From Kineosporia mesophila (lineage in GTDB: Bacteria; Actinomycetota; Actinomycetes; Actinomycetales; Kineosporiaceae), in the NCBI RefSeq assembly GCF_021129235.1, contig NZ_JAJOMA010000023.1, positions 1 through 64,000 on the forward strand: DNA of 64,000 nucleotides, given 5' to 3'. This document shows positions 1-64,000 of this stretch, in pieces (position 1 is the first letter of the stretch; every line of letters begins with the position of its first letter). Made by a program: the position numbers and the translations under genes. A model generated the notes under the pieces. That model was given only the letters and a program-made list of their open reading frames with translations. It was not told the origin of the DNA and made no database searches.

Positions 1-100
1 CCCACGGGGGGGGTGATCGCGGGACGACTCGCCGATCTCGCTCCGTGACGGGTGCCCGGGCCCGTCGCGGAGCCCGCTCGCCACCTGCGAGGCTTGGAAC

Positions 101-1033
101 ATGAACGGCCCCTCGGACACCGATCTCGTGCTCGCTGCCCAGAGCGGGGACGCGAGCGCTCTGGGAACCCTGCTCCAGCGGCACCGGGCAGGGATGCTGG
201 CGGTCGCGGTGGGCGTGCTGGGGTACCGGCCGGAGGCCGACGACGTGGTGCAGGATTCCTGCATCAGCGTTCTCCGGGGTCTGGGCCACCTACGCGAGCC
301 GCAGGCTTTCGGTGGATGGGTTCGCACCATCGTCCTCCATCAGGCCCGTCAGCACGTGCGCTCGCGGGCGGCCGTTCCCATGAGCGACCTGGACGCCGTG
401 CTACCTGGGCTGAAAGAGCTGGATCCGGCTCGGCTGGCGGAGAAGCACGCCGTGGGCGACTGGGTCTGGCAGGCCCTGAATCAGCTCTCGCCCGAGCACC
501 GGCTGGTCACGATGCTGCGGTACTTCACCACGGCCACGTCCTACGAGCAGATCGCCTCCATCTGCGACGTGCCGGTCGGGACCGTCCGCAGTCGCCTCAG
601 CCACGCCCGCTCCCGGCTGGGCGAGGCCCTGAGCGCGAGTGCCGATCTGGCGTACGAGGATCATCGCGCGCTGACCCGGGCGCGCCGGCGTCAGGCCGAG
701 GAGACTCTGGAGGCGGGTCGGACCGGCCGGTTCACCGAGGCCATGGCCGCGATCTGCCGGCCCACGCTCGAGACGGTCTGGGGCAAGGGCAAGCGAACCC
801 ACGGCCTGGAGTACCCGACCTTCGCGATGTACCGGGACGTCGGCGACGGTGTGAGGTTCGAGGTGGCTGACGTGGTGGTCGGCCGGGACGTCGTGATCTG
901 GGAAACGCACCTGATCAGCCCGCCCGAAGACCCGACACACTGCCCGCCGTCGGCGTTGTGGGTTCATTCGCTCGCGGACGGTCTCAGCGATCGGCTGCGG
1001 ATCTTCCATCCGCGATCGGCGGTGCGCCTGTGA
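101..1033 (+). CDS. ECF-type RNA polymerase sigma factor with C-terminal extension
   Basis: 310 aa. Residues about 8-75 form sigma region 2 (the DDVVQDSC stretch matches the conserved E/D-A-E-D-x-x-Q motif), and residues about 125-175 form region 4, a helix-turn-helix ending VPVGTVRSRLSHARSRL. About 120 further residues resemble the SnoaL/NTF2-like tails of ECF sigma factors such as the SigJ and ECF41 groups, which in those families modulate sigma activity instead of an anti-sigma factor. No anti-sigma gene follows, consistent with a self-contained regulator. ATG start; upstream match to a Shine-Dalgarno is only GAGG. The GNAT gene follows 94 bp downstream on the same strand. The sigma assignment is secure; the tail fold is inferred from length and position. 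Confidence 0.85.
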   Translation: MNGPSDTDLVLAAQSGDASALGTLLQRHRAGMLAVAVGVLGYRPEADDVVQDSCISVLRGLGHLREPQAFGGWVRTIVLHQARQHVRSRAAVPMSDLDAVLPGLKELDPARLAEKHAVGDWVWQALNQLSPEHRLVTMLRYFTTATSYEQIASICDVPVGTVRSRLSHARSRLGEALSASADLAYEDHRALTRARRRQAEETLEAGRTGRFTEAMAAICRPTLETVWGKGKRTHGLEYPTFAMYRDVGDGVRFEVADVVVGRDVVIWETHLISPPEDPTHCPPSALWVHSLADGLSDRLRIFHPRSAVRL

Positions 1034-1127
1034 CCCGGTTCACGGCAATCCGCGTGCCGGGGAGGTGAACTTTGGTGGGTCGGGTCGCATCCCTCACCAG
1101 ACCGCCCCACCTGTGTCTGGAGATTCA

Positions 1128-1931
1128 GTGAGCCCTCAGAGTCTGACCCCTGCCGTCCTCGAAGGCATCGAGGCCGAGTTCATGTACCGGTACCAGGCCG
1201 AATGCCCGCAGGCCACGCAGGAGCAACTCGGCATCCGCACCGCCCGGATCAGCGGCGGGGTGGCGCTGTCGATGCGCCACGACCCGACCCACTACTGGAG
1301 TAAAGCGCTGGGATTCGGGGTCGAGGAGCCGGTCACCGGTGCCTTGATCGAAGAACTGGTCGCGTTCTACCGGGCCAATCAGACGGTCCGGGCCGGCATC
1401 CAGATCGCTCCTGACGTGCTGCCCCCGGACTGGGACGGCATTGCTGAGGCCCATGGCCTGAAGGCCGGCTCGGGGATTCACAAGCTGGCCGGCCGGATCG
1501 AGGACCTGACGCTCGGAAAGAGCGACCTGCGGGTGGAGGAGGTCGGGGCCGAGCACGCGCGGGAATGGGCCACCACTCTGCTGAACGGCTTCGGCATGCC
1601 GTTGGAGGGTCTCCGCAGCATGACGGCGGCCATCGTGACCAACCCGGCCTTCCGTTCCTTCGGCGCCTGGGACGGAGACCGGCTGGTGGCCGTGGGCAAC
1701 CTGCTGATCCGCGGGTCGGCCGCATCGCTGAACGCCGGCGCCACCTTGCCCGAGTACCGCGGTCGGGGGGCGCAGTCGGCCCTGATCGCGGCCCGGGCCC
1801 GGGCGGCAGCGGACGCGGGTTGCGCCTGGGTGATCGCTGAAACGGGCGAGAGCGGATCGTCTTTGAACAACATGCGCCGTGCCGGTCTTCAGAGCGTCTA
1901 CCTGCGGCGGAACTGGATCTGGGAGGCCTGA
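1128..1931 (+). CDS. GNAT family N-acetyltransferase
   Basis: 267 aa from the GTG at 1128, which has GGAGA 4-5 bp upstream. The frame is open back to a GTG at 1065, but that codon lies inside the GGAGGTG purine run and is less likely. The C-terminal half carries the acetyl-CoA-binding pattern (LPEYRGRGAQSALIAAR, the R/Q-x-x-G-x-G/A loop) followed by a conserved-looking SxxNNxxxxGL end. The N-terminal half is divergent and could be a degenerate second GNAT fold, as in two-domain members. Substrate unknown. Same strand as the sigma factor upstream, so co-transcription is possible. Confidence 0.8.
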   Translation: MSPQSLTPAVLEGIEAEFMYRYQAECPQATQEQLGIRTARISGGVALSMRHDPTHYWSKALGFGVEEPVTGALIEELVAFYRANQTVRAGIQIAPDVLPPDWDGIAEAHGLKAGSGIHKLAGRIEDLTLGKSDLRVEEVGAEHAREWATTLLNGFGMPLEGLRSMTAAIVTNPAFRSFGAWDGDRLVAVGNLLIRGSAASLNAGATLPEYRGRGAQSALIAARARAAADAGCAWVIAETGESGSSLNNMRRAGLQSVYLRRNWIWEA

Positions 1932-2221
1932 TCACGGGCCGGCCCAGCCTACGCGCGCGACCCGGTGACGGTGGTCAGGTACGTTCTGCTCCACGAACGC
2001 GCTCGCCGGGTCGCGGCGTACCGCCCAGGATGGGGTGGCCCGGGGCGGGCCGAGATGTCATGCAACGCAACGGGTCAGATGTGCACTCGCACGCTTCTGG
2101 TGGCCGCGCTTCCTTCCGGCTCGCCCATCAACGAACCGTCACCATCCACAGAGCGGGTAGTCGCATCGGGTGTCCGCTGGCTACCCGGTGCCGAAATTGT
2201 CTACGGCGATGCCATCTGTGG

Positions 2222-2485
2222 TCAGTCGTCGCCCTCTTCGCGGTGCTCGCTGTCCTGCTCGTGCGCCTCCTCATTGCCGAACTCGGCGGCTATGGCGGTG
2301 CCTCCGGCGCCAGCAATGACCCCGACGAGCAGGGCGCCACCCACCAGCAGGGGAATCCGGCGCCGGGACGACCAGGCCGTTGCCTGAGTTCCAAAGCGCC
2401 GGGACGGCGCCGGGTCTGGAGCGGATGCCGCAGCGGTGGTTTCTGCGGTAGTAGGTTCTTCCGGGGTTGGGGTCGAGTCGTTCAT
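2222..2485 (-). CDS. Small single-pass membrane protein
   Basis: 87 aa, family not recognised. A Pro/Thr/Ala-rich N-terminal tail (about 35 residues) is followed by Arg residues, one transmembrane segment (LLVGGALLVGVIAGAGG, residues about 46-66) and an acidic His/Glu/Asp-rich tail, suggesting a cytoplasmic N-terminus and an exported acidic tail. It starts 12 bp after the PIG-L deacetylase stop on the same strand, so it is probably the second gene of a two-gene operon. Confidence 0.6.
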   Translation of the reverse strand: MNDSTPTPEEPTTAETTAAASAPDPAPSRRFGTQATAWSSRRRIPLLVGGALLVGVIAGAGGTAIAAEFGNEEAHEQDSEHREEGDD

Positions 2486-2497
2486 GGTGGCTTCCTT

Positions 2498-3301
2498 TCA
2501 GGCGGTGGTTCCGAGCAGGTCATGGGTGATGCTGGAAGGCGGCGTGCGCTCGACGAAGTACTCCTTCCCGGCCACCCGCTGGAACACGGGGGTGGGCAGG
2601 CTGAGCAGGAGACGCAAGGTGCGCGGTCCGGAGTCGGAGCTGGCCTGGCTGGCGTGGGCTTGTAGGGCACGGCGCTTGGCCTTCAGATAAGGGCGCACGT
2701 CCACCTGGTGGGTTATCTCCTCACGAGGGGTGAAGGCGGTCTCGAAGCGCTGGGCCTCGACCGAGTCGAGCAGCCCCGGCACCCACCGGGCCAGCCGGAC
2801 GAAGCGGAGCAGGGGCTGCCGGGGTAGTGTTGCCTCGAGGACGCAGGGAGTACCGGCCAGGAACGCTGCATGCATCCCGGCCCGGTGCACCTGCTGGTGG
2901 TCCGGGTGCCCGTAGCCACCGGCTGGGTCGTAGATGGTGAGGGCATCGGCCTGCTCTTCCTCAAGTACCTGGGTCAGGGCCGCGGAGGCATCCTCGACGG
3001 GAAGCCGGCTGAAGGTCCCCTCATCTGGTACGTGCCCCGGGATCCATCCGGAGTCGGGCAGGGCGAAACGGACCACGCGAGCGCAGCCCAGCGCGCCGGC
3101 CGCCCGCTCAAGCTCTTTCACCCGCGTTTGCCGCAGGTCGCTGCCACTTGCCGCGGTGGAGGCCAGGCCAGCCTCGCCGTCGGTGGCAAAGGCCAGCACC
3201 ACCCGATGTCCCATCGCCGCGACCCGGGCGAGAGTGCCGCCGGTGAGCAGCGCCTCGTCGTCGGGATGGGCATGGAAGGAGACCAGCGTTCGAGTCCGCA
3301 T
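2498..3301 (-). CDS. PIG-L family N-acetylglucosaminyl deacetylase-like protein
   Basis: 267 aa from the ATG at 3301. The frame also allows a GTG at 3331 that would add ten residues. The zinc-site motif AHPDDE lies near the N-terminus and the second motif HPDHQQVH in the middle, the two signatures of the LmbE/PIG-L family (MshB, Mca and antibiotic deacetylases). Length fits the family. The family removes acetyl groups from GlcNAc-containing substrates with a metal ion; in actinomycetes it includes mycothiol enzymes, but nothing here fixes the substrate. First gene of an operon with the small membrane protein. Two direct-repeat sites lie 56-98 bp upstream but point the other way. Confidence 0.85.
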   Translation of the reverse strand: MRTRTLVSFHAHPDDEALLTGGTLARVAAMGHRVVLAFATDGEAGLASTAASGSDLRQTRVKELERAAGALGCARVVRFALPDSGWIPGHVPDEGTFSRLPVEDASAALTQVLEEEQADALTIYDPAGGYGHPDHQQVHRAGMHAAFLAGTPCVLEATLPRQPLLRFVRLARWVPGLLDSVEAQRFETAFTPREEITHQVDVRPYLKAKRRALQAHASQASSDSGPRTLRLLLSLPTPVFQRVAGKEYFVERTPPSSITHDLLGTTA

Positions 3302-3356
3302 GATTTCGACGATGGCACGAGGCCGGCCCACTTGTCCCGGTCAGGCCACCAGATGG

Positions 3357-3372
3357 TCAGGCTTTGTTCAGG
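3357..3372 (+). promoter_or_regulatory. Direct-repeat regulator site 1 (TCAGGCTTTGTTCAGG)
   Basis: Two TCAGG half-sites start 11 bp apart, the one-helical-turn spacing of OmpR/PhoB-family tandem sites. It lies between the PIG-L gene and an anonymous plus-strand reading frame and is followed 11 bp later by site 2. A further single TCAGG lies at 3341-3345. Confidence 0.6.
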
Positions 3373-3383
3373 GACCCTTCCCA

Positions 3384-3399
3384 TCAGGAATTGTTCAGA
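3384..3399 (+). promoter_or_regulatory. Direct-repeat regulator site 2 (TCAGGAATTGTTCAGA)
   Basis: Same 11-bp-spaced repeat as the other sites. A GTG codon at 3423 lies 23 bp downstream, the spacing seen for the sites in front of recognised genes. Confidence 0.6.
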
Positions 3400-3422
3400 C
3401 TCTCCGTAACCTGATCACTGTT

Positions 3423-3632
3423 GTGCAGGAACTCAGTGGCGGGGGCCGGGAGCGCACTGTCATGGCCCGGACTGCCCGCCCCAGAGATGTGGAATCGCTT
3501 GCTGGGCAGGTGGTTCTGGAAGGTAGGGGCGGGATCATAACCCGGGCCGCGGTTCCAGCTACGACGACGCTGCCTTGCGGATCGGCCAGTCGAGAGAGTC
3601 GTGTACAAGGCGGTTTCCGGCTCGGGGAGTGA
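3423..3632 (+). CDS. Possible leaderless small ORF or gene relic
   Basis: 69-codon frame opening with GTG 23 bp after regulator site 2. The product (Arg/Gly/Ala-rich, no membrane segment or recognised motif) resembles no family I know and may be the stump of a decayed member of the envelope regulon. It is listed only because its start matches the spacing of the regulated genes elsewhere. It could equally be non-coding. Confidence 0.25.
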   Translation: MQELSGGGRERTVMARTARPRDVESLAGQVVLEGRGGIITRAAVPATTTLPCGSASRESRVQGGFRLGE

Positions 3633-3962
3633 TGAATCCGCTGGCGATCCGTGCGGCCGATGAGCTGCGCTGGCGCACTGCCGGCCGCGGTAGACGCTGG
3701 TACGTCGCCGGCCCGTCCCGGGCCTTACGCCCGCTGGACCGGGCCGGTACCTGGCCGCCATTTCTGCCTCAGAAGGCCTTCTGTAGTAACAGTTCTCGAT
3801 CCATCCGGCCGCGGAAGACGTCCTCGGTGACGGACTGGCCCGCTGTGCCCGGTACTGGCCCACCCTGATCTCGCTCAGGCCGATGGGGCCGGCGGAGGTT
3901 GCACCCATGTTCCAGCGAAATCCCGCTTCCGAGATCTACCCACAGGATCTTGGCTCGGACGT
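3633..3962. other. Intergenic stretch with no recognisable gene
   Basis: About 330 bp between the anonymous frame and the end of the PAP2 gene. Frames on both strands are short, Arg/Pro-rich and without motifs. No IS ends or clear hairpin were seen. It may be decayed coding sequence. Confidence 0.4.
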
Positions 3963-4637
3963 TCAGCCCTCGTTCTTGACGATCGCTGGGGAAGTCCGCC
4001 GTTCGAGTTGCTGCCGTACCAATGACGCGGCCGACATGCAGAGGACGACGAAGAGCCAACCCCCGAGGACGTCGGTGGGCCAGTGGACGACCAGCGCGAC
4101 CCGGCTGGTCCCCACCGCTAGCGCCCATCCCACCGCCAGGACGATGAGCAGGGCCCGGCTCCACCGGCGCTGCAACAGGGGCCGTCCGATCATGATCAGC
4201 AGGGCGGCCACGAATGCGGAGGCCGTGGTGTGGCCGGAGGGGAACGAGGAGCTGGAGATCTGGATCAGCCGCTCGTCCGGCCGCGCCCGGCCGATGAGTT
4301 CGACCACGACGTTCCGGGCCAGGACCGTGAAAAGCATCGCACCCCAGACGAAGAGCGCGTCGCCACGACGGCCCCAGACGAACAGCAGCAACCCCAGGAC
4401 GGTCACCGTCGGGCCCAGGAGACCAATCCCGCCCGTGACCGTCACCCCCTTCATGGTCGTTACCCAGGCCGGGTGGGCCTGGGCGAAGGAGAGGGCGGCG
4501 TCGCTGACCCATCGGTCGCAAGTGGGCAGCGTTGCCGCGGGATCGGAGACCAGTACGGCCAGCAGGACGAAAAGTGCCGCTGCAGTGCCGAATATCAGGG
4601 TAAGGATGGGGCCGGAACGGTGATGGGCCGGCGCCAC
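3963..4637 (-). CDS. PAP2-superfamily membrane phosphatase
   Basis: 224 aa with about six transmembrane segments. All three acid-phosphatase signatures are present in order: GRARPDER (motif 1), PSGHTTAS (motif 2) and SRVALVVHWPTDVLGG (motif 3), giving the catalytic His pair and Arg residues. Family members dephosphorylate lipid phosphates, including undecaprenyl pyrophosphate (PgpB/BcrC type) and phosphatidic acid. It starts with GTG 10 bp after the DedA stop, so the two are co-transcribed. Together with UppP nearby, the context favours a C55-pyrophosphatase or related lipid phosphatase role; substrate is inferred. Confidence 0.88.
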   Translation of the reverse strand: MAPAHHRSGPILTLIFGTAAALFVLLAVLVSDPAATLPTCDRWVSDAALSFAQAHPAWVTTMKGVTVTGGIGLLGPTVTVLGLLLFVWGRRGDALFVWGAMLFTVLARNVVVELIGRARPDERLIQISSSSFPSGHTTASAFVAALLIMIGRPLLQRRWSRALLIVLAVGWALAVGTSRVALVVHWPTDVLGGWLFVVLCMSAASLVRQQLERRTSPAIVKNEG

Positions 4638-4647
4638 CCTGGTCGAT

Positions 4648-5277
4648 TCAGTAATGCCCGGCCTCCTCGCGGCGTCCCCGGCCGCGCGCCCGCAGCAGCT
4701 CGATCGCGACCGGGACGATCGAGATCACTACGATACCGAGCAGGATCAGCTCGACGTGGTCCTTGACGAAGGCGACCTGCCCCAGGAAGTAACCCAGGAG
4801 CGTCACCCCGCTGCCCCACAACACCCCGCCGATCAGGTTGTAGGTGATGAAGGTGCGGTAGTGCATCTGGCTGGCACCGGCGACAACCGGGGTGAAAGTG
4901 CGCACGATCGGGACGAACCGGGCCAGGACGATCGAGCGGGGGCCGTACTTGGCGAAGAATTCTTCCGCGCGGATCAGGTTCTCCTGTTTGAACAGCCGCG
5001 AGTTGGGGCGGCGGAACAACGCCGGGCCAACCTTGCGGCCGAAGAGGTAGCCGAACTGGTCTCCAGCCACCGCGGCGACGGAGATCAGTAGGCACATCAG
5101 CCAGAGCGGCTGGTGCAGGTACGTGCCGTCGGCGATCAGCAGGCCTGCGGTGAACAGCAGCGAGTCACCGGGCAGGAAGAACCCGATCAGCAGGCCGGAC
5201 TCGGCGAACACCACGACCAGGATCCCGAACACCCCGAAAGTGGAGATGAGGTTCTCGGGGGTAAGTATGGAAGGCAT
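4648..5277 (-). CDS. DedA family membrane protein
   Basis: 209 aa from ATG 5277 (GAGG 8 bp upstream; a TTG sits one codon earlier). The hallmark ESGLLIGFFLPGDSLLF appears near residue 30, followed by the F/Y-GRKVG and AKYGPRSIVLARFVPIVRTF segments typical of DedA proteins, and C-terminal membrane helices ending in an Arg/Glu tail. DedA proteins are polytopic; some (UptA) are undecaprenyl-phosphate translocases. It is the first gene of an operon with PAP2, a pairing that suits lipid-carrier recycling. A minus-strand direct-repeat site (5381-5396) lies 103 bp upstream. Confidence 0.88.
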   Translation of the reverse strand: MPSILTPENLISTFGVFGILVVVFAESGLLIGFFLPGDSLLFTAGLLIADGTYLHQPLWLMCLLISVAAVAGDQFGYLFGRKVGPALFRRPNSRLFKQENLIRAEEFFAKYGPRSIVLARFVPIVRTFTPVVAGASQMHYRTFITYNLIGGVLWGSGVTLLGYFLGQVAFVKDHVELILLGIVVISIVPVAIELLRARGRGRREEAGHY

Positions 5278-5380
5278 CAAGCGGTCCTCGTGCTAGTAGA
5301 CGTCGGTGCTCGCGGGTGCCCGGCCGGGAACCTGAGGGGTGGGCTCCCGGCCGGGCGTGGCCCCAGCCTGATGGCCGGAC

Positions 5381-5396
5381 TCTGAACGTGACCTGA
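5381..5396 (-). promoter_or_regulatory. Direct-repeat regulator site 3 (TCAGGTCACGTTCAGA)
   Basis: Read on the minus strand, with half-sites 11 bp apart. It points toward the DedA-PAP2 operon, and lies back-to-back with site 4, which points the other way. Confidence 0.6.
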
Positions 5397-5413
5397 CTCC
5401 TTCGGCGCTGAAG

Positions 5414-5429
5414 TCAGGTCTGGTTCAGG
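5414..5429 (+). promoter_or_regulatory. Direct-repeat regulator site 4 (TCAGGTCTGGTTCAGG)
   Basis: Plus-strand repeat ending 22 bp before the ATG of the truncated response regulator at 5452. No Shine-Dalgarno lies between, consistent with a leaderless transcript. Confidence 0.65.
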
Positions 5430-5451
5430 CGAGGGCGCGGACGCTGCGACG

Positions 5452-5790
5452 ATGGTCTCCATCCCGGTGTCGCCGCGCGTGCTGCTGATCGAGGGTGACG
5501 TGCATCTGGGCGGCGGGATGGTGGCCCTGCTGGCCGAGAACGGTCATCAAGTGGCCTGGGTGCAGTCCGTGGCGCAGGCCCGCTCGGCGATCGAGGGCGC
5601 TACGGTCGATCTGGTCCTGCTCGACCTGGGGCGGCCCGATGGCGACGGGTCTGACCTGTGTGCGCTCCTGCGGTCGCGGCATCCTCAGGTGGTGATGATG
5701 GTCGTTACGGCCCGGTCGAGCGAGGCCGATGCGGTGCGGGTGCTGGACGAAGGCGCGGACGACGTGGTGCTGGGGCCATTCGCTGGGTAA
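5452..5790 (+). CDS. Receiver-only response regulator, probably truncated
   Basis: 112 aa covering just the receiver domain. The phosphoacceptor Asp lies at about residue 58 (LLDLGRPDGDG) and the switch Thr in VVTARSSEAD. The usual Lys before PF is replaced (VVLGPF instead of VxKPF). The frame stops right there, where a winged-helix DNA-binding domain would begin in OmpR-family proteins, so this is a C-terminally truncated paralogue of the regulator at 11471. It might act as a phosphate sink or be a decaying pseudogene. Regulator site 4 lies 22 bp upstream. Confidence 0.7.
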   Translation: MVSIPVSPRVLLIEGDVHLGGGMVALLAENGHQVAWVQSVAQARSAIEGATVDLVLLDLGRPDGDGSDLCALLRSRHPQVVMMVVTARSSEADAVRVLDEGADDVVLGPFAG

Positions 5791-5874
5791 GTCGAGTTGA
5801 TTCTTCGAGACTGTTTGATCTGTGAACGCTTTCGTGGATGGGGCTTCAGAACAACTGGCTGACGGGGCATCCCG

Positions 5875-5890
5875 TCAGGATCTGTTCAGG
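5875..5890 (+). promoter_or_regulatory. Direct-repeat regulator site 5 (TCAGGATCTGTTCAGG)
   Basis: Plus-strand repeat 58 bp upstream of the glycosyltransferase ATG at 5949. A further single TCAGG lies at 5900-5904. TACATG at about 5909-5914 could be a -10 region. Confidence 0.62.
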
Positions 5891-5948
5891 GGTGCCGGGT
5901 CAGGGTTGTACATGTCTCCGGTATGTCGATGCGAGTGGTGAAACGGTC

Positions 5949-7037
5949 ATGAAGATCCTGCATGTCACCGATACGTTTCTGCCCGTTCTGGGGGGTATTG
6001 AGGTTTTGGTCGACGACCTGTCCCGTAACCAGCGGCGGCGCGGCCTCGAAGCCACCGTGCTGACGGCCACCCCCGGCCCATCGGGCTCCGAGGTGGTCCG
6101 GCTGTCCGGCCGCTTCGCAGGGCTGCGGGAGGCCTTCGCAATGGTTCGTCCCGACGTCGTGCACTGCCACAGCTCGGTTCTCTCGCCGCTGGCCTGGCGG
6201 GCGGCGCGGGAGGCCGGCGCTGCGGGGATCCCGGTGGTGATCACCATGCACTCGATCGTTGCTCCGGGTGGGATGGGTTCTCTGGCGCTGTCTCTGGCCA
6301 CGCGGTTGATCCCGGCCGGGGCCGCGTGGACGGCGGTCAGCGAAATCGCGGCGGCATCCATCCAGTCGATGGTCCCGGACGGTGTGCCCGTCCTTCCCAA
6401 TGGGATCGACGTGAGTGGTTGCCGCCCGGCCGCAGTCGGAGCTTCGGAGGAGCCTACGGTGGTGAGCGTGATGCGCCTGGCCCATCGCAAGCGCCCGCTG
6501 GCCTTTGTCGGGATGCTGGCTTCGATGCGCCGGCAGTTGGGCGACCGGCCCTGGCGGGCGGTGCTGGTGGGGGACGGGCCTCAGGCTCGGGCGGTGGAAA
6601 AACGTGTTAAGGCTGAGGGTTTGATCGATCGGGTGACTCTTGCCGGTCGGCTGGGAAGGGATGAGGTGCTGGAGGTGCTCTCACGGTCCGACCTGTACCT
6701 GGCTCCTTCCCGGTTGGAGGCCTTCGGGCTGGCTGCGCTGGAGGCCCGGTGCAGCGGCCTGCCGGTGATAGCCATGCGCAGCGGTGGGGTGGGCGAGTTC
6801 GTCCGCGACGGAGTGCACGGATACCTGGTGGAGGGCGACGTCGAGATGGCCCGGCGGGCTGCCGATCTGCTGGCTGAGCCGGCCGTGCTGCGGCAGATGG
6901 CCGAGGCCTGTCGCCGGGACCGTCCCGACCTCGACTGGAACGCCACCGTGGCCCGCAGTTTCACCGCCTACCAGCGGGCTTCGGCGTTTTCCCGACCAGG
7001 CGATCAGGCGAAATTCAGGGTGCCGTTGGCAATATGA
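5949..7037 (+). CDS. GT4 family glycosyltransferase
   Basis: 362 aa from ATG 5949, giving the typical GT-B beginning MKILHVTDTFLPVLGGIE. The N-terminal Rossmann domain ends near residue 170 with VLPNGID, a common GT4 donor-domain entry. The C-terminal domain carries VSVMRLAHRKRP, LVGDGP and APSRLEAFGLAALEA, the EX7E nucleotide-sugar motif. It transfers a sugar from a nucleotide donor to an unknown acceptor, probably a lipid or polyisoprenoid-linked one given its neighbours. It overlaps the next gene by 4 bp (ATGA), so translation is coupled to the DprE1-like oxidase. Regulator site 5 lies upstream. Confidence 0.88.
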   Translation: MKILHVTDTFLPVLGGIEVLVDDLSRNQRRRGLEATVLTATPGPSGSEVVRLSGRFAGLREAFAMVRPDVVHCHSSVLSPLAWRAAREAGAAGIPVVITMHSIVAPGGMGSLALSLATRLIPAGAAWTAVSEIAAASIQSMVPDGVPVLPNGIDVSGCRPAAVGASEEPTVVSVMRLAHRKRPLAFVGMLASMRRQLGDRPWRAVLVGDGPQARAVEKRVKAEGLIDRVTLAGRLGRDEVLEVLSRSDLYLAPSRLEAFGLAALEARCSGLPVIAMRSGGVGEFVRDGVHGYLVEGDVEMARRAADLLAEPAVLRQMAEACRRDRPDLDWNATVARSFTAYQRASAFSRPGDQAKFRVPLAI

Positions 7038-8233
7038 GAAACATGGATGAGTTACGGCCGTTGCAGGATGAGGAAATTGCCGAAACCCTGCTGCGGAAAA
7101 ATGCTTCAAGGATCGTTGTGCGGGGATGCGGCACCGCTGGCCAGGATTCCTGGTCGCTGAACGAGGGCACTGGTCTTGACCTGCGCGGGCTCAACGGAGT
7201 GCTCTTCCTGGACCGTCGCAGTGGCCTGGCCGAGGTCGAGGCCGGCGTGACGTTGGGAGCGCTGGCCACCCTCGCCGAGCGAGGCGGATGCGTGCTCCCG
7301 GTCCGGCCCCCTTCTCTCAGGGGCACGGTGGGCGGCGCGATCGCCACGGACTGCTTCGGCGGCAACCACCCGAGCGCCGGGTCGTTCGGTCACCAGGTGC
7401 TCTGGATCGACCTGATGAACGCACGCGGCCGGGTGCATCGCCTCTCGCCGGAGACGACTCCGGAGCGGTTCTGGGCGACCGTCGGCGGGATGGGCCTCAC
7501 CGGAATCATCCTGCGGGCCGGGCTGCGCCTGCAGACTGTGGGTTCTGCGGCCCCGGTGCGCCGGACGGTGCGGGTGGACAGCCTGGACCTGGCGGTGCAG
7601 CAGCTGAACGAGAATGCTTTTTCTGGTGAGAATCTGAACAGCACGGTCTGGACGCAGCGGGGTGGGCGAGGGCTGATGGAATCCGAGCATCAGGTGCAGG
7701 GACAGCGTCTGCCCCGGAGCGCTCGGTGGGGTCAGCGCGAGGGCGTAGGGCGGGACACCCGCCGACGCCTGGCCCGGCTCGGGCAGGCCCTGCACCCGGC
7801 CGAGCTCGGGCAATCCTACCCGGGCCTGTTCGGACTTGTTCGGCATCACTGTGCGATCCCGCTCGGCGCGGACACTACCCTGGCCCGGATCTTCGGGTTG
7901 CTGAAGGCGGCGCGAGTGGGGCCGGTGCTGACGACCTTGCAACGTCTCGGGGCCGGCAATCCGGCTCCCTTATCTTTCCCTCTCCCAGGATGGGCTCTGG
8001 CGCTGAACTTTCCCTCTGGCCGGGCGGGTCTTCCGGCCACGCTCGCCGACGTGGACGCTTTGGTGATGCAGGCCGGTGGACGCCTACATCTGGGCCAGGA
8101 CTCCTGGCTGGACGCGCCCGGCGTGGCGGCGATGTATCCCGGGCTACCGGGCTGGCGCCGGGTGCGGGACGAGATGGATCCCGGCCGCGTCTTCGCCTCG
8201 AACCTGGCAATTCGCACCGGACTGGTGGAGTAG
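7034..8233 (+). CDS. DprE1-like FAD-dependent oxidoreductase
   Basis: 399 aa. The FAD-binding PCMH part holds RGTVGGAIATDCFGGNHPSAGSFG, and FWATVGGMGLTGI matches the DprE1 family closely. The C-terminal FPLPGW, AMYPGLPGW and DPGRVFASN segments are also DprE1 hallmarks. In mycobacteria DprE1 oxidises decaprenylphosphoryl-ribose, the first half of its epimerisation to arabinose. It is about 60 residues shorter than mycobacterial DprE1, mostly in the middle. By eye the positions of Mycobacterium tuberculosis Cys387 and Lys418 are Ala (PGWALALNFP) and Gln (LGQDSW), so the substrate or chemistry may differ. It is followed by a broken DprE2-like gene. Confidence 0.85.
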   Translation: MRNMDELRPLQDEEIAETLLRKNASRIVVRGCGTAGQDSWSLNEGTGLDLRGLNGVLFLDRRSGLAEVEAGVTLGALATLAERGGCVLPVRPPSLRGTVGGAIATDCFGGNHPSAGSFGHQVLWIDLMNARGRVHRLSPETTPERFWATVGGMGLTGIILRAGLRLQTVGSAAPVRRTVRVDSLDLAVQQLNENAFSGENLNSTVWTQRGGRGLMESEHQVQGQRLPRSARWGQREGVGRDTRRRLARLGQALHPAELGQSYPGLFGLVRHHCAIPLGADTTLARIFGLLKAARVGPVLTTLQRLGAGNPAPLSFPLPGWALALNFPSGRAGLPATLADVDALVMQAGGRLHLGQDSWLDAPGVAAMYPGLPGWRRVRDEMDPGRVFASNLAIRTGLVE

Positions 8234-8235
8234 CC

Positions 8236-8580
8236 ATGAAAACTTTTCTCATGCGTGAATGGACGGTCTCGACCGAGTCCACGGGAATTCTGCTCATGGG
8301 GGGCTCCTCCGAGATCGGGTCGGCGATCGCCCAGCGGCTGAGCGGGACCCGCCCGGCCCGGATGGTGCCGGCCGGGCGTTCCGGTCCCCGGCTGCAGCGG
8401 CACGTGCGCGAGCTCGCGGCTCAGGGGCACTCCTCGATCGTCGCATTCAGCGCTTTCGACCCGCTGCAGTCCGGGGAGACCCGCCCCACCGGCCATCGGC
8501 TGCTGAGGTCGATGAGTTGCTCGTCTTCCCGCTGTCTCTCGTCCGACCAGCGTGACTTCTTCTACGCGACGGAGCGCTGA
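8236..8580 (+). pseudogene. Truncated, frameshifted DprE2-like short-chain dehydrogenase
   Basis: The frame opens with ATG 2 bp after the DprE1-like stop. Residues about 17-80 contain ILLMGGSSEIGSAIAQRL and the FSAFDPL segment, which align by eye with the NAD-binding start of DprE2 (LLLGGTSEIG...FDALD). After about base 8490 similarity leaves this frame: the +2 frame reads AEVDELLVFPLSLVRPA, resembling the next DprE2 strand, and then stops at about 8555. The catalytic Tyr-Lys region is absent, so the reductase half of the epimerase pair is lost here. Confidence 0.75.
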
Positions 8581-8839
8581 GCATGATCGTGGGCCCTTCA
8601 GCCCGCGAACTTCCGGGAGGAACAGCTCACCGGTTCGTATCGCTGCGGCCCGCATCTGCGCCGAATCGTCTGACGCTCCGGGCCGGCCGGGGGATGTGCG
8701 CCTACGGGTCCTGCCCATCCAGTACCGCGCCGGAACCCGACACCACCTCGGTACGGTCGCGCTTACTGATTGTCAGATACCTCACCGTGGCGCTGATCGC
8801 CAGCAGGAACAGGATGCTGGTCACCAGGGCCATGAGAGG

Positions 8840-8971
8840 TCAGTTCAGAATGAGATGCCGAAGGCAGATCCATGGGCCGGCAAGGGAAAAGAAGGCCTGA
8901 TGGATGTCGGTGCCGCGTTCGTAGCGGACGCTTGAATCCTTCAGCCAGGCGAAGGTTCGCTGGACAGGCCG
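8840..8971 (-). pseudogene. IS5-type transposase C-terminal relic
   Basis: Read on the minus strand, the 43 codons before the stop at 8840 give VQRTFAWLKDSSVRYERGTD, then IHQAFFSLA, a good match to the end of IS5-family DDE transposases (RTFAWL...YERR.DIH.AF..LA). Nothing of the rest of the element is visible. The flanking 8581-8839 and 8972-9177 hold no recognisable gene. Confidence 0.75.
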
Positions 8972-9177
8972 GCGGTGGAGCCCACACCGGTCCGAGCGAC
9001 CCACAAGATCACCTCCGGGACCGCCCGGTTGTCCGTACGTAGCCGCCCAGGGTGACGGGACCGTCGTTCCCGCACGAGCAGCAATGACGGGCGTTCCTGG
9101 CAGCAGGGACCGGGAAGGCCTGGCTGGACCGGGCTGCCCCGGCGCGTCGGATTTCTTTGTGGTTCGGGCGGATTGAG

Positions 9178-9708
9178 CTACCGGTAGAGGCGTGCGCTGG
9201 TTCGGTGGTGGCCCCGTCGTATCAGCGTTCGCCCTTGGTGCTTTTCCCGGCTGAGAGACAACTCCGGACTTCTGGTTTCAGGCGTATGGCCAGCTCGACT
9301 GCTTTGCGGGTGCCGATGACGCTGATGATCCAGTGGGTCTTGGCCACGACCAGAATATGGGTCATTGCCGCACTGTGAATGGCTTTTCGCAGGCCGGGGT
9401 CGTCTGTGTAGGCCTCGATCCCGGTGACCGGGCCGGCCGGGACGCCGACGTCCCGGGTTTGCTCGATCAGCTGCCGGGCCAGCGGGCTTGGTTACGAAGC
9501 CGATGTCATCCGGGACGCCCGCGGCACGCATCCGGGCGGGCTCACCGGCCCAGGACTCCGGCAGATACCGGCGGCGTCCGATCAGGACGTGCCTGGCGCT
9601 GGCTATGTAGGTCAGATGGACTGCGAACTGATAGTTCTCGATCCGTCCAGTGATCCCGGAGTACTGCCGCCGGGTCCTGTCGGTGGCCGTGGACGGGGCA
9701 GGTTGCAC
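9178..9708 (-). pseudogene. IS701-family transposase relic
   Basis: Residues about 10-75 of the minus-strand frame (RRQYSGITGRIENYQFAV, GFVTKP) align with the intact-looking part of the IS701-type transposase at 50-51 kb (RQYSGTAGRIENCQIGV...EFATKP). Downstream, similarity moves to another frame (IEAYTDDPGLRKAI, resembling the DEVYG...LR region), so the gene is frameshifted and lacks both ends. It separates the DprE cluster from uppP. Confidence 0.78.
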
Positions 9709-9721
9709 GAGGCCCAGACAA

Positions 9722-9747
9722 GCCGATGGGCCAGGCGGCCCATCGGC
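9722..9747 (-). terminator. Intrinsic-type hairpin after uppP
   Basis: GCCGATGGGCC, loop AGGC, GGCCCATCGGC: a perfect 11-bp stem with a 4-nt loop, 16 bp beyond the uppP stop. No clear U-tract, as is common in actinomycetes. It closes the COG4705-uppP operon. Confidence 0.75.
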
Positions 9748-9763
9748 GTTCAGATGAGCTGGG

Positions 9764-10591
9764 TCAGGGGAGGGCGGGGAGAGCTCCCACGGTGACCAGG
9801 GCGATCAGTGCAAGTCCGAGGACGATGCGGTAGATCACGAACGGGCGGAAGCTGCCGTGGCTGAGATACCGGAGCAGCCAGGCGATCACGGCGTAGCCGA
9901 TGACGAAGGCGATCAGGGTGGCGGCGATGGTGGGACCCCAGGCCGGGGTGTTACTGCCGCCGATCTTGGTGAGTTCCAGCAGTCCGGAGGCGAGCACGGC
10001 GGGGACTGCCAGCAGGAAGGCGTAGCGGGCGGCGGCCTCGCGGGAGTAGCCCAGAAGCAGACCGGCGCTGATCGTGCCGCCGGAACGCGAGACTCCGGGG
10101 ATCAGGGCCAGGCACTGGGCCAGGCCGATGGTCACGGCGTGCGGGAGGTTGAGATCCTGCATGGTGCGCTCGCCGCGGCCGAGCTTGTCGGCGATGCCGA
10201 GGATCACGCCGAAGACGATCAGCGTCAGGGCGATGACCCGCAGGTCGCGGAAGGTGGTTTCGATGGTGCTCTGCAGCGCGAGGCCGATCAGGCCGATCGG
10301 GAGAGTGCCGAGGATGACGTACCAGCCGATCCGGGCCGCCGGCTCGCGGCGCAGGGCGGGGCGGCGCAGGGACTCCAGCCACGTGGTGACGATTTCCCAG
10401 ATGTCCTTGCGGAAGTAGACCAGGACGGCGGTTTCGGTGCCGAGCTGGGTGACCGCGGTGAAGGCGGCGCCCGGGTCCTGCCAGCCGAGCAGCGCCGAGA
10501 CGATCCGGACGTGGCCGCTGGAGGAGATCGGGAGGAACTCGGTCAGGCCTTGAACGATGCCCAGGATGATGGCCTGGCCCCAGCCGATCAC
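9764..10591 (-). CDS. uppP: Undecaprenyl-diphosphatase UppP (BacA)
   Basis: 275 aa, normal length, about eight membrane segments. Both family signatures are intact: QGLTEFLPISSSGH (catalytic Glu/Ser/His cluster) at residues about 14-27 and LIPGVSRSGGT at about 165-175 with the essential Arg. The enzyme releases phosphate from undecaprenyl pyrophosphate on the outer face of the membrane, recycling the carrier for peptidoglycan and other polymers; overexpression gives bacitracin resistance. Its start overlaps the COG4705 gene by 4 bp, so both depend on the promoter at 11.4 kb with regulator site 6. Confidence 0.95.
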   Translation of the reverse strand: MIGWGQAIILGIVQGLTEFLPISSSGHVRIVSALLGWQDPGAAFTAVTQLGTETAVLVYFRKDIWEIVTTWLESLRRPALRREPAARIGWYVILGTLPIGLIGLALQSTIETTFRDLRVIALTLIVFGVILGIADKLGRGERTMQDLNLPHAVTIGLAQCLALIPGVSRSGGTISAGLLLGYSREAAARYAFLLAVPAVLASGLLELTKIGGSNTPAWGPTIAATLIAFVIGYAVIAWLLRYLSHGSFRPFVIYRIVLGLALIALVTVGALPALP

Positions 10592-11388
10592 AGCGCGGCC
10601 CCGGGGACGGTGCGCAGAGCAGCGGTGGTGGAGCGTTCCTGGCGGACCAGGGCGACGATCAGGGCCAGGAGGACGAGGGTGACCGGTCCGGTGCCCAGGT
10701 GCAGGCCACCGTCATGCACGGGGACGGCGCCCCAGTCGGCGAACGAGGCGCCGAGGGGGCGGGTGACGATGTAGGCGGCCCAGAAGGCGGTGGTGGCGTT
10801 CAGGGCGGCGCCTCGGTGCAGCAGGTACGGCGCGGCGATCGCGGCCAGGAAGAGCAAGCCGGAGTCGAGGTAGCCGAGGCCCAGGGAGTTCGCGGTCAGG
10901 TCGCCGGCCGCGGTGCCGAGGGCGAAGGTGGCGATCACCGTGCTCCAGTAGAAGAGCTCGCGCCGAAGGGTGGTGATGTCGTGGATGGAGAGTGTGCGTT
11001 CGGTCCGGTACCAGGCGGTCAGGATCGCGGCGACGGTCAGGGCGAAGGCGATCGTGGTGGTGAGGTATGACAGACCGAGCACGACCCGGAGACCGTCCGC
11101 CGCGACGGTGCCGAACACACTGACCATGGCCACCGTGCCCCAGTAGACCCAGGGTAGGTAGCGGTCGGCCCGCAGCTGTAGCAGCAAGAGCCAGATCAGG
11201 GCGGTGCCGGAGATCGCGACCAGAGCGGCGGCGAGCAGGACCGGGCGCGTGCCCATGAAGTCGGAGGCGGCCTCGCCCATCCCGGTGGTACAGATCTTGA
11301 TTGCCCAGAACATGGCAGTCGCTTCGGGCACTTTGCTGAGGATGGGGTTGTTTGCCCGTACTGACGGCGGCGTGTGTGGCTCGGTCAT
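10588..11388 (-). CDS. COG4705-type polytopic membrane protein
   Basis: 266 aa from ATG 11388; the frame is open further upstream but regulator site 6 would then lie inside the gene. About seven membrane segments, with conserved-looking KVPEATAMFWAIKI near the N-terminus, FYWSTVIATFALGTAAGDLT in the middle and a RPLGASFADW motif. The same blocks occur in the paralogue at 16772. The family (membrane-anchored COG4705) has no established function; acidic residues within helices (GE, D, GD) hint at ion or small-solute binding. Translation is coupled to uppP by a 4-bp overlap, tying it to lipid-carrier metabolism. No Shine-Dalgarno is visible at its start. Confidence 0.8.
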   Translation of the reverse strand: MTEPHTPPSVRANNPILSKVPEATAMFWAIKICTTGMGEAASDFMGTRPVLLAAALVAISGTALIWLLLLQLRADRYLPWVYWGTVAMVSVFGTVAADGLRVVLGLSYLTTTIAFALTVAAILTAWYRTERTLSIHDITTLRRELFYWSTVIATFALGTAAGDLTANSLGLGYLDSGLLFLAAIAAPYLLHRGAALNATTAFWAAYIVTRPLGASFADWGAVPVHDGGLHLGTGPVTLVLLALIVALVRQERSTTAALRTVPGAAL

Positions 11389-11411
11389 GAGCGAAAGACT
11401 GGGTTCACGAC

Positions 11412-11427
11412 TCTGAACGAAGCCTGA
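11412..11427 (-). promoter_or_regulatory. Direct-repeat regulator site 6 (TCAGGCTTCGTTCAGA)
   Basis: Minus-strand repeat ending 23 bp before the COG4705 ATG at 11388, in the interval divergent from the OmpR-type regulator gene (ATG 11471). Only the minus-strand gene is correctly positioned relative to it. Confidence 0.65.
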
Positions 11428-11470
11428 CGCGTTTTCCCGGGGAGCGGCTTTCCTGGGAGAAAGTTGAGCC

Positions 11471-12163
11471 ATGGAGGACGACGGACGTCACCGCGTGCTG
11501 GTGGTGGAAGACGACGGTTTGCTACGTACCACGCTTGAGCGGGGGTTGCGGCGGGCCGGGTATCTGGTGGATTCGGTGTCGACGGGAGGTGCGGCAGTGA
11601 CGACGGCGCGAACGTCGGGGCCGGATGCCGTGGTTCTGGACATCGGGCTCCCCGACGCCGATGGCCGGGATGTCTGTCAGGCGTTGCGGGCCCAGGGCTG
11701 CGCCGCGGGGGTGGTGTTTCTGACTGCCCGCCACCACACCGACGACGTATTGTCCGGGTTCGCCGTCGGGGGTGACGACTACATCCGCAAGCCGTTCGAG
11801 TTCGCGGAACTTCTGGCCCGGGTGGCCGGGGTGATCCGCCGGCGCCCGTTCATGGTCGCTCTGAACGAGAAGGAAGGGGAAGAAGAGCGTCTTCAGGTCG
11901 ACCCGGCGACGCACTCGATCCGCTACGGCGAGAGGACCGTCTCGCTGACCCCCACCGAGTTCCGTTTTCTCTCGTGCCTGATCGCCCGCCGCCCAGAAGT
12001 GGTCCGCCGCGCCGAGCTGATCGCTGCGGGCTGGCCCGGTGCTGCCCACGTCGGCGAAAACACCCTCGACCAGTACGTCACCCGTGCCCGGCGCAAGCTG
12101 GCTCAGGTGGACTTCCCGCAGACCCTGGAGAACGTACGCGGAGTGGGGTACCGCCTCCAATGA
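11471..12163 (+). CDS. OmpR-family response regulator
   Basis: 230 aa. The receiver has acidic residues EDD at 13-15, phosphoacceptor Asp57 (VVLDIGLPDADG), switch Thr in FLTARH and Lys in YIRKPF. The winged-helix output domain (about 140-230) shows LTPTEFRFLSCL and the NTLDQYVTRARRKL recognition helix, then VRGVGYRL. The ATG has GGGAG nearby, so this gene looks leadered. It overlaps the histidine kinase by ATGA. It is the only intact OmpR-type regulator in the window and therefore the best candidate to bind the ten 11-bp-period repeats around it. Its own start has no plus-oriented site. Confidence 0.93.
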   Translation: MEDDGRHRVLVVEDDGLLRTTLERGLRRAGYLVDSVSTGGAAVTTARTSGPDAVVLDIGLPDADGRDVCQALRAQGCAAGVVFLTARHHTDDVLSGFAVGGDDYIRKPFEFAELLARVAGVIRRRPFMVALNEKEGEEERLQVDPATHSIRYGERTVSLTPTEFRFLSCLIARRPEVVRRAELIAAGWPGAAHVGENTLDQYVTRARRKLAQVDFPQTLENVRGVGYRLQ

Positions 12164-13497
12164 TCCTGAAGCGTCTGTGGTCCAGATTTCAACCGAGGAC
12201 GCTCTCGGGTCGCCTTGCCCTCGGCGGAGTGTTCTGGATCGCTGCCTGGGCCGTGGTGCTCCTGCTGGCCTTCAACATCCTGCTCGCCAGTGTGCTGGCC
12301 AGCCAGGTGGACGACGCCCTGCGGGCGCGGGCCCAGGCGGTCGCGGCCACGCTGGTCTACAGCGACGGAAGGCTGACCGCGCTGAACGGGGGCAACAATA
12401 GCGACGAGGCCCTGGACGTCGGCACCTCGGTCTATCTCGGCGCCACCCTGTTCGAAGGCACCCAGTTGTCCGCGGAAATGCGGTCCGACCTGCTCCAGAA
12501 GAGCGAGGTGATCGAGGACAGCGAGCGCTACGGCCCACTGCGCTACCTGGCGTATCCGATCTTGGACGATCGCGGCGGCCAGGTGGGGACGATCGTGGTG
12601 TCCAGCAACATCGACATCCGCAACCACACGGTACGGGTGATCGCTGCAACGTCACTCGTGTTCATCGTCCTCACATTGGTTTTCACCTTTTTCGCCCTCC
12701 GGGCCACGATCGTCCGTGCTTTGACCCCGGTGAGGGCCATGGGGACGCGGGCCGCCGCCTGGAGCGAGGAAGACCTGGATAAACGGTTTGATCCGGGCGC
12801 GGGCCCGCGTGAGCTCCGAGAGCTGTCGGGCACCCTGAACGGGCTGCTCGAACGCATCGCGGCGGCCTTGCGACACGAGCGCAATTTCACGGCTGAGTTG
12901 TCGCATGAACTGCGCACTCCTCTGGCCCATCTGCATGCCGAGGTCGACCTGCTGGCGGTGGGGGAGCCGCTCGGGACGCTGGAGAGGGAGAACCTGCTGA
13001 CTTCGATCCGGCGGCTGGAGGGCCTGGTCGAAACTGCTTTGGTACCGGCCCGGATCGATCACAACGCGGCGCCCGGACTGGGCCGGGTGAGTGATGCTCT
13101 GGAGGGTTTGCGGGCCCCGGCGTCGGGTTCGGCCGAACTCGTCGTCGCCGGAGATACCGGCATCACCCTGGCGGTGGAGAGCGACATCGTCCGTCGGGCC
13201 CTGAATCCTTTGCTGGAGAATGCCTTCCGCTATGCCTCCCACGAGGTGCGGATCGACGTCTCGGCGGCCAACGGGCACGCCTTCATCGAGGTCAGTGACG
13301 ATGGTGGACGTTTGGGCGTGGCGGATCTGGAGCGGGTCTTCGAGCCCGGTTTTCGCGCGGATGCGGCCGACGGGCACCCGGGTGCCGGCCTCGGTCTCGC
13401 GCTCACCCGCCGGATCTGCCGGGCGGCCGGGGGAGACGTGACGGCGCGGGTCGAGGACGGGCGCACGGTGTTCGTCCTGCGCCTGCCCAGCATCTGA
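12160..13497 (+). CDS. Membrane sensor histidine kinase partner of the OmpR regulator
   Basis: 445 aa. Membrane segment 1 at about residues 22-46, an extracytoplasmic sensor of about 110 residues, membrane segment 2 at about 165-187, HAMP linker, HisKA box NFTAELSHELRTPLAHLHAE (His near residue 248), then N-box LNPLLENAFRYA and G-boxes (DDGGRLG, GAGLGLALTRR). The ligand is unknown; the size of the extracytoplasmic loop is typical of envelope-stress kinases. Cotranslated with the regulator. Confidence 0.92.
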   Translation: MILKRLWSRFQPRTLSGRLALGGVFWIAAWAVVLLLAFNILLASVLASQVDDALRARAQAVAATLVYSDGRLTALNGGNNSDEALDVGTSVYLGATLFEGTQLSAEMRSDLLQKSEVIEDSERYGPLRYLAYPILDDRGGQVGTIVVSSNIDIRNHTVRVIAATSLVFIVLTLVFTFFALRATIVRALTPVRAMGTRAAAWSEEDLDKRFDPGAGPRELRELSGTLNGLLERIAAALRHERNFTAELSHELRTPLAHLHAEVDLLAVGEPLGTLERENLLTSIRRLEGLVETALVPARIDHNAAPGLGRVSDALEGLRAPASGSAELVVAGDTGITLAVESDIVRRALNPLLENAFRYASHEVRIDVSAANGHAFIEVSDDGGRLGVADLERVFEPGFRADAADGHPGAGLGLALTRRICRAAGGDVTARVEDGRTVFVLRLPSI

Positions 13498-13514
13498 TCC
13501 GGGCTGCTGATCCG

Positions 13515-13530
13515 TCAGGCCGTTTTCAGG
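13515..13530 (+). promoter_or_regulatory. Direct-repeat regulator site 7 (TCAGGCCGTTTTCAGG)
   Basis: Plus-strand repeat ending 22 bp before the mini-DedA ATG at 13553. TACCTT at 13541-13546 is a good -10 hexamer that would put the transcription start at or next to the ATG. Confidence 0.68.
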
Positions 13531-13552
13531 GGCCGAAACCTACCTTGAGAGA

Positions 13553-13780
13553 ATGACCTTCGCACTGACGGTGCTGATGTCCCAGCTGGTCCCGCTGGCC
13601 GTGCTGCTCCTGGTCGCGGTGATCTTCGCCGGGACCGGCCTGTTGTTCGGGTTCTTTTTACCTGGCGAATCAATCCTTTTCGCCGCCGGTCGGCTGGCCG
13701 CGGTGGTGGTCTTCCGGCCGCGCCGGCGGGCTCAGGGCGCGACCGATCGCCCGGTGGAGAGGGAGCTGGTTCAGGTATGA
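13553..13780 (+). CDS. Miniature DedA-like membrane protein (internal deletion)
   Basis: 75 aa. The first 45 residues are a DedA start with the hallmark GLLFGFFLPGESILFAAG; the remainder jumps to an Arg-rich tail like a DedA C-terminus. This fits an in-frame internal deletion of about 130 codons from a full DedA. The stop overlaps the next ATG (ATGA), so translational coupling to the flippase-like gene has survived the deletion. It cannot act as a full DedA translocase; it may be kept for coupling, or as a small membrane peptide. Regulator site 7 lies 22 bp upstream. Confidence 0.72.
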   Translation: MTFALTVLMSQLVPLAVLLLVAVIFAGTGLLFGFFLPGESILFAAGRLAAVVVFRPRRRAQGATDRPVERELVQV

Positions 13781-14799
13781 GTCAATCCGTGATGCTCCGG
13801 CCACCCGGCGAGGCGCCCAAGCAGCTTCGAGGATCGGGTCGCCGGACCCTCCTGCACCTGACCGCCGTGACCGTGGGCGGCGGCATCGTGGCCGGGCTCT
13901 TCCCGTCGTTCATGGGAACCCAATGGGGGGCCATCGGTTCCGCCCTCGCTGACGTCCCCGTCCTCTGGCTCGTAGGCCTTCTGGTGCTCTGGATCGCCGG
14001 GCTGGGGCTGCACAGCATCACCTTGTCCGCAGCCCTGCCGGGGCTCAGCCATCGCCGGGCCCTGATGCTCAGCCTTACCGGGAGCGCGGTTTCGAACGTA
14101 CTGCCGCTGGGTGGTGCGGCCGGGATCGCTCTGAACTACCGGATGAGCCGCCGCTGGGGTTTCGCCCCGCCCGCCATCGCGGCCTTCACCGTCGTCGCCA
14201 ATGTCTGCGACGTCGTCATGAAGCTGCTCCTGCCCTTGGCCCTGGTGCCTCTCGTCGTGGGCGGCTTTCTGCCGCAGGCTTTCGGCTCGCCTCGGGTTCT
14301 GGTGGTTGTGGCCGGCCTGATGGCTCTGGTCGCGGTCGGGGCCGTCGTGCTGCTGACCCGTGAACACTTGCTGCACCGTCTTTCTGAGAAGGTCTTGTGG
14401 TTGCGCAGGCCGTTGACGGTGGCCGAGAAGGTGGCCTCGGCCGCCCGTCGTGTCCTGATCCAGGCCTGGCCGCGGCTGAGTGCGGGCATGGGTCTCTACA
14501 CGCTGTTCCTGCTGCTCCTGCTGGTGGCCTGCCTGCACGCCGGCGGAGCGCACATTCCCTTGGCGCTGGTCTTCGCGGCGTTCTGCGGCGAGCGCTTGCT
14601 GACAATGATCGGCCTGACTCCGGCCGGTCTCGGGTTCGTGGAGCTCGGCCTGGCCGGTGTTCTGATGCTTGCGCCCGGTGTGGTGGGCGTGGACGTGGCT
14701 TCGGGAATTCTGCTGTACCGGCTGCTGACCGTGGGGCTGGAGATTCCGGTGGGTGGGGCGCTACTGGCCTTCTGGACGTGGAGCAGTTCGCGGTCCTAG
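13777..14799 (+). CDS. Flippase-like / lysylphosphatidylglycerol synthase-type membrane protein
   Basis: 340 aa, about eight membrane segments and no soluble aminoacyl-transfer domain, so it corresponds to the integral-membrane half (MprF flippase-like, UPF0104/COG0392 family). Recognisable blocks are GSAVSNVLPLGGAAG (about residue 105) and GERLLTMIGLTPAGLGFVELGL (about 265-285), typical of the family. It probably moves a lipid or polyprenyl-linked substrate across the membrane. It overlaps the mini-DedA by 4 bp and shares its promoter. Confidence 0.85.
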   Translation: MSQSVMLRPPGEAPKQLRGSGRRTLLHLTAVTVGGGIVAGLFPSFMGTQWGAIGSALADVPVLWLVGLLVLWIAGLGLHSITLSAALPGLSHRRALMLSLTGSAVSNVLPLGGAAGIALNYRMSRRWGFAPPAIAAFTVVANVCDVVMKLLLPLALVPLVVGGFLPQAFGSPRVLVVVAGLMALVAVGAVVLLTREHLLHRLSEKVLWLRRPLTVAEKVASAARRVLIQAWPRLSAGMGLYTLFLLLLLVACLHAGGAHIPLALVFAAFCGERLLTMIGLTPAGLGFVELGLAGVLMLAPGVVGVDVASGILLYRLLTVGLEIPVGGALLAFWTWSSSRS

Positions 14800-14901
14800 G
14801 GCTTCGCCGCAACAGCGGAAAAGCAGCGCAATGACTTACCCCCTTCTGCCCGGTTACCGCCATCTGGACGAACTCACCCGGTAGAGCAGATCGTTCGGTC
14901 G

Positions 14902-16680
14902 TCAGCCCACCTCGTACAGCCGGACTCCGTCGACGGCGATCGGGGTGAAGTTACTGATCACCCAATCCTGGATCTGGCGTCCAGATGCGCCCAGCGTGCC
15001 GCCGGGTATGAACCAGTGCAGCTGATGGGACTCGGTGAGTTGGATGAATTCGTCAAGGGTGGGCACCGGATCGTCACCCTTGTAGCCGCCGATTGCGAGG
15101 ACCGGCCGGCCCAGCGAGAGCTGGTAGGCGGAGGCTGATCGAGCGCCCAAAGCTCCGGCACTCCAGCGGTAGTGTTGGTCTGCTACCCGCAGTCGTTCCA
15201 GTACGGTGCTTGAAACAGGACGGTATCCTCCGGTTTCGCCCTGAAGGAAGCCGTTGGTCCAGACCTCGATCTGCGAGGTCCTGGCACCTCGGCCGGCTCC
15301 GGCCATCGGGTTGGCACCGGTGTGCGGGGCGCTGATTGTGGCCAGGCAGGAGAGCGCAGGGGCAACTAGGACAGCGGCGATTGCTGCGTAGGCTGCCACC
15401 GGGTTCCTTTGGCCGAGGTGCAGGATGACCAGGGCGACGATGCCGAGAGTGCATACCAGGGCGGCGACCGCCCAGTCGTGGCGGCCGGTGAGAAGCAGGA
15501 TCGAGACGGCCAGGGCGCTCGTCAGGGCCAAAGCCAGACCGCCGGTGTAGCGAACCGCCTTGAGCCACTGGTATTCGGCGACCAGCCAGGCTCCGATTCC
15601 TACCAGGGCAGCGAAGGCAGGAGCAAGAACAACGGTGTAATAGGAGTGGAAGATGCCCGCCATGGCTGCGAAAGTGGTTGCGGTTACGCCGATCCAGATG
15701 AACCACAGCAGCAGGGCTGCTCGAATGTTCCTACGGGCTGGATGATACTGGCTCAGGTACCAGGCCAGGCCGGCGAGGATCAGGGCGGCGGGGACGAACC
15801 AGGTGACCTCGGTGAGAAGGTTGGTCCGCCCGATCCGGGCGATGTTGGTGGCTCGGAGACCTGAGTTCTCCGGATTGGACTGGTTGCTGCCGGTGATCCT
15901 TGCGACTCCGTTGTAGCCAAGGGCGAGCTGGAGCACAGAATTGACCGGGGATCCGCCAATCCAGGGTCGGGAGGAAGCCGGCCAGAGTTCGACGACGGCC
16001 ACCCACCAGCCTCCGGCGAACAGCGTGGCCAGGGCGCCTGCCAATACCTGAGCGAAGCGTTTCATGAGGGGAGCCTGGGCGAAGATCAGGTAGCTCAGGG
16101 CGAGGGCGGGTAGAACCAGCAGGGCGGCCAGCATCTTGGTGAGGAATCCGAGGCCGATCATGGAGCCGGCCAGGACCAGCCAGGCCGTGGGGCGCCTGCT
16201 TTCGCAGGCTCGCAGAGTGGAGTACGCGGAAAACAGGAGCAGTGTGGTCAAGAGGGCGTCGGGGTTGTTGTAGCGAAACATCAAAACCGTGACCGGAGTC
16301 AGAGCGAACAATACGCCGGCCAGGACAGCTGGCCAGGCCCTTCGGGTGGTGCGGTGAACGCAGCCGTAGAGCAAGGCGACGGCCATGACGCCTTCCAGAG
16401 CCTGAGGCAAAAGAACGCTCCAGGGCGAAAGTCCGAAGAGTTTTGTCATCAAGATCATTGGCCACAGTGACAGCGGCGGTTTGTCCACCGTCAGGGCATT
16501 CGAAGCGTCTAGTGAGCCGAAGAACATGGCCTTCCACGACTGCGCCCCGGCCTGCACGGCGGCTGAATAGTAGGCGTTGGCCAGACCGGAATTGCTCAGC
16601 TGCCAGGTGAACAGCGCGGCGCTGGCGGCCAAGAGAGCCAGTAAAGGCAGACGATCGCGGGAGAGACGCAAAGGAGGCAC
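14902..16680 (-). CDS. GT39-family polyprenyl-phosphate-sugar glycosyltransferase
   Basis: 592 aa with about 12 membrane helices and a soluble C-terminal domain. The first external loop carries DASNALTVDKPPLSLWP, containing the acidic pair and VDKPPL signature of PMT/ArnT/YkcB-type GT39 enzymes; FRYNNPDALLTTLLL follows in the next loop. The C-terminus (IGGYKGDDPVPTLDEF...LHWFIPGG) matches the tail of YkcA/B-like proteins. Such enzymes transfer a sugar from a polyprenyl-phosphate donor to a lipid, protein or glycan outside the membrane. It starts with GTG 21 bp from regulator site 8, without a Shine-Dalgarno. Confidence 0.9.
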   Translation of the reverse strand: MPPLRLSRDRLPLLALLAASAALFTWQLSNSGLANAYYSAAVQAGAQSWKAMFFGSLDASNALTVDKPPLSLWPMILMTKLFGLSPWSVLLPQALEGVMAVALLYGCVHRTTRRAWPAVLAGVLFALTPVTVLMFRYNNPDALLTTLLLFSAYSTLRACESRRPTAWLVLAGSMIGLGFLTKMLAALLVLPALALSYLIFAQAPLMKRFAQVLAGALATLFAGGWWVAVVELWPASSRPWIGGSPVNSVLQLALGYNGVARITGSNQSNPENSGLRATNIARIGRTNLLTEVTWFVPAALILAGLAWYLSQYHPARRNIRAALLLWFIWIGVTATTFAAMAGIFHSYYTVVLAPAFAALVGIGAWLVAEYQWLKAVRYTGGLALALTSALAVSILLLTGRHDWAVAALVCTLGIVALVILHLGQRNPVAAYAAIAAVLVAPALSCLATISAPHTGANPMAGAGRGARTSQIEVWTNGFLQGETGGYRPVSSTVLERLRVADQHYRWSAGALGARSASAYQLSLGRPVLAIGGYKGDDPVPTLDEFIQLTESHQLHWFIPGGTLGASGRQIQDWVISNFTPIAVDGVRLYEVG

Positions 16681-16701
16681 ACGGCACTGTTTCCCGGGGT
16701 G

Positions 16702-16717
16702 TCTGACATCAACCTGA
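16702..16717 (-). promoter_or_regulatory. Direct-repeat regulator site 8 (TCAGGTTGATGTCAGA)
   Basis: Minus-strand repeat 21 bp upstream of the GT39 GTG. It is paired with oppositely oriented site 9, 15 bp away, so a single divergent region serves both genes. Confidence 0.62.
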
Positions 16718-16732
16718 CCGGATCCCTGGCGT

Positions 16733-16748
16733 ACAGGTCATTGTCAGA
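16733..16748 (+). promoter_or_regulatory. Direct-repeat regulator site 9 (ACAGGTCATTGTCAGA)
   Basis: Plus-strand repeat 23 bp upstream of the second COG4705 gene. Its first half-site deviates at one base (ACAGG), but the 11-bp spacing is kept. Confidence 0.55.
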
Positions 16749-16771
16749 GTCCCGGCCCGATCTTAAGTTCC

Positions 16772-18016
16772 ATGACGACCTACCGGACGCCCCTGGCCTC
16801 GCGCACCGACGCGCGCCAGCTGCTGAACAAGGTTCCCGAGATCACGATCTGGTTCTGGATCATCAAGATCCTCTGCACCACGGTCGGGGAGAGCTTCGCC
16901 GACTGGATCAACATGACCCTCGGTGTCGGCCTGACCAACACCGCGCTGATGTTCACCGTCGTGCTGGCCGTGATCCTGGCGGTGCAGCTGCGCCTGTCCC
17001 GGTACGTACCAGCCGTCTACTGGCTGACCGTCGTGGTCGTCAGCATCACCGGAACCCTCTACACCGATATCCTCACCGACAGCTCGGGCGTACCGCTCAA
17101 GGTCAGCACGAGCATCTTCGCCGCCGTCCTGGCCGTGGTCTTCGGTATCTGGTATGCCCGTGAGCGCACCCTGTCCATCCACACCATTGTCACCCTGCCC
17201 CGGGAAGCTTTCTACTGGCTCGCTGTTCTGGTGACCTTCGCGCTCGGTACCGCCGCGGGCGACTGGACCCTGGAACTGACCGGCTGGGGCCCGGGCAAGT
17301 CGGTCCTGCTGCCGGCCGGTCTGATCGCGATCGTCGCGGTCTGCTGGCGCGCCGGTGCGCAGCCGGTCCTGGCCTTCTGGCTCGCGTACATCCTGACCCG
17401 CCCGCTCGGGGCCAACATCGGTGACTTCCTGGCCCTACCGAAGGCGGAGCAGGGTCTGGGCCTGGGCACTGCCCTGACCAGTGTGCTGTTCCTGGCCGCG
17501 ATCGCCGCCACCGTCATCTACCTGACCCGCACCCGAGCCGACATCATCACCCACGAGGCCCCGCCCCGTCCCGCCAACCCACGCGGAGAGCGGATGGCCC
17601 TGGGCGTGTACGTGATCGCCGCCGTCTCGACCGCGGTTCTGCTGCACCACACCTCTGGCCTGCCGCACACCTCGCCCCTGGCCGAGGGCGAAGGACCGGC
17701 CGTCTCGACCGTGCAGCTGACCCCCGCCCAGGCGACCGCGAAGTTCCCGTCGGCTGACATCGCCACCTTGAAGTCGATCGGCCAGGATCTGCAGGCCAAA
17801 GTGGCGGCCAGCGATCAGGCCGGGGCCCTGACCCGGGCCAAGGACCTCGAAACCACCTGGGACCAGTACCAGCCGCAGCTGCAACCGCTGGACGGCACGG
17901 CCTGGACCTTCATCGACGTGGAGATCGACCACGTGCTCACCGCGGTCCGGTCACCGAACCCGGACCCGAAGGCCGAGACGGCGGCGCTGAGCGCCCTGGT
18001 CACGACCCTCAGTTGA
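16772..18016 (+). CDS. COG4705-type membrane protein with extra C-terminal domain
   Basis: 414 aa. Residues 1 to about 260 are a paralogue of the protein at 10588: KVPEITIWFWIIKI, FYWLAVLVTFALGTAAGDWT and RPLGANIGD recur in the same order. A cytoplasmic HEAPPRPANPRGER linker leads to one more membrane helix (about 272-290) and a roughly 120-residue, probably extracytoplasmic domain rich in Ala/Asp/Lys helices that I do not recognise. A sensor or partner-binding role for this domain is only a guess. No Shine-Dalgarno before the ATG; regulator site 9 lies 23 bp upstream and a strong terminator follows. Confidence 0.82.
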   Translation: MTTYRTPLASRTDARQLLNKVPEITIWFWIIKILCTTVGESFADWINMTLGVGLTNTALMFTVVLAVILAVQLRLSRYVPAVYWLTVVVVSITGTLYTDILTDSSGVPLKVSTSIFAAVLAVVFGIWYARERTLSIHTIVTLPREAFYWLAVLVTFALGTAAGDWTLELTGWGPGKSVLLPAGLIAIVAVCWRAGAQPVLAFWLAYILTRPLGANIGDFLALPKAEQGLGLGTALTSVLFLAAIAATVIYLTRTRADIITHEAPPRPANPRGERMALGVYVIAAVSTAVLLHHTSGLPHTSPLAEGEGPAVSTVQLTPAQATAKFPSADIATLKSIGQDLQAKVAASDQAGALTRAKDLETTWDQYQPQLQPLDGTAWTFIDVEIDHVLTAVRSPNPDPKAETAALSALVTTLS

Positions 18017-18020
18017 GCAG

Positions 18021-18060
18021 AGCGTGATCGCCGACGACCCCGGTCGTCGGCGATCACGCT
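18021..18060 (+). terminator. Long intrinsic terminator hairpin
   Basis: Perfect 19-bp inverted repeat (AGCGTGATCGCCGACGACC and its complement, 2-nt separation), followed by TTT. It sits 4 bp after the COG4705-2 stop and closes the envelope cluster on this side. Confidence 0.88.
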
Positions 18061-18128
18061 TTTGCCGTCTTCCTTGGGTGGTGGGGGCCGCGTGCGCCGC
18101 ACGGACCGGGTGGAGAGGAATGGAACGA

Positions 18129-18345
18129 TCATTCAAGGCCGGGTGCCGCCAGGCCATCAAGCTGGCCAACTTCGTCCATCGAGAAGCTCCACACCGGGTC
18201 GACCGGAGGTTTCATCGGTGATCCGGGCTGAACAACCACCCTGACCACGGCGCCGGCTCCCCGGCGAGAGCTAATCTGCACAGTGCCGCCGAGATCGGCA
18301 ATGCTCTGACGAACCAGGACGGGACCTGGGTGAAGTCCGACGTGA
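18129..18345 (-). pseudogene. Histidine kinase ATPase-domain relic
   Basis: The minus-strand frame ending at 18129 reads VLVRQSIADLGGTVQISS then GAGAVVRVVVQP, the end of a HATPase_c domain (LVRxIVxxxGGxVxxxSxxGxGxxxxVxLP), followed by about 30 anonymous residues. No N-terminal part is visible upstream. A fragment of an additional two-component system. Confidence 0.6.
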
Positions 18346-18382
18346 GCGGCCTCAGGTCACCTGGGGGTCCGGAACCGGGACT

Positions 18383-18582
18383 GCGTTGGTGTTTCTTGCC
18401 GTGGTGACGGAACTGACCTCCACCCTGCTGCCGGCTCCGATCGCCCCCGGACGCTCGCGACCCGGTTCTGGAGCGAGTCCTCAGCGATCAACTACGGCGC
18501 CGCAGCACCTGATGCCGTTCTGGTGATCATGCTCTCCGCCCCGGCGGCAGTGTTGCTGGCCCGTAAGGCGGGTGCGAGGTGA
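18383..18582 (+). pseudogene. Iron-type ABC permease C-terminal relic
   Basis: ALVFLAVVTELTSTLL in one frame, then after a frameshift near 18455 TLATRFWSESSAINYGAAAP and a terminal helix. This is the end of FbpB/ThiP-like binding-protein-dependent permeases (VFLxVxKELxxTLLL...LAxxxWxxxSExxYxxAAP). The stop overlaps the GTG of the ATPase relic, preserving operon structure. Confidence 0.7.
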
Positions 18583-18905
18583 GCGCCGGGCTGAGCGTGC
18601 GTGGCCTGACCAAGAGCTACGGCCCGGCAACGGTCTTGGCCGGTGTCGATCTGGAGGTGGCCGAAGGCGCCCTCACCGCGCTGATCGGAAGATCCGGCAG
18701 TGGAAAAATCACTCTGCTGCGCCTGATCTCGGGTTTCGAGGCAGCCGATCGCGGCGTCACTCAGATGGACGGGCGGGATGTTTCCGGGCTGGCGCCGCAT
18801 CGGCTACGTCACGCAGGAAGGCACTCTCTTTCCGCATCTGAGTGCGGCCGCTAATGTGCCCTTTGGGCTGCCTCGACGTGACTCGAAGGCCGTTTCCCAA
18901 GCCGG
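18579..18905 (+). pseudogene. Frameshifted ABC transporter ATPase relic (ferric-iron type)
   Basis: Begins with GTG overlapping the permease stop. LTKSYGPATVLAGVDL and Walker A GRSGSGKITLL are readable, but the Walker A Ser/Thr after Lys is Ile, which should abolish ATP binding. Near 18795 the similarity moves frame to IGYVTQEGTLFPHLSAAANV, the Q-loop of FbpC/PotA-type ATPases, and ends by 18905. Signature motif and Walker B are missing. With the permease relic this is a dead transporter. Confidence 0.8.
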
Positions 18906-18945
18906 GGGGAGAGCACGGGTTTCTCCGTGGTCGGCGCCGCTCTCG

Positions 18946-19677
18946 CTAGGGTTGTGCCTTGAGGCGGATGAGGCTGATGCCGTCGCGAACGGTGAGAACT
19001 ATCTGCTCCACGCGACGGTCGCGCCGAACCGTAGCGTTGAAAGCGTGCACGGCGAGCATGTTCACCTGGTCCTCGTCGTCCTGCGGATCCAGCCCACCGT
19101 GCAGCGTGTTGTCCACCACGATGAGGCCGTGCGGAGCCAGTTTCGGGACCACGGCTTCGAAATAGGACGAGTATCCGCTTTTCTCGGCATCGATGAAGAC
19201 CAGGTCGAACGGCCCCGGAAGCTCGTCCACGACCGGCAGAGCTGGGCCTACGCGCAGATCGATCTGCTGCCCGCGGGGCGAGGAGGCGAAGTGCTGAGCG
19301 GCGATACGCGCGGTGTCAGGGTCGATCTCACAGGTGGTGATGCGCCCGTCGCCGGGCATCGCTTCGGCCATCGCCAGCGCCGAATACCCGGTGAAGGTAC
19401 CGATCTCGAGGATGTTCCGCGGTTGCCCGAGATGCACCAGACAGGCCAGGAACTGGCCCTGGGTGGATCCGGACATCATGAAGGCATCAGCCACGAAGTC
19501 CCGCGTGTCGGCCGCGACCTGAGCCAGCAGAGCGCTTTCCTCGCTGGTCTGGGCCTCGGCGTACTGCTCGATCCGCGGCTCGACCATGGGCCGGCGGCGT
19601 CCCAGTACCATTCCGGCGGCGCGCCGGACACGCTGGGGGAAGCCAGCTCGGTCTGGTAGGGAAGACGGCGGTGTCAC
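18946..19677 (-). CDS. Class I O-methyltransferase (COMT-like family 3)
   Basis: 243 aa from the GTG at 19677, which overlaps the DedA stop (GTGA); the frame is open further upstream inside dedA. SAM motif I is ILEIGTFTGYSALAMAEA, the acidic hairpin follows as TTCEIDPD, and FDLVFIDAEKSGY and GLIVVDNTLHGG mark the metal-dependent catechol-type methyltransferase family. Substrate unknown. Translation is coupled to DedA, so it sits in the regulon through site 10. Confidence 0.88.
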   Translation of the reverse strand: MTPPSSLPDRAGFPQRVRRAAGMVLGRRRPMVEPRIEQYAEAQTSEESALLAQVAADTRDFVADAFMMSGSTQGQFLACLVHLGQPRNILEIGTFTGYSALAMAEAMPGDGRITTCEIDPDTARIAAQHFASSPRGQQIDLRVGPALPVVDELPGPFDLVFIDAEKSGYSSYFEAVVPKLAPHGLIVVDNTLHGGLDPQDDEDQVNMLAVHAFNATVRRDRRVEQIVLTVRDGISLIRLKAQP

Positions 19678-20327
19678 GAAGCATGCTCCCTGCGCAGACG
19701 ATTGCGACGGAAAGAACGACGGATGAGAAGGGTGAGCCCCACGACCAGCAATCCGATCAGGACCACGTTGCTGATGGTGCTGACATACCCGCCGACGGTC
19801 TCCCACTGAGAGCCGACCGCGTAGCCGGCGGCGACCAAGGCCGAGTTCCAGATCGCGCTGCCGAGGGCGGTCCAGACGGAGAAGGTCAGCAGCGGCATCT
19901 TCTGGGCCCCGGCCGGGAGTGAAATGAGGCTACGAACACCGGGTACGAGGCGTCCAAAAAAGACCGAAGCCCGGCCGTGTTGCTGGAACCAGTCCGAGGC
20001 GGACCGTAAATCCTCGGCGTCCAGCAAGGGAACCCGGTCCAGTAGCGAGATGGCCCGGTCAAGGCCCAGCACTGCCCCCAGACCGTAGAAAATCCAGGCC
20101 CCCGCCACCGACCCCAGGGTGGCCAGCACCAACACCCACACCACCGACAGCTCGCCCTGCTGGGCGAGGAACCCGGCCAGCGGCAGGATCACCTCGCTGG
20201 GCACCGGGGGTATGACTGTTTCCAAAAGGGTCATGGCCCCGACGCCGACCTCGCCCAGTGCCCCGATCACATCGGCGCCCAGACCGGTGATGCCGGTCAG
20301 CTCCGCAGTAGCTCCCTCGTTCGCCAT
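19674..20327 (-). CDS. DedA family membrane protein (second full-length copy)
   Basis: 217 aa from ATG 20327; a longer start at 20360 would overlap regulator site 10 and is disfavoured. TLLETVIPPVPSEVILPLAGFLAQ is the hallmark loop of the YqjA/YghB-like DedA branch, followed by GRASVFFGRLVPGVRSLISLPAG, the conserved G-R-x-x-P-x-x-R segment. Four or more membrane helices and a basic Arg-rich C-terminus. Likely a lipid or undecaprenyl-phosphate translocase by family. Coupled to the methyltransferase. Confidence 0.88.
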   Translation of the reverse strand: MANEGATAELTGITGLGADVIGALGEVGVGAMTLLETVIPPVPSEVILPLAGFLAQQGELSVVWVLVLATLGSVAGAWIFYGLGAVLGLDRAISLLDRVPLLDAEDLRSASDWFQQHGRASVFFGRLVPGVRSLISLPAGAQKMPLLTFSVWTALGSAIWNSALVAAGYAVGSQWETVGGYVSTISNVVLIGLLVVGLTLLIRRSFRRNRLRREHAS

Positions 20328-20351
20328 GAGGCAGAACTCTTCCGCGGCCTG

Positions 20352-20367
20352 CCTGAACACTTCCTGA
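20352..20367 (-). promoter_or_regulatory. Direct-repeat regulator site 10 (TCAGGAAGTGTTCAGG)
   Basis: Minus-strand repeat 24 bp upstream of the second dedA ATG. It is the last site of the series seen in the window. Confidence 0.65.
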
Positions 20368-20853
20368 CCGACAGCAGCGCCAGACCTGATCCGAGCACGT
20401 CAGGTACGACCAGGATCCGGCTACTTGCTCCTGGCGTCGGCGGCGCAGGCGGCCCGTGGCCGCACCACCGTTCAAGACTCGGACGCATTGTTCCCGCACG
20501 ACCTCATCGCCCGGCCGCTCGATCAAGGATGCCTGGTTTAGCGGGCCTCGAAGACCGAGTGACGATCCCTGCCCTCCCCCTCCGGCCCGGCCGGGCCCCC
20601 ACCAGTTGGCGGCACCGGTCGCAAGGTCATTTCACCTACTTGAGCTGCGGTGAAGGCGGCATGCTCCTGCAGGCCACGGACCAGCCCTGGGTCGAGCCGG
20701 GCCACCTTGGCCAACGCCCCGGCTACGGGGCGGGCCTCGGGCCATCGGGATCCGGACCGGCCACGCACCGGCTGGCCCCACGACTGCGGTGGTCCGGCCG
20801 GGCCGACCTCGGCCAATCGGGATCCGAGGACCATTTCATCGATTTCCGGCCGT
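20368..20853. other. Gene-free stretch
   Basis: About 490 bp with no convincing gene. Contains imperfect repeats of GGCCAxxxGGGATCCG-like segments around 20700-20830; frames here are Gly/Pro/Arg-rich without motifs. Confidence 0.4.
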
Positions 20854-21048
20854 TTACCGCTGTGACAGGGCGGCTACCGCCTCGGCCGAGGGGGTTTTGA
20901 CGCGTAGTCGGTTGACCGTGCCCTGAGCGAGCCGGGTGAGCAACCCGACGGGACCGAAGGCATCCTGCGGGCACAGCGTCAGCCAGGCCATCACGTCAGA
21001 GCCAACGGTTGCCTGACCCGGCTTTGGGTTGAGTAGGACCCGCATCAT
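20854..21048 (-). CDS. Small hypothetical protein or fragment
   Basis: 64 codons, ATG 21048, 23 bp downstream of the FliF-like gene on the same strand. Mixed composition with TVGSDVMAWLTLCPQDAFG; no family recognised. Codon composition looks protein-like but the case is weak. Confidence 0.3.
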   Translation of the reverse strand: MMRVLLNPKPGQATVGSDVMAWLTLCPQDAFGPVGLLTRLAQGTVNRLRVKTPSAEAVAALSQR

Positions 21049-21071
21049 GGACTCGGACCTGACCCTGATCG

Positions 21072-21809
21072 TTAGCCGCGCGTCGATGAGCCCTTGCGAA
21101 CCCGGCGTGGACTCAGCGCGGCGACCGCGAGCACCAGCGCCATGATCAGAGCCGTCGCGCTGGGCACATAGGCAGCAGCCTGAGAGGTCCAGGACCGGGG
21201 CACGGCGACCGCGGCCGCAGGTACAGCAAAAGGAGCAGAGACAACAGAAAGACGATCGCCACGAGCAGCAGTTACCCCCATGGCGGCCGCGACGGTCTTG
21301 CGCACGGCACGCAGATTCGGGTGTTTAGAGGCATCCACCACCACTGCCACACTCAGCCGGGTGATCACGCCACCCGGGCTGCTGCTCTGCGTCACGGTCT
21401 GACTGACCCCGTTCTGAACACCCGAAGCGCTGTACCCAGGGCCGGTCCCACTCGACGCGGACAGCGGGACTGAACCGGGGGAGTGGTAGGTGCGCGCCGT
21501 GCCAACTGAGGCATCCGTGTAGTTGGCGCTGGCGACGATGCGGCTGTGCCCGGCACCGAACAACTGATCTAGCTGGACCTGCGCTGCCATCGTGAGGGCG
21601 TTGGTGTCCAGAGCGGACGGTGACGGAGCGGTCAGGACCGCAGCGGCTGGGTGAAAGGCCTGGCTCGGCAGAAGGAGTACAGCGGCCACCATCGAGACGA
21701 GCATAGCGACGGCCGTGGCCGGCTGAGCCCGAATGAGAGACTTTGGCACACCGTCCCGATCGGCCGGTGTCGGCCGATTCCGCGTGGGCTGAGCCCGAAA
21801 GCGGTTCAT
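21072..21809 (-). CDS. Orphan FliF C-terminal-domain-like membrane protein
   Basis: 245 aa. One membrane segment at about 33-50, an extracytoplasmic domain, and a second membrane segment at about 212-232 with a basic tail. The domain carries GAGHSRIVASANY, then SPGGVITRLSVAVVVD and AAMGVTAARGDRLSVVSAPF, which matches the order of the FliF C-terminal domain (G-x-V-x-V...PGxIxRLSVAVxVD...AxGxxxxRGDxxxVxxxPF). The N-terminal ring-building domains of FliF are absent, and no other flagellar gene is in the window. So this is either a domain-sized paralogue with a separate job or a fragment. The ATG overlaps the stop of the LuxR relic. Confidence 0.68.
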   Translation of the reverse strand: MNRFRAQPTRNRPTPADRDGVPKSLIRAQPATAVAMLVSMVAAVLLLPSQAFHPAAAVLTAPSPSALDTNALTMAAQVQLDQLFGAGHSRIVASANYTDASVGTARTYHSPGSVPLSASSGTGPGYSASGVQNGVSQTVTQSSSPGGVITRLSVAVVVDASKHPNLRAVRKTVAAAMGVTAARGDRLSVVSAPFAVPAAAVAVPRSWTSQAAAYVPSATALIMALVLAVAALSPRRVRKGSSTRG

Positions 21810-21979
21810 CTCTGCTGTAGATCACCCTGGTGGGCCATTACTACCAGCCGCACTCGGTGACGGGCCCCGAGTTCGGTCAGGATCTGCACGACGTGGGTCG
21901 TCGCGGTTGGCGGGCTGGGATGGACTTCTCGCGCGATCTCGGTGTTATCCAGCCCCTCTACTACCGGCCTGAGCGCTCC
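21806..21979 (-). pseudogene. LuxR/NarL-type helix-turn-helix relic
   Basis: About 57 codons ending at 21806: VVEGLDNTEIAREVHPSPPT, then TTHVVQILTELGARHRVRLV. This follows the LuxR output domain pattern (xxGLSNxEIAxxLxxSxxTVKTHVxxILxKLGxxxRxxAV) with substitutions at key positions, and no receiver domain upstream in frame. It resembles the regulator at 22479 and may be a decayed duplicate. Confidence 0.6.
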
Positions 21980-22478
21980 CGCTCCCGGGGCGCCAGGTCG
22001 TTCATACCCGGGATTTGCTGCGGCCCGGGAGCCGATCTCGACTTTGCCCCGCAGAGCCCCGGCCCGCTCGGTCATCCCGCAGACCGTGACCCATGACGGC
22101 ACCCCGGCCACCTCGTCCATCATCGATGACCTGCCAGTGCAGGATGCTGTTCCGGGCGCCGACGGCCTGGGCGTCGCAGGACGCTGGTGGGCTCCAGCCC
22201 TATCTGGAAGCCGGCCTGGCCGGCCGCGATGGGGCCGAAGGCCGTGGTTGTGGACTTGGCCGCCCAGGCGCGGTGTCGCCTCGGGGACCTGCATCGCTCG
22301 GGGCGGATGGCCGTGCGCGATGGCTGGGAACCGGTCGGCAGTATGTTGCGTGTCAAGGCGATCCTTCCCGAATGCTCAGGATGGGAGATCGCCTGACCGT
22401 TGGGAGCGCTAGTGTTCCAGGCTTCCTCCGATCTCGCGAGCCCCAGGGTCACCTCCTACCGTGGTCGCGTTCTGCCGC
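21980..22478. other. Gene-free stretch between LuxR relic and response regulator
   Basis: Roughly 500 bp with long but featureless high-GC frames on both strands; no family match recognised. Probably decayed sequence. Confidence 0.35.
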
Positions 22479-23156
22479 TCAGGGGCCGGGCTTGATGAGC
22501 CCGTTCTCGTAGGCCAGGATCACCGCCTGAACGCGGTCGCGCAGAACCAGTTTGGCCAGGATGCGTCCAACGTGCGTCTTCACCGTTGCGTCGGAGAGCG
22601 ACAGTTGTTCCGCGATCTCGGCGTTCGTCAGGCCGGCGGCCATCTGAACGAAGACCTCGCGCTCCCGGTCGGTTAGGGGCGCCAGAACATCGGGCACCGC
22701 GACCGGATTCTCCTCATCGGTGCCGTCTGGGAATCGGTGCGCGAAAGCCTCGAGCAGGCGGCGGGTTACGCTGGGCGCAATGACCGCGTCCCCGCGGGCC
22801 ACAGTCCGGATGGCGGCGATCAGGTCGGCCGGGACGACGTCCTTCAGCAGGAACCCGCTGGCACCGGCGTTCAGGCCGGAGAACGCGTAGCGGTCGATCC
22901 CGTAGGTCGTCAGGATGATCACCCGGGAGTCCGGGATCTCGGCGACGATCCGCCGGGTCGCGGCGATCCCGTCGATGCCCGGCATCCGCACATCCATCAG
23001 CACCACGTCCGGCCGCAGCAGGCGGGTCATCCGCACCGCCTCGGCCCCGTCGCCGGCCTCCCCCACCACGGTCAGGTCCTCTTGGGCATTGAGCACCATG
23101 CGGAACCCCTGCCGTAGCAGCGCCTGGTCGTCGGCCAGCAGAATACTAATCGTCAT
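22479..23156 (-). CDS. NarL/LuxR-family response regulator
   Basis: 225 aa from ATG 23156, overlapping the kinase stop (ATGA). Receiver: ADDQALLRQGF with the acidic pair, phosphoacceptor Asp in VVLMDVRMPGIDG, Thr in ILTTYG, Lys in LLKDV. Output: LTDREREVFVQMAAGLTNAE and the TVKTHVGRILAKL recognition helix. Fourth gene of an ABC exporter operon, whose expression it probably controls. Confidence 0.93.
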   Translation of the reverse strand: MTISILLADDQALLRQGFRMVLNAQEDLTVVGEAGDGAEAVRMTRLLRPDVVLMDVRMPGIDGIAATRRIVAEIPDSRVIILTTYGIDRYAFSGLNAGASGFLLKDVVPADLIAAIRTVARGDAVIAPSVTRRLLEAFAHRFPDGTDEENPVAVPDVLAPLTDREREVFVQMAAGLTNAEIAEQLSLSDATVKTHVGRILAKLVLRDRVQAVILAYENGLIKPGP

Positions 23157-24406
23157 CGTGTCTCCACCTGATCCACAGGCAAGTGGGAGACCACCCGCCA
23201 ACCCCCGTCGGCGCGTCGGCCGACCTCGATCGACCCACCGAAAACGGCTGCTCTCTCCCGCATCCCAGCCAGACCTCGCCCGGTTTCGGCCTCCGGGACC
23301 GGGCCGCCGGGCGGTGGATCGTCGTCGTTCTCGACCTGAATGTCGATCACTCCCGAACCGTAGTGCAGGGAGACCGTCGCGCGGGTCGCGGCGGGGGCGT
23401 GCTTGAGGACGTTCGTGAGGGCTTCCTGGACCATCCGGTAGATGGCGAGCTGAATCCCGGGAGCCAGGGCCGGCTCCGGGCCGGAGACCCGGAACTCGAT
23501 GCTCAGCCCGGCCGCCCGGACCCGCCCGACGAGATCGTCGAGCTGGGCTATCCCCGGTTGAGGGGCCAGATCCAGCGGCTCCGCGAGTACCCCGGGGCCG
23601 GGCTCGTCGCCGAGCAATCGGCGAACCTCGCCGAGCGCCTGTCGGCCCAGGGTGGAGGCTTGGCCCATAGTGGTTACGGCAGCGTCCGGGTCGCTGCGGA
23701 TCGCGGCGGCGGCCCCGTCGCTGAGTGCGATCATCACGGAGAGGCTGTGCGCCACGATGTCGTGCATCTCCCGGGATATTCGTGCCCGCTCGTCGGCCAC
23801 TGCCAGCTGGGCCTGCTGGTCACGCTGCCGCTCGGCGGTCGTTGCCCGCTCCAGTACTGAAACCAGGTAGGCGCGCCGGGTGCGTGAGTAGACGCCTAGT
23901 ACCAGGGCCGCTGTCACCGTCCCGGTGAGCAGGATGGCCGAGGTGATCTTCTCATCTGACGGTGACCAGCGGACCACCGCCAGCACGACTCCGAGCTCGG
24001 CCACCAGCGCCGCCCCCACGACCAGTCGGCGACGGTTCTCGTAGCTGCCCAGCGCGTGCAGGGCGATGAGCACAGCGACGTCCGATGCCAGGGGCGTCTC
24101 GGTCAGCCACTGCAGCAGGGCGATACTCGCGATCACCACGAAGACCGGGGCCGGCCGGCGTCGCCGCCAGAGCAGGGGGAGCGAGAGCGCCAGGGCGAAG
24201 CCGCCCGCCACGGCCGTCAGGTGGCCCTCATCGTGAACCGACTCGCTGATCGCGAAGGCGAGAACGAGCAGGACCATGGCGATGTCCATCACGTACGGGC
24301 GATCGACGACGCGGCGCAGGACCCCGAGCCAGTGGACCGCCAGGTCCTGGATCTTCGCCGCGACGTCCATCCACCCATCCTGCCGCTTCATCGATACGGA
24401 CTTCAT
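23153..24406 (-). CDS. HisKA_3 sensor histidine kinase
   Basis: 417 aa from ATG 24406 (later in-frame ATGs exist). Several membrane helices fill residues about 35-170, followed by a coiled stretch rich in Arg/Gln/Glu. The dimerisation box ARISREMHDIVAHSLSVMI holds the phospho-His. The ATPase domain contains EALTNVLKHAPAA and, near the end, ETGRGLAGMRERAAVFGG. No large extracytoplasmic sensor, so it may read the membrane or its ABC partner as in DesK/LiaS-like systems. Starts 13 bp after the permease stop. Confidence 0.9.
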   Translation of the reverse strand: MKSVSMKRQDGWMDVAAKIQDLAVHWLGVLRRVVDRPYVMDIAMVLLVLAFAISESVHDEGHLTAVAGGFALALSLPLLWRRRRPAPVFVVIASIALLQWLTETPLASDVAVLIALHALGSYENRRRLVVGAALVAELGVVLAVVRWSPSDEKITSAILLTGTVTAALVLGVYSRTRRAYLVSVLERATTAERQRDQQAQLAVADERARISREMHDIVAHSLSVMIALSDGAAAAIRSDPDAAVTTMGQASTLGRQALGEVRRLLGDEPGPGVLAEPLDLAPQPGIAQLDDLVGRVRAAGLSIEFRVSGPEPALAPGIQLAIYRMVQEALTNVLKHAPAATRATVSLHYGSGVIDIQVENDDDPPPGGPVPEAETGRGLAGMRERAAVFGGSIEVGRRADGGWRVVSHLPVDQVETR

Positions 24407-24419
24407 CTCAGGCCCGGGA

Positions 24420-25244
24420 TCAGCCGTCCCGCCGCTTGAGCAGGAAGGCGGCCACCGTCGTGGCCACGGCCACCCAGATGACCAGGACCAAAAGGCCGGC
24501 TCCAGGGGAAAGTGCGCCATCGGCCTGAAGGGAACTGTAGAACGAGGCCCCGGCCGCGCTGGGCAAGTAATGGCTGATGTCTTTTGCCCACTGCCCAGGC
24601 ACGACCTCCAGCAGCACCGGGACGATGAGCAGAAGCCCGACCAGGAGCGAGATTCCTCCCGGGGTGCTGCGTACGATCCAGCCCAGGGCGCTGCCCAGCA
24701 GTCCCACCAGGGCCAGGTAGATTCCCGTGGCCAGGACGGCTCGGAAGGCGGTCGGCGCGGACAAAGAGGTGCTGTGCCCGAAGTGACTGAGGAAGAGCTG
24801 GGCTACCCCGTAGGCCAGGAAGGTGGTCGGGATCAGCGTGGAGAGTGTGACCAGCCCGTAGACCACGCCCTTGGCCCACAGCACCGGCAGCCGGCGCGGA
24901 ACCGCGGCCAGCGTCGAGCGGATCATGCCGGTCGTGTACTCCCCGGACACGAACAGCACGCCGAGGACGCCGATCAGCAGTTGGGCGAGGAACAGCCCCT
25001 GGAGTGGGGCCGAGGCCACCCGGTCCTCCGGGTCGAGCTGACCATCCCACTTCGACCCCGTGACATAACCGATCAGGCCAGCGATCGCGACCAGCGCGAC
25101 CACCGCGGCCAGCAAGACAGCCCAGCTCGAGCGCAGGGTGCGAAACTTGATCCATTCTGAGGAGAGCGCGCCGGAGAAGGTAACGCCTGGTTCGGATGCA
25201 GCCACCACCCGGGCCTCGTACGTCTCGTTGGCCAGGGTGCTCAT
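24420..25244 (-). CDS. ABC-2-type transporter permease
   Basis: 274 aa, six membrane segments. Begins with a cytoplasmic part containing LSSEWIKFRTLRSSWAVLL, the EWxKxRT pattern before helix 1 of ABC-2 permeases, and EYTTGMIRSTLAAVPRR between helices 2 and 3, also a family hallmark. Works with the ATPase encoded immediately upstream (4-bp overlap) as an exporter, commonly of peptides, lipids or antibiotics. Confidence 0.9.
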   Translation of the reverse strand: MSTLANETYEARVVAASEPGVTFSGALSSEWIKFRTLRSSWAVLLAAVVALVAIAGLIGYVTGSKWDGQLDPEDRVASAPLQGLFLAQLLIGVLGVLFVSGEYTTGMIRSTLAAVPRRLPVLWAKGVVYGLVTLSTLIPTTFLAYGVAQLFLSHFGHSTSLSAPTAFRAVLATGIYLALVGLLGSALGWIVRSTPGGISLLVGLLLIVPVLLEVVPGQWAKDISHYLPSAAGASFYSSLQADGALSPGAGLLVLVIWVAVATTVAAFLLKRRDG

Positions 25245-26170
25245 GCTGCGACCTCTTCCCGGGAGCTGCTCAAGGTCCGGTACTCGACGGCATCAGCGGT
25301 GAGTTCCATGAACGCCTGCTCCAGCGACGCTTGCACTGGCGACAGTTCCAGTAGGGCGATCCCCGCGGCCGCGGCCCGTAGGCCGATCTCGTCGGTGCTT
25401 AGTCCGGTGACGTCGAGCTGCCCCTCGGTGCTGCTCGAAACGCTCACCGCCTCGCCAGTAAGCAGTGCCCGCAGTCTGCTCGGGTCAGGCGTGCGGACCC
25501 GGACCGAGTTGCTCGAGGCGGAGGCGATGAATTCGGCGACCGGGACGTCGCGGATTAGTGTGCCCCGCCCTACGACGATCAGATGATCGGCAGTGAGCGC
25601 CATCTCGGACATCAGGTGCGAGGAAACGAAGACCGTCCGGCCCTCGGCCGCCAACTGCTTGAGGAGGTTGCGAATCCAGAGAATGCCTTCCGGATCCAGC
25701 CCGTTCACCGGCTCGTCGAGCATCACCGTGGCAGGGTCCCCAAGCAGGGCGCTGGCGATGCCTAGACGCTGACCCATCCCCAGGGAGAACTGCCCGGCCC
25801 TTCGGTCTGCCACCTCGTGCAGGCCTACTAAGTCGATCACCTCATCCACCCGGCGGCGCCCGATCCCGGTGGTTGCAGCCATCGCCAGCAGGTGGTTGCG
25901 GGCCGAGCGGCCGGTATGAATGGCCCGGGCCTCGAGCATCGCCCCGACTTCGCGCAGCGGCGCGCGATGGTCACGGTATTGTCTGCCATTCACGGTTACT
26001 CGGCCCGAGGTCGGGGCGTCCAGGCCAATGATCATCCGCATGGTCGTCGATTTCCCGGCTCCGTTGGGGCCGAGGAAACCGGTCACTATGCCCGGGCGGA
26101 CAGTGAAGTTCAGGTCGTGGACGGCGGTCTTATCGCCGTATTGCTTGGTCAGGTCCCGAGCCTCGATCAT
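25241..26170 (-). CDS. ABC transporter ATP-binding protein
   Basis: 309 aa from ATG 26170 with GAAGGGAA upstream. Walker A GPNGAGKSTT, Q-loop region after it, signature FSLGMGQRLGIASALLG, Walker B VMLDEPVNGLDPEG and H-loop SSHLMSEM are all intact. The C-terminal 80 residues are the usual extension of drug/bacteriocin-type ABC-2 ATPases. First gene of the four-gene exporter/two-component operon; a 15-bp inverted repeat lies 108 bp upstream. Confidence 0.94.
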   Translation of the reverse strand: MIEARDLTKQYGDKTAVHDLNFTVRPGIVTGFLGPNGAGKSTTMRMIIGLDAPTSGRVTVNGRQYRDHRAPLREVGAMLEARAIHTGRSARNHLLAMAATTGIGRRRVDEVIDLVGLHEVADRRAGQFSLGMGQRLGIASALLGDPATVMLDEPVNGLDPEGILWIRNLLKQLAAEGRTVFVSSHLMSEMALTADHLIVVGRGTLIRDVPVAEFIASASSNSVRVRTPDPSRLRALLTGEAVSVSSSTEGQLDVTGLSTDEIGLRAAAAGIALLELSPVQASLEQAFMELTADAVEYRTLSSSREEVAA

Positions 26171-26277
26171 GGTGTTCCCTTCGGTTCGGTGAGTCTGTGA
26201 TGCTCGTGGAACGAACCTAGGCAGGAACCACCATCTGGCCATCAAGCGCGGGGATGACATCCGTCCGGTGCCTACGG

Positions 26278-26313
26278 CATCACATCGGCGTAGGGACATA
26301 CGCCGATGTGATG
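26278..26313. promoter_or_regulatory. Perfect 15-bp inverted repeat upstream of the ABC exporter operon
   Basis: CATCACATCGGCGTA, 6-nt spacer GGGACA, then the exact complement. It lies 108 bp before the ATPase ATG. The position suits an operator, for example for the operon's own NarL-type regulator. A terminator is less likely since no gene ends here. Confidence 0.6.
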
Positions 26314-26400
26314 ACTGGTGGGACCACTCAAGCATTACCGACGTCATGCACGCCCTGCGCCGGTCGAACTGGATACGAACTCACCAGGCCAGCGTCCGTA

Positions 26401-26462
26401 CCAGTCACGTTCGCCGACAATTCGCTGCCGAGAGTGCACGATCATGAAGTATCGCTGGAGTA
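26401..26462 (+). repeat. IS-end-like repeat, copy 1
   Basis: Gap-free match of about 77% over 60 bp to 63011-63072, including GTGCACGAT and CGCTGGAGTA. The other copy lies just outside an IS1380-type transposase relic, so this is probably an orphan end of the same IS type. Confidence 0.55.
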
Positions 26463-26605
26463 TCAGTGGTGCTCTGCTAGGTCGGAACGAGATTGGTGGC
26501 ATGGCAGGCGGGTTCCGTGCCAGGTCGCGAGCAAATATTGGAGTTCGCGGATGCATCAACCAGGGCCGGCTCGATCTGGAACACGCGCCGGCCCGTCCCC
26601 GAACA

Positions 26606-26979
26606 GTCACCTCCTGGATGATGACTGCGCCCGAGAACCTCGGTCAGCGCGATGCCCTGCGTCTGAGCGAAGTCCTGGATCGGTCTCCCCACCTGAACGA
26701 ATCAGCCAACCTGATCAAGTAGTTCGCTCACATGATGAACCGGGCCGGTGCGAAACTCACCGATTGGACGGAAGCCGCGCAGGCGCTTGACCAGTTTCCT
26801 CTGAGCAGCTTCGTCACTGGCCTGTGCCACAAGACCAGGCAGCCGTAACTGCGGCCCTCAGACTGGAGTACAGCAACGGCCCGACGGAGGGGACTAACAC
26901 GAAGATCAAGCTCCTGGAACGACAGATGTACTGCAGGGCTAGGTTTCCGCCACTGCGGCAACGCATCCTGCTGAACTGA
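26606..26979 (+). pseudogene. ISL3-family transposase C-terminal relic
   Basis: Readable as LSEVLDRSPHLNESANLIK, stop, FAHMMNRAGAKLTDWTEAA, SSFVTGL, then after a frameshift RLEYSNGPTEGTNTKIKLL and RQMYCRARFPPLRQRILLN. This is the order of ISL3 transposase C-termini, in which SNGPTEG-N-KIK contains the last catalytic acid region. An internal TAG and at least one frameshift make it dead. 26463-26605 has nothing recognisable. Confidence 0.85.
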
Positions 26980-27061
26980 AGCATCGCTGGCGGCAAGGCC
27001 ACCGTTGTTGTGCCAGAGCCGCTTTCCGGACAGTCCCATGGTGGCGAGTAAGTTGTCGGTC

Positions 27062-27952
27062 CTAGAAATCGCGATGGGCGAGTAGCTGGAGCGCTGCTGT
27101 GGTGAAGGCTTGAACGAGCTGGGTATGGTCGTTTTCGCGGGTGGCGAGCACGACGGGGCTGGGCTCGACGCCGTCGATGGGGATGGCTGCCACGTCGGGT
27201 CGCAGCGCGCCGTCTTCGGGGGCGATGGCAGCTGCGGCGCCGGAGGCGACGAGTTCGAGTTTTTCCTCGATCTCTTCCACGAGCGGGCCGTCAGGTGCGC
27301 GGGAGCCGTCCGGGCGGGGGTTGATGCGCCAGAACGCGTCCCAGACGGGGTCGGGGTAGCGCACGAGTGGCAGATCGGCGAAGTCTTCCAGGCCTACCCG
27401 CTTGCGATGTGCAAGGGGATGGGTCTTCGCGACGATGAGGAGCCTTTGATCGGCGTAGAGAGGGGTGATGTCGAGGCCGTCGGTCGGGAACGGGAACCGG
27501 GCGATCGCGACGTCGACCCGGCGTGTCAGCAGCGCCTGATGTACCTCGTTCCATTCCAGGTAGGTCACGTGCACCTCGGCCCGCGGATGTTCGGCCTGAA
27601 CTCGTTGCGCCGCTGGTGTGACGATGAGGTGTCGTCCGAACCCAACCAAGAGGCTCTGCCGCCCGCCCGCAACCCGTGTTTCGGTCAGGGCGTGGTTGGC
27701 GCTGTCGAGGATCCGCTTCGCGTGGTGCAGGAAGACCTCGCCAGCTTCGGTGAGCCGGTTGCCGCCGGGGAGGCGGTCGATGAGCCGAACCCCAAGGTGT
27801 TCTTCAAGGCGCTGAATCTGGCGGCTCAGGGAGGATTGCGGGAGGTAGAGAGCTTGGGCGGCGCGCCCGAAGTGCCCGTGCTCGGCCACGACGGTGAAGT
27901 AGCGGACCAGGCGCAGGTCGAGATCGATCTCGGTGAGCGGGCCGTTCAACAT
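27062..27952 (-). CDS. LysR-type transcriptional regulator
   Basis: 296 aa. N-terminal winged helix-turn-helix: LRLVRYFTVVAEHGHFGRAA, then LPQSSLSRQIQRLEEHLGVRL, the classic LysR signature. The rest is the periplasmic-binding-protein-like effector domain, normal length. It is transcribed in the same direction as the dehydrogenase relic upstream; the former target may have been that short-chain dehydrogenase. Confidence 0.9.
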   Translation of the reverse strand: MLNGPLTEIDLDLRLVRYFTVVAEHGHFGRAAQALYLPQSSLSRQIQRLEEHLGVRLIDRLPGGNRLTEAGEVFLHHAKRILDSANHALTETRVAGGRQSLLVGFGRHLIVTPAAQRVQAEHPRAEVHVTYLEWNEVHQALLTRRVDVAIARFPFPTDGLDITPLYADQRLLIVAKTHPLAHRKRVGLEDFADLPLVRYPDPVWDAFWRINPRPDGSRAPDGPLVEEIEEKLELVASGAAAAIAPEDGALRPDVAAIPIDGVEPSPVVLATRENDHTQLVQAFTTAALQLLAHRDF

Positions 27953-28002
27953 CCCGTGACTTTATCCCTCGGCGGTAGCCGAACCCGATTGCGGCCTGAA
28001 CT

Positions 28003-28287
28003 TCACGGAACTGGCCTGTCAGAGGCACCTAAGGTGGTCGGCGGCGAGGGATTCCCCCCTCCGGGCCGGTGAGGGTGGCGTGCGGGACAACGATGAGCCG
28101 GTTGGACCGCGGCGTGATGTCGTTCGGCGGCGACGATGCGCGCCCCCTGACCAATGACGTCCTTCGAAGCGCAATCGTGCCCATCGCAGAAACGTTCAGA
28201 ACCACCTCGTGCCCGCGCCCGGCCAGCTCCTGGGCCCACCAGTAGCCCCAATCCGGTCGAGGACCCCGTCACCAGCACCCGTCCCAT
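28003..28287 (-). pseudogene. Short-chain dehydrogenase relic
   Basis: Opens MGRVLVTGSSTGLGLLVG, the TGxxxGxG NAD(P)-binding start of an SDR. Similarity quickly becomes patchy across frames; no catalytic Tyr-x3-Lys is present. It lies 50 bp upstream of the LysR gene on the same strand. Confidence 0.6.
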
Positions 28288-28542
28288 TGCCCCGCCCTTC
28301 TCTCATCCTCGGTCTGTGTCGACGTTAACGGCCGCACCGGGCCAGGTTCCAAGTCTGGTACGGCACTTCGCGATGCATAAACAGCAACGTCAAGCGCCCA
28401 CGTCGTCGGCGCTCCCATCCTGATGCATCTGGTGCATGAGCCGGTGCATGCGAGGTCTTGGACCCCCCTGCCCCGGGCGACCTACCGTCGAGGACAGGCC
28501 GCCCTGCCCGTGGCGGTCCTCTCGTACAAAAGGGAACTCACC

Positions 28543-28680
28543 GTGACGATCGCCATCCTCGGTGCGACCGGCCAGCTCGTCCGCCGCGTTGTCGATTCGC
28601 TGCTGAAGGCCGGAACACCCCCTAGCTCGATCCGGGCGCTCGGGCGCGACACCACCTGCCTGCGGGCAGATCGCCCCCGC
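28543..28680 (+). pseudogene. NmrA-like NAD(P)-binding fragment
   Basis: GTG start, then TIAILGATGQLVRRVVDSLL and ASSIRALGRD-like residues (SSIRALGRDT): the first beta-alpha-beta unit of NmrA/QOR2-type oxidoreductases. After about 40 residues the match ends in anonymous sequence that stays open, in frame, into the NTF2-like gene. This looks like the stump left by a deletion. Confidence 0.6.
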
Positions 28681-28770
28681 TCACCGAATATCCACCCACA
28701 TCCCGCCAGCGGACGGGATCGCTGGACCACAAACAATCTTGTGAGCTCCCCGGAGCCCGAAAGGAAGACC

Positions 28771-29235
28771 ATGTCTGAGACGACCACCTCGGCCCGGCCG
28801 CTGGAAAAGCAGATCCAAGAGCGCATGCTCGCGTGGCGGGACGCGTTCGTATCCAGAGATGTCGACGCGATCATGTCGTTTTACGCACCCGAGGGCTTCA
28901 CCGCCTTCGATCTGATGCCGCCGTTCGAATTCAGCGGCGGGCCGATGTGGCGGCGCAACTGGGAGACGTTCTACACCTCCTTCGACGGGCCCATCGGCCT
29001 GGAGATCGCCGACCTGATCATTCACGCCAGCGCTGAGCTCGCGATTGCCCGGTGCGCGGTGCGGATGTCGGGCACCATGTTCGGCAACCCGATCGATGCG
29101 TGGACGCGCACGACCAACTGCTTCGCGCTCATCGAGGGGCAGTGGCTGATGATCCACGACCATGTCTCCTGGCCGATCGACTTCGCCACCGGCAAGGCGC
29201 TCATGGACCTCACCCCCGTAGGGGCGCAGTCATGA
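28771..29235 (+). CDS. NTF2/SnoaL-like (ketosteroid isomerase-type) protein
   Basis: 154 aa from ATG 28771, preceded by AAAGGAAG. The MLAWRDAFVSRDVDAIMSFYAPEG start is the typical SnoaL-like helix with D-x-D and FYAPE; later CFALIEGQWLMIHDHVSWP gives the final strands. These small alpha+beta barrels act as isomerases, cyclases or binding proteins; the role here is unknown. Overlaps the hydrolase by 4 bp. Confidence 0.82.
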   Translation: MSETTTSARPLEKQIQERMLAWRDAFVSRDVDAIMSFYAPEGFTAFDLMPPFEFSGGPMWRRNWETFYTSFDGPIGLEIADLIIHASAELAIARCAVRMSGTMFGNPIDAWTRTTNCFALIEGQWLMIHDHVSWPIDFATGKALMDLTPVGAQS

Positions 29236-30191
29236 GCGCCGAGACAACTGCGGCAGGAGTTCCAAGGGTGACCGGTGCAGAAGCTGAAGCCGTCCTCGAC
29301 CACATCGCCGCCTCGTTCGTGAACCCGCTGCGCTCGCCGATCCTATGGACGCCGGCCGATGAGGGACTAGGGTTCGAGAACGTCACCTTCCCCTCCGCCG
29401 ACGGGGTGCCCTTAGAAGGATGGTTCATCCCCGCAGACAGCGACCGGCTCGTGATCCTGAACCATCCCATGGGGTTCAGCCGCGCCGGTCAGCCCACCAG
29501 CAGGGAGCCGTGGCAGTCAATCTGGGGACCCAGCGGGAACACGATGGATGTCAACTTCATCCTCGACTACAAGATCCTGCACGACGCCGGATACAACGTG
29601 CTCACTTACGACCTGCGCAACTTCGGGCTCAGCGGCGCGGCCAACGGCGGGGCCGTCACGGCCGGGCTCCTGGAGGCCCGCGACGTGATCGGGTCCGTGC
29701 GCTACGCCAGACAGCGGCCTGACACCGCGACCATGCGAACCGCATTGTTCAGCCGCTGCCTAGGCGCCAACTCCACGCTGGGAGCCATGCGCGACCAGCC
29801 GGAGGCGTTCTCGCACATCCGGGGCCTGGTTGCCTGCCAGCCCGTCTCGGACCCGGTCATCATGAGCAAGCTCCTCGATATCGTGGGCGTCGGTCGCGAC
29901 CGGCTGCCCGACCTGGACGAGCGCGTGGTGCGCGGCACCTCGGTGCCGTTCGATGCCCGACCCAGCACCTCGTGGACGCGGTACGTCACCGTCCCGACGT
30001 ACCTCTATGCGGTCAGGGAGGATTCGCTGACCGAACCCCAAGACATCGAGACCGGTTTCGAGGCGCTGGCTACCAAGGACAAGACGCTGTACTGGGTGGA
30101 GAACACGACCAGGCGCTGGGACGGATACCTAGAGTTCCAGCGGCGCCCGCAACCCATCCTTGACTGGCTCGAAGAGCACCTCGCACAGTGA
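29232..30191 (+). CDS. Alpha/beta hydrolase with Cys in the nucleophile elbow
   Basis: 319 aa. VILNHPMGF is the oxyanion strand, YDLRNFGLSG the following loop, and SRCLGANSTLG the nucleophile elbow. In place of the usual G-x-S-x-G, the pattern is S-R-C-L-G, reminiscent of dienelactone hydrolase (G-Y-C-L-G). A His in the C-terminal 60 residues that could complete a triad is not obvious. Start ATGA overlap with the NTF2-like gene indicates co-translation. Substrate unknown. Confidence 0.78.
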   Translation: MSAETTAAGVPRVTGAEAEAVLDHIAASFVNPLRSPILWTPADEGLGFENVTFPSADGVPLEGWFIPADSDRLVILNHPMGFSRAGQPTSREPWQSIWGPSGNTMDVNFILDYKILHDAGYNVLTYDLRNFGLSGAANGGAVTAGLLEARDVIGSVRYARQRPDTATMRTALFSRCLGANSTLGAMRDQPEAFSHIRGLVACQPVSDPVIMSKLLDIVGVGRDRLPDLDERVVRGTSVPFDARPSTSWTRYVTVPTYLYAVREDSLTEPQDIETGFEALATKDKTLYWVENTTRRWDGYLEFQRRPQPILDWLEEHLAQ

Positions 30192-30411
30192 TGAAGCCGG
30201 GACCCAGGCCGAGTAAGTACGAATCGTCATCCAACCGCAGGACCTGCGCAATCGATTCCAGCACCTGGACAGAGGGATTGCGATCGCGTCCCTGCTCCAG
30301 GCGCACGTGATACTCGTCGCTGATCCCCGCCAACATGGCGACTTCTTCCCGCCGCAGGCCAGGCACTCGTCTGGCACCGACCACCGGAATCCCCACCTGT
30401 TTGGTCGTCAC
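30070..30411 (-). pseudogene. Truncated XRE/MmyB-type regulator
   Basis: Residues about 9-68 are the core of an actinobacterial XRE regulator: RRVPGLRREEVAMLAGISDE, then VRLEQGRDRNPSVQVLESIA and VLRLDDDSYLLGL. The family has about 20 more residues before this and a roughly 200-residue ligand-binding MmyB domain after it. Here the frame runs antisense into the 3' end of the hydrolase gene and becomes anonymous. Its partner is presumably the divergent dehydrogenase at 30608. Confidence 0.72.
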
Positions 30412-30607
30412 TAGTTCCCTACGGGCTCGGAGGTATTCGCCCGAAATGTTGGAATCGTCAAGGCTCGTGCCCCAACGCTAGTCAGGCGGAACGAAACCAG
30501 CATGTCCCTGTCACTACCAGTGTCAAGAGGAACCTGTCCCCGCTGGCTGCGGGGCCGCACTCTTGGACCAGGAGGCCCAGCGGCCCGAATGCAGAGGAGA
30601 AAAACCA

Positions 30608-31636
30608 ATGAGCAGTCGTGTTCTCGTCACCGGCGGATCCGGTTTCATCGCCGGCCACATCATTCTGCAACTGATCGAACAGGGGCATCTGGTCCGGGCC
30701 ACGGTGCGCAGCCTTGAGCGGGAGGAAGGGGTTCGTCGCACGCTATCGGAGGCGGGTCTGTTCGCTCCCCAGAACCTGCAGTTCGTGGCGGCCGACCTCA
30801 CGGCCGACCGTGGCTGGGCGGAGGCCGTCCAGGACGTCGACTACGTGCTCCACGTGGCTTCTCCGCTGCACACCGAGAACGTCAAGGACGAGAACGACGT
30901 GATCAGGCCGGCCCGTGAGGGCACGCTTCGGGTCCTGCGCGCCGCCCGTGACGCGGGAGTCAGGCGGGTCGTGCTGACCTCGGCGTTCCACTCTGTCGGC
31001 TTCGGACACCCGCATACCCACGGGCCCTTCACCGAGGACGACTGGTCGGTGATCGACGGACCCGGGGTGGACGCCTACGGCAAGAGTAAGATTCTCGCCG
31101 AGCGCGCCGCCTGGGACTTCATCACCCGCGAGGGCGGCGGCACCGAGCTGACCACCATCCTGCCGGTGGCCGTCATGGGACCGGTTCTGGGACAGGATGT
31201 CTCCGGCGCCAACCACATCGTGCAGCGCAGCCTCAACGGGGAGATGCCCGGCTACCCGAACATGTACGTCCCCATCGTCGATGTCCGCGACGTCGCCGCT
31301 GCGCACGTGGCGGCCATGAGCACTCCCGCGGCGGCTGGACAGCGCATCCTGGTCTCCACCGGCCAGCCCGCGATGGCGATGCGGCACATCGGCGAGGTCC
31401 TCAAAGCCAACTTCGGCGAGGCAGCGAAAAAGGTTCCCAGTCGGCGTATCCCCGACTTCATCGTCCGGCTCACCGCACGCTTCAAGCCCGAATTCCGTCC
31501 GGTGGCAGCCGACCTCGGATTTGTCAAGCAGGTATCCAACGACCGGCTCACCCGCATACTGGGTCTGAGCCCGCGCTCTCCCGAACAGGCCATCGTGGAC
31601 TCGGCCCGCAGCCTCATCAACAAGTCACTGGTCTGA
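30608..31636 (+). CDS. NAD(P)-dependent aldehyde reductase (extended SDR, dihydroflavonol-reductase-like)
   Basis: 342 aa from ATG 30608, which has GAGGAG 7 bp upstream. Rossmann motif VTGGSGFIAGHI, strand YVLHVASPL, Ser region LTSAFHSVGFG and catalytic DAYGKSKILAE (Tyr-x3-Lys). Family members reduce aldehydes or ketones with NADPH. It is divergent from the truncated XRE regulator, an arrangement common for XRE-controlled oxidoreductases in this phylum. Confidence 0.9.
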   Translation: MSSRVLVTGGSGFIAGHIILQLIEQGHLVRATVRSLEREEGVRRTLSEAGLFAPQNLQFVAADLTADRGWAEAVQDVDYVLHVASPLHTENVKDENDVIRPAREGTLRVLRAARDAGVRRVVLTSAFHSVGFGHPHTHGPFTEDDWSVIDGPGVDAYGKSKILAERAAWDFITREGGGTELTTILPVAVMGPVLGQDVSGANHIVQRSLNGEMPGYPNMYVPIVDVRDVAAAHVAAMSTPAAAGQRILVSTGQPAMAMRHIGEVLKANFGEAAKKVPSRRIPDFIVRLTARFKPEFRPVAADLGFVKQVSNDRLTRILGLSPRSPEQAIVDSARSLINKSLV

Positions 31637-31665
31637 GCCCGGCGACACCCTCCGCACAAAGGGAC

Positions 31666-31959
31666 ATGCGTTTCCATCGTCCTCATCACCGGCGCCAACG
31701 AAGGCATCGGCTACGAAACCGCCCGCCAGCTGGCGACCCTGGGCCACACGGTGTACACCGGTACCCGCGACAGCGGCCGGGGTCAAGCGACGGCCGCGCG
31801 CCTGGGCGCATCGTTCGTGCAGATCGACGTCACCGACGATGACTCGGTCGCCGCAGCATTGCAGACCATCGCTGAGCGCGAAGGCCTGCTTGAATCCTGG
31901 TCAACAACGCCGGCATCGCCCCTCAGGCGGCATTCGGCCCGGACGCGCCGGCCCGATAA
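31666..31959 (+). pseudogene. Frameshifted, truncated short-chain dehydrogenase
   Basis: SIVLITGANEGIGYETARQL and GASFVQIDVTDDDSV are a classical SDR N-terminus. The start codon is out of frame, and near 31893 the frame breaks, with LVNNAGIAPQAAFGPDAP continuing one frame over (the NNAG motif) before a stop at 31959. The catalytic part is gone. It immediately follows the intact reductase. Confidence 0.85.
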
Positions 31960-32174
31960 CGCTTGGCGTCGGCCTCAAGTAGGTCGTTCAGGACCAGGCG
32001 GGTGTGGATGGGCAGGACGGCGAGCGGGTCGATGGCTTGGTAGGTCTTGAGTATCTTGTGCCAGGTCCGGTTGTCGTCGAGGGCGAGTTGGTGGGCCGGG
32101 TTCCAGGCGAGTTTCGGTTCCTTCAGTGTGGTGAGGGCCTCAGTTGTCCGGGAGGAGTTCGAGGAACGGGGCAT
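31923..32174 (-). CDS. Unidentified reading frame
   Basis: 83 codons, with protein-like composition in the middle (LALDDNRTWHKILKTYQAID, then HTRLVLNDLLEADAKRY). No family recognised. It overlaps the membrane-protein gene at its start and the dehydrogenase relic at its end, so it may be the tail of a gene brought in at the deletion junction. Confidence 0.35.
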   Translation of the reverse strand: MPRSSNSSRTTEALTTLKEPKLAWNPAHQLALDDNRTWHKILKTYQAIDPLAVLPIHTRLVLNDLLEADAKRYRAGASGPNAA

Positions 32175-32826
32175 CAGGGCTCGCCACTGTGGTGACGTTG
32201 GCGGCGACGACCACGAGCGCGCAGGCGGCCAAAATCGCCGTGAGCAAGCTGAGAACCCGGTTGCGGGGCCAGACCAGCACCGAGAGGCCGAGCAGGACGG
32301 CGGTAAGAACGCTGATCAGTGCCGCTTTTACCACGTGCCAGCGCTTGTATTGGTCGAGCATGATGTCCAGGGCCGGTGAGGCCAGGCCGTCCGCGAGCTG
32401 GTCGCGGATCTGTTCCAGGGTCGCGGGTAGTCGAGGATCGGTCGAGGGCGATCCAAGGTGTGGCAGCAGCGTGCCGAAGGGGGATACCACCCCCTGGACG
32501 TTCGCGATCAGCAGTACCGCGGCGACGAGGGCGAGCGCTCCCAGTAGGATCCGGAATCGCGGAAGCCGGGCGGACAGCGTCAGGAGCACCGCCAAGAGCA
32601 CCAAGGTGATCACCACCCGCGCCAGGTGGTATCGGTACTGGTGGTCGACCAGGGCCTGGAGGCCGGGGGTGAAGTCCGGGCCGCCGGAGTTCCAGTAGAT
32701 GACGAAGGCCGGCTGGAAGCTCTGGGCGGGGCCCGGAAGCGATGAGGCGAGGAAGTAGGTCGCGGCCAGGAAAACGGCCATGGTGAGGAGCCCGGCGTCG
32801 AGGCGCCGGGCCAGCGTGGTGATCAA
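32140..32826 (-). CDS. Hypothetical four-helix membrane protein
   Basis: 228 aa with four membrane segments (about 12-30, 70-88, 93-112, 172-215 as a closely spaced pair) and one loop of about 60 residues probably outside the membrane (STDPRLPATLEQIRDQLADG). Family not recognised. It begins 11 bp after the NarL-type regulator stop, making a kinase-regulator-membrane protein operon. Confidence 0.7.
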   Translation of the reverse strand: MITTLARRLDAGLLTMAVFLAATYFLASSLPGPAQSFQPAFVIYWNSGGPDFTPGLQALVDHQYRYHLARVVITLVLLAVLLTLSARLPRFRILLGALALVAAVLLIANVQGVVSPFGTLLPHLGSPSTDPRLPATLEQIRDQLADGLASPALDIMLDQYKRWHVVKAALISVLTAVLLGLSVLVWPRNRVLSLLTAILAACALVVVAANVTTVASPDAPFLELLPDN

Positions 32827-32837
32827 AGCAGTGGCTC

Positions 32838-33488
32838 CTAGTCGGATTGACTACGCAGGTAGGCGAGCACGGCCAGGACCCGCCGGTTGGTGTCGTCGCT
32901 GATCGGCAGGTCGAGCTTGGTGAGGACGTTGCCGATGTGTTTGGCGACGCCGGCTTCGGTCAGGGAGAGGATGCGCGCGGCTGCCGCATTGGAATGTCCC
33001 TGCGCCATCAGGGAGAGAACCTCGCGTTCGCGGGGCGAGAGCTTCCCCAGCGGGTCCCGGCGGCGTTGCATCAGCTGTCGGACCACCTCAGGGTCCACGA
33101 CTGTGCCGCCGCCGGCCACCCGGCGCAGCTGGTCGGCGAACTCGGCGACATCGCCGACCCGGTCCTTGAGCAGGTAGCCGATGGAGCGGCCGGAGCCGGA
33201 GGCCAGCAGTTCCCCCGCGTAGCTGTGCTGGACGTACTGGCTGAGGGCGACGACCGGGAGCTCAGGCTGGACGACCCGGAGCGCTACCGCAGCACGTAGG
33301 CCCTCGTCGGTGAAACCCGGCGGCATGCGGACATCGGTGATCACCAGATCCGGGCGGTGCTCGGAGACCGCGCTCATCAGGGCTGACGCGTCCCCGACGG
33401 CCGCGATGACTTCGACCTGGAACCTCGCCAGCATCGCGCTCAGTCCCTCCCGGAGAAGCACCGAGTCCTCGGCGATCACGACGCGCAT
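32838..33488 (-). CDS. NarL/LuxR-family response regulator
   Basis: 216 aa from ATG 33488. Receiver: AEDSVLLREGL, Asp in LVITDVRMPPGF, Lys in YLLKDRV. Output helix-turn-helix: LSPREREVLSLMAQGHSNAA and the GVAKHIGNVLTKL recognition helix. Overlaps the kinase gene by 13 bp. Partner of the kinase upstream. Confidence 0.92.
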   Translation of the reverse strand: MRVVIAEDSVLLREGLSAMLARFQVEVIAAVGDASALMSAVSEHRPDLVITDVRMPPGFTDEGLRAAVALRVVQPELPVVALSQYVQHSYAGELLASGSGRSIGYLLKDRVGDVAEFADQLRRVAGGGTVVDPEVVRQLMQRRRDPLGKLSPREREVLSLMAQGHSNAAAARILSLTEAGVAKHIGNVLTKLDLPISDDTNRRVLAVLAYLRSQSD

Positions 33489-34726
33489 GGCAGCTCCACC
33501 CGCAGGACCGTCGGGCCACCGACCGGGCTGGACAGCAGCAGCCGGCCGCCGCCTGCGGCGGCCCGGTCGGCCAACCCGGTCAGCCCGGATCCGTGAGCCG
33601 GGTCGGCACCGCCGTTCCCGCCATCGCGGACCTCCACCAACAGCCGGTCGCCCTCGCGCTGGGTGGTGATCCAGACCTCGGTGGTGCACGCATGCTTGGT
33701 GGTGTTGGCCACGGCTTCGGAGATAGCCGCGTAGGCGATCGTCTCCACTTCGGGGAGGAAGCGACCGTCAGTGACGTCCACCCGCACGTTGAGGGAGCTG
33801 GCCGCGGCCAGTTCCTCGACCGCAGCCAGCAGCCCGAGTTCGCGTAGGGTACGGGGGCTGATGCCGCGGATCAGATCACGCAACTCGGTCATCAGCGTCC
33901 TGGCCTGGTCGTGAGCCACGGACATCGCGGCCGCAGAGGCTGAGGATTCCGGTAGGTCGAGCCGGGCCAGGCCGATCTGCACGGTCAGGGCGACCAGGCG
34001 CTGCTGGGCGATGTCGTGCAGATCGCGTTCGATCCGCACTCGCTCGGCGTCGAACGCGTGCGCCAGCCGGGCCCGGGACCGGGCTACCTCGACCAGGTCC
34101 GCGGAAGGTTCCGGTTCCAGCAGCATCCGGGTCAGCTCGCCGTGCACCGCCCCGAACCAGGCGGTCAGGTACAGCAGGACCGGAATCAGGGACAGCCCAC
34201 CGACCGCCCTGCCGATGACGCCGGGCAGCGGGTCTGCGTCCGACAGCCAATGTTCGAGCGAGACCGGGGTGGAGACGACGATCAGACCGATGGCCGCGAG
34301 CGCTCCCAGCCAGATCGGGGCGATGATGCCTAGGAGCACCAAGTAGGCCACTGCCCGCCAGAGGGCCGCGTCGGTGAGGTCATGAGGCTCGTGGCCGCCG
34401 TGTCCAAGGGGCCTCACGGCGCGACCGAGCAGCCGTAGCCGCCATCGTTCAGCTCGGGCTACGGAGAGGGCGATGCGGGGGCCGAGCAGCGACAGCAGGC
34501 CTATGCCGACCAGTCCCAGCACGGCGGCCAGGATCAGATAAGCCCCCGTAGGCCGAGTGCTCAGTACTACGGCCGCCGAGAACACCGGGGTCAACGGAAC
34601 GCTCAGCATCAGCCACAGCACGCCAGAGGCCACCCCGGTCGTGGCGGAGTAAGCCAACCCACGCCAGGGCCGGGCCGGGGGCAGGAACCCTCGCCTGTTC
34701 GTCGCCCTGAGTGCCGTGTCGGTCAT
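33476..34726 (-). CDS. Membrane histidine kinase (HisKA_3, sensor domain type)
   Basis: 416 aa. Paired membrane helices at about 28-85 and 125-200 form the membrane-embedded sensor found in actinobacterial DesK-like kinases. The dimerisation box RVRIERDLHDIAQQRLVALT holds the phospho-His. ATPase domain: ISEAVANTTKHA, GGADPAHGSGLTGLADRAAA. It heads a three-gene operon. Confidence 0.9.
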   Translation of the reverse strand: MTDTALRATNRRGFLPPARPWRGLAYSATTGVASGVLWLMLSVPLTPVFSAAVVLSTRPTGAYLILAAVLGLVGIGLLSLLGPRIALSVARAERWRLRLLGRAVRPLGHGGHEPHDLTDAALWRAVAYLVLLGIIAPIWLGALAAIGLIVVSTPVSLEHWLSDADPLPGVIGRAVGGLSLIPVLLYLTAWFGAVHGELTRMLLEPEPSADLVEVARSRARLAHAFDAERVRIERDLHDIAQQRLVALTVQIGLARLDLPESSASAAAMSVAHDQARTLMTELRDLIRGISPRTLRELGLLAAVEELAAASSLNVRVDVTDGRFLPEVETIAYAAISEAVANTTKHACTTEVWITTQREGDRLLVEVRDGGNGGADPAHGSGLTGLADRAAAGGGRLLLSSPVGGPTVLRVELPCAS

Positions 34727-35311
34727 GCATTCACGTTAGGAGGCTGCTGCCCATCGCCGACAGCGCCCTGGTGCCACTACTGAGGTAGATCTAGCTCCAC
34801 CGGTGTCCGCTCCGGTTCGGTGAAGAGAACTGAGCTGATATGTACCTTTCGTCAGGACGGGCGATCTTGGTCATGAAGGATTCCAACCACCCCCATGACT
34901 ACCCAGCGGCGCGCCTGTCGAACAGCTCGGCCGCCCTGGGCTGACTCAACGCCCCCAACGGGGACGACTCACCGGTACGCCGGAGCCCTGGCTAGCAGAC
35001 CCTGCTAACGGTGGCTCACCTGCGTAAGGAACGAGACCTACCAGGACCTACGGTCTTGCTATCTCGGCGTTCACTGTCTCGGGGGAACCTCAGGGTCCCT
35101 CTCGTACTCCTCTCCATCACGCTCACCGGGCCTGCACCATCTGGCAGTGCTGACACACCCCGGCCTTGTCAGGGCTGCTCCCACCCGCCCCGGCATCTCC
35201 CGGAGCAGGCTGCCCTCAGCTCCACCACCCTGCTGCGACAGGGACAGCGGCGAAGGTCTCTCACCTCCACTCGAAACAACAACGCCTCATGGCGCACGGG
35301 TCAGAGACGTG
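34727..35311. other. Gene-free stretch ahead of an ISAs1 relic
   Basis: About 580 bp without a recognised gene. The last part may be eroded N-terminal ISAs1 transposase sequence, but I could not align it. Confidence 0.4.
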
Positions 35312-35500
35312 ACTTTTGACGAGGACCGCTGCCAGATCCGCACGGGATCAGCGCCCTGGGTGATGGTCGCCCTGCGCTCAGCCGCCATCAGCCTGCACCG
35401 ACTGCAGAACCCCGCCATCAACGTCGCTGCTGCCCTACAGCACCACGCCCGTCATCCAGGCAAAGTCGTCATGCTCTTGACCAGCGGGAAAGGACTTTGA
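35312..35500 (+). pseudogene. ISAs1-family transposase C-terminal relic
   Basis: About 63 codons: RDVTFDEDRCQIRTGSAPWV, then ALRSAAISLHRL and NVAAALQHHARHP. This is the characteristic end of ISAs1-type transposases (RDVTxxEDxxxxRTGxxPxxMAxLRNxAIxLLR...IAxAxRxxAxxP). Confidence 0.85.
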
Positions 35501-35562
35501 CGGGGCTGTCCCTGGCCCGTTCAAGCCGGAGCCCGCTGAGATCGCCGTCGTCCCGATCTGGG

Positions 35563-36582
35563 TCAGCGCAATGCGGTTCGTGGCCCGGTAGAATCGCGCC
35601 ACAGCACTCGGGCCACCGTGCCCTCCGGCAGCGGCCCGTCGCGGCCCTGCAGAGCGTTCAGTAGCCGGCGCATGGCCCGCTTACCGAGGTCCTCGTAGTC
35701 GACCTCGACGGTGGTCAGGGTGGGGGAGAGCCAGCCCCCCAGGGGATTGTTGTCCCACCCGGCGATGCTGATCCGCTCAGGGACCGGCCAGCCGCGCTCG
35801 ATCGCCCCCCGGACGGCGCCGGCCGCCAGCATGTCGTTGGCCGCGACGATGGCCGTGACCGGGCTGTCGGAAGGGAGCCCGAGGACGGCGAGACGGGCCG
35901 ACTCAGGATCCCAGTCGCCTCCCGCAATGCCGTGGGAATGCAGGCCCAGCCGGTCGATCGACTCCAGATAGACCCGCTCGCGATCCCGGGCCGTGGCGTA
36001 CAGGCGATCGCCGGCAAGGTGAAGGAAGTCGCGGTGACCGAGCTCGGCCAGCCCCTGGACGAGTTCCGCGACGGGTGCTGCGTCGGCCAGTTCCCCGACG
36101 GCATGCAAATCGTCGTCGTAGTCCGGGGAGACCACCACCGGCGTCCCGGGAGCGAAGGGAATGCTCTCGGGGTGAAGCGCGGTCAGGACGAGAAGTCCCT
36201 CGAAAAGACCCGATTCGGCGAGTTCGCGGGCCCGGTCGGCGCGTTCCTCTGCCGTGCCGTCCATGGTCACCGCCTCGGCCTGGCGCCCCTCGTGGCGAGC
36301 TGCCTCGCTCGCCCCCAGCAATATCCGCATGGCGCTGGTGGCCTCACCGACCGGAAGCAGCACGGCGACGCGTCCGGTGCGCCGCGTCCGCATGGCCCGG
36401 GCGGCGAGATTGGGCTGATAGCCCAGTTCCGCGATTGCCGACTCGATCTTCTCCCGGGTCAGCGTCTTGAGGCCCTTGCCCTCGAACCGCAGATACCGGG
36501 ACACCGTCTGATGCGAGACCCCGGCCCGGGCTGCCACCTGGTAGATGGTGGCCCGGCGGGGTGGGGGAGCGGTGGTGCTCAT
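35563..36582 (-). CDS. LacI-family transcriptional regulator
   Basis: 339 aa from ATG 36582. Helix-turn-helix TIYQVAARAGVSHQTVSRYL with the hinge-region motif ELGYQPNLAARAM, followed by a sugar-binding-protein-like effector domain (VLLPVG, VVSPDYDDDLHAV, DNNPLGGWLSPTLTTVEVDY). It is divergent from the ABC sugar operon, and the intergenic region holds two copies of a 12-bp palindrome, as expected for a local repressor released by an imported oligosaccharide or uronate. Confidence 0.92.
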   Translation of the reverse strand: MSTTAPPPRRATIYQVAARAGVSHQTVSRYLRFEGKGLKTLTREKIESAIAELGYQPNLAARAMRTRRTGRVAVLLPVGEATSAMRILLGASEAARHEGRQAEAVTMDGTAEERADRARELAESGLFEGLLVLTALHPESIPFAPGTPVVVSPDYDDDLHAVGELADAAPVAELVQGLAELGHRDFLHLAGDRLYATARDRERVYLESIDRLGLHSHGIAGGDWDPESARLAVLGLPSDSPVTAIVAANDMLAAGAVRGAIERGWPVPERISIAGWDNNPLGGWLSPTLTTVEVDYEDLGKRAMRRLLNALQGRDGPLPEGTVARVLWRDSTGPRTALR

Positions 36583-36648
36583 GAATCGTCCCGGTTCGCA
36601 GCCTCTGCCCTGAGGTTCACCATGCGCCTTCCCCCTGCCGTCGTCAGT

Positions 36649-36662
36649 TAGTTCGCAAACTA
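36649..36662. promoter_or_regulatory. Imperfect palindrome TAGTTCGCAAACTA
   Basis: Six of seven base pairs complementary. LacI-type in character but different in sequence from the other two palindromes; it could be a second regulator's site. It lies nearer lacI. Confidence 0.4.
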
Positions 36663-36674
36663 CTCTTGCATAAA

Positions 36675-36688
36675 AGTGATCGATCACT
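36675..36688. promoter_or_regulatory. LacI operator copy 1 (AGTGATCGATCACT)
   Basis: Perfect 14-bp palindrome with central CG, the symmetry expected of LacI-family operators. 35 bp centre-to-centre from copy 2. Confidence 0.8.
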
Positions 36689-36709
36689 AAAACTAGGTCC
36701 GTCGCGAAT

Positions 36710-36723
36710 AGTGATCGATCACC
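36710..36723. promoter_or_regulatory. LacI operator copy 2 (AGTGATCGATCACC)
   Basis: The same 12-bp core GTGATCGATCAC as copy 1. It lies 47 bp before the permease ATG, where bound repressor could block RNA polymerase. Confidence 0.8.
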
Positions 36724-36770
36724 TTCTGGGGTCAGGCCCCGGTCCGACTTCATCAAGGGAGATGAGAGGC

Positions 36771-37754
36771 ATGTCCGCACACGTGCAGGGCCCGGATCCG
36801 GGTGGTGTGACCGCCCCAGTGGTCGAGGCCCGCCCCGCAGCCGCGGGGGCCGACCGCCCCCGGGTCCGGCCGCCCAGGCCGCGAAAAAGCGCCAGGCCCA
36901 GGCCGTCGTTCTGGTTCGCGCTGCCGGCGCTGCTTCTGTTCGTCGTCATCGTCATCGCCCCGAACCTGCAGGGCTTCGCCTACTCGTTCACGAACTGGGA
37001 CGGGTTCAGCCCGGCCGCGGACCTGGTCGGCCTGAAGAACTTCTCCTCGCTGTTCAGCAACGGCAACTCCGGGCGGGCCGTCCTCAATACCCTCGTCCTC
37101 ACCGCGGTGGTGACCGTCGGCCAGAACGTCCTGGGCCTCCTGCTCGCCCTCGGGCTGAATGCGAATATCAAAACCAAGTACGCACTACGCCTGGTCTTCT
37201 TCCTTCCCGTGGTGCTTACCCCGATCGTCTGCGGGTATCTCTGGAAGTACCTCCTCACCCCCGAGGGCTCCCTGAACTCCGCATTGTCCGCCATCGGGCT
37301 GCCCGGTCTGCGTCAGGACTGGCTCGGTAACCCGGACCTGGTTCTGTTCTCCGTCTGCGCCGCCATCATCTGGCAGGGCGCCGGCTACTCGATGGTGATC
37401 TACCTGGCCGGCCTGCAGTCCGTGTCTGAGGACGTGCTCGAGGCGGCGGCGATCGACGGAGCCGGCCCGAGCCGCCGCACCTGGTCCATCACGCTGCCGT
37501 TGATCAACGGATCGATCGTGATCAACCTCCTGCTGACCGTGCTCGGCAATCTCAAGCAGTTCGACACCGTGTTCTCGATGACCGGTGGGGGTCCCTCCGG
37601 GGCCAGCGACACGATGGCCACGATCGTCTACAAGACCGCCTTCCAGTACCTGCAGTACCCGACCGCCCTGGCTCAGGGAGTGATCCTGACCCTCTTCGTT
37701 GGCTGCGTCGGGTTTGTGCAGTACCGGCTGACCCAGCGGAAGGCTCTGGTATGA
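36771..37754 (+). CDS. Sugar ABC transporter permease (MalF/UgpA type)
   Basis: 327 aa from ATG 36771; another ATG at 36762 directly abuts the purine run and is less favoured. Pro/Arg-rich cytoplasmic head, then six membrane helices. The EAA loop reads LEAAAIDGAGPSRRTWSITLP, the ATPase docking motif of carbohydrate permeases. FDTVFSMTGGGP is a further family block. No ATPase is encoded in the operon, so a shared MsiK-type ATPase probably energises it, as in Streptomyces sugar systems. Confidence 0.93.
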   Translation: MSAHVQGPDPGGVTAPVVEARPAAAGADRPRVRPPRPRKSARPRPSFWFALPALLLFVVIVIAPNLQGFAYSFTNWDGFSPAADLVGLKNFSSLFSNGNSGRAVLNTLVLTAVVTVGQNVLGLLLALGLNANIKTKYALRLVFFLPVVLTPIVCGYLWKYLLTPEGSLNSALSAIGLPGLRQDWLGNPDLVLFSVCAAIIWQGAGYSMVIYLAGLQSVSEDVLEAAAIDGAGPSRRTWSITLPLINGSIVINLLLTVLGNLKQFDTVFSMTGGGPSGASDTMATIVYKTAFQYLQYPTALAQGVILTLFVGCVGFVQYRLTQRKALV

Positions 37755-38572
37755 AGCGCTATACGAAGAAGACGGCGGCCCTGGAGGCAGCTCTGATCGC
37801 CGCCGCGATCATCTTCCTCATCCCGCTGTTCGTCCTGGTCTCGGTCGCGCTGCGCGATCCGGCCGGCTCACCCGGCTTCCTCGGATTCACCTGGCCCCTG
37901 AAGTTCGGCAACCTGGCTACGGCGTGGAAGCAGTCGCAGATGGGCCCCTCGATGCTGAACAGCATCATGATCACCGGCATCTCGGTGCTCCTGGTGATCG
38001 GGATCGCCTCCACCGCCGGCTACGTCATCGCGCGCCGGACCGAGCGCTGGTCCCGGGGGATGTTCTACCTGTTCCTGACCGGGTTCCTTTTCCCCGGTCA
38101 GCTCGCGCTGGTGCCCCTCTACGTGGCCTTCACCAAGGCCGGCCTGGTGGGAAACCCGTTTTCGGTGATTCTGATCAGCACCGCGGGAAACCTGCCGTTC
38201 GGGATCTTCCTCTATACCGCCTTCCTCCGGGACCTCGCGCCGGACTACGAGGAGGCGGCGACGCTGGATGGGGCCACCCCGTTCCGGATGTTCCGGTCGA
38301 TCGTGTTCCCGCTCATGCGTCCGGTCACCGGGACGGTCGGCATCCTCAGCTCGCTGGCCATCTGGAACGACTTCATGCATCCCCTGCTGTACCTGACCGG
38401 CGGAAGTACCCGGACCGCACCGTTGTCCGTGTACACGTTCGTCGGCGAGTACAGCGCCAACTGGCCCCTGGTGTTCTCCGCGCTGATCACCTCGGTGATC
38501 CCGATCCTGGTCGCCTACTTCCTGATGCAGCGGTTCATCATGCGCGGCTTCGCGACCGGACTCAAGGGCTGA
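37751..38572 (+). CDS. Sugar ABC transporter permease (MalG/UgpE type)
   Basis: 273 aa, six membrane helices. EAA loop YEEAATLDGATPFRMFRSIV, and the end segment LMQRFIMRGFATGLKG is the standard C-terminus of MalG-like permeases (QRxFxxGxxxGAVKG). Overlaps the first permease by ATGA; forms the heterodimeric channel with it. Confidence 0.93.
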   Translation: MKRYTKKTAALEAALIAAAIIFLIPLFVLVSVALRDPAGSPGFLGFTWPLKFGNLATAWKQSQMGPSMLNSIMITGISVLLVIGIASTAGYVIARRTERWSRGMFYLFLTGFLFPGQLALVPLYVAFTKAGLVGNPFSVILISTAGNLPFGIFLYTAFLRDLAPDYEEAATLDGATPFRMFRSIVFPLMRPVTGTVGILSSLAIWNDFMHPLLYLTGGSTRTAPLSVYTFVGEYSANWPLVFSALITSVIPILVAYFLMQRFIMRGFATGLKG

Positions 38573-38607
38573 TCCACCCGCCGTCCCCCTTCGAAAGGCG
38601 AGACCCC

Positions 38608-39876
38608 ATGTCAAAGAAGACAGCCGTACGCACCCTGGCAGCGACTGCCGCCGGAACTGCCCTGCTGGCAGCCGGATTGGCCGGCTGCTCGACCGACTCG
38701 GCCGGATCATCGTCCTCCGACACGCTGACCGTAGGCGTCAACGGAGGTGCGTCGATGAACGCGGTCAAGGCGACGTTCGAGAAGGCCAACCCGGGCGTCA
38801 CGATCCAGGTCAAGGACTACTCGCAGAACTTCCGCGAAGTCATCGGGACGCAGCTCGCAGGGGGCAATGCTCCCGACGTCCTGGCGATCACCGGCGGTGG
38901 GGGCAACAACATCAGTGCGAAGGTTGCCGGTGACAAGGGCTACTACGCCGACCTTTCGGGCCAGAGCTGGGCCGCGATGGTCCCGGCCACGCCGAAGGAG
39001 CAGCTCTCGAACACCAAGGGCCAGCTGGTAGCGGTGCCGATGACGCTGTCGTCGATCGGCGGGATCTACAACCAGGGCGCCATCCAGGCGGCCGGTCTGT
39101 CGGTTCCGAACACCTGGAGTCAGGTTCTGCAGTTCTGCCAGGAAGCGAAGGCGAAGGGCAAGGTCGCCTACGGTCTGGGCCTTTCCGACACCTGGACGAC
39201 GCAGATGATCCCCTACGCCCTGACCGCCTCCCTGGTCTACGGTCCGGATCCGAAGTTTACCAGTGAACAGAGCAAGGGAACAAAGAGTTTCAGTCAGTCG
39301 GCGTGGAAGACGTCGCTGGACATGTACATGCAGATGAAGGGCCAGGGCTGCTTCAACTCCTCGCCCAACGGCACGCCGTACTCGCAGGTGCAGGACGCGA
39401 TCCGCAAGGGCAAGACGCTGGCCACGGTCAGTGTCGCCAGCGAGACCGCGGCCATTGAGCTGACCGGTCCCGCTGACCTTGATCTGACCTACGCGGCGTT
39501 CCCGGCCACCGATGACGCCTCGCAGACCTATCTGTCGACCTCAACGGTCGGTTTCGGGATGAATGCCAAGACACAGAAGAAGGCCCTGGCAGAGAAGTTC
39601 CTTTCCTGGCTGGCAACCCCCGAGACCCAGGTCGCTTACGCCAAGGCCTTCGGCGATACCGCGGCGATGCCCGGCGATGTCAAGCAGGAACGTCAGGTCA
39701 GCACGCTGGTGCAGGAGTACGTCGACAAGGACCGGATCACCGTCTGGCCCGACCGGGACTGGCCGACCACCACCATCCAGCCCGAGGTCTTCGACGGTGT
39801 GCAGGCGCTTTTCAGTGGCCGGGCGCACGTCGGTGACGTGCTGAAGAAGATGGACGCCGCCTTCACGCAGAGCTGA
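38608..39876 (+). CDS. Sugar-binding lipoprotein of the ABC transporter
   Basis: 422 aa. Signal peptide with lipobox LAGC near residue 28, so the mature protein is a membrane-anchored lipoprotein, followed by a Ser-rich linker. The family-1 binding-protein fold shows FEKANPGVTIQVKDYSQNF, GGNAPDVLAI, and the C-terminal helix block KFLSWLATPETQVAYAKA. Likely ligand: oligosaccharides produced outside by the secreted GH43-like enzyme; not determinable from sequence. AAAGGCGAG upstream of ATG. Confidence 0.92.
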   Translation: MSKKTAVRTLAATAAGTALLAAGLAGCSTDSAGSSSSDTLTVGVNGGASMNAVKATFEKANPGVTIQVKDYSQNFREVIGTQLAGGNAPDVLAITGGGGNNISAKVAGDKGYYADLSGQSWAAMVPATPKEQLSNTKGQLVAVPMTLSSIGGIYNQGAIQAAGLSVPNTWSQVLQFCQEAKAKGKVAYGLGLSDTWTTQMIPYALTASLVYGPDPKFTSEQSKGTKSFSQSAWKTSLDMYMQMKGQGCFNSSPNGTPYSQVQDAIRKGKTLATVSVASETAAIELTGPADLDLTYAAFPATDDASQTYLSTSTVGFGMNAKTQKKALAEKFLSWLATPETQVAYAKAFGDTAAMPGDVKQERQVSTLVQEYVDKDRITVWPDRDWPTTTIQPEVFDGVQALFSGRAHVGDVLKKMDAAFTQS

Positions 39877-39918
39877 GCCCACACCGCCGCCGGACGTACG
39901 CAGAACGAGAGAGTGAGC

Positions 39919-42471
39919 ATGAGCCCTCAGCAGATCATCGAGGTTACGGCGGGCACGAGCGACCGTCGCCCCCAGCGTGGCCAATGGCAGTCCTACGTCC
40001 TCGGGCCGCACGACGATGATGTTTCACCCGAGCGCGTGCTTCGTACGTCCGGCGGGGTGACCGTGGGGCGTTACGGCATCGGCGACATCACCTTGAGCCG
40101 GCGCCCAGGTGACCCGGAACCGGAAATCGTGCTCGACTACGGTCGCAACGTCTCCGGGGTGCCGTATTTCCAGATCGACGCGGCCTCGTACGGCGCCCAT
40201 CTGCGGGCCAGCTACAGCGAGAGCGCCGCATGGACCGTTCCCGAGGGCGACGTCGAGGGCAGTCACAACGAGAGTGGCCATCGAGAGCGCTTCGAGGAGT
40301 TCACCCTGACCGGTGCCGGGACGGTCAGCAGTGGCCGGATCCAGGGCGGGCAGCGTTACCAGCGGATCGCCCTCACCTCCACGGGCTCGGTCACCCTGCG
40401 GCGGACGGGTTTCCGGTTTACTGCCTTCCGGGCGACCGCAGAGGACTACCAGGGCTGGTTCCTGTCCAGTTCCGACCAGATGAACCGGGTATGGTACGAG
40501 GGCGCCTACACGGTGCAGCTGAACCAGTTGCCGGCCAACACCCTTCCCCGGCCGTGGACCCTCGCGGACGGCCACCTCGACGCGGACGGGGGCACCATCG
40601 CGGTGCTGTCGGACCAGCAGTGGGAAGACGTCGTCGTGGAGTTCGATGTCCAGATCGTGCGCGGGGCAGCCGGCTGGGTGGTGCGGGCCGATGGCGATGG
40701 TCGCAGCGGATACCTGCTTACCCTGGCGCACGAACCCGGCAAGGAAACGACGCATGTGCTGCGCCTGTTCCGTTTCGACGACTCCATCGACCACCGTCCC
40801 CAGGATCTGGACCGCAGGCTGTACCCGGTGACCTCAACCGGGCTGTCTCTGCCCGCCGGCGACGAGGACGAGCCCTGGCACCACATCCGGACCGAGGTCG
40901 CCGCCGCTGTTCTCCGCACCCACATCGACGGCACCGGCCCCTACGAGACCGGGATCGCCGACGGGCCTGGTCCAGGGGCCGGAACCGTCGGATTGCGGGT
41001 GGCCTGGCTCGATCATGCCCGGTTCCGGAACCTTGTCGTCCTCGATCCGGAGGGCGCCGAGCTGTACGCGAACGGCCTGGCGGCCGAGGACGCGCTGAGC
41101 GCCTGGACTGGGCCCGCACTCGGCCATCCGGATCCACTGCCGGTCATCCTGGACGGAGGCAAGCGGGACCGCACGGTCTGGAGCGGAGACCTGCTGGTGC
41201 AGATTCCCAACGTCTTCCACACCTCTGGGCAGGAGCCCTACGTGCGGGGTTCCATCGAGTTCCTGAACGGGTACCAGGAACCCACGGGTCAGTCCGCGGC
41301 ACGGGTCCCGCCCATCATGCCGCCCGCCAGAGCGCCCCGCTCGGGCCAGACCTATTCGGCGGTCTATTCGATGCACCAGATCACCAACATCGCCCTGCAT
41401 CATCGATACACCGCCGATACCGAGTTCCTGCGTACTCAGTGGTCTGCCGTGCTGAGGGAACTGGAGTTCGACCGTTCGCTGCTGGACCACCGGGGCCTGA
41501 TCGTCACCGACGAGAACAATGGACTGGATTGGGACTGGTATGACGGACCGAAGCTGGGGGCTGTATCCGCCTATAACGTATCGGCTTACATCGCCCTGAG
41601 ACATGTGGCCGACCTGGCTGATGCACTGGGTGCAACACCCTCCGGCCCGGAGCTGCGTGAGCAGGCGGCCCGGCTGCGGGAGGCCATCAACGCCCATCTC
41701 TACGACCAGGATCGACACCTGTACGTCCTTTCGGACGTGCTTACCGACAGCGTCGCGCAAGACGCCAACGCGCTGGCGGTGCTGTCCGGTGTCGTCCCTG
41801 ATGGCGAGGGGCCCGCTGTGCTGGCGGCTCTCGGTGAGACACTTCCGCAAACGCCCTTCGGGCCATCGCCGTTCACCCCCGAGACCGGGTTCTGGGACGC
41901 TGTGAGCCCTTACGTCGCCGACATGCACCTGCGGGCGCTGTTCCATACCGGCCAGACCGAGGCTGCTTTCGACCTGTTGCACATGATCTGGGGTTACATG
42001 GCCGACTCCGGCGAGCACGCAACCGGGACCGCCTGGGAACTGATCGGAGTGGACGGAGCCCCCGGGTTCGGGGCCAAGACGAGCCTGGCGCACGGCTGGG
42101 GAGCCGGTGCCACGGCCGCACTGTCGACTTATGTCCTGGGAATCTCCCCGGTGAGCGCCGGGTTCCGGTCCTGGAGCTTCGCACCGCAGATGGGAGACCT
42201 GAAATGGGCGCAGGGCCGGGTGCCCACACCGCACGGTCCCATCGATGCCTCCTGGGAACGTGACGGCGTCCGTCTCACCCTGACCATCACTGCTCCGGAG
42301 GGCACATCGGGCCAGATCGTTGTGCCAGTTGCGGCGGATGTGGACGAGGCATTCCTGGCCGGTGAGGACGGGCTGGGCAACTCCTTCAGCCTGGTGCGCA
42401 CGGCGGAGGGACCGGGAACGCTGGTCCTGCCGGTAACTTCAGGCGGCTCCTATCGCGTGGATGTGCGATGA
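39919..42471 (+). CDS. GH78-like alpha-L-rhamnosidase-type protein with inserted lectin-like domain
   Basis: 850 aa from ATG 39919; no signal peptide, so cytoplasmic. The N-terminal beta-sandwich region (about 1-190) is split from the (alpha/alpha)6 catalytic part (about 420-770) by a concanavalin-like insert (about 200-370, WTLADGHLDADGGTI, WEDVVVEFDVQI). The catalytic part shows DGGKRDRTVWSGDLLVQIPN, which replaces the canonical GH78 DCPQRDE, and TAWELIGVD with SLAHGWGAGATAAL, the general-base and His region. With Arg where the canonical acid Glu sits, the exact reaction is uncertain. The family removes alpha-L-rhamnose; context suggests action on imported oligosaccharides. Coupled to GH115 by ATGA. 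Confidence 0.75.
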   Translation: MSPQQIIEVTAGTSDRRPQRGQWQSYVLGPHDDDVSPERVLRTSGGVTVGRYGIGDITLSRRPGDPEPEIVLDYGRNVSGVPYFQIDAASYGAHLRASYSESAAWTVPEGDVEGSHNESGHRERFEEFTLTGAGTVSSGRIQGGQRYQRIALTSTGSVTLRRTGFRFTAFRATAEDYQGWFLSSSDQMNRVWYEGAYTVQLNQLPANTLPRPWTLADGHLDADGGTIAVLSDQQWEDVVVEFDVQIVRGAAGWVVRADGDGRSGYLLTLAHEPGKETTHVLRLFRFDDSIDHRPQDLDRRLYPVTSTGLSLPAGDEDEPWHHIRTEVAAAVLRTHIDGTGPYETGIADGPGPGAGTVGLRVAWLDHARFRNLVVLDPEGAELYANGLAAEDALSAWTGPALGHPDPLPVILDGGKRDRTVWSGDLLVQIPNVFHTSGQEPYVRGSIEFLNGYQEPTGQSAARVPPIMPPARAPRSGQTYSAVYSMHQITNIALHHRYTADTEFLRTQWSAVLRELEFDRSLLDHRGLIVTDENNGLDWDWYDGPKLGAVSAYNVSAYIALRHVADLADALGATPSGPELREQAARLREAINAHLYDQDRHLYVLSDVLTDSVAQDANALAVLSGVVPDGEGPAVLAALGETLPQTPFGPSPFTPETGFWDAVSPYVADMHLRALFHTGQTEAAFDLLHMIWGYMADSGEHATGTAWELIGVDGAPGFGAKTSLAHGWGAGATAALSTYVLGISPVSAGFRSWSFAPQMGDLKWAQGRVPTPHGPIDASWERDGVRLTLTITAPEGTSGQIVVPVAADVDEAFLAGEDGLGNSFSLVRTAEGPGTLVLPVTSGGSYRVDVR

Positions 42472-45400
42472 GCTCGCGCGGAACTGCGGTGGTCTCCGCA
42501 GGGGTACCAGTGAACGGTCTGGTCTTGCTGGACGACGCCGCAGACGGGGTCACTCTGGCCGTCCGGGGAACCGGCACCAGTATTGCGGTGGCGAGGGCTG
42601 AGACCCCAGCCGTCCAGCGGGCAGTCCGGGATCTGGTCGCAGACCTCACCAAGGTCTGTTCTCCTGTCGTGTCGACCACCGGCCGGAGAGACCATGCCCG
42701 CGTCGTCATCGGCACGGTGGGAACCAGTCCGCTGATCGACGAGGCGATCGCCCGTGGTGAACTGGATATTGACGGGCTCGCTGACACCGACGGCCGGTTG
42801 CGCTGGGAGGGGTATCTCCTTCACACGCTCAATGACACGCTCTGGATCGTCGGAGCAGACCGGCGCGGAACCATTTTCGGGATCTACACGCTGTGCGAGG
42901 CGATGGGGGTCTCGCCCTGGTGGTGGTGGGCGGATGTGCCCACCCGCGAACGCGAGCACATCACGATCGGGCGCGCGGTCCGGGTGGCTGACCATCCCTC
43001 TGTCCGCTATCGGGGTCTGTTCCTGAACGATGAGGAGGAACTGGACGCCTGGGCCCGGGCGCACACCCGCGACGGGACCATCGGTCCGCAGACCTACGAG
43101 CGGATCTTCGAACTCCTGCTCCGGCTGCGCGCCAACTACATCTGGCCAGCGATGCATGTCAACGCGTTCAATGCCGCCGCCGAGAACGGCCGTCTGGCGG
43201 ACGAAATGGGCATCGTGGTCGGCACCAGTCACTGCGACATGCTGCTGCGCAGCAACCAGCACGAGTGGCAGCCCTGGCTCGAGAGCCAGGAAGATGACGG
43301 GGTGGAGTACGACTACTCCCTCGACGGCGCGAACCGTGATGCGCTGAAGTCCTACTGGAGCGGCAGTGTCGAGCAGAACCGCGCCTACGACGTGACCTGG
43401 ACGCTCGGCATGCGGGGAATCCACGACTCGGGCTTCGCCACGAGAGCGATCGACGAGGAGCCTGACCTGTCCGAAGAGCAGAAGCACCGCGCCCGGGTGG
43501 CCCTGCTGTCGCAGGTAATCCGGGACCAGCGGCGTATCCTGATGGACACCCTTGATTCCGGCACCCCGGCCCCTATGCAGACTTTCGTGCCGTACAAGGA
43601 AGTCCTGGATCTTTACGACGACGGCCTGGACGTTCCGGACGACGTCACGATCATCTGGTCCGACGACAGCTTCGGCCACATCCGCAGGTTCCCGGACGCG
43701 GATGAGCGGCGCCGCAGCGGGGGCCATGGGCTGTACTTCCACTCGTCCTACTGGTCACCGTCCTCGCGCAGCTATCTGTGGATCTCCTCGATGCCGCTGG
43801 CACAGATGAGGCACGAACTGCGCAAGGCCTGGGACCGCGGGATCAGGACGCTGTGGGTCGACAACATCGGCGCTTTGAAGCCTCTGGAACAGGACGCGGA
43901 GTTCTTCCTCCGTCACGCCTGGGAGGCCGGTAAGGAGACATCCACCGCCGACACAACGGATTTCCTCACACAGTGGGTCGATCGGTCGTTCAGCGGCGGT
44001 CACGGGCACACGGTCGCCGGCCTCCTGGAACGGTGGGCGGAGACGACGCAGGTTCGCCGGGTCGAGCACCTGACCCATCAGGCCTTCTCACAGACTGCCT
44101 ACGGGGACGAGGCGGGTCGACGGGTACGGGATCTCCGGGACTGCTTCGACGCCGTCAACCGGGTTCTCCTGGCTCTGCCAGAAGCTGAACGCGACGCGTT
44201 CTTCCAGCTCGTGGCGTTCCGCGTCTACGCCTCGTACCTGGCCGGCGCCCAGTTCATGTTCGCCGACCGCAGCACCCTCAGCTTCGGGCAGGGCAAAGCG
44301 CAGGCCGCCGACCTGTACCTCGACTGGTCGAGGCATTTCGACCAGTTACGCCGTAAGCTCATCCGCCACTACAACCAGGCCGTTTCCGGAGGTAAGTGGG
44401 ACGGCATCATGACGCCCGATGTCTTCCCGCCGCCGGCCACAGCGCAGTTTCCGGCGGCCAGGCCCGCATTGACGATCGGTGAGCCCGGGCTCGGTGTCGT
44501 CGTGTGGGGGGAGGAGCGGCCCTCCGCCTCGCCGACGATCGCCTTCGTCGCGCACGACCAGGCGCCCCGATGGATCGAGGTTTTCAACACCGGCTCCGAG
44601 GCCGTCGACTTCCAGATCCTGGCCGACGACTGGATCGAGGTTGCGGTGCGGTCGGGCCGGGTGTCCACCGAGCAACGCATCCACGTGCGTCCTCACATCT
44701 GGGCCGGCGCCGCGGAACGATCCGGAACGATCACGATCAGGGATCTTGCCACTTCCGTGACCCTGAACATCGCGGTGATGATGGCTGCCGGCGTGCCTGC
44801 GGGGGTGGAACCGGGGACGTTCATGGAGACCGACGGCATTGTGTCCGTCCCCGCCGGGGGCGGCCTGGTGAAGGATCCGCCCGGCGGCTGGTCCGCCGTC
44901 CTCCGGCCAGGGCGCCGCGATGGGAGCCTCCTGGAAGCACACAGCGGTTCACCGGGCCAGGAGGGGGCGGCGCAGTACCGGTTCGCCCTCACCACGGCCG
45001 GGTCGCACCATCTGGAATTGCATCGCCATCCCAGTTTGGACGCCACGCACCGGCTTCGCGTCCGGGTCCGGGTCGACGACCTCCCACCGGTCGTCGTCGA
45101 GACGCCGACCACTGACGAATACCGCGGGATCTGGACCAGGATGGTCGTCGAACAGGTGGAGCGCCTGGCCGTGCGTCTGCCGTATCTCGAGACCGGGGAA
45201 CACCGGATTCGGCTGGAACCGGTGGACGACGGCTTCCTGGTCGGCCGTCTCGTGATCTATACCGGCATTCCCCGACCGACAGCCTTAGGCCCACGACCCA
45301 GCCCGCAGTACGGGCTACCGGTCGAAGATGCACCCGACCCCGCTCCGGGCGACCAGGACCCCGCTCTAGTGGAAAAGGCGGGGCGGGAGGTCGGTGTCTT

Positions 45401-46100
45401 CGGCGCCGACCCCCTCCCCGCGGTCGACGTGATCCATATTCCGCGTCACTACTGGGACAGCGAGACGACGTTTACCCGCACCCTGGCCACGGCCCAGTCC
45501 GGTGGCTCGGCGCCCCATCCGTTCTCGGTGGGCGGGCGGCGGAAGGACATCCTCGCGGATCTGCCCAAGGGTCCGGTCAGGGAGCACCGCGGAATCATCG
45601 CCATCGAGGTTCAGCGGGCGCTACGGAACACTCCCGACGCCTGGCTGAGCCCAAGCCTGGACACACCATCCGTCTCCTGGGTGCACACGCAGGCCGAGTC
45701 CACGCACGGCCGGCGGCTCGCGCTCCATGTCGATGAGCTCGATCGGCAATGGGACAAGGCGCACGATGCCCCCGGGATGCATTTCGCGACCCTCGTGACT
45801 CGGCCCGGGACCTACCGCCTGTGGGCTCTGGTGAAGTTCGACTCCGACCGCGACGATTCCTTCTTCATCGCTGTCGATGGCACCCCCCGGCCGCTGGCCG
45901 AACAGTTCAGCGGGGGAGACATGTTCAGCTTCGGTGTCGTTCAGGCTTGGGTGTGGGTCGAGATCACCGAACTGAACCTGCCGGCCGGACGTCACACCGT
46001 CTCGGTCCTGGCCCGCAAATCACGTCTCCGGATGGATCGGCTGTACCTGACGATCGGCGAAGAGTTCCCACCCGGCGATCACGACTGGGCGCAGCCGTAA
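42468..46100 (+). CDS. GH115 alpha-glucuronidase
   Basis: 1210 aa, no signal peptide. N-terminal GH20-like domain (about 1-170) ends in GTIFGIYTLCEAMGVSPWWW. The barrel (about 185-480) carries RGLFLNDEEELDAWAR, LRLRANYIWPAMHVNAFN and IIWSDDSFGHIRRFP, the WxDDNxGxxR-type motif of family 115, then GGHGLYFHSSYWS. Two further domains follow, including a C-terminal beta-rich domain (about 820-1000). GH115 enzymes cut alpha-1,2-linked (4-O-methyl-)glucuronic acid from xylan or its oligosaccharides. The intracellular form implies import of glucuronate-decorated oligosaccharides. Mannonate dehydratase two genes on supports uronate use. Confidence 0.92.
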   Translation: MSSRGTAVVSAGVPVNGLVLLDDAADGVTLAVRGTGTSIAVARAETPAVQRAVRDLVADLTKVCSPVVSTTGRRDHARVVIGTVGTSPLIDEAIARGELDIDGLADTDGRLRWEGYLLHTLNDTLWIVGADRRGTIFGIYTLCEAMGVSPWWWWADVPTREREHITIGRAVRVADHPSVRYRGLFLNDEEELDAWARAHTRDGTIGPQTYERIFELLLRLRANYIWPAMHVNAFNAAAENGRLADEMGIVVGTSHCDMLLRSNQHEWQPWLESQEDDGVEYDYSLDGANRDALKSYWSGSVEQNRAYDVTWTLGMRGIHDSGFATRAIDEEPDLSEEQKHRARVALLSQVIRDQRRILMDTLDSGTPAPMQTFVPYKEVLDLYDDGLDVPDDVTIIWSDDSFGHIRRFPDADERRRSGGHGLYFHSSYWSPSSRSYLWISSMPLAQMRHELRKAWDRGIRTLWVDNIGALKPLEQDAEFFLRHAWEAGKETSTADTTDFLTQWVDRSFSGGHGHTVAGLLERWAETTQVRRVEHLTHQAFSQTAYGDEAGRRVRDLRDCFDAVNRVLLALPEAERDAFFQLVAFRVYASYLAGAQFMFADRSTLSFGQGKAQAADLYLDWSRHFDQLRRKLIRHYNQAVSGGKWDGIMTPDVFPPPATAQFPAARPALTIGEPGLGVVVWGEERPSASPTIAFVAHDQAPRWIEVFNTGSEAVDFQILADDWIEVAVRSGRVSTEQRIHVRPHIWAGAAERSGTITIRDLATSVTLNIAVMMAAGVPAGVEPGTFMETDGIVSVPAGGGLVKDPPGGWSAVLRPGRRDGSLLEAHSGSPGQEGAAQYRFALTTAGSHHLELHRHPSLDATHRLRVRVRVDDLPPVVVETPTTDEYRGIWTRMVVEQVERLAVRLPYLETGEHRIRLEPVDDGFLVGRLVIYTGIPRPTALGPRPSPQYGLPVEDAPDPAPGDQDPALVEKAGREVGVFGADPLPAVDVIHIPRHYWDSETTFTRTLATAQSGGSAPHPFSVGGRRKDILADLPKGPVREHRGIIAIEVQRALRNTPDAWLSPSLDTPSVSWVHTQAESTHGRRLALHVDELDRQWDKAHDAPGMHFATLVTRPGTYRLWALVKFDSDRDDSFFIAVDGTPRPLAEQFSGGDMFSFGVVQAWVWVEITELNLPAGRHTVSVLARKSRLRMDRLYLTIGEEFPPGDHDWAQP

Positions 46101-46169
46101 CCGGTGGCTGACCCGTCCCAGGCGCCACCCCCAAGGCGTTCGTCGAGGGCGACGAACGAGAGAGGATCC

Positions 46170-48218
46170 ATGATGGCTCCCCGAAATGCCCGACGATCCG
46201 CCCGGGCCCTGCTCGGTCTGGCAGTAGTTGCCGCCGTTGTCACGTCATTCGCACCGTCAGGTTCTGCGCTGGCCGACGCCCCGTTGGCCAGCGTTGTGGC
46301 CGGCCCGCGTGATGACCTCGGCCAGTTGTACGCGTCCGTGACAGGCCTGCGTTCCAGGGACTACACCACCGTTTCCTGGCGAAAGTTCAGCCGGGAATAC
46401 GCTTCCACCGCTGAATTGATGGCCGGTGAGCTCAGCGCCGAACAACGTCAGGCGGCCTATGCCGGTCTTGACGCCGCCGTCGCCGCGCTCGTCGAGACCC
46501 GGGGACTGCGAGATGATGTGGCCGAGTTCGCCACGAGAGACCGCCGTGACTACGAGGGCAGGGCCTGGAAGCGGTTCGCCATCGCGCTCGAAAAGGCCCG
46601 GGCTGTGCTGAGGGTGGCGGGTCCCAGCAAGAAGACGGTCGTGGCCGCCAAGAACGGTCTACTTGACGCTGCCGGTGGCCTGACGACGATCTCGCGGGGT
46701 GGTCTCGAGACGATCCAGAACAACACGTTCTGGAAGGACACCGACGGCAACCCGATATATTCCCAGGGCGGAGGTGTCTTCCGGTTCGGTGATACGTACT
46801 ACTGGTACGGCGTGCAGTACACCGGAGCGGTCAAATACTACAGCAATCCGACGAACCCGAACTCTGACACCGCGTTTCAGGCCATCACGGTGTACTCCTC
46901 CCAGGACCTGGTGCACTGGAAGTTCGAGAACAACGTCGCCACCCCCGCGACTGCCGTCCACATCCCGACGAGCAAGGATGTCACCGAGGACTGGTTCTCC
47001 CGGATGGACACTCTCGCCGACACCTCGTGGCTGGGCCGTCTCGGGGTGACCTACAACGAGAACACCGGTAAGTACACGATCATCTCCCAGACGGGGACCA
47101 GGTTCGGCAGCGGCCCGACCGCCGGTGGGGACATTTTCCTGCAGAGCGACTCCCCGACCGGCGATTTCCGCTATGCCAATATCCAGGCCGGCTTCGAGGG
47201 AACCGGTTACCAGAGCACCGGGGACCAGACGGTCTTCACCGACGATGACGGCAGCGACTACCTCGTGTTCTCCAACCCTTCTGGGCGGGCCAACGCTTAC
47301 GTGGCCAAGATCTCGGACGCGGACTCGCTGAGCGTCGGCCCGGCCACCCGGATCGGCTACGTCCCGGCCGGGCGCGAGGGCAACGCGATGTTCAAGGCGG
47401 ACGGCCACTACTACGTCGCCAGTTCGGACCTGCACGGCTGGAACGCTTCAACCACCCACATCATCCGCTCGGCGGGAACTGACATCACCGGGCCCTACTC
47501 CGCCGACGCTGTTCTGGACGGTTCTCAGCAGGACTACAGCCACGTCACCCAGAGCGGCTTCTTCATCAACGTCACGGGCACCGAACAAGACACCGTCCTC
47601 TACGCCGGAGACCGTTGGTCCGACTTCGCCTGGAACGGCCTCGGCTACAACGACTGGGTGCCGATCACCGTCAACTTGGACGGAACCACACACTTCAACT
47701 CCCTCAGCCAGTGGAAGCTGAACGCGACAAGCGGGAAATGGGCCGTGGGGGAGGGCAACAACTACGTTCTGAACCCTGACTTCGCCGCGGACCGGGCTTC
47801 CGTCCCGACTATCACCGGTTGGGCGGCCAGTGCCGATCCGGGCACCACGAACACGGATTTCGTCACCAACAGCCTGCCGGGGGCGGATGAAACCCGATGG
47901 TCGGGCAAGCTGCGCAGCGCAACGGCCTTCTCCGGAGCCCTGAGCCAGACCGTTGCCGTCCCGGCCGGGACCTACCGTTTCGCCCTGAAGTCACTCCTTA
48001 CCGGTCAGCTCGACCATGCCCGCGCGCACATCACCGGTGCGCCGGGGGAGGACTACACGCTCGATCTCAACGCTCCGACGGCCACCTGGACCGACCACGG
48101 ACTCGAGAGCCTGCAACTCACTGGCGGTGAGGTGAGCATCCGGATCGAGGCCGGAGGCACCGGCTCGGCGAACTCAATCTGCGTCGACGCCCTCTCACTG
48201 ATGCGAACGACGGACTGA
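46170..48218 (+). CDS. Secreted GH43-like glycosidase with accessory domains
   Basis: 682 aa from ATG 46170 (GAGAGGA upstream). Signal peptide, residues about 1-35 (GLAVVAAVVTSFAPSGSALA). Residues about 40-170 are helical with two YASTAELMAG / FATRDRRDYEGRAW repeats, resembling FIVAR-type modules. The five-bladed propeller (about 175-540) shows DTDGNPIYSQGGGVFRFGDT, YYWYGVQ and GREGNAMFKADGHYYVASSD, blocks of the GH43 subfamily-24-like (exo-galactanase) group. A beta-sandwich of about 140 residues that resembles a carbohydrate-binding module ends the protein. It is the locus's only exported hydrolase. Galactan or arabinogalactan is the best guess for its substrate. Confidence 0.8.
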   Translation: MMAPRNARRSARALLGLAVVAAVVTSFAPSGSALADAPLASVVAGPRDDLGQLYASVTGLRSRDYTTVSWRKFSREYASTAELMAGELSAEQRQAAYAGLDAAVAALVETRGLRDDVAEFATRDRRDYEGRAWKRFAIALEKARAVLRVAGPSKKTVVAAKNGLLDAAGGLTTISRGGLETIQNNTFWKDTDGNPIYSQGGGVFRFGDTYYWYGVQYTGAVKYYSNPTNPNSDTAFQAITVYSSQDLVHWKFENNVATPATAVHIPTSKDVTEDWFSRMDTLADTSWLGRLGVTYNENTGKYTIISQTGTRFGSGPTAGGDIFLQSDSPTGDFRYANIQAGFEGTGYQSTGDQTVFTDDDGSDYLVFSNPSGRANAYVAKISDADSLSVGPATRIGYVPAGREGNAMFKADGHYYVASSDLHGWNASTTHIIRSAGTDITGPYSADAVLDGSQQDYSHVTQSGFFINVTGTEQDTVLYAGDRWSDFAWNGLGYNDWVPITVNLDGTTHFNSLSQWKLNATSGKWAVGEGNNYVLNPDFAADRASVPTITGWAASADPGTTNTDFVTNSLPGADETRWSGKLRSATAFSGALSQTVAVPAGTYRFALKSLLTGQLDHARAHITGAPGEDYTLDLNAPTATWTDHGLESLQLTGGEVSIRIEAGGTGSANSICVDALSLMRTTD

Positions 48219-48229
48219 TGCCATCCAGC

Positions 48230-48264
48230 ACCTCACCGTGGCCCGATCCGAGCCACGGCGAGGT
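48230..48264 (+). terminator. Hairpin plus T-run between GH43 and mannonate dehydratase
   Basis: ACCTCACCGTGGC, 9-nt loop, GCCACGGCGAGGT (one G-T type mismatch in 13 bp), then ATTTT. It could terminate or attenuate the operon before manD, which would reduce or uncouple manD expression. Confidence 0.7.
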
Positions 48265-48329
48265 ATTTTCGACCCCAAGGCTCCGGTCCGGGAACGCGTC
48301 CGGACCCGGTCCCGCGAGAAAGGAGCATC

Positions 48330-49568
48330 ATGAAGATCGTCAAGGCCGCCGTTATTCTCACCAGTCCCGACCGCAATTTTGTCACCCTCCGGCTGGAGAC
48401 GGACGAGGGCCTGGTCGGGGTGGGGGACGGCACCCTGAACGGCCGGGAGCTGGCCGTGGTGGCCTATCTGCGGGAGCACGTCGCCCCGCTGCTGATCGGC
48501 CGGGACGCCTCGCGGATCGAGGACGCGTGGCAGTTCCTCTACCGCAGTGCGTACTGGCGGCGCGGTCCGGTGACGATGGCGGCGATCGCAGCGGTGGATA
48601 CGGCCCTGTGGGACATCAAGGGCAAGGCCGCCGGGATGCCGGTGTACCAGTTGCTCGGCGGGGCCTCCCGGAATGGCCTGCTGACCTACGGGCACGCCTC
48701 CGGCAAGGAGCTGCCGGAGCTGTTCGACAGCATCCGCGCGCATCAGGCCCAGGGCTACAAGGCGATCCGGGTGCAGACCGGGGTGCCCGGCCTTAAATCG
48801 ATCTACGGGATCGCGTCCAACGTCACCTTCGAGGCCAACACCGGAGTGCGCTACGACCACGAACCGGCCCAGCGCGGTGATCTGCCCAGCGAGGAGGACT
48901 GGGACACGCGCAGCTATCTGCGGCACGTGCCGACGGTGTTCGAGGCGGTGCGTCAGGAGTTCGGTCCCGAGCTGCCGCTGTTACACGACGCGCATCACCG
49001 GCTGACCCCGATCCAGGCCGCCAAGCTGGGTAGGTCCCTGGAGCCGTACGACCTGTTCTGGCTGGAGGACGTGACGCCGGCGGAGAACCAGGAAGCGTTG
49101 CGGCTGGTCCGCCAGCACTCCACGACCCCGCTGGCGATCGGCGAGATCTTCAACAGCGTGTGGGACTACCAGTTGATCATCCGTGAGCAGCTCATCGACT
49201 ACGTGCGCGGCGCCGTCACCCACACCGGCGGCATCACCCACCTGAAGAAGGTGCTCGACTATGCCGGCCAGTACCAGATCAAGTCTGGGATGCACGGCCC
49301 GACCGACATCTCCCCGGTCGGCCTGGCCGCGCAGATGCATCTGGGGCTGGCCATCCACAACTTCGGCATCCAGGAGTATATGCAGCACGGAGAGCGGACG
49401 AACCAGGTCTTCGAGCAGTCCTTCATGTTCACGGACGGCCTGCTGCACCCGGGTGACCAGCCCGGCCTGGGAGTCGACCTGAACCTGGCCGAGGCGGAGA
49501 AGTACCCCTACCGGCGGGCGTATCTACCGTTCAACCGGCTCGCGGACGGCACCGTTCACGACTGGTAG
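48330..49568 (+). CDS. manD: D-mannonate dehydratase (enolase superfamily)
   Basis: 412 aa, full length, GAAAGGAG before ATG. The capping domain starts [29 protein letters not shown] gives the metal Asp and acid/base His, WLEDVTP and GEIFN the other two metal acids, GMHGPTD the second His and HNFGIQEYM the specificity loop of the ManD group. The enzyme dehydrates D-mannonate to 2-keto-3-deoxy-D-gluconate, the step after glucuronate isomerase and fructuronate reductase. Some family members act on D-gluconate or are promiscuous, so the substrate is likely but not certain. It follows a terminator-like hairpin. Confidence 0.9.
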
Positions 49569-49632
49569 GTCAACGGGGCATCAGGGTTCGAGCGTTGTCG
49601 CCAGCTGGCCGCGCGCCCATCCCGAGCTCCAA

Positions 49633-49918
49633 GTGATCCATCGGTACCTGTCTGAGGACCTGTATGAGAGGGCCGAAGGGCTCAGGGCCACCGACATGTA
49701 CCAGAGCGGGCCAATCGGCCAGAGGCCTGAGCACTTCCAGCCGGTTGCCTTGATCGAGCACGATGCGACTGCGGCCGCTCAGCAGATGTACGACGAGAAC
49801 ACCCTCGGAGCCTCAGTCGTCAGCAATTCATAGAGCAGCTTGAGTACGACTACGACCAGCTCAATGGTGACGGCGGCTCCTTCGACGGCTGCCTTGCGTG
49901 TGACCGCCGAGCCTAGTA
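49633..49918 (+). other. Unidentified coding relic next to the IS element
   Basis: A 66-codon frame (49633-49833; YLSEDLYERAEGLRATDMYQ, QQMYDENTLGASVV) seems to continue one frame over as QQFIEQLEYDYDQLNGDGGS up to the left IS end. It looks protein-derived but I do not recognise the family. 49569-49632 has nothing visible. Confidence 0.35.
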
Positions 49919-49932
49919 TTACAGTCGCAGTT
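49914..49932 (+). repeat. Left terminal inverted repeat of the IS701-type element
   Basis: Matches 16 of 19 positions of the right end in inverted orientation; overlaps the transposase stop codon. Confidence 0.75.
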
Positions 49933-51218
49933 ATGGGGGCTGGTGGCCACGTCGTCGGTAGTGGCAGCGCCGGGCTCGGGCTTGATGGGCCCGGCGCCAG
50001 GACGAGCGGTGCAGGACGTGGCTGGGGTCGGATATCTGGTTCCAGACGAGCTGGTTGATCAGGTGTCGGATTTCGGGAACGGTGAGCGGGATCAGACGGC
50101 CGGGGCCGGTGTGGATGGTGGGACCGTTTTCATGGTCCTCTTTTTCGTCCGGCCGGCCTGGGTAGTCGGGTGGCGTGATCGTTCCTGGGCGGCGGTGACG
50201 GTCAGGAAGGCGTGAGCGAGCATGGACAGGGTGATGTGCCGGTACCAGCCGCTGTACTGGCGGACCTGGTAATGATCCAGTCCCGTCTGGCCTTTCGCCG
50301 TCTGGAAGGTCTCCTCGATGGCCCAGCGAATCCCGGCGACCCGGGCCAGTTCCTCCCGTGTGGTGGACTCGGGGGCATAGCACAGGTAGTAGGCCAGGTC
50401 TGTGGGGTCCTCGATACTGCGGCGGGCCAGCAGCCAGTACACCGAATCCGGGTGCTGCGGGCCGCGAACCCGAACGCGGATCCGGGATCGTTCCCGATGA
50501 TCACGCGCTGTTTCACCGCGACCGCCAGAACATAGCTGTAGCCGAGTTCTTCGCAGCGCACCCGCAACCGGTAGTGCTGCCCGTAGACCTCATCTGCCGT
50601 GACCCAGCCCGCGCTCACCCCCGCCCGAATCCCGGCGGCGTGCGCACGCTCCAGCATGACAATGGCCAGCTCGGGCTTGGTCGCGAACTCGACATCCTGC
50701 CCGATTCCCGCCCCGGCACAACGATCCCGGTCCTCGAACCAGCCCGCAGGCACATACAGCTCACGGTCCAGGAACGTGCGACCGGCCGGGCCCGCATACG
50801 CCAGGAACACCCCGATCTGGCAGTTCTCGATCCGCCCGGCCGTGCCCGAGTACTGCCGGGACACCCCCGCCGAACGCGTGCCCTTCTTCAGGAACCCGGT
50901 CTCATCCAGAACCAGGACCCCGCCCGGATCACCAATATTCGCCATCACGTAGTCACGCACATCATCGCGCACCAGGTCCGGGTCCCAGCCCGCGGTGGAC
51001 AGCAGCCGCTGCATCCCGTCCGGCCGGGCATGCCCGGCTTGTTCCGACAGCGTCCAGGAGTTCTTGCGCTCGGTCGAGGACAGCAGCCCCCGCACATACT
51101 CCACAGCACAAGCCCGAGGCTCCGACCTGGCAAAACGCGCCCCGATCAGATCCCCGAGCCCGTCCAGACCCCCGGCCCACTCCTCCACCCGCGCCACGCA
51201 CAGATCATCCCCCACCAC
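49931..51218 (-). pseudogene. IS701-family transposase, frameshifted and internally deleted
   Basis: The first about 245 residues are intact: ERKNSWTLSEQAGHARPDGM, VLVLDETGFLKKGTRSAGVS (DDE motif Asp), RQYSGTAGRIENCQIGV and [10 protein letters not shown] (second Asp). Near 50450 the frame changes to [19 protein letters not shown] and [20 protein letters not shown] (final Glu region). About 80 residues usual here in the family (the GAKGPRxYxWA segment) are missing. Near 50100 a second shift leads to [20 protein letters not shown] and the WRRxHQARARRCHYRRRGH end. The element cannot transpose by itself. Confidence 0.88.
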
Positions 51219-51275
51219 GCATGATCACCACACGAAAAGCCGAGATCAGCACAGAAACACTCAAGAGTGCACCAC

Positions 51276-51294
51276 AAGTGCGACTGTAGTATTA
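51276..51294 (-). repeat. Right terminal inverted repeat of the IS701-type element
   Basis: AAGTGCGACTGTAGTATTA on the plus strand. It lies 58 bp upstream of the transposase start. Confidence 0.75.
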
Positions 51295-51579
51295 AAAGCA
51301 CCTATGTCAAGAACGGTGCTTCCTACACCGGCATCGGCGACGCCGCCGACGGATCCGTGCGGACCAAGTCCACGACGATCAAGAACCCCGGAGACCGTCA
51401 CCCGCAGAGGGTTGAAGCACTGCCTGCTGATCTGCTCAGGCCGGACTGTTTCCGCCTGTTCGCTGTCGTTCGGCCCGGCGCTGCAGACCGTTTAGACCGG
51501 TCCGCTCACCCCGGCGGGTGCGGTGAAACCTGAACGAACAGTTGAGATTGATGAGGTCGAAGATGATTCCGCGCCATCA
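51295..51579. other. Flank of the IS element, no gene assigned
   Basis: A plus-strand frame here (YVKNGASYTGIGDAADGSVR) has a protein-like beginning that enters from the IS end. It may be the tail of an interrupted gene, but neither it nor the sequence on the other side of the IS could be assigned or joined. Confidence 0.3.
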
Positions 51580-53610
51580 TCAACGCGAAAGAGAAAGCTC
51601 GGAGACGAGTTTTGGCGTCAACAGCTGCTGGAGGCCGGATTCGATGAAGGGTGCCAGGGTTTGCGCGTAGGTGGCGGTGAGGTGGTAGGCGTCGCGGTAG
51701 ATCAAGACATCGCCGGTCACGGCGGGACACTGCCGGGCGGTGCAGATGTGGTCGGTGAGGTCTAGCGACGGGACCTTGCTGAGCTTTGAGGCCGCCTGCA
51801 GCACGCCGGCGTTGCGGGTGGCGCGGTCGCGGGGTGTGGAGCAGGTTGCTAGATGGCCCAGGTGCAGACTGACGCAGTCGGCCGGGTTATTCTGCACCGT
51901 CGGGGTCTCCTGCAGGGTGATGACGGAGATGTGCGCCCGTCGCAGCTGGGTCAACCGGCTGGCGGCGCCCCGGATCATCTCGTTCTGATTGGCTTTTCCG
52001 TGTAGCGGGGTGCCGTCTCGAGCCGTGACGTAGAGGTCCAGGTCGCTGGTCACCACCAAGGCCGGCGGGCTGTCGAGCAGCCGCCGCAGCACGGACTGAT
52101 TCCAGGCCAGGCAACTGTCGGCCTGCTGGGCCGTGACCGCGCGCCGGGCATCGGTGAAGGGACAGCTGGCCTTGGTCATCGACGTCAGGTGCCAGTGGCG
52201 TTCGCGGGCCACTTCCTGCAGAGCAGGAAGCCACTGGGCCATGCGGGAGTCGCCCACAGCCACGACCGAGGGCCCCTTTCTCGCGGCGCGGTAGTCGTAC
52301 TCGCACGGATGCACCGTGGCCTCGGTGAGGCCGGTCTGGCAGTCTCGGGCGTAAAGGTCGGGCAGGTCCTGCAGGGCATTCGCGGGTGAGGGGGCCAAGG
52401 TGCTGGCCGATTTCTGTACCTCGACCGGTCGTCCAGCCCCGACCGGGTTGACCGGGGCGCCGAGGGACGGTGCCTGGGTCAGGGCGATACCGGCTGCACC
52501 GGATACCAGCATGAGGCTCAGGCCAAGGGCGATGCTCACCCGTGCGGTTGAGACTATTCGCAACCGGCGCAGCGGGTTTTCGAGAAGGTACGAGGTGAGG
52601 AACGCCAGGGCAATACTGATCGGCACGATGGCCAGGCCGTCCCGGGTGCTCAGGGGAGCATCACGTGAGGCCAGGACGACCAGGGGCCAGTGCCACAGGT
52701 ACAGCGGGTAGGAGATGTCTCCCACCCAGGTCAGGGGCCGCCGGGCGAGGATGAACGCCGAGGCGCCGAAGCTGACCAGGAGCATGGACGCCACGATCAC
52801 CAGAATGGTCTGCGGCCCCGGCCATTTTGTGTCGGGCGTGACGAGAACCAGGGTCAGGCAGAGCAGCCCGAGTCCGATCCAGCCCAGTCCGGCCGAGGCC
52901 CGGCCGCTGCGTGGCTGCCCGGGGGGCACGGCTGCGCACAGCGCGCCGGCTGCCAGTTCCCAGACACGATGCTGGGTGGTGAAGTAGGACTGGCTTCCCG
53001 TCGAGGTCAGGGCCAGAGCCAGTGATCCGAGCAGTACCACGGCGATCCCGGTCACGATGACGGCGGCCCGGCTGCGCAGTTTCAGCAGGACCAGCAGCAG
53101 GAGTGGCCAGAACAGATAGAACTGCTCCTCGACCGACAGCGACCAGAAGTGCTGCAACGGGCCGGGAGCCATGCCCTGGTGCAGGTAGTCGACCGCCTGC
53201 CCGGCCAGCCGCCAGTTGAGCACGTACCCGGCCGCCGCGACGGCATCCAGACCGACCGTCCGCCACTGCGAGGCCGGCAGCAGGGCCCAGGTCAGTGCGC
53301 AGGTGGCCACCAGCACCAGCGATCCCGCGGGCAGTAGCCGCCGGGCTCGCCGGGCCCAGAACGACAGCAACGAGATCCGGCCCGTCTGCTCGTGCTCACG
53401 CAGCAGCAGACCCGTGATGAGGAAGCCGGAGATGACGAAAAAGACGTCCACGCCGATAAATCCGGAATCCGGACCGAGACCGGTGTGATAGAGCAGCACC
53501 AGAAGCACGGCCACGCCGCGCAGTCCCTGAATGTGCGGGCGATGCAAACTCTCCCGCCGGATCGGGCGAATGCTTGCTCGGGCAGGGTACGGGGCGGTCG
53601 GGGCTGGCAA
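51580..53610 (-). CDS. OafA/OatA-like membrane O-acyltransferase with SGNH domain
   Basis: 676 aa from TTG 53610 (AAGGA upstream). Residues about 25-370 form a ten-helix acyltransferase-3 domain with the conserved IQGLRGVAVLLVLLYHTG (catalytic His) and FIGVDVFFVISGFLIT motifs. Residues about 430-676 are an extracytoplasmic SGNH esterase/transferase domain with VVAVGDSRMAQWLPAL (nucleophile Ser) and DAYHLTATYAQTL (Asp-x-x-His). Such proteins move acetyl groups across the membrane onto peptidoglycan, other wall glycans or lipids. Divergent from the small membrane protein at 53788. Confidence 0.92.
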   Translation of the reverse strand: MPAPTAPYPARASIRPIRRESLHRPHIQGLRGVAVLLVLLYHTGLGPDSGFIGVDVFFVISGFLITGLLLREHEQTGRISLLSFWARRARRLLPAGSLVLVATCALTWALLPASQWRTVGLDAVAAAGYVLNWRLAGQAVDYLHQGMAPGPLQHFWSLSVEEQFYLFWPLLLLVLLKLRSRAAVIVTGIAVVLLGSLALALTSTGSQSYFTTQHRVWELAAGALCAAVPPGQPRSGRASAGLGWIGLGLLCLTLVLVTPDTKWPGPQTILVIVASMLLVSFGASAFILARRPLTWVGDISYPLYLWHWPLVVLASRDAPLSTRDGLAIVPISIALAFLTSYLLENPLRRLRIVSTARVSIALGLSLMLVSGAAGIALTQAPSLGAPVNPVGAGRPVEVQKSASTLAPSPANALQDLPDLYARDCQTGLTEATVHPCEYDYRAARKGPSVVAVGDSRMAQWLPALQEVARERHWHLTSMTKASCPFTDARRAVTAQQADSCLAWNQSVLRRLLDSPPALVVTSDLDLYVTARDGTPLHGKANQNEMIRGAASRLTQLRRAHISVITLQETPTVQNNPADCVSLHLGHLATCSTPRDRATRNAGVLQAASKLSKVPSLDLTDHICTARQCPAVTGDVLIYRDAYHLTATYAQTLAPFIESGLQQLLTPKLVSELSLSR

Positions 53611-53787
53611 CAGAAGATCCTTGGGTCGGCGGTGGCGGTGCTCTTACCGTCGTCGGTGAACCGGCCCCGGCACATCAGCCCCCGATCGCATCTTCTTCGG
53701 CTCGCCACTGCAACTGGGGTCGTACAACGGCCCGGGAAAGATCGGTTCGCGGGTGGACACGTCGGCACCGGCCGGTAGGCCACGCTG

Positions 53788-54213
53788 ATGGATAGGCGCA
53801 AGTCCCTCCACCAGATCTCGCGAGGACAGCCTGACGAGTTACGTACAGCCCGAACCGACGCGGAAAACAACCCGGAACATCGTGATCGCAGTGATGTCCT
53901 GGTTCTGCTGGCCGGCGTCTTCCTGGGGGTGAGTGTGCTCTGGCAGTCCCAGCTCGGCGCGAGCAAGGCGTCCGCGGCGGACTGCCGGAAGGCCCAGAAG
54001 CTGATCGACGACTCCCAGGACGTGCCCATCAAGAAGGCGGAGCGGGAGGCCTGTCACGTGACGTACGGCGCGGAATGGGAAACCCTCGAGGAGGGGTACC
54101 TCCAGAACTCGGTCGCCCAGGACGTCGAGGTTCATTACAAAAGGGCCGCCGGAGGCACATTCCCCCTGACCCAGAAAGAGTTCGACGACGTGGTCGACGG
54201 GGCGAACTCATAA
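53788..54213 (+). CDS. Small single-pass membrane protein upstream of an ABC ATPase
   Basis: 141 aa. Polar N-terminus (about 35 residues), membrane helix at about 37-53 (VLVLLAGVFLGVSVLWQS), then about 85 residues outside with two Cys (ADCRKAQKL, EACHVTYG) that may form a disulfide. Not recognised. Its TAA overlaps the ATG of the ATPase (TAATG), so it belongs to that operon and may be an accessory to the transporter. Confidence 0.65.
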   Translation: MDRRKSLHQISRGQPDELRTARTDAENNPEHRDRSDVLVLLAGVFLGVSVLWQSQLGASKASAADCRKAQKLIDDSQDVPIKKAEREACHVTYGAEWETLEEGYLQNSVAQDVEVHYKRAAGGTFPLTQKEFDDVVDGANS

Positions 54214-55007
54214 TGAGACACCGAGCTGAAGATGCCGGTCAACGTCCAGGTGAGCGCCAAGTGAGCACCGGCAGAGTGTTTTCCGCGGTCCAGGTGGTCA
54301 AGACCTACGGTTTCGGGGAAACCTCGGTGCGGGCCCTCGGCCAGGTCTCGGTCGGCTTCGAAAGCGGCCGGTTCACGGCCATCAAGGGCCCCTCGGGTTC
54401 GGGCAAGTCCACGCTCATGCACTGCCTGGCCGGACTGGACACGATCACCAGCGGCCAGATCTGGGTGGGCGGGACCGAACTGAGCACTCTGTCAGACCGT
54501 GACCTGACCCGGCCGCGCCGCGACCGGATTGGGTTCATCTTCCAGGCCTTCAACCTCGTTCCCCATCTGAGCGCGCTTAAGAACATCACGCTGCCGCTGG
54601 CCCTGACCGGCCGCCCGCACGGCCCGGGGCTGATGGATCACCTGGTGGGGGTCCCGGGGATCGGTGGACGTCTGTCGCACGGGTCGGCAGAGCTGTCCGG
54701 CGGTCAGCAGCAGCGCGTGGCCATCGTCCGAGGGCTGATCTCCCGGCCCGCAGTTGTCTTCGCCGACGAGCCCACCGGCAATCTGGACTCGCGCTCCAGT
54801 GACGAAGTCCTGAGCCTGCTGCAGAGCCTGACCATGGATCGGGGCCAGACCACGGTGATGGTCACACACGACGGCGCCACCGCGGCCTGCGCCCACCGGG
54901 CGGTGCTGCTGAGCGACAACCGGGTCGTGAACGACATCCCGGCCCCGTCCGTAGCCTCCGTCGTCGCGGCGATGGCGGGCCTGCGAGGTGCGTCATCGCC
55001 GCGCTGA
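54213..55007 (+). CDS. MacB/LolD-type ABC transporter ATPase
   Basis: 264 aa from ATG 54213; a GTG at 54261 (VSTGRVFSAVQ) would give a length closer to the family. Walker A GPSGSGKSTLMHCLAGLD, the QAFNLVPHL Q-loop, signature LSGGQQQRVAIVRGL, Walker B VVFADEPTGNLD and H-loop VTHD are all intact. The permease that should partner it is broken immediately downstream, so the transporter is probably non-functional unless another FtsX-type permease is used. Confidence 0.9.
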   Translation: MRHRAEDAGQRPGERQVSTGRVFSAVQVVKTYGFGETSVRALGQVSVGFESGRFTAIKGPSGSGKSTLMHCLAGLDTITSGQIWVGGTELSTLSDRDLTRPRRDRIGFIFQAFNLVPHLSALKNITLPLALTGRPHGPGLMDHLVGVPGIGGRLSHGSAELSGGQQQRVAIVRGLISRPAVVFADEPTGNLDSRSSDEVLSLLQSLTMDRGQTTVMVTHDGATAACAHRAVLLSDNRVVNDIPAPSVASVVAAMAGLRGASSPR

Positions 55008-55830
55008 ACCTCACCGTCCTGGGGACCCAGGTCGCCGGGATGCGCCGCCGGCCCAGCCGCATCGCCCTGACCGGACTGGCCGTCATCGCCGCCTCGCTGA
55101 TGGTCCTCTGCGCCGTCTTGGCCCAGTGGGTCACCACGGAGATCTTCTTCAGCTCCGTCCCAATCGCGGCCTCCGTCGTCGTCAGCGGCGCACCGGGTAC
55201 CGTGCTTGAGCCGAAGACCCTGGCGACGATCCAGGGCCTGCCCTCGGCGGAATCGGCCGTGGGGCGGATCGAGGTCACGCTCGGGTGCCCGCCCACGGCA
55301 ACCGCGAGCTCGTCCTCGCCTCGGACGCGGGCCAGGGCGACCTGGCCGAGTACCTGGTCACCTCTGGCACGTTCCCGAGTCACTCCGGCGAGATTGCGGT
55401 GAGCCGCGCCATGGCGAGGGACTGGGACCTCTGCCTCGGATCCACCTGCCCTCGGCCTGGTCGGGCTCGCCCTACTCGTCTCCCTGGTCGGGGTCACCAC
55501 CACGATGTCCCTGACGGTCGTGGAGCGTACCCGGGAGTTCGGCTTACTGCGGGCCCTGATCTGTAACGCTCGGGGCTGCGGCGCCTGATCGGGCTGGAGT
55601 CCTCGCTGTACGAAGCGGTCGGTGCCGTGCTGGGCATCGCGATCGGGGTGCCCCACGCCTGGATGGCCTTCCGGACGCTCAATCTCGGCACCGGGCTGAG
55701 CGTCTCCGGGATTCGGCTCCTGCAGGTCGCGCTCCTGCTGATCCTGGTCACCCTGCTGGCCGGGCTGCTTCCCGCGCGCCGGGCGATCCGGCTCAGCCCG
55801 ATGATGGCGCTGGGATCCGGCGCGGCATGA
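54995..55830 (+). pseudogene. FtsX/MacB-type permease, frameshifted and deleted
   Basis: Readable in pieces: MRRRPSRIALTGLAVIAASL (first helix), TLATIQGLPSAESAVGRIEV, a frame change to [15 protein letters not shown], then [20 protein letters not shown] and [14 protein letters not shown], and finally GLESSLYEAVGAVLGIAIGV with LLPARRAIRLSPMMAL. The order is that of a MacB/FtsX permease, but the family is about 400 to 850 residues and most of the central region is missing. At least three frame changes. Confidence 0.85.
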
Positions 55831-55862
55831 AGCCCTGACCCGTCACAGCCTTCCCGGCGGCC

Positions 55863-57009
55863 GTGCGACGCGAGTGGGCGGCCGTGGGATTCTGGCGGGC
55901 GCTGAGCCTGGATCTGGTGATCGCCCCCGGCTTCGGGGCGTTCGTGGTGAACGACGAGATCCACGGCGTCCGCGACCTGCTGACCGGACTGCTGATGGCG
56001 ATCACCCTGGCCGGCCGGCGCTCTCGCCGACCGGGTGATCGGGACGATCCAGGCCTGTCCGTGGCCTATCTGTTCCTGGCCGGCGGCACCTTCCGGGTCG
56101 CCGACCTGGCGGTGATCGTGGCCAAGGCGGGGACCGTCGTCCTGGATCGCCGCCCGTCCGCGGTCTATCCGTCCGGAACGGCGACTCTGGCCTGGACCCT
56201 CACGGTGCAGATCGCCAGCAACGGTCTCCCGGCCGCGCCGAAGGATCTGGCCGGGCCGGGCAGCGTGGCCGCGGTCTGGCTCATGGCCTACGTGCTGCGG
56301 ACACGATTCCTGATCATCGAGATGCTGAAGGCGCGGGCGGTTAAGGCCGAGCGCGAACGCGAATATCTATACCGGATCGCCCTGGCCGACCAGCGTTCGG
56401 CGATCGCCCGGGAACTGCACGACGTGGTCGCCCACAGCTCGGCCGTCATGGTCATCCAGGCCGACGGCGCCGGTTACGTCTTGCCCGCACAGGCCGAGCA
56501 GGCCCGGGCCGCCCTGAAGACGATCTCCAGTGTCGGACGAGAGGCCCTGGGAGACATGCACAACATTGTCGACGTCCTGCGCGGCGACACCGATGGGCTG
56601 GGGGACTCCTGGTGGCAGGAGAGTGGCTACCGTCGCGTCAGCCTTGACTCGCTCGAGGACATGGCCGAACGGGCCCGGGCCTGGCGGTCGACATCTCGGT
56701 CGAGAGGTCGCCGCATGAGGTCTCGCCCGGTGAGGAACTCACGATCATCCGGATCGTGCAGGAGAGCCTGACGCACACGCTGCGGACGCCGGCGCCTCGG
56801 CCCGGGTCTGGGTGCGGCTGGGCTTCTCCCAGGGCCGGGCCGTGCTCGAGGACGAAGGCCGCGGCACCCGGATGACCGCCGGCACCTCGTTGGAAAGGTA
56901 CGGATCCGGATTGCTCGGCATGCAGGAACGAGTGAACACCCACGCGGGCGAACTGGCCGTCGGGCCGCGACCCGGCGGGGCTGGACGGCCCGCGCCGTCC
57001 TCGCACTGA
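55863..57009 (+). pseudogene. HisKA_3 histidine kinase, frameshifted
   Basis: GTG at 55863. Membrane helices cover residues about 10-150, then ALADQRSAIARELHDVVAHS with the phospho-His and SVGREALGDMHNIVDVLRGD. Near 56680 the frame breaks; GLAVDISVERSPHEVSPGEE, IIRIVQESLTHTL and, in a third frame, SGLLGMQERVNTHAGEL show where the ATPase domain was. Two frameshifts separate the His from the ATP-binding half. Confidence 0.85.
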
Positions 57010-57019
57010 AGGCGGCGCA

Positions 57020-57694
57020 GTGACCGTCAGGGTCGTCGTCGTTGACGACCAGGCCCTGATCAGTGGCGGTTTCGCCATGCTGATCCAGGCCCAGGACAAC
57101 CTGAGCGTGGTCGGCAAGGCCGGCGACGGGGCCGAGGCCCTGCGGTTGCTGAGCCGGGTGAGGGCCGACGTGGTCGTCATGGACATCCGCATGCCGGGGA
57201 TGGACGGTGTGACGGCCAAACGAATCTTTTGCGAAAGTGCTGATTCCCCCGAGGTCTTGGTGCTGAACACCTTTCGACACCAATGAGGACGCCTTGGCCG
57301 CCCTGCAGGCCGGGCCAGCGAATTCATGCTAAAAACCGTTCCGCCCGAGGAACTCTTGTCGTCCATCCGGGTAGTCGCCCTGCGGGTGACCCGGCTGCTG
57401 CTGGACCGTTTCGCCCGGCATCTGGCCCCGGACAGGCGCATCGACGACCGGCTGGCCGATCTGACCCAGCGCGAGCGGGAGATGCTGCGCCTGGTCGGTC
57501 AGGGCCTGAGCAACACCGAGATCGCCGAGGAACTGGTCATTGCCGAGGCCCCGGTCAAGACCCATCTGGGCCGGGTCCTGGCCAAACTCGCTCTGCGCGA
57601 ACGTGTTCACGCCGTGGTCCTGGCCCACGAGATCGGCCTGGCCAGCCCCGGGGGGCGCTCCGTGACGCGGGCTTGGAGTGCGACTGCGGTATGA
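57020..57694 (+). pseudogene. NarL-family response regulator, frameshifted
   Basis: Receiver readable to VLVLNTFRHQ (Asp in VVVMDIRMPGMDG), then stop at 57285. One frame over reads FDTNEDALAALQAG; after a second shift near 57315 come ASEFMLKTVPPEELLSSIRV and the LuxR output LTQREREMLRLVGQGLSNTE with PVKTHLGRVLAKL. Two small indels split one gene of about 220 codons. Confidence 0.88.
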
Positions 57695-57799
57695 CATCGG
57701 CAGCAAGCGATCATACCCGGATCGGATGACCGGACGTGGCCAGGTTCATAGGTTGGTTCACGTTGCCCAACCACAGTTCTTGCCACAGAAGAGGCTCTC

Positions 57800-60061
57800 G
57801 TGAAAATTGTCAGCCAGGCATCGGCTCGGGCCCGGACTCCCCGGCTGATCACCGGCACGGCCCTGGCCGTCTGCGCCGGACTGTCCCTGTCCGGGATGAT
57901 GGCTTCGGGCATCACCCCGGCCAGGGCCTCGACGAGGGCCGTTCAGGCCGTCACCCCCGCCACGACCGAGGCCGTCCAGCCCTTCACCGTGCACCTGCTC
58001 ACTGGTGAGCGACTGCGGGTGAGCGGCACCCCGGGGCAGCCGGTGATCGCGGCCGAGAAGTCGGTCCGTGGCGGTGCACCGCAGATCATCACCTACACCT
58101 CCGGCCCGGACACCTACGCCGTACCCACCTCGGCCCTGCCATACCTAGGGCGCTATCTCGACCTGAGCCTGTTCGACGTGGCCCAGGCACAGGGCTCTTC
58201 CGGCCGGGTTCCGGTGCGGCTGGCCTATCACGGTGCCAGGCCGTCGATCCCGGGACTGACGCTGACGTCTGCCGCGTCGGGTCACGCGAGCGGATACCTC
58301 ACCCGGACGTCCTCGTTCGCCTTCGGCAGGGCCCTTACCGCCGCCTGGAAGAGCGACAGCGGGACGGGGACGACCGTTCGGGGCGATGCCCTCTTCGCCG
58401 GGATCTCGCGGATCGAGTCTGCGGCCCCCGCCGGCGCGCAGCTGGCCCCCAGTTATCCGATGGTGACGCTGAAGGTCAAGGTGACCAACGTCAAGGGCAA
58501 GCCCATGCCCAGCGGGCTGGTCGCTATCGCCAGCGTCGACAAAGGCCGAAAAACCACGATCACCGCGATGGTGGACGACGGAGTGGCCCGGATCAGCATT
58601 CCGAAGGGCAACTACAGCGCCGCGATCTGGGACTCGCAGTTCAACTCCCGCACCCAGAAGAGCACGATGCAACTGGACACGGTCAGCGACTACTCGATCA
58701 ACCGAACAATGCAGACACTGAAACTGGATCTGCGCCGGGCCACCTCGGGCCGGACCACGGTCTCCGTTCCCCGTCCGGTGGCTCCGGCCTCACCAGACAT
58801 GAACTGGCAGGTGCTGGCCGACGGCGGATCCACGGCGCTGGAGACCGGTCCGCTGAATCTGATGGACGGCGACGCCCTCGACATCCGGTGGAGGCCCACC
58901 GAGCCGCCAGTCCACGGCAAGCAGCAGCTCATCCTGAACTGGCAGCTGAAGAACCCCGCGGGCCAGCCGAACTACCGGTACACGGTGGCCGCTCTGGAGG
59001 ACCACGCCGTGCGCGATCCGTCTTACGTGTTCACCGACGCCGACCTGCACACCGTCACCTCCACCTACGTCCAGGACCGGTGGACCAAGCAGTCGCGGCT
59101 GCTTCGCCTGCCCTCCTTCGCGCTGTCCCGCTCGGGCGGCGGTGCGCTGGAACCGACGACCCCCAAGGGCACCCGGCAGGTGGAGTACGCCGGGGCGTAC
59201 GGAGGGGAGGTCGAATGGTTCGAAACCGCCATGCAGACCGGCAAGGCACCCGAGGCAATCTGGGCGGATTCCCAGAACCACACCCTGCCGGCCGGGGCCT
59301 CCTCCGAACAGGTCTGGTTCCGGGGGCCACTGACGCCGGGGATCCCCGACTACCATCCGACGAAGAGCATCAGTGGGATCACCCCCTTCTGCTCCTTCTG
59401 CCGAGCCGGACGACGCATGGCGCTCGTCCTCAATACGGGCCTGGACGCGGCCGGTAACCTGAACGAGAACTACCAGAACCCCGGCAGCTCGCAGCTGTAC
59501 CGCAACGGCAAGCTGATTGCCTCAGGGAAGGACCGGCAGCTCCTGCTGGCCGCGGTCTCCCCGGGCCGGGCCACGTACCGGGCGGTATTCGACGTGGACC
59601 GCTCGATGGAAAGCGCCAAGCTCGCGAGTCACTCGCGCAGCGTGTACACGTTCGCCTCGAAGAAGGCCACGACCGGCCGGATTCCCTCCGGATTCGTCTG
59701 TCTGATCGGCAAAAAGTCGGAATGTCAGACGCTTCCGGTACTCCAGGCGCACCTGGACCTGCCGCTCGACGACCACAACGAACTGCCGATCGGGCACTCG
59801 CCGATCAGCCTGCACCTGGCCCAGGTTCAGAACGCGCCGGCATCACCGATCATCACGGCCGGGCTGAAGATCCGACCGGCCGGAAGCACCCGGTGGACGA
59901 CGGTCGCGCTCGCCTCTCAGGGCGACGGAACCTTCACCGGCGTCGTGGACACCGGCAAGGCCGGCTCCACCGTCGACATCCAGCTCACCGGCAGCGACCG
60001 CGCCGGCAGCACGGTGAGCCAGACCATCACGAACGCCTACGCGATCAGGGCCGCCCGATGA
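57800..60061 (+). CDS. Secreted protein resembling non-catalytic parts of actinobacterial subtilases
   Basis: 753 aa, GTG start with AGAAGAGG 7 bp upstream. Signal peptide to about residue 43 (GLSLSGMMASGITPARA). Residues about 52-110 (FTVHLLTGERLRVSG, YAVPTSALPYLGRYLDLSLFDVA) match the fixed N-terminal prodomain of large Streptomyces-type S8 peptidases, VTLITGDRVxV...DxxLFDVT. No Asp-His-Ser subtilisin domain follows; the remainder is a series of beta-sandwich-like regions of the type found after the protease in those proteins. Possibly a chaperone, inhibitor or decoy for a protease. It overlaps the frame of the S53 gene. Confidence 0.72.
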   Translation: MKIVSQASARARTPRLITGTALAVCAGLSLSGMMASGITPARASTRAVQAVTPATTEAVQPFTVHLLTGERLRVSGTPGQPVIAAEKSVRGGAPQIITYTSGPDTYAVPTSALPYLGRYLDLSLFDVAQAQGSSGRVPVRLAYHGARPSIPGLTLTSAASGHASGYLTRTSSFAFGRALTAAWKSDSGTGTTVRGDALFAGISRIESAAPAGAQLAPSYPMVTLKVKVTNVKGKPMPSGLVAIASVDKGRKTTITAMVDDGVARISIPKGNYSAAIWDSQFNSRTQKSTMQLDTVSDYSINRTMQTLKLDLRRATSGRTTVSVPRPVAPASPDMNWQVLADGGSTALETGPLNLMDGDALDIRWRPTEPPVHGKQQLILNWQLKNPAGQPNYRYTVAALEDHAVRDPSYVFTDADLHTVTSTYVQDRWTKQSRLLRLPSFALSRSGGGALEPTTPKGTRQVEYAGAYGGEVEWFETAMQTGKAPEAIWADSQNHTLPAGASSEQVWFRGPLTPGIPDYHPTKSISGITPFCSFCRAGRRMALVLNTGLDAAGNLNENYQNPGSSQLYRNGKLIASGKDRQLLLAAVSPGRATYRAVFDVDRSMESAKLASHSRSVYTFASKKATTGRIPSGFVCLIGKKSECQTLPVLQAHLDLPLDDHNELPIGHSPISLHLAQVQNAPASPIITAGLKIRPAGSTRWTTVALASQGDGTFTGVVDTGKAGSTVDIQLTGSDRAGSTVSQTITNAYAIRAAR

Positions 60062-60093
60062 GCCCGCGCCACCACCGGAAAGAGCTGAGAATT

Positions 60094-61281
60094 ATGCGGT
60101 CACGACGATCGGTAGTCTCCGGTCTGGTCCTCGCCCTCGCGGCCTTTGCCCTCGCCGTCCCCCCGGCCACCGCGAACCCCGTCGCCGGCGCGACGGTGTC
60201 CCACGACACCTGCGGCGAGGCACCGGCCGGCCACATGCGCTGCTTCTCCACCTGGACCCCGGGCGAGAGCATGCAGGAGTTCGGCGCCAGCGCGGTCAAG
60301 CGGCCCAAGGGCATCAGCGCCGCCGACATTCGTTCGGCCTACAAGCTTCCCGCGTCGGGCGACAAGGGCAAGGGGATGACGGTGGCCGTTGTCGACGCCT
60401 ACACCAACCCCCACGCCGAGAAGAACCTGAAGGTCTACCGCAAGGTCATGGGCCTGAAGCCCTGCACCACGAAGAACCACTGCTTCCGCACGGTGAACGG
60501 CTCCGGCGGCACGAAGATGCCCGAGGCGGACGCGAGCTGGGGCGTGGAGATCAACCTGGACGTGCAGGCCGTCTCCGCAGCCTGCCCGAACTGCAACATC
60601 CTGCTGGTGGCGGCCAAGAGCTCCGACGAGAAACACCTGGGCCAGGCGGTCCGTACCGCCGCCCGGCTGGGCGCCGACGTGATCTCGAACAGCTACGGGC
60701 GGGACGAGAACGGCAGCATGGGCAAGCTCGGCCGGACGTACTTCGAGCACCCCGGTATACCCATGGTGGTCTCGACCGGGGACGCCGGATTCCGGGCCGC
60801 CTCGTTCCCGGCCGTGCTCGGGACCAGCATCGCCGTTGGCGGCACCACCCTGAAGCACACCGCCGCCGGTAAATGGCGGGAGCGGGCCTGGGAGAACAGC
60901 GGGAGCGGCTGCTCGGCCTGGATCGCGAAACCGGCTTGGCAGAAAGACAAGCACTGCGGCATGCGGACCACGGCCGACCTCTCGGCCCTCGCGGACAACT
61001 TCGCCGTCTACGACACCTTCGGCCTGGGCGAAGAAAACGGCTGGCTCACGGTCGGGGGAACCAGCCTGTCCGCGCCCTTGGTCGCCGGAATGATCGCTCT
61101 GGCCGGGCATCCCGAGAAGGTCACTCCGGCCTCGGTGACCAGGAACCACGCTCTCCTGAGGGACATCACCAGCGGCCCCGCGAACGGCGACTGTGGGGAC
61201 GACTACCTCTGCCAGGCCGCGACCGGTTACGACGCGCCAACCGGATGGGGATCCCCGCGCGGGCTCAAGGTGTTCTCCTGA
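60094..61281 (+). CDS. Secreted S53-family (sedolisin-like) serine-carboxyl peptidase
   Basis: 395 aa from ATG 60094, giving a clean signal peptide (SGLVLALAAFALAVPPATA). A second ATG at 60058 overlaps the previous stop (ATGA) and would add 12 residues. Only a short pro-region precedes the catalytic domain, which starts GMTVAVVDAYTNPHAEKNL. EINLDVQAVSAACPNCNI holds the catalytic Glu and Asp, STGDAG the oxyanion Asp, GGTSLSAPLVAG the catalytic Ser, and the C-terminal DYLCQAATGYDAPTGWGSP the calcium-site region. Residues needed for catalysis all appear present. Likely co-expressed with the preceding secreted protein. Confidence 0.9.
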   Translation: MRSRRSVVSGLVLALAAFALAVPPATANPVAGATVSHDTCGEAPAGHMRCFSTWTPGESMQEFGASAVKRPKGISAADIRSAYKLPASGDKGKGMTVAVVDAYTNPHAEKNLKVYRKVMGLKPCTTKNHCFRTVNGSGGTKMPEADASWGVEINLDVQAVSAACPNCNILLVAAKSSDEKHLGQAVRTAARLGADVISNSYGRDENGSMGKLGRTYFEHPGIPMVVSTGDAGFRAASFPAVLGTSIAVGGTTLKHTAAGKWRERAWENSGSGCSAWIAKPAWQKDKHCGMRTTADLSALADNFAVYDTFGLGEENGWLTVGGTSLSAPLVAGMIALAGHPEKVTPASVTRNHALLRDITSGPANGDCGDDYLCQAATGYDAPTGWGSPRGLKVFS

Positions 61282-61610
61282 CGTCAGCTTCCCTGGTGGG
61301 GGATCTCCTCATCGGGCAGGCTCCGCCCGGCCGCTCCGGGCGCCGGTGTGTCAGCCTCGCCGCGGGCAACCGCGCAGCGGCTCGGGGCTTGCTCACCGGT
61401 GGCTGGTGTGGCTCCAGCGATCCCGTCGTGATGGTCATCGGCGCCCGGCCGCATATTGGCACAGCTGCCCACGCCGCGGAACCTCCGGACAGCTCCAAGC
61501 GGCAGTGTGTCAGCGCTGCGCTCTCAGCCGGATCCACCGCCCCGGTTTGAGTCGCTGAGTCCGGTGGTTTCCGGGTCAGGCCCTTTCGGGGAGTGGATAG
61601 AGGTTGCCGG
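61282..61610. other. Gene-free stretch between the S53 gene and the IS1380 relic
   Basis: About 330 bp. GC-rich short inverted segments such as GGCTCCGCCCGGCCGCTCCGG follow the S53 stop but no clear terminator could be defined. Confidence 0.4.
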
Positions 61611-62872
61611 TCAGGTGATGGCCCAGGGGGTGGCCCAGGTGGCGTTGGCCTGGAACGATCCCGAGGGCAGGTGGGCCAGGGCGCCAGCCTTGGCCTCGGC
61701 GTTGACCTGTTCGTGGTTCGCGTGCTGGCGGTGGTGTGCATCGGCCTGGAGCATCTCGAAGTCGCCGGTCACGAACACTGCGCGATGGCGCCAGAGATTG
61801 AACGGTTCTTGTTGTTCACTTTCCCCGGTAACGATTTTCGCCGATGGCGGGTTCTTGCGGCGGACGCGTCGCACGATCAGGCGGCCTTCGGCCCGCAGGG
61901 CCTTGCGTTTGCCTTTGAACGCGGTGAAAGGCATCTGAGCGACCTCGGCGTCGGAGACGAGTTCCCCGGTTTCCTCATCGACGAACGTGCGCGGGTGGTG
62001 GATCGCAGTCCAGGTCCCGCCCGCGGCGTCGTAGGCGGCGATCGCGCTGGTCACGGCTGGGTTGGCCCGGTGGGCAAAGACACCAGCGTTTTCGCCCGGC
62101 GAGCCGCGGCGCAGATCTCGGTGGTGAAGAACTTCGCATCGCCGTGTAGGACCAGAACGCCGGTGCAGCCGACCGCCCGCGCGGTGGCCAGAGCTTGTTC
62201 CACGAGCGATGTCGCTGCGCGCACGTCGGCGGCGTTGGTCTTGCGCATCCGGATCGCGGCCAGGACCGGACGCGACACAGGCGTGCTGATCGTCGCGATC
62301 AAAGGGTGCAGGGTCTTCTGGCCTTTCAGACGGCCGTTGACCGCGCCTTGTTTCTGCTATCCGTAGACCTGCCGGTGCATGGAATCGATATCCAGGAAAG
62401 CGATCACGTCGGCGTCCGGGAGCAGATCACGGGCGCCGGTGACCAACGCGGCCAGCACAAGCCGCAGGATCGCATGCGGTTGTTTTTGACGTGTCCGTGG
62501 GTGAACGAGCGCAGCAACGTCCCGCACGTGGACACAGCACGGCCACCGGTGAAGACCTTACCCATCGCGCCGTGACTCAGCCGGGCCAGGTCATCGAAAC
62601 TATCTGCCCCGCAGATAATCCCCGCGATGATGGTGAGGACCGTCGCGCCGGCGTTCGCACCGCCGCTGTTGGGGGCGTCCTTGATCCTGACCCGTTCATC
62701 GACCAGCCCGGAGAGCGCAGGCCGCCGCGAGCACGCGGCTGCGGATTGCAGCAGCCACGAATGCTTACGTGCGCGGGTCTGTACGGGGACCATCCTTTCA
62801 GGAGGATCTGCCAATGAGCTCAACACGGTGCGCGACCGCCAAGGACTGATGATGCGCTGGCATCCAGCGCAC
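61611..62872 (-). pseudogene. IS1380-family transposase, frameshifted
   Basis: In order on the minus strand: SGLVDERVRIKDAPNSGGAN, IICGADSFDDLARL, HGAMGKVFTGGRAVSTCGTL and SFTHGHVK; then, in another frame, VIAFLDIDSMHR; then LKGQKTLHPLIATISTP and AATSLVEQALATARAVGC; and finally TGDFEMLQADAHHRQHANHE and FQANATWATPWAIT. This is the normal IS1380 order with at least three frame changes and a missing end. Target duplications could not be defined. Confidence 0.88.
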
Positions 62873-63010
62873 TGATTCACCTTCATGCCCAAATTCAGGC
62901 AGGGCTCTCAAAGAGCTCCCCGATTCCTGCCGACAACGCCTACGAACACGCTGCGCAACCACCCGAAGAAACCGCGGATGCCTCAACCCCGGTGAACTTC
63001 GAAGAGTCAC

Positions 63011-63072
63011 CAAGTCGCATCCGGCGACATCTTGCTACCGAGCGTGCACGATTACGAAGTGCCGCTGGAGTA
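63011..63072 (+). repeat. IS-end-like repeat, copy 2
   Basis: Matches 26401-26462 at about 46 of 60 aligned positions without gaps. It lies about 140 bp upstream of the IS1380 transposase relic, where the element's outer end would be expected. Confidence 0.55.
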
Positions 63073-63081
63073 CTAGCCTCG

Positions 63082-63963
63082 CTATAAGCCACTGGTCTCA
63101 TCACACCCTGCCGCGCAGGGTTTCGCCGCGCCGGTGAACTGAGCGGGGGTAAGCCCGTAATGTCTGACGAACGTCCGGTTCAGATGGCTGCTGTCAGTGA
63201 ATTGCCATCGAACGGCCACTTTCGCGAGGGATCTGCCGCTACCGAGGGCCAGGTCTCGGCGCACTCCTTCCAGGCGTCGTCGGCGTACATAAGCCATAGC
63301 TGATTCTCCGGTTGCTGCGAACGCCCGATGTAGGGAACGGACTGAGATGTGTAATTCACGAGCCATGGCTGCGGGAGACAGGTCGGGATCCTGGAGATGT
63401 TCGTCCGCGTGACGGCGAGCGAGCTGCACCAGACTGGGTAACCGATTTGCGTCATTACCGTTGGCAACCTTGTGGAGCAATCCGTGCAGGAGCTCTACAA
63501 CAGCGTCACGAGCGGCCTGGGCCCCGCTGTTGCTGAGTGAGGGTCGTAGTTCATGGGTGAGCGCAAGATGGCTGAGCAGAAGACGGGCCTCGGGCAGTGT
63601 CAGAGAGCCGGTGAGCTCCGCGTCGTCCAGCAAGGAAGGGAGGGCTTCCGCAGGCATACCGATGACGTGGGCCGTGGTCTCCGGCGCGATCTCGAAGCCG
63701 GTCAGGGGGATCGAGCGACGGAGCAGGAAACGGCGATGCCCGATGGAGGTTTCTTCCCTGACGCCGGCCAGGGCCCACGATCCGTGATGCACTGCGTACA
63801 AGCGCAGCTCACCGTTCTTCCCAGTGATGACCATTCGTGAACGTTGCCTTGACCTGGCCCGCATGCGAGTGATCGTGAGGTCTTGAAGCTGGATAGTGCT
63901 CGACTCCACGGTGCACTCGGCCTCGCCTTGAAGTTTCTGTGAACCGCTATTTGCTATGAACAT
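63082..63963 (-). CDS. AraC-family transcriptional regulator (possibly cut by the window edge)
   Basis: 293 aa from ATG 63963. The same frame stays open to the last base of the window (FTSPQQIAQ precedes the Met), so the true start may lie outside. Residues about 30-165 resemble the AraC-binding-like domain of actinobacterial regulators. The C-terminal 110 residues hold two helix-turn-helix units: PAAMARELHISVRSLHRAFA and VAVRWQFTDSSHLNRTFVRH, with the YGLTPAQF end. Target unknown; the IS1380 relic lies downstream. Confidence 0.88.
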   Translation of the reverse strand: MFIANSGSQKLQGEAECTVESSTIQLQDLTITRMRARSRQRSRMVITGKNGELRLYAVHHGSWALAGVREETSIGHRRFLLRRSIPLTGFEIAPETTAHVIGMPAEALPSLLDDAELTGSLTLPEARLLLSHLALTHELRPSLSNSGAQAARDAVVELLHGLLHKVANGNDANRLPSLVQLARRHADEHLQDPDLSPAAMARELHISVRSLHRAFAATGESAMAYVRRRRLEGVRRDLALGSGRSLAKVAVRWQFTDSSHLNRTFVRHYGLTPAQFTGAAKPCAAGCDETSGL

Positions 63964-64000
63964 CTGTGCAATCTGCTGGGGTGATGTGAAGTGTCTGCGC

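Follow-up and report, generated by a model that had tools for sequence, protein, structure and literature searches.

What reads the short direct repeats that recur among envelope and lipid-carrier genes in this part of the Kineosporia mesophila genome, and do these genes form a regulon? The window, by which we mean the whole 64,000-nucleotide (64 kb) stretch analysed, contains 11 repeat sites: ten exact copies of TCAGG-N6-TCAGR and a variant at 16733 that starts with ACAGG. Dinucleotide shuffling gives a mean of 0.38 exact copies and a maximum of three in 100 shuffles. The initial annotation had listed ten sites, and the coordinates and strands of all ten are correct (nine are exact, and 16733 begins with ACAGG as claimed); an eleventh, 7004(+), had been overlooked. 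Across the genome (7.78 Mb, 61 contigs), the motif scan which that annotation had proposed returns 37 exact matches against nine for the reversed pattern, with 10 of the 37 inside the window. These controls rule out chance, and the repeats of the window are confirmed as real and above expectation.

The repeats are part of a larger design. A promoter model allowing at most two mismatches in the repeat returned nine of the 11 window sites, in which half-sites 11 bp apart are followed, after exactly 10 bp, by an nAnnnT hexamer. A start codon lies 5-8 nt past the hexamer in eight of these nine, and seven of the eight start codons open a gene or gene fragment. The sites at 3357 and 3384 fall outside the set because no fitting hexamer stands 10 bp downstream. 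The features between 3357 and 20367 are as follows.

3357..3372 (+), direct repeat without a hexamer 10 bp downstream; excluded from the promoter count
3384..3399 (+), direct repeat, doubtful as a promoter; 10 bp downstream stands CCTGAT, an imperfect hexamer
3963..4637 (-), PAP2 phosphatase gene (PF01569)
4648..5277 (-), DedA family gene with VTT domain, DedA1 (PF09335)
5365..5396 (-), predicted promoter of DedA1 (also of PAP2 if an operon); repeat 5381-5396, N10, CAGGCT
5414..5445 (+), predicted promoter; repeat, N10, GACGCT; leaderless ATG 5452
5452..5790 (+), receiver-only response regulator fragment (PF00072)
5875..5906 (+), predicted promoter; repeat, N10, CAGGGT; leaderless ATG 5912
5949..7037 (+), GT4 glycosyltransferase gene (PF00534)
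7004..7035 (+), predicted promoter; repeat, N10, CAATAT; leaderless ATG 7043
7043..8233 (+), DprE1-like FAD oxidoreductase gene (DprE1 model 251.4 bits, under its 500-bit cut-off)
9764..10591 (-), UppP/BacA undecaprenyl-pyrophosphatase gene (PF02673)
10588..11388 (-), COG4705/DUF347 membrane protein a (PF03988)
11396..11427 (-), predicted promoter; repeat 11412-11427, N10, CAGTCT; leaderless ATG 11388
11471..12163 (+), OmpR/PhoB-family response regulator, proposed reader (PF00072 81.4 bits, PF00486 66.8 bits)
12160..13497 (+), sensor histidine kinase (HisKA and HATPase_c)
13515..13546 (+), predicted promoter; repeat, N10, TACCTT; leaderless ATG 13553
13553..13780 (+), DedA N-terminal fragment, 75 aa
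13777..14799 (+), flippase-like membrane protein, LPG_synthase_TM (PF03706)
14902..16680 (-), GT39-type glycosyltransferase gene (PMT_2, YkcB_C); leaderless GTG 16680
16686..16717 (-), predicted promoter; repeat 16702-16717, N10, AACAGT
16733..16764 (+), predicted promoter with the ACAGG variant repeat; N10, GATCTT; leaderless ATG 16772
16772..18016 (+), COG4705/DUF347 membrane protein b
19674..20327 (-), DedA2 (best NCBIfam model UptA 112.2 bits, under its 300-bit cut-off)
20336..20367 (-), predicted promoter; repeat 20352-20367, N10, AAGAGT; leaderless ATG 20327

Some of these sites call for comment. The DedA1 promoter has an 87-nt leader, containing a hairpin, ahead of ATG 5277, and the adjacency of PAP2 and DedA1 suggests an operon. 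The UppP/BacA gene overlaps that of COG4705 protein a, and the two are therefore probably one operon. ATG 5912 opens a 9-codon ORF, the GT4 start being ATG 5949. The 11412 repeat also lies 43 bp upstream of the divergent regulator gene at 11471; it is conserved in genome G003 and, with one change, on contig C42. The 16733 repeat is likewise identical in G003, and at both COG4705 genes the repeats are the same in the window and G003 while the spacer has changed. The 75-aa DedA fragment shares 74% identity over 50 residues with an intact DedA on contig C36, and the promoter design is common to both.

The claim that the sites were seen only in this 17 kb holds within the window; elsewhere in the genome the same design stands at C36:3239 before DedA, at C42:16077 (one mismatch) before COG4705 and at C12:331110 before a LytR-CpsA-Psr (LCP) gene. 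The surroundings were inspected for 10 of the 27 exact repeats that lie beyond the window (two on C12, C16:66821, two on C23, one each on C33, C36, C45 and C56, and C61:109888). The site at C33:5080(-) has a fitting hexamer but no start codon nearby, and it overlaps the end of what, by eye, is a DeoR-like regulator gene. At the other seven, the 10-bp position lacks a fitting hexamer; some are followed by mechanical ORFs (7 nt away at C45, 0 nt at C12:291244), none of which matches the window proteins. For the repeat together with its -10 hexamer, the genome holds 11 exact copies against none reversed, and 35 against five when at most one mismatch is allowed.

Many other actinobacteria have promoters of this design. 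Next to 80 relatives of the 11471 regulator, at loci that were picked by similarity to it, the design is matched 92 times against once in reversed sequence. The matches fall in 64 of the 80 loci; the 16 without a site include some on short contigs. At these loci, the N6 spacing between half-sites accounts for 77 matches and each of 20 other spacings for 0-16; TCAGG pairs alone number 3, 2, 70, 5 and 2 at N4 to N8. The nAnnnT hexamer stands at offset 10 in 59 of the 77 sites and at no more than six at any of 25 other offsets, and ATG is commonest 22-24 nt past the repeat. The consensus of the -10 is weak, and for 18 of the 92 sites no ORF of at least 60 codons starts 3-11 nt past the hexamer. 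Most transcripts are predicted to be leaderless, beginning at the start codon or next to it.

The design also tracks one clade of regulators. It lies within 1.5 kb of 34 of the 80 clade loci and of none of 25 other OmpR loci (p 1.4e-5). A quick FastTree tree, made with unequal flanks, places all 69 motif-linked regulators in a single branch of 86 rows (17 of them motif-free), with the 25 controls on the opposite side. Among 148 genomes of the class, 14 of the 22 that have a close relative of the regulator carry the design, as does one of the 126 that have none (p 3.1e-13, uncorrected for kinship of the genomes); 15 of the 19 matches in this survey lie within 5 kb of the regulator. The locus and genome samples overlap: the promoters found in G105 and G153 match those in L086 and L134 exactly. 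The strict pattern is missing from 8 of the 22 genomes carrying the regulator, and G174 has the design and lacks the regulator. Both G019 promoters have ACAGG-N4-GTACAG at unchanged geometry; such drifted sites suggest that regulator and operator have co-evolved.

The protein at 11471 consists of a receiver and a Trans_reg_C winged helix, the architecture of the OmpR/PhoB family, and Pfam detects no other domain in it. D57, T85 and K107, which we take to be the phospho-acceptor Asp and the conserved Thr and Lys, are invariant in six regulator sequences. Its relatives occur in records from Streptomyces, Frankia, Geodermatophilaceae, Actinoallomurus, Cellulomonas and Thermoleophilia. None of the best 25 of 91 NCBIfam models listed for the regulator exceeds its own cut-off: TIGR01387 (heavy-metal CzcR/SilR/CopR) gives 143 bits against 279.2, and the kinase gives 151.5 against 292.55 for TIGR01386. 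In the partner kinase (HisKA and HATPase_c), H249 is present in 69 of 69 aligned kinases. Its sensor region has D86 in 91% and E99 in 80% of the 69, and a Trp (94%) and a Tyr (93%) in whose place the window kinase has S90 and R154. The conserved acidic residues might bind cations, which is not decisive as to the signal. A paralogue of the regulator on C42 is 88% identical and has the same presumed recognition-helix sequence.

The initial annotation had proposed that the 11471 regulator controls all of the sites. Linkage, co-occurrence, sites at the regulator's own gene in four relatives and the tree make a regulator of its clade a likely reader. Control of every site is not supported, given the misfit of 3357 and 3384, the C42 paralogue with its identical helix and genus-mates that keep the motif without a close relative. 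The sites are very probably tandem sites for the 11471 regulator (together with the C42 paralogue), acting as a class II activator of an envelope regulon. That is, the two response regulators would bind as two monomers, head to tail, on (C)GTTCAGG half-sites 11 bp apart just upstream of the -10 box, and would recruit RNA polymerase by PhoB-like class II activation, with most transcripts beginning at or beside the start codon. PhoB repeats are placed 10 bp upstream of the -10 element, as here. The layout, with tandem half-sites that are 11 bp apart and stop 10 bp before the hexamer, is thus as expected for a PhoB-like activator, and activation is predicted; we infer binding, activation and a dependence on phosphorylation from sequence.

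The genes switched on would be those for COG4705/DUF347 proteins, DedA flippases, the carrier phosphatases PAP2 and UppP, glycosyltransferases and, in some relatives, the regulator itself. Among the 74 downstream genes are 44 for COG4705/DUF347, seven for DedA, four for PAP2 and four for the regulator; in this genome, the design stands at 3/3 DUF347 genes and 3/8 VTT genes. G023, G028 and G050 have DUF347 and no close regulator; G053 has the regulator and no DUF347. The target classes (COG4705, DedA, PAP2, UppP, glycosyltransferases) support the proposed regulon of envelope and lipid-carrier genes. Its glycosyltransferases are thought to use polyprenyl-phosphate donors, as is probable for the GT39-type enzyme at 14902..16680.

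Could another protein read these repeats? The design is found before LCP genes in G000, G001, G002, G004 and G005, and before DedA in G001 and G004; of the five, the genus-mates G001, G002, G004 and G005 lack a close relative of the 11471 regulator. Another regulator may therefore read the motif too, and a further OmpR-family member of the core genome could do so genus-wide, the 11471 protein being a later, overlapping or redundant user. The LCP gene of G000 has a regulator-kinase pair next to it, with a regulator that is 33% identical. We consider this unlikely, since the leaderless promoter tracks the 11471 clade in the 148 genomes, the presumed recognition helix of the LCP-side regulator differs (by eye) and the LCP sites are not clearly leaderless. 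MprA is a possible candidate reader. The Streptomyces regulator CutR was rejected as the reader; its published site, TAWATAAA in the available part of PMC12802291, is unlike the repeats.

It is very improbable that the repeats are PHO boxes of PhoP/RegX3: the 11-bp period and the GTTCA core are shared (GtTCAccnnnn in the accessible text of PMC6754071), but TCACC pairs at the 80 loci number 26, 2, 4, 26 and 2 at N4 to N8, without the N6 peak of TCAGG, and phosphate uptake is absent from the 25 of 35 families listed for the 74 downstream genes. The GTTCACC half-site of a PhoP regulon is thus not the one found here. Binding by a SARP-type activator (winged helix plus BTA domain) is scarcely credible. 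According to the accessible part of PMC10936776, SARP sites are direct repeats at 11- or 22-bp spacing near the -10, and the afsS promoter has a -10 of CACTGT and a -35 of TTCAGC; the same text gives 8 bp from the 3' repeat to the -10, against 10 bp in our 59 of 77 sites. The linked regulator, co-inherited with the motif, has no BTA domain. Equally hard to credit is that the repeats arose by chance or composition, or that they serve an alternative sigma factor as its -35 element. Genes of sigma-70 type (ECF by eye) do lie at 101-1033 and on C42, but the shuffled and reversed controls argue against chance, and a tandem of 11-bp period before TGn-nAnnnT suits a housekeeping -10 served by an activator.

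On the preferred reading, with the 11471 regulator as activator, the regulon shares with PhoB and PhoP the regulator family, head-to-tail half-sites, the 11-bp period and the GTTCA core, and differs in half-sites that end in GG/GA rather than CC, in its targets (COG4705, DedA, PAP2 and others) and in its transcripts, predicted to be mostly leaderless. PolR of Microlunatus phosphovorus is likewise an actinobacterial two-component regulator with direct repeats (GTTCAC-N5-GTTCaC), but has another half-site and polyphosphate/phosphate targets (PMC6754071, in part). MtrA in Corynebacterium uses 8-bp direct repeats spaced by 3 bp (cited in the available text of PMC7380067), whereas our regulator scores 146.1 bits against the 300-bit MtrA cut-off. 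SARP activators such as AfsR share 11-bp direct repeats between -35 and -10 and differ in protein architecture and in spacing to the -10 (PMC10936776, in part). A literature search for COG4705 by name, with subscription papers mostly outside it, found no publication, and a known name for the system may exist there; for DUF347 with a response regulator, one of two matches, in partial text, concerned DUF3470 instead.

DUF347 also accompanies UppP in metal-linked groups, such as the mmf genes of IncP plasmids from Variovorax, for which the available text of PMC4914505 mentions no repeat of the present type. Lead is reported to induce three paralogous UppP-DUF347 operons (cited in the accessible part of PMC4531530), which hints at metal or envelope stress as the signal. 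That the signal is a toxic metal, or envelope damage caused by one, is possible, at clearly less than an even chance; the low scores of regulator and kinase with the heavy-metal models speak against metal sensing. Only slightly short of even, we would place the broader proposal of an undescribed, phylum-wide two-component stress regulon of Actinomycetota. Its main effector would be COG4705/DUF347, a four-repeat membrane protein that, alongside DedA flippases and carrier phosphatases, would help either to recycle polyprenyl-phosphate carriers or to sequester metal at the surface, and its regulator and operator would have co-evolved with the leaderless promoter frame fixed.

The promoter signature can be used to scan genomes for this two-component system, and the drifted sites of G019 offer a natural test of joint operator-regulator change. 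As the design recurs in many actinobacteria, both the regulon and its commonest target, an uncharacterised membrane family, become testable; the shared regulon with DedA, PAP2, UppP and glycosyltransferases brings the function of this orphan COG4705/DUF347 family within reach of experiment.

Across the 64-kb window there are ten matches to the repeat TCAGG-N6-TCAGR, whereas 100 dinucleotide shuffles averaged 0.38 and never exceeded 3. A pattern scan placed all ten sites of the initial annotation at their correct coordinates (the repeat at 16733 being an ACAGG variant) and added one that had been overlooked, at 7004(+). The genome-wide motif scan proposed there as a check gave 37 exact matches versus 9 with the reversed pattern, so the bare repeat is also found elsewhere by chance. 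Promoter context sets the likely real sites apart.

This context is a fixed layout: the 16-bp repeat is followed by exactly 10 bp, a hexamer nAnnnT (a -10 element) and, 5-8 nt further, a start codon. Modelled as repeat (up to two mismatches) + N10 + nAnnnT, it is matched by nine window sites, eight of which have a start codon 5-8 nt 3' of the hexamer; in seven of these eight cases, the predicted start is that of the downstream gene or fragment. Genome-wide, 11 positions match the exact model, 8 of them inside the window, and none match the reversed pattern. The repeats at 3357 and 3384 fall outside the design. Downstream of window sites lie:

DedA1-PAP2
Receiver-only regulator fragment (5452-5790)
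GT4
DprE1-like oxidoreductase
COG4705a-UppP
DedA N-terminus fragment (13553-13780), then the LPG_synthase_TM flippase-like gene
GT39-type transferase
COG4705b
DedA2

All three genes found in this genome for DUF347 (the COG4705 membrane protein) carry the design, two in the window and one on contig C42. Only three of eight genes with a VTT (DedA) domain do, and the regulon is therefore selective among DedA members. The receiver-only and DedA fragments, together with a DDE_5 transposase piece (9178-9708), give the window locus a partly decayed appearance; contig C36 holds an intact homologue of the fragmentary DedA. At site 5875, GT4 begins only at 5949; the leaderless ATG, at 5912, instead belongs to a nine-codon ORF (5912-5941) that lies between promoter and GT4 and encodes MSPVCRCEW, with two cysteines. 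Of the nine sites, only 5381(-), that of DedA1, lacks a nearby start codon: 87 nt separate its hexamer from the ATG. This leader includes a strong hairpin (z -3.56), with an inverted repeat at 5318-5356, and looks like an insertion, since the DedA1 homologues of three genus-mates (G001, G003 and G004) start 6-7 nt 3' of the hexamer.

The window also encodes an OmpR/PhoB-type regulator (11471) and a kinase (12160). A paralogue of the regulator on C42 is 88% identical, and a site with one letter changed lies upstream of its divergent COG4705 gene. The presumed recognition helix, ENTLDQYVTRARRKL, is identical in both, so the two are inseparable by site. The paralogue's kinase (L064:16865-18191) matches as two overlapping pieces, reflecting either a disrupted gene or an error in sequencing. 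Among five genomes of the genus, only G003 has a close 11471 orthologue, next to which four repeats lie in a span of 3.6 kb; the repeats of COG4705a and COG4705b are identical between the window and G003, and the spacer after them is altered.

GTDB genomes were scanned with a six-sequence regulator alignment, and the best 80 of the matched loci (45-55% identity) were analysed, among them loci of Streptomyces natalensis ATCC 27448, Streptomyces noursei and Klenkia soli DSM 45843. Their 1.138 Mb contain 77 copies of TCAG[GA]-N6-TCAG[GA], compared with 0-16 for any other spacer length between 0 and 20. Of the 77 repeats, 59 have the hexamer nAnnnT at offset 10; none of 25 other offsets has it in more than 6. 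ATG peaks 22-24 nt 3' of the repeat. Letter counts in the 59 give the consensus C-G-[T/G]-TCAGG-N4-GTTCAGG, with an extended -10 in the form of a TG one base 5' of the hexamer. Allowing up to one mismatch, the full model matches 92 times in 64 of the 80 loci, versus once in reversed sequence. At 74 of the 92, an ORF of 60 codons or more starts 3-11 nt past the hexamer; the other 18 have none there. By Pfam, the 74 ORFs include DUF347 (44), VTT/DedA (7), PAP2 (4), the regulator itself (4) and one-off classes (PMT_2 (GT39), LPG_synthase_TM, DUF2231, MurT and others); some have no envelope link, e.g. Uma2. An alignment of 36 DUF347 proteins has four G[E/T/A]-x-x-x-D motifs in which K, E, D and W are invariant; judged by eye, this suggests a transporter whose substrate site takes an ion or a polar molecule.

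The design follows the regulator clade. A model match lies within 1.5 kb of 34 of 80 clade regulators versus 0 of 25 other OmpR-type regulators, among which the bare repeat without hexamer occurs once. On a tree of 111 regulators, quickly built and with unequal flanks scanned (1.5 kb around controls but up to 8 kb around the rest), the motif label takes 15 changes versus a mean of 34 in shuffles; 69 rows with the motif and 17 without form one branch, and the 25 controls the other. The G019 regulator sits on a long branch, and two divergent promoters in that genome keep N10, hexamer and close start but have ACAGG-N4-GTACAG as their repeat, which would fit a joint drift of operator and regulator. 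Locus L076 (G019:C12), which has this operator, is a dense cluster of UppP, several DedA and DUF347 genes, kinase and regulator. PHO-type TCACC half-sites, tried as a candidate, gave no N6 peak and were rejected.

A second sample comprised 148 genomes across the class, 22 with a regulator match at E <= 1e-44; it partly overlaps the first (G105 and G153 share identical promoters with L086 and L134). A strict leaderless pattern derived from the first-sample results (ending ATGA or GTGA) occurs in 15 of the 148, i.e. 14 of 22 genomes with the regulator versus 1 of 126 without (Fisher p 3.1e-13, genomes taken as independent), or 13 of 21 once the window's own genome is excluded. For 15 of the 19 matches to this pattern, the regulator is no more than 5 kb away, and the reversed pattern is found in none of the 148 genomes. 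Of the whole genomes behind 20 loci, chosen for holding the regulator and hence no test of association, 15 contain the pattern (31 matches in all, 0 reversed) and five lack it. Downstream of 30 fetched loci, classed by blast, Pfam, earlier scans and eye (8 ambiguous or cut off), are DUF347 (10), DedA (3), the regulator (2), phosphoesterase-like genes (2; one by Pfam, one by eye) and one each of PAP2, GT39, DUF2231, GT2 and an MGDG_synth-type glycosyltransferase. Among 58 relatives, DUF347 scores above cut-off in 7, a close regulator is present in 5 and both in 4 (Fisher p 3.9e-4, genomes again taken as independent).

Clade linkage and co-occurrence thus partly support the initial proposal that the 11471 regulator controls all the sites. 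Against the 'all' stand the misfit of 3357 and 3384 and the occurrence of the design in genus-mates without a close relative of this regulator. Five LCP (LytR-CpsA-Psr) loci of the genus were compared (L068 in this genome, L161, L162, L164 and L166): repeat, N10 and hexamer lie upstream of the LCP gene in G001, G002, G004 and G005, which have no close 11471 relative, and likewise on C12 of this genome (near 331110; L068:9106-10785). They also lie upstream of DedA in G001 and G004, again without a close relative. The LCP gene of this genome adjoins another regulator-kinase pair; the regulator of that pair, at 33% identity, differs in its presumed recognition helix. Another regulator of overlapping specificity therefore likely reads these LCP and DedA sites. 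In G001, a DUF3500 gene after DedA (L163:1083-2336) has its own ACAGG-N6-TCAGA repeat, with no hexamer at 10 bp. The motif may reach beyond the 11471 clade; in G020, an exact repeat + N10 + hexamer with close ATG (L172:3264) is flanked by a regulator of 39% identity and by a divergent, secreted-looking gene without Pfam match.

For the 11471 regulator itself, the window promoter design is compared with the placement of PhoB relative to the -10, and its conserved receiver residues presumably have the functional roles generally given to them. In the best supported mechanism, the phosphorylated regulator would occupy the -35 position as a head-to-tail dimer and would activate a housekeeping-type -10 promoter, yielding leaderless mRNAs.

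Kinase and regulator resemble heavy-metal models, with scores under the cut-offs. Passages of PMC4531530 place three paralogous UppP-DUF347 operons among lead-stress up-regulated genes in an array compilation and regard DUF347 as potentially transporting metals; in PMC4914505, a passage places a UppP and two DUF347 genes within one plasmid gene group. Our leading guess, a tentative one, is that the signal may be metal or metal-caused envelope stress.
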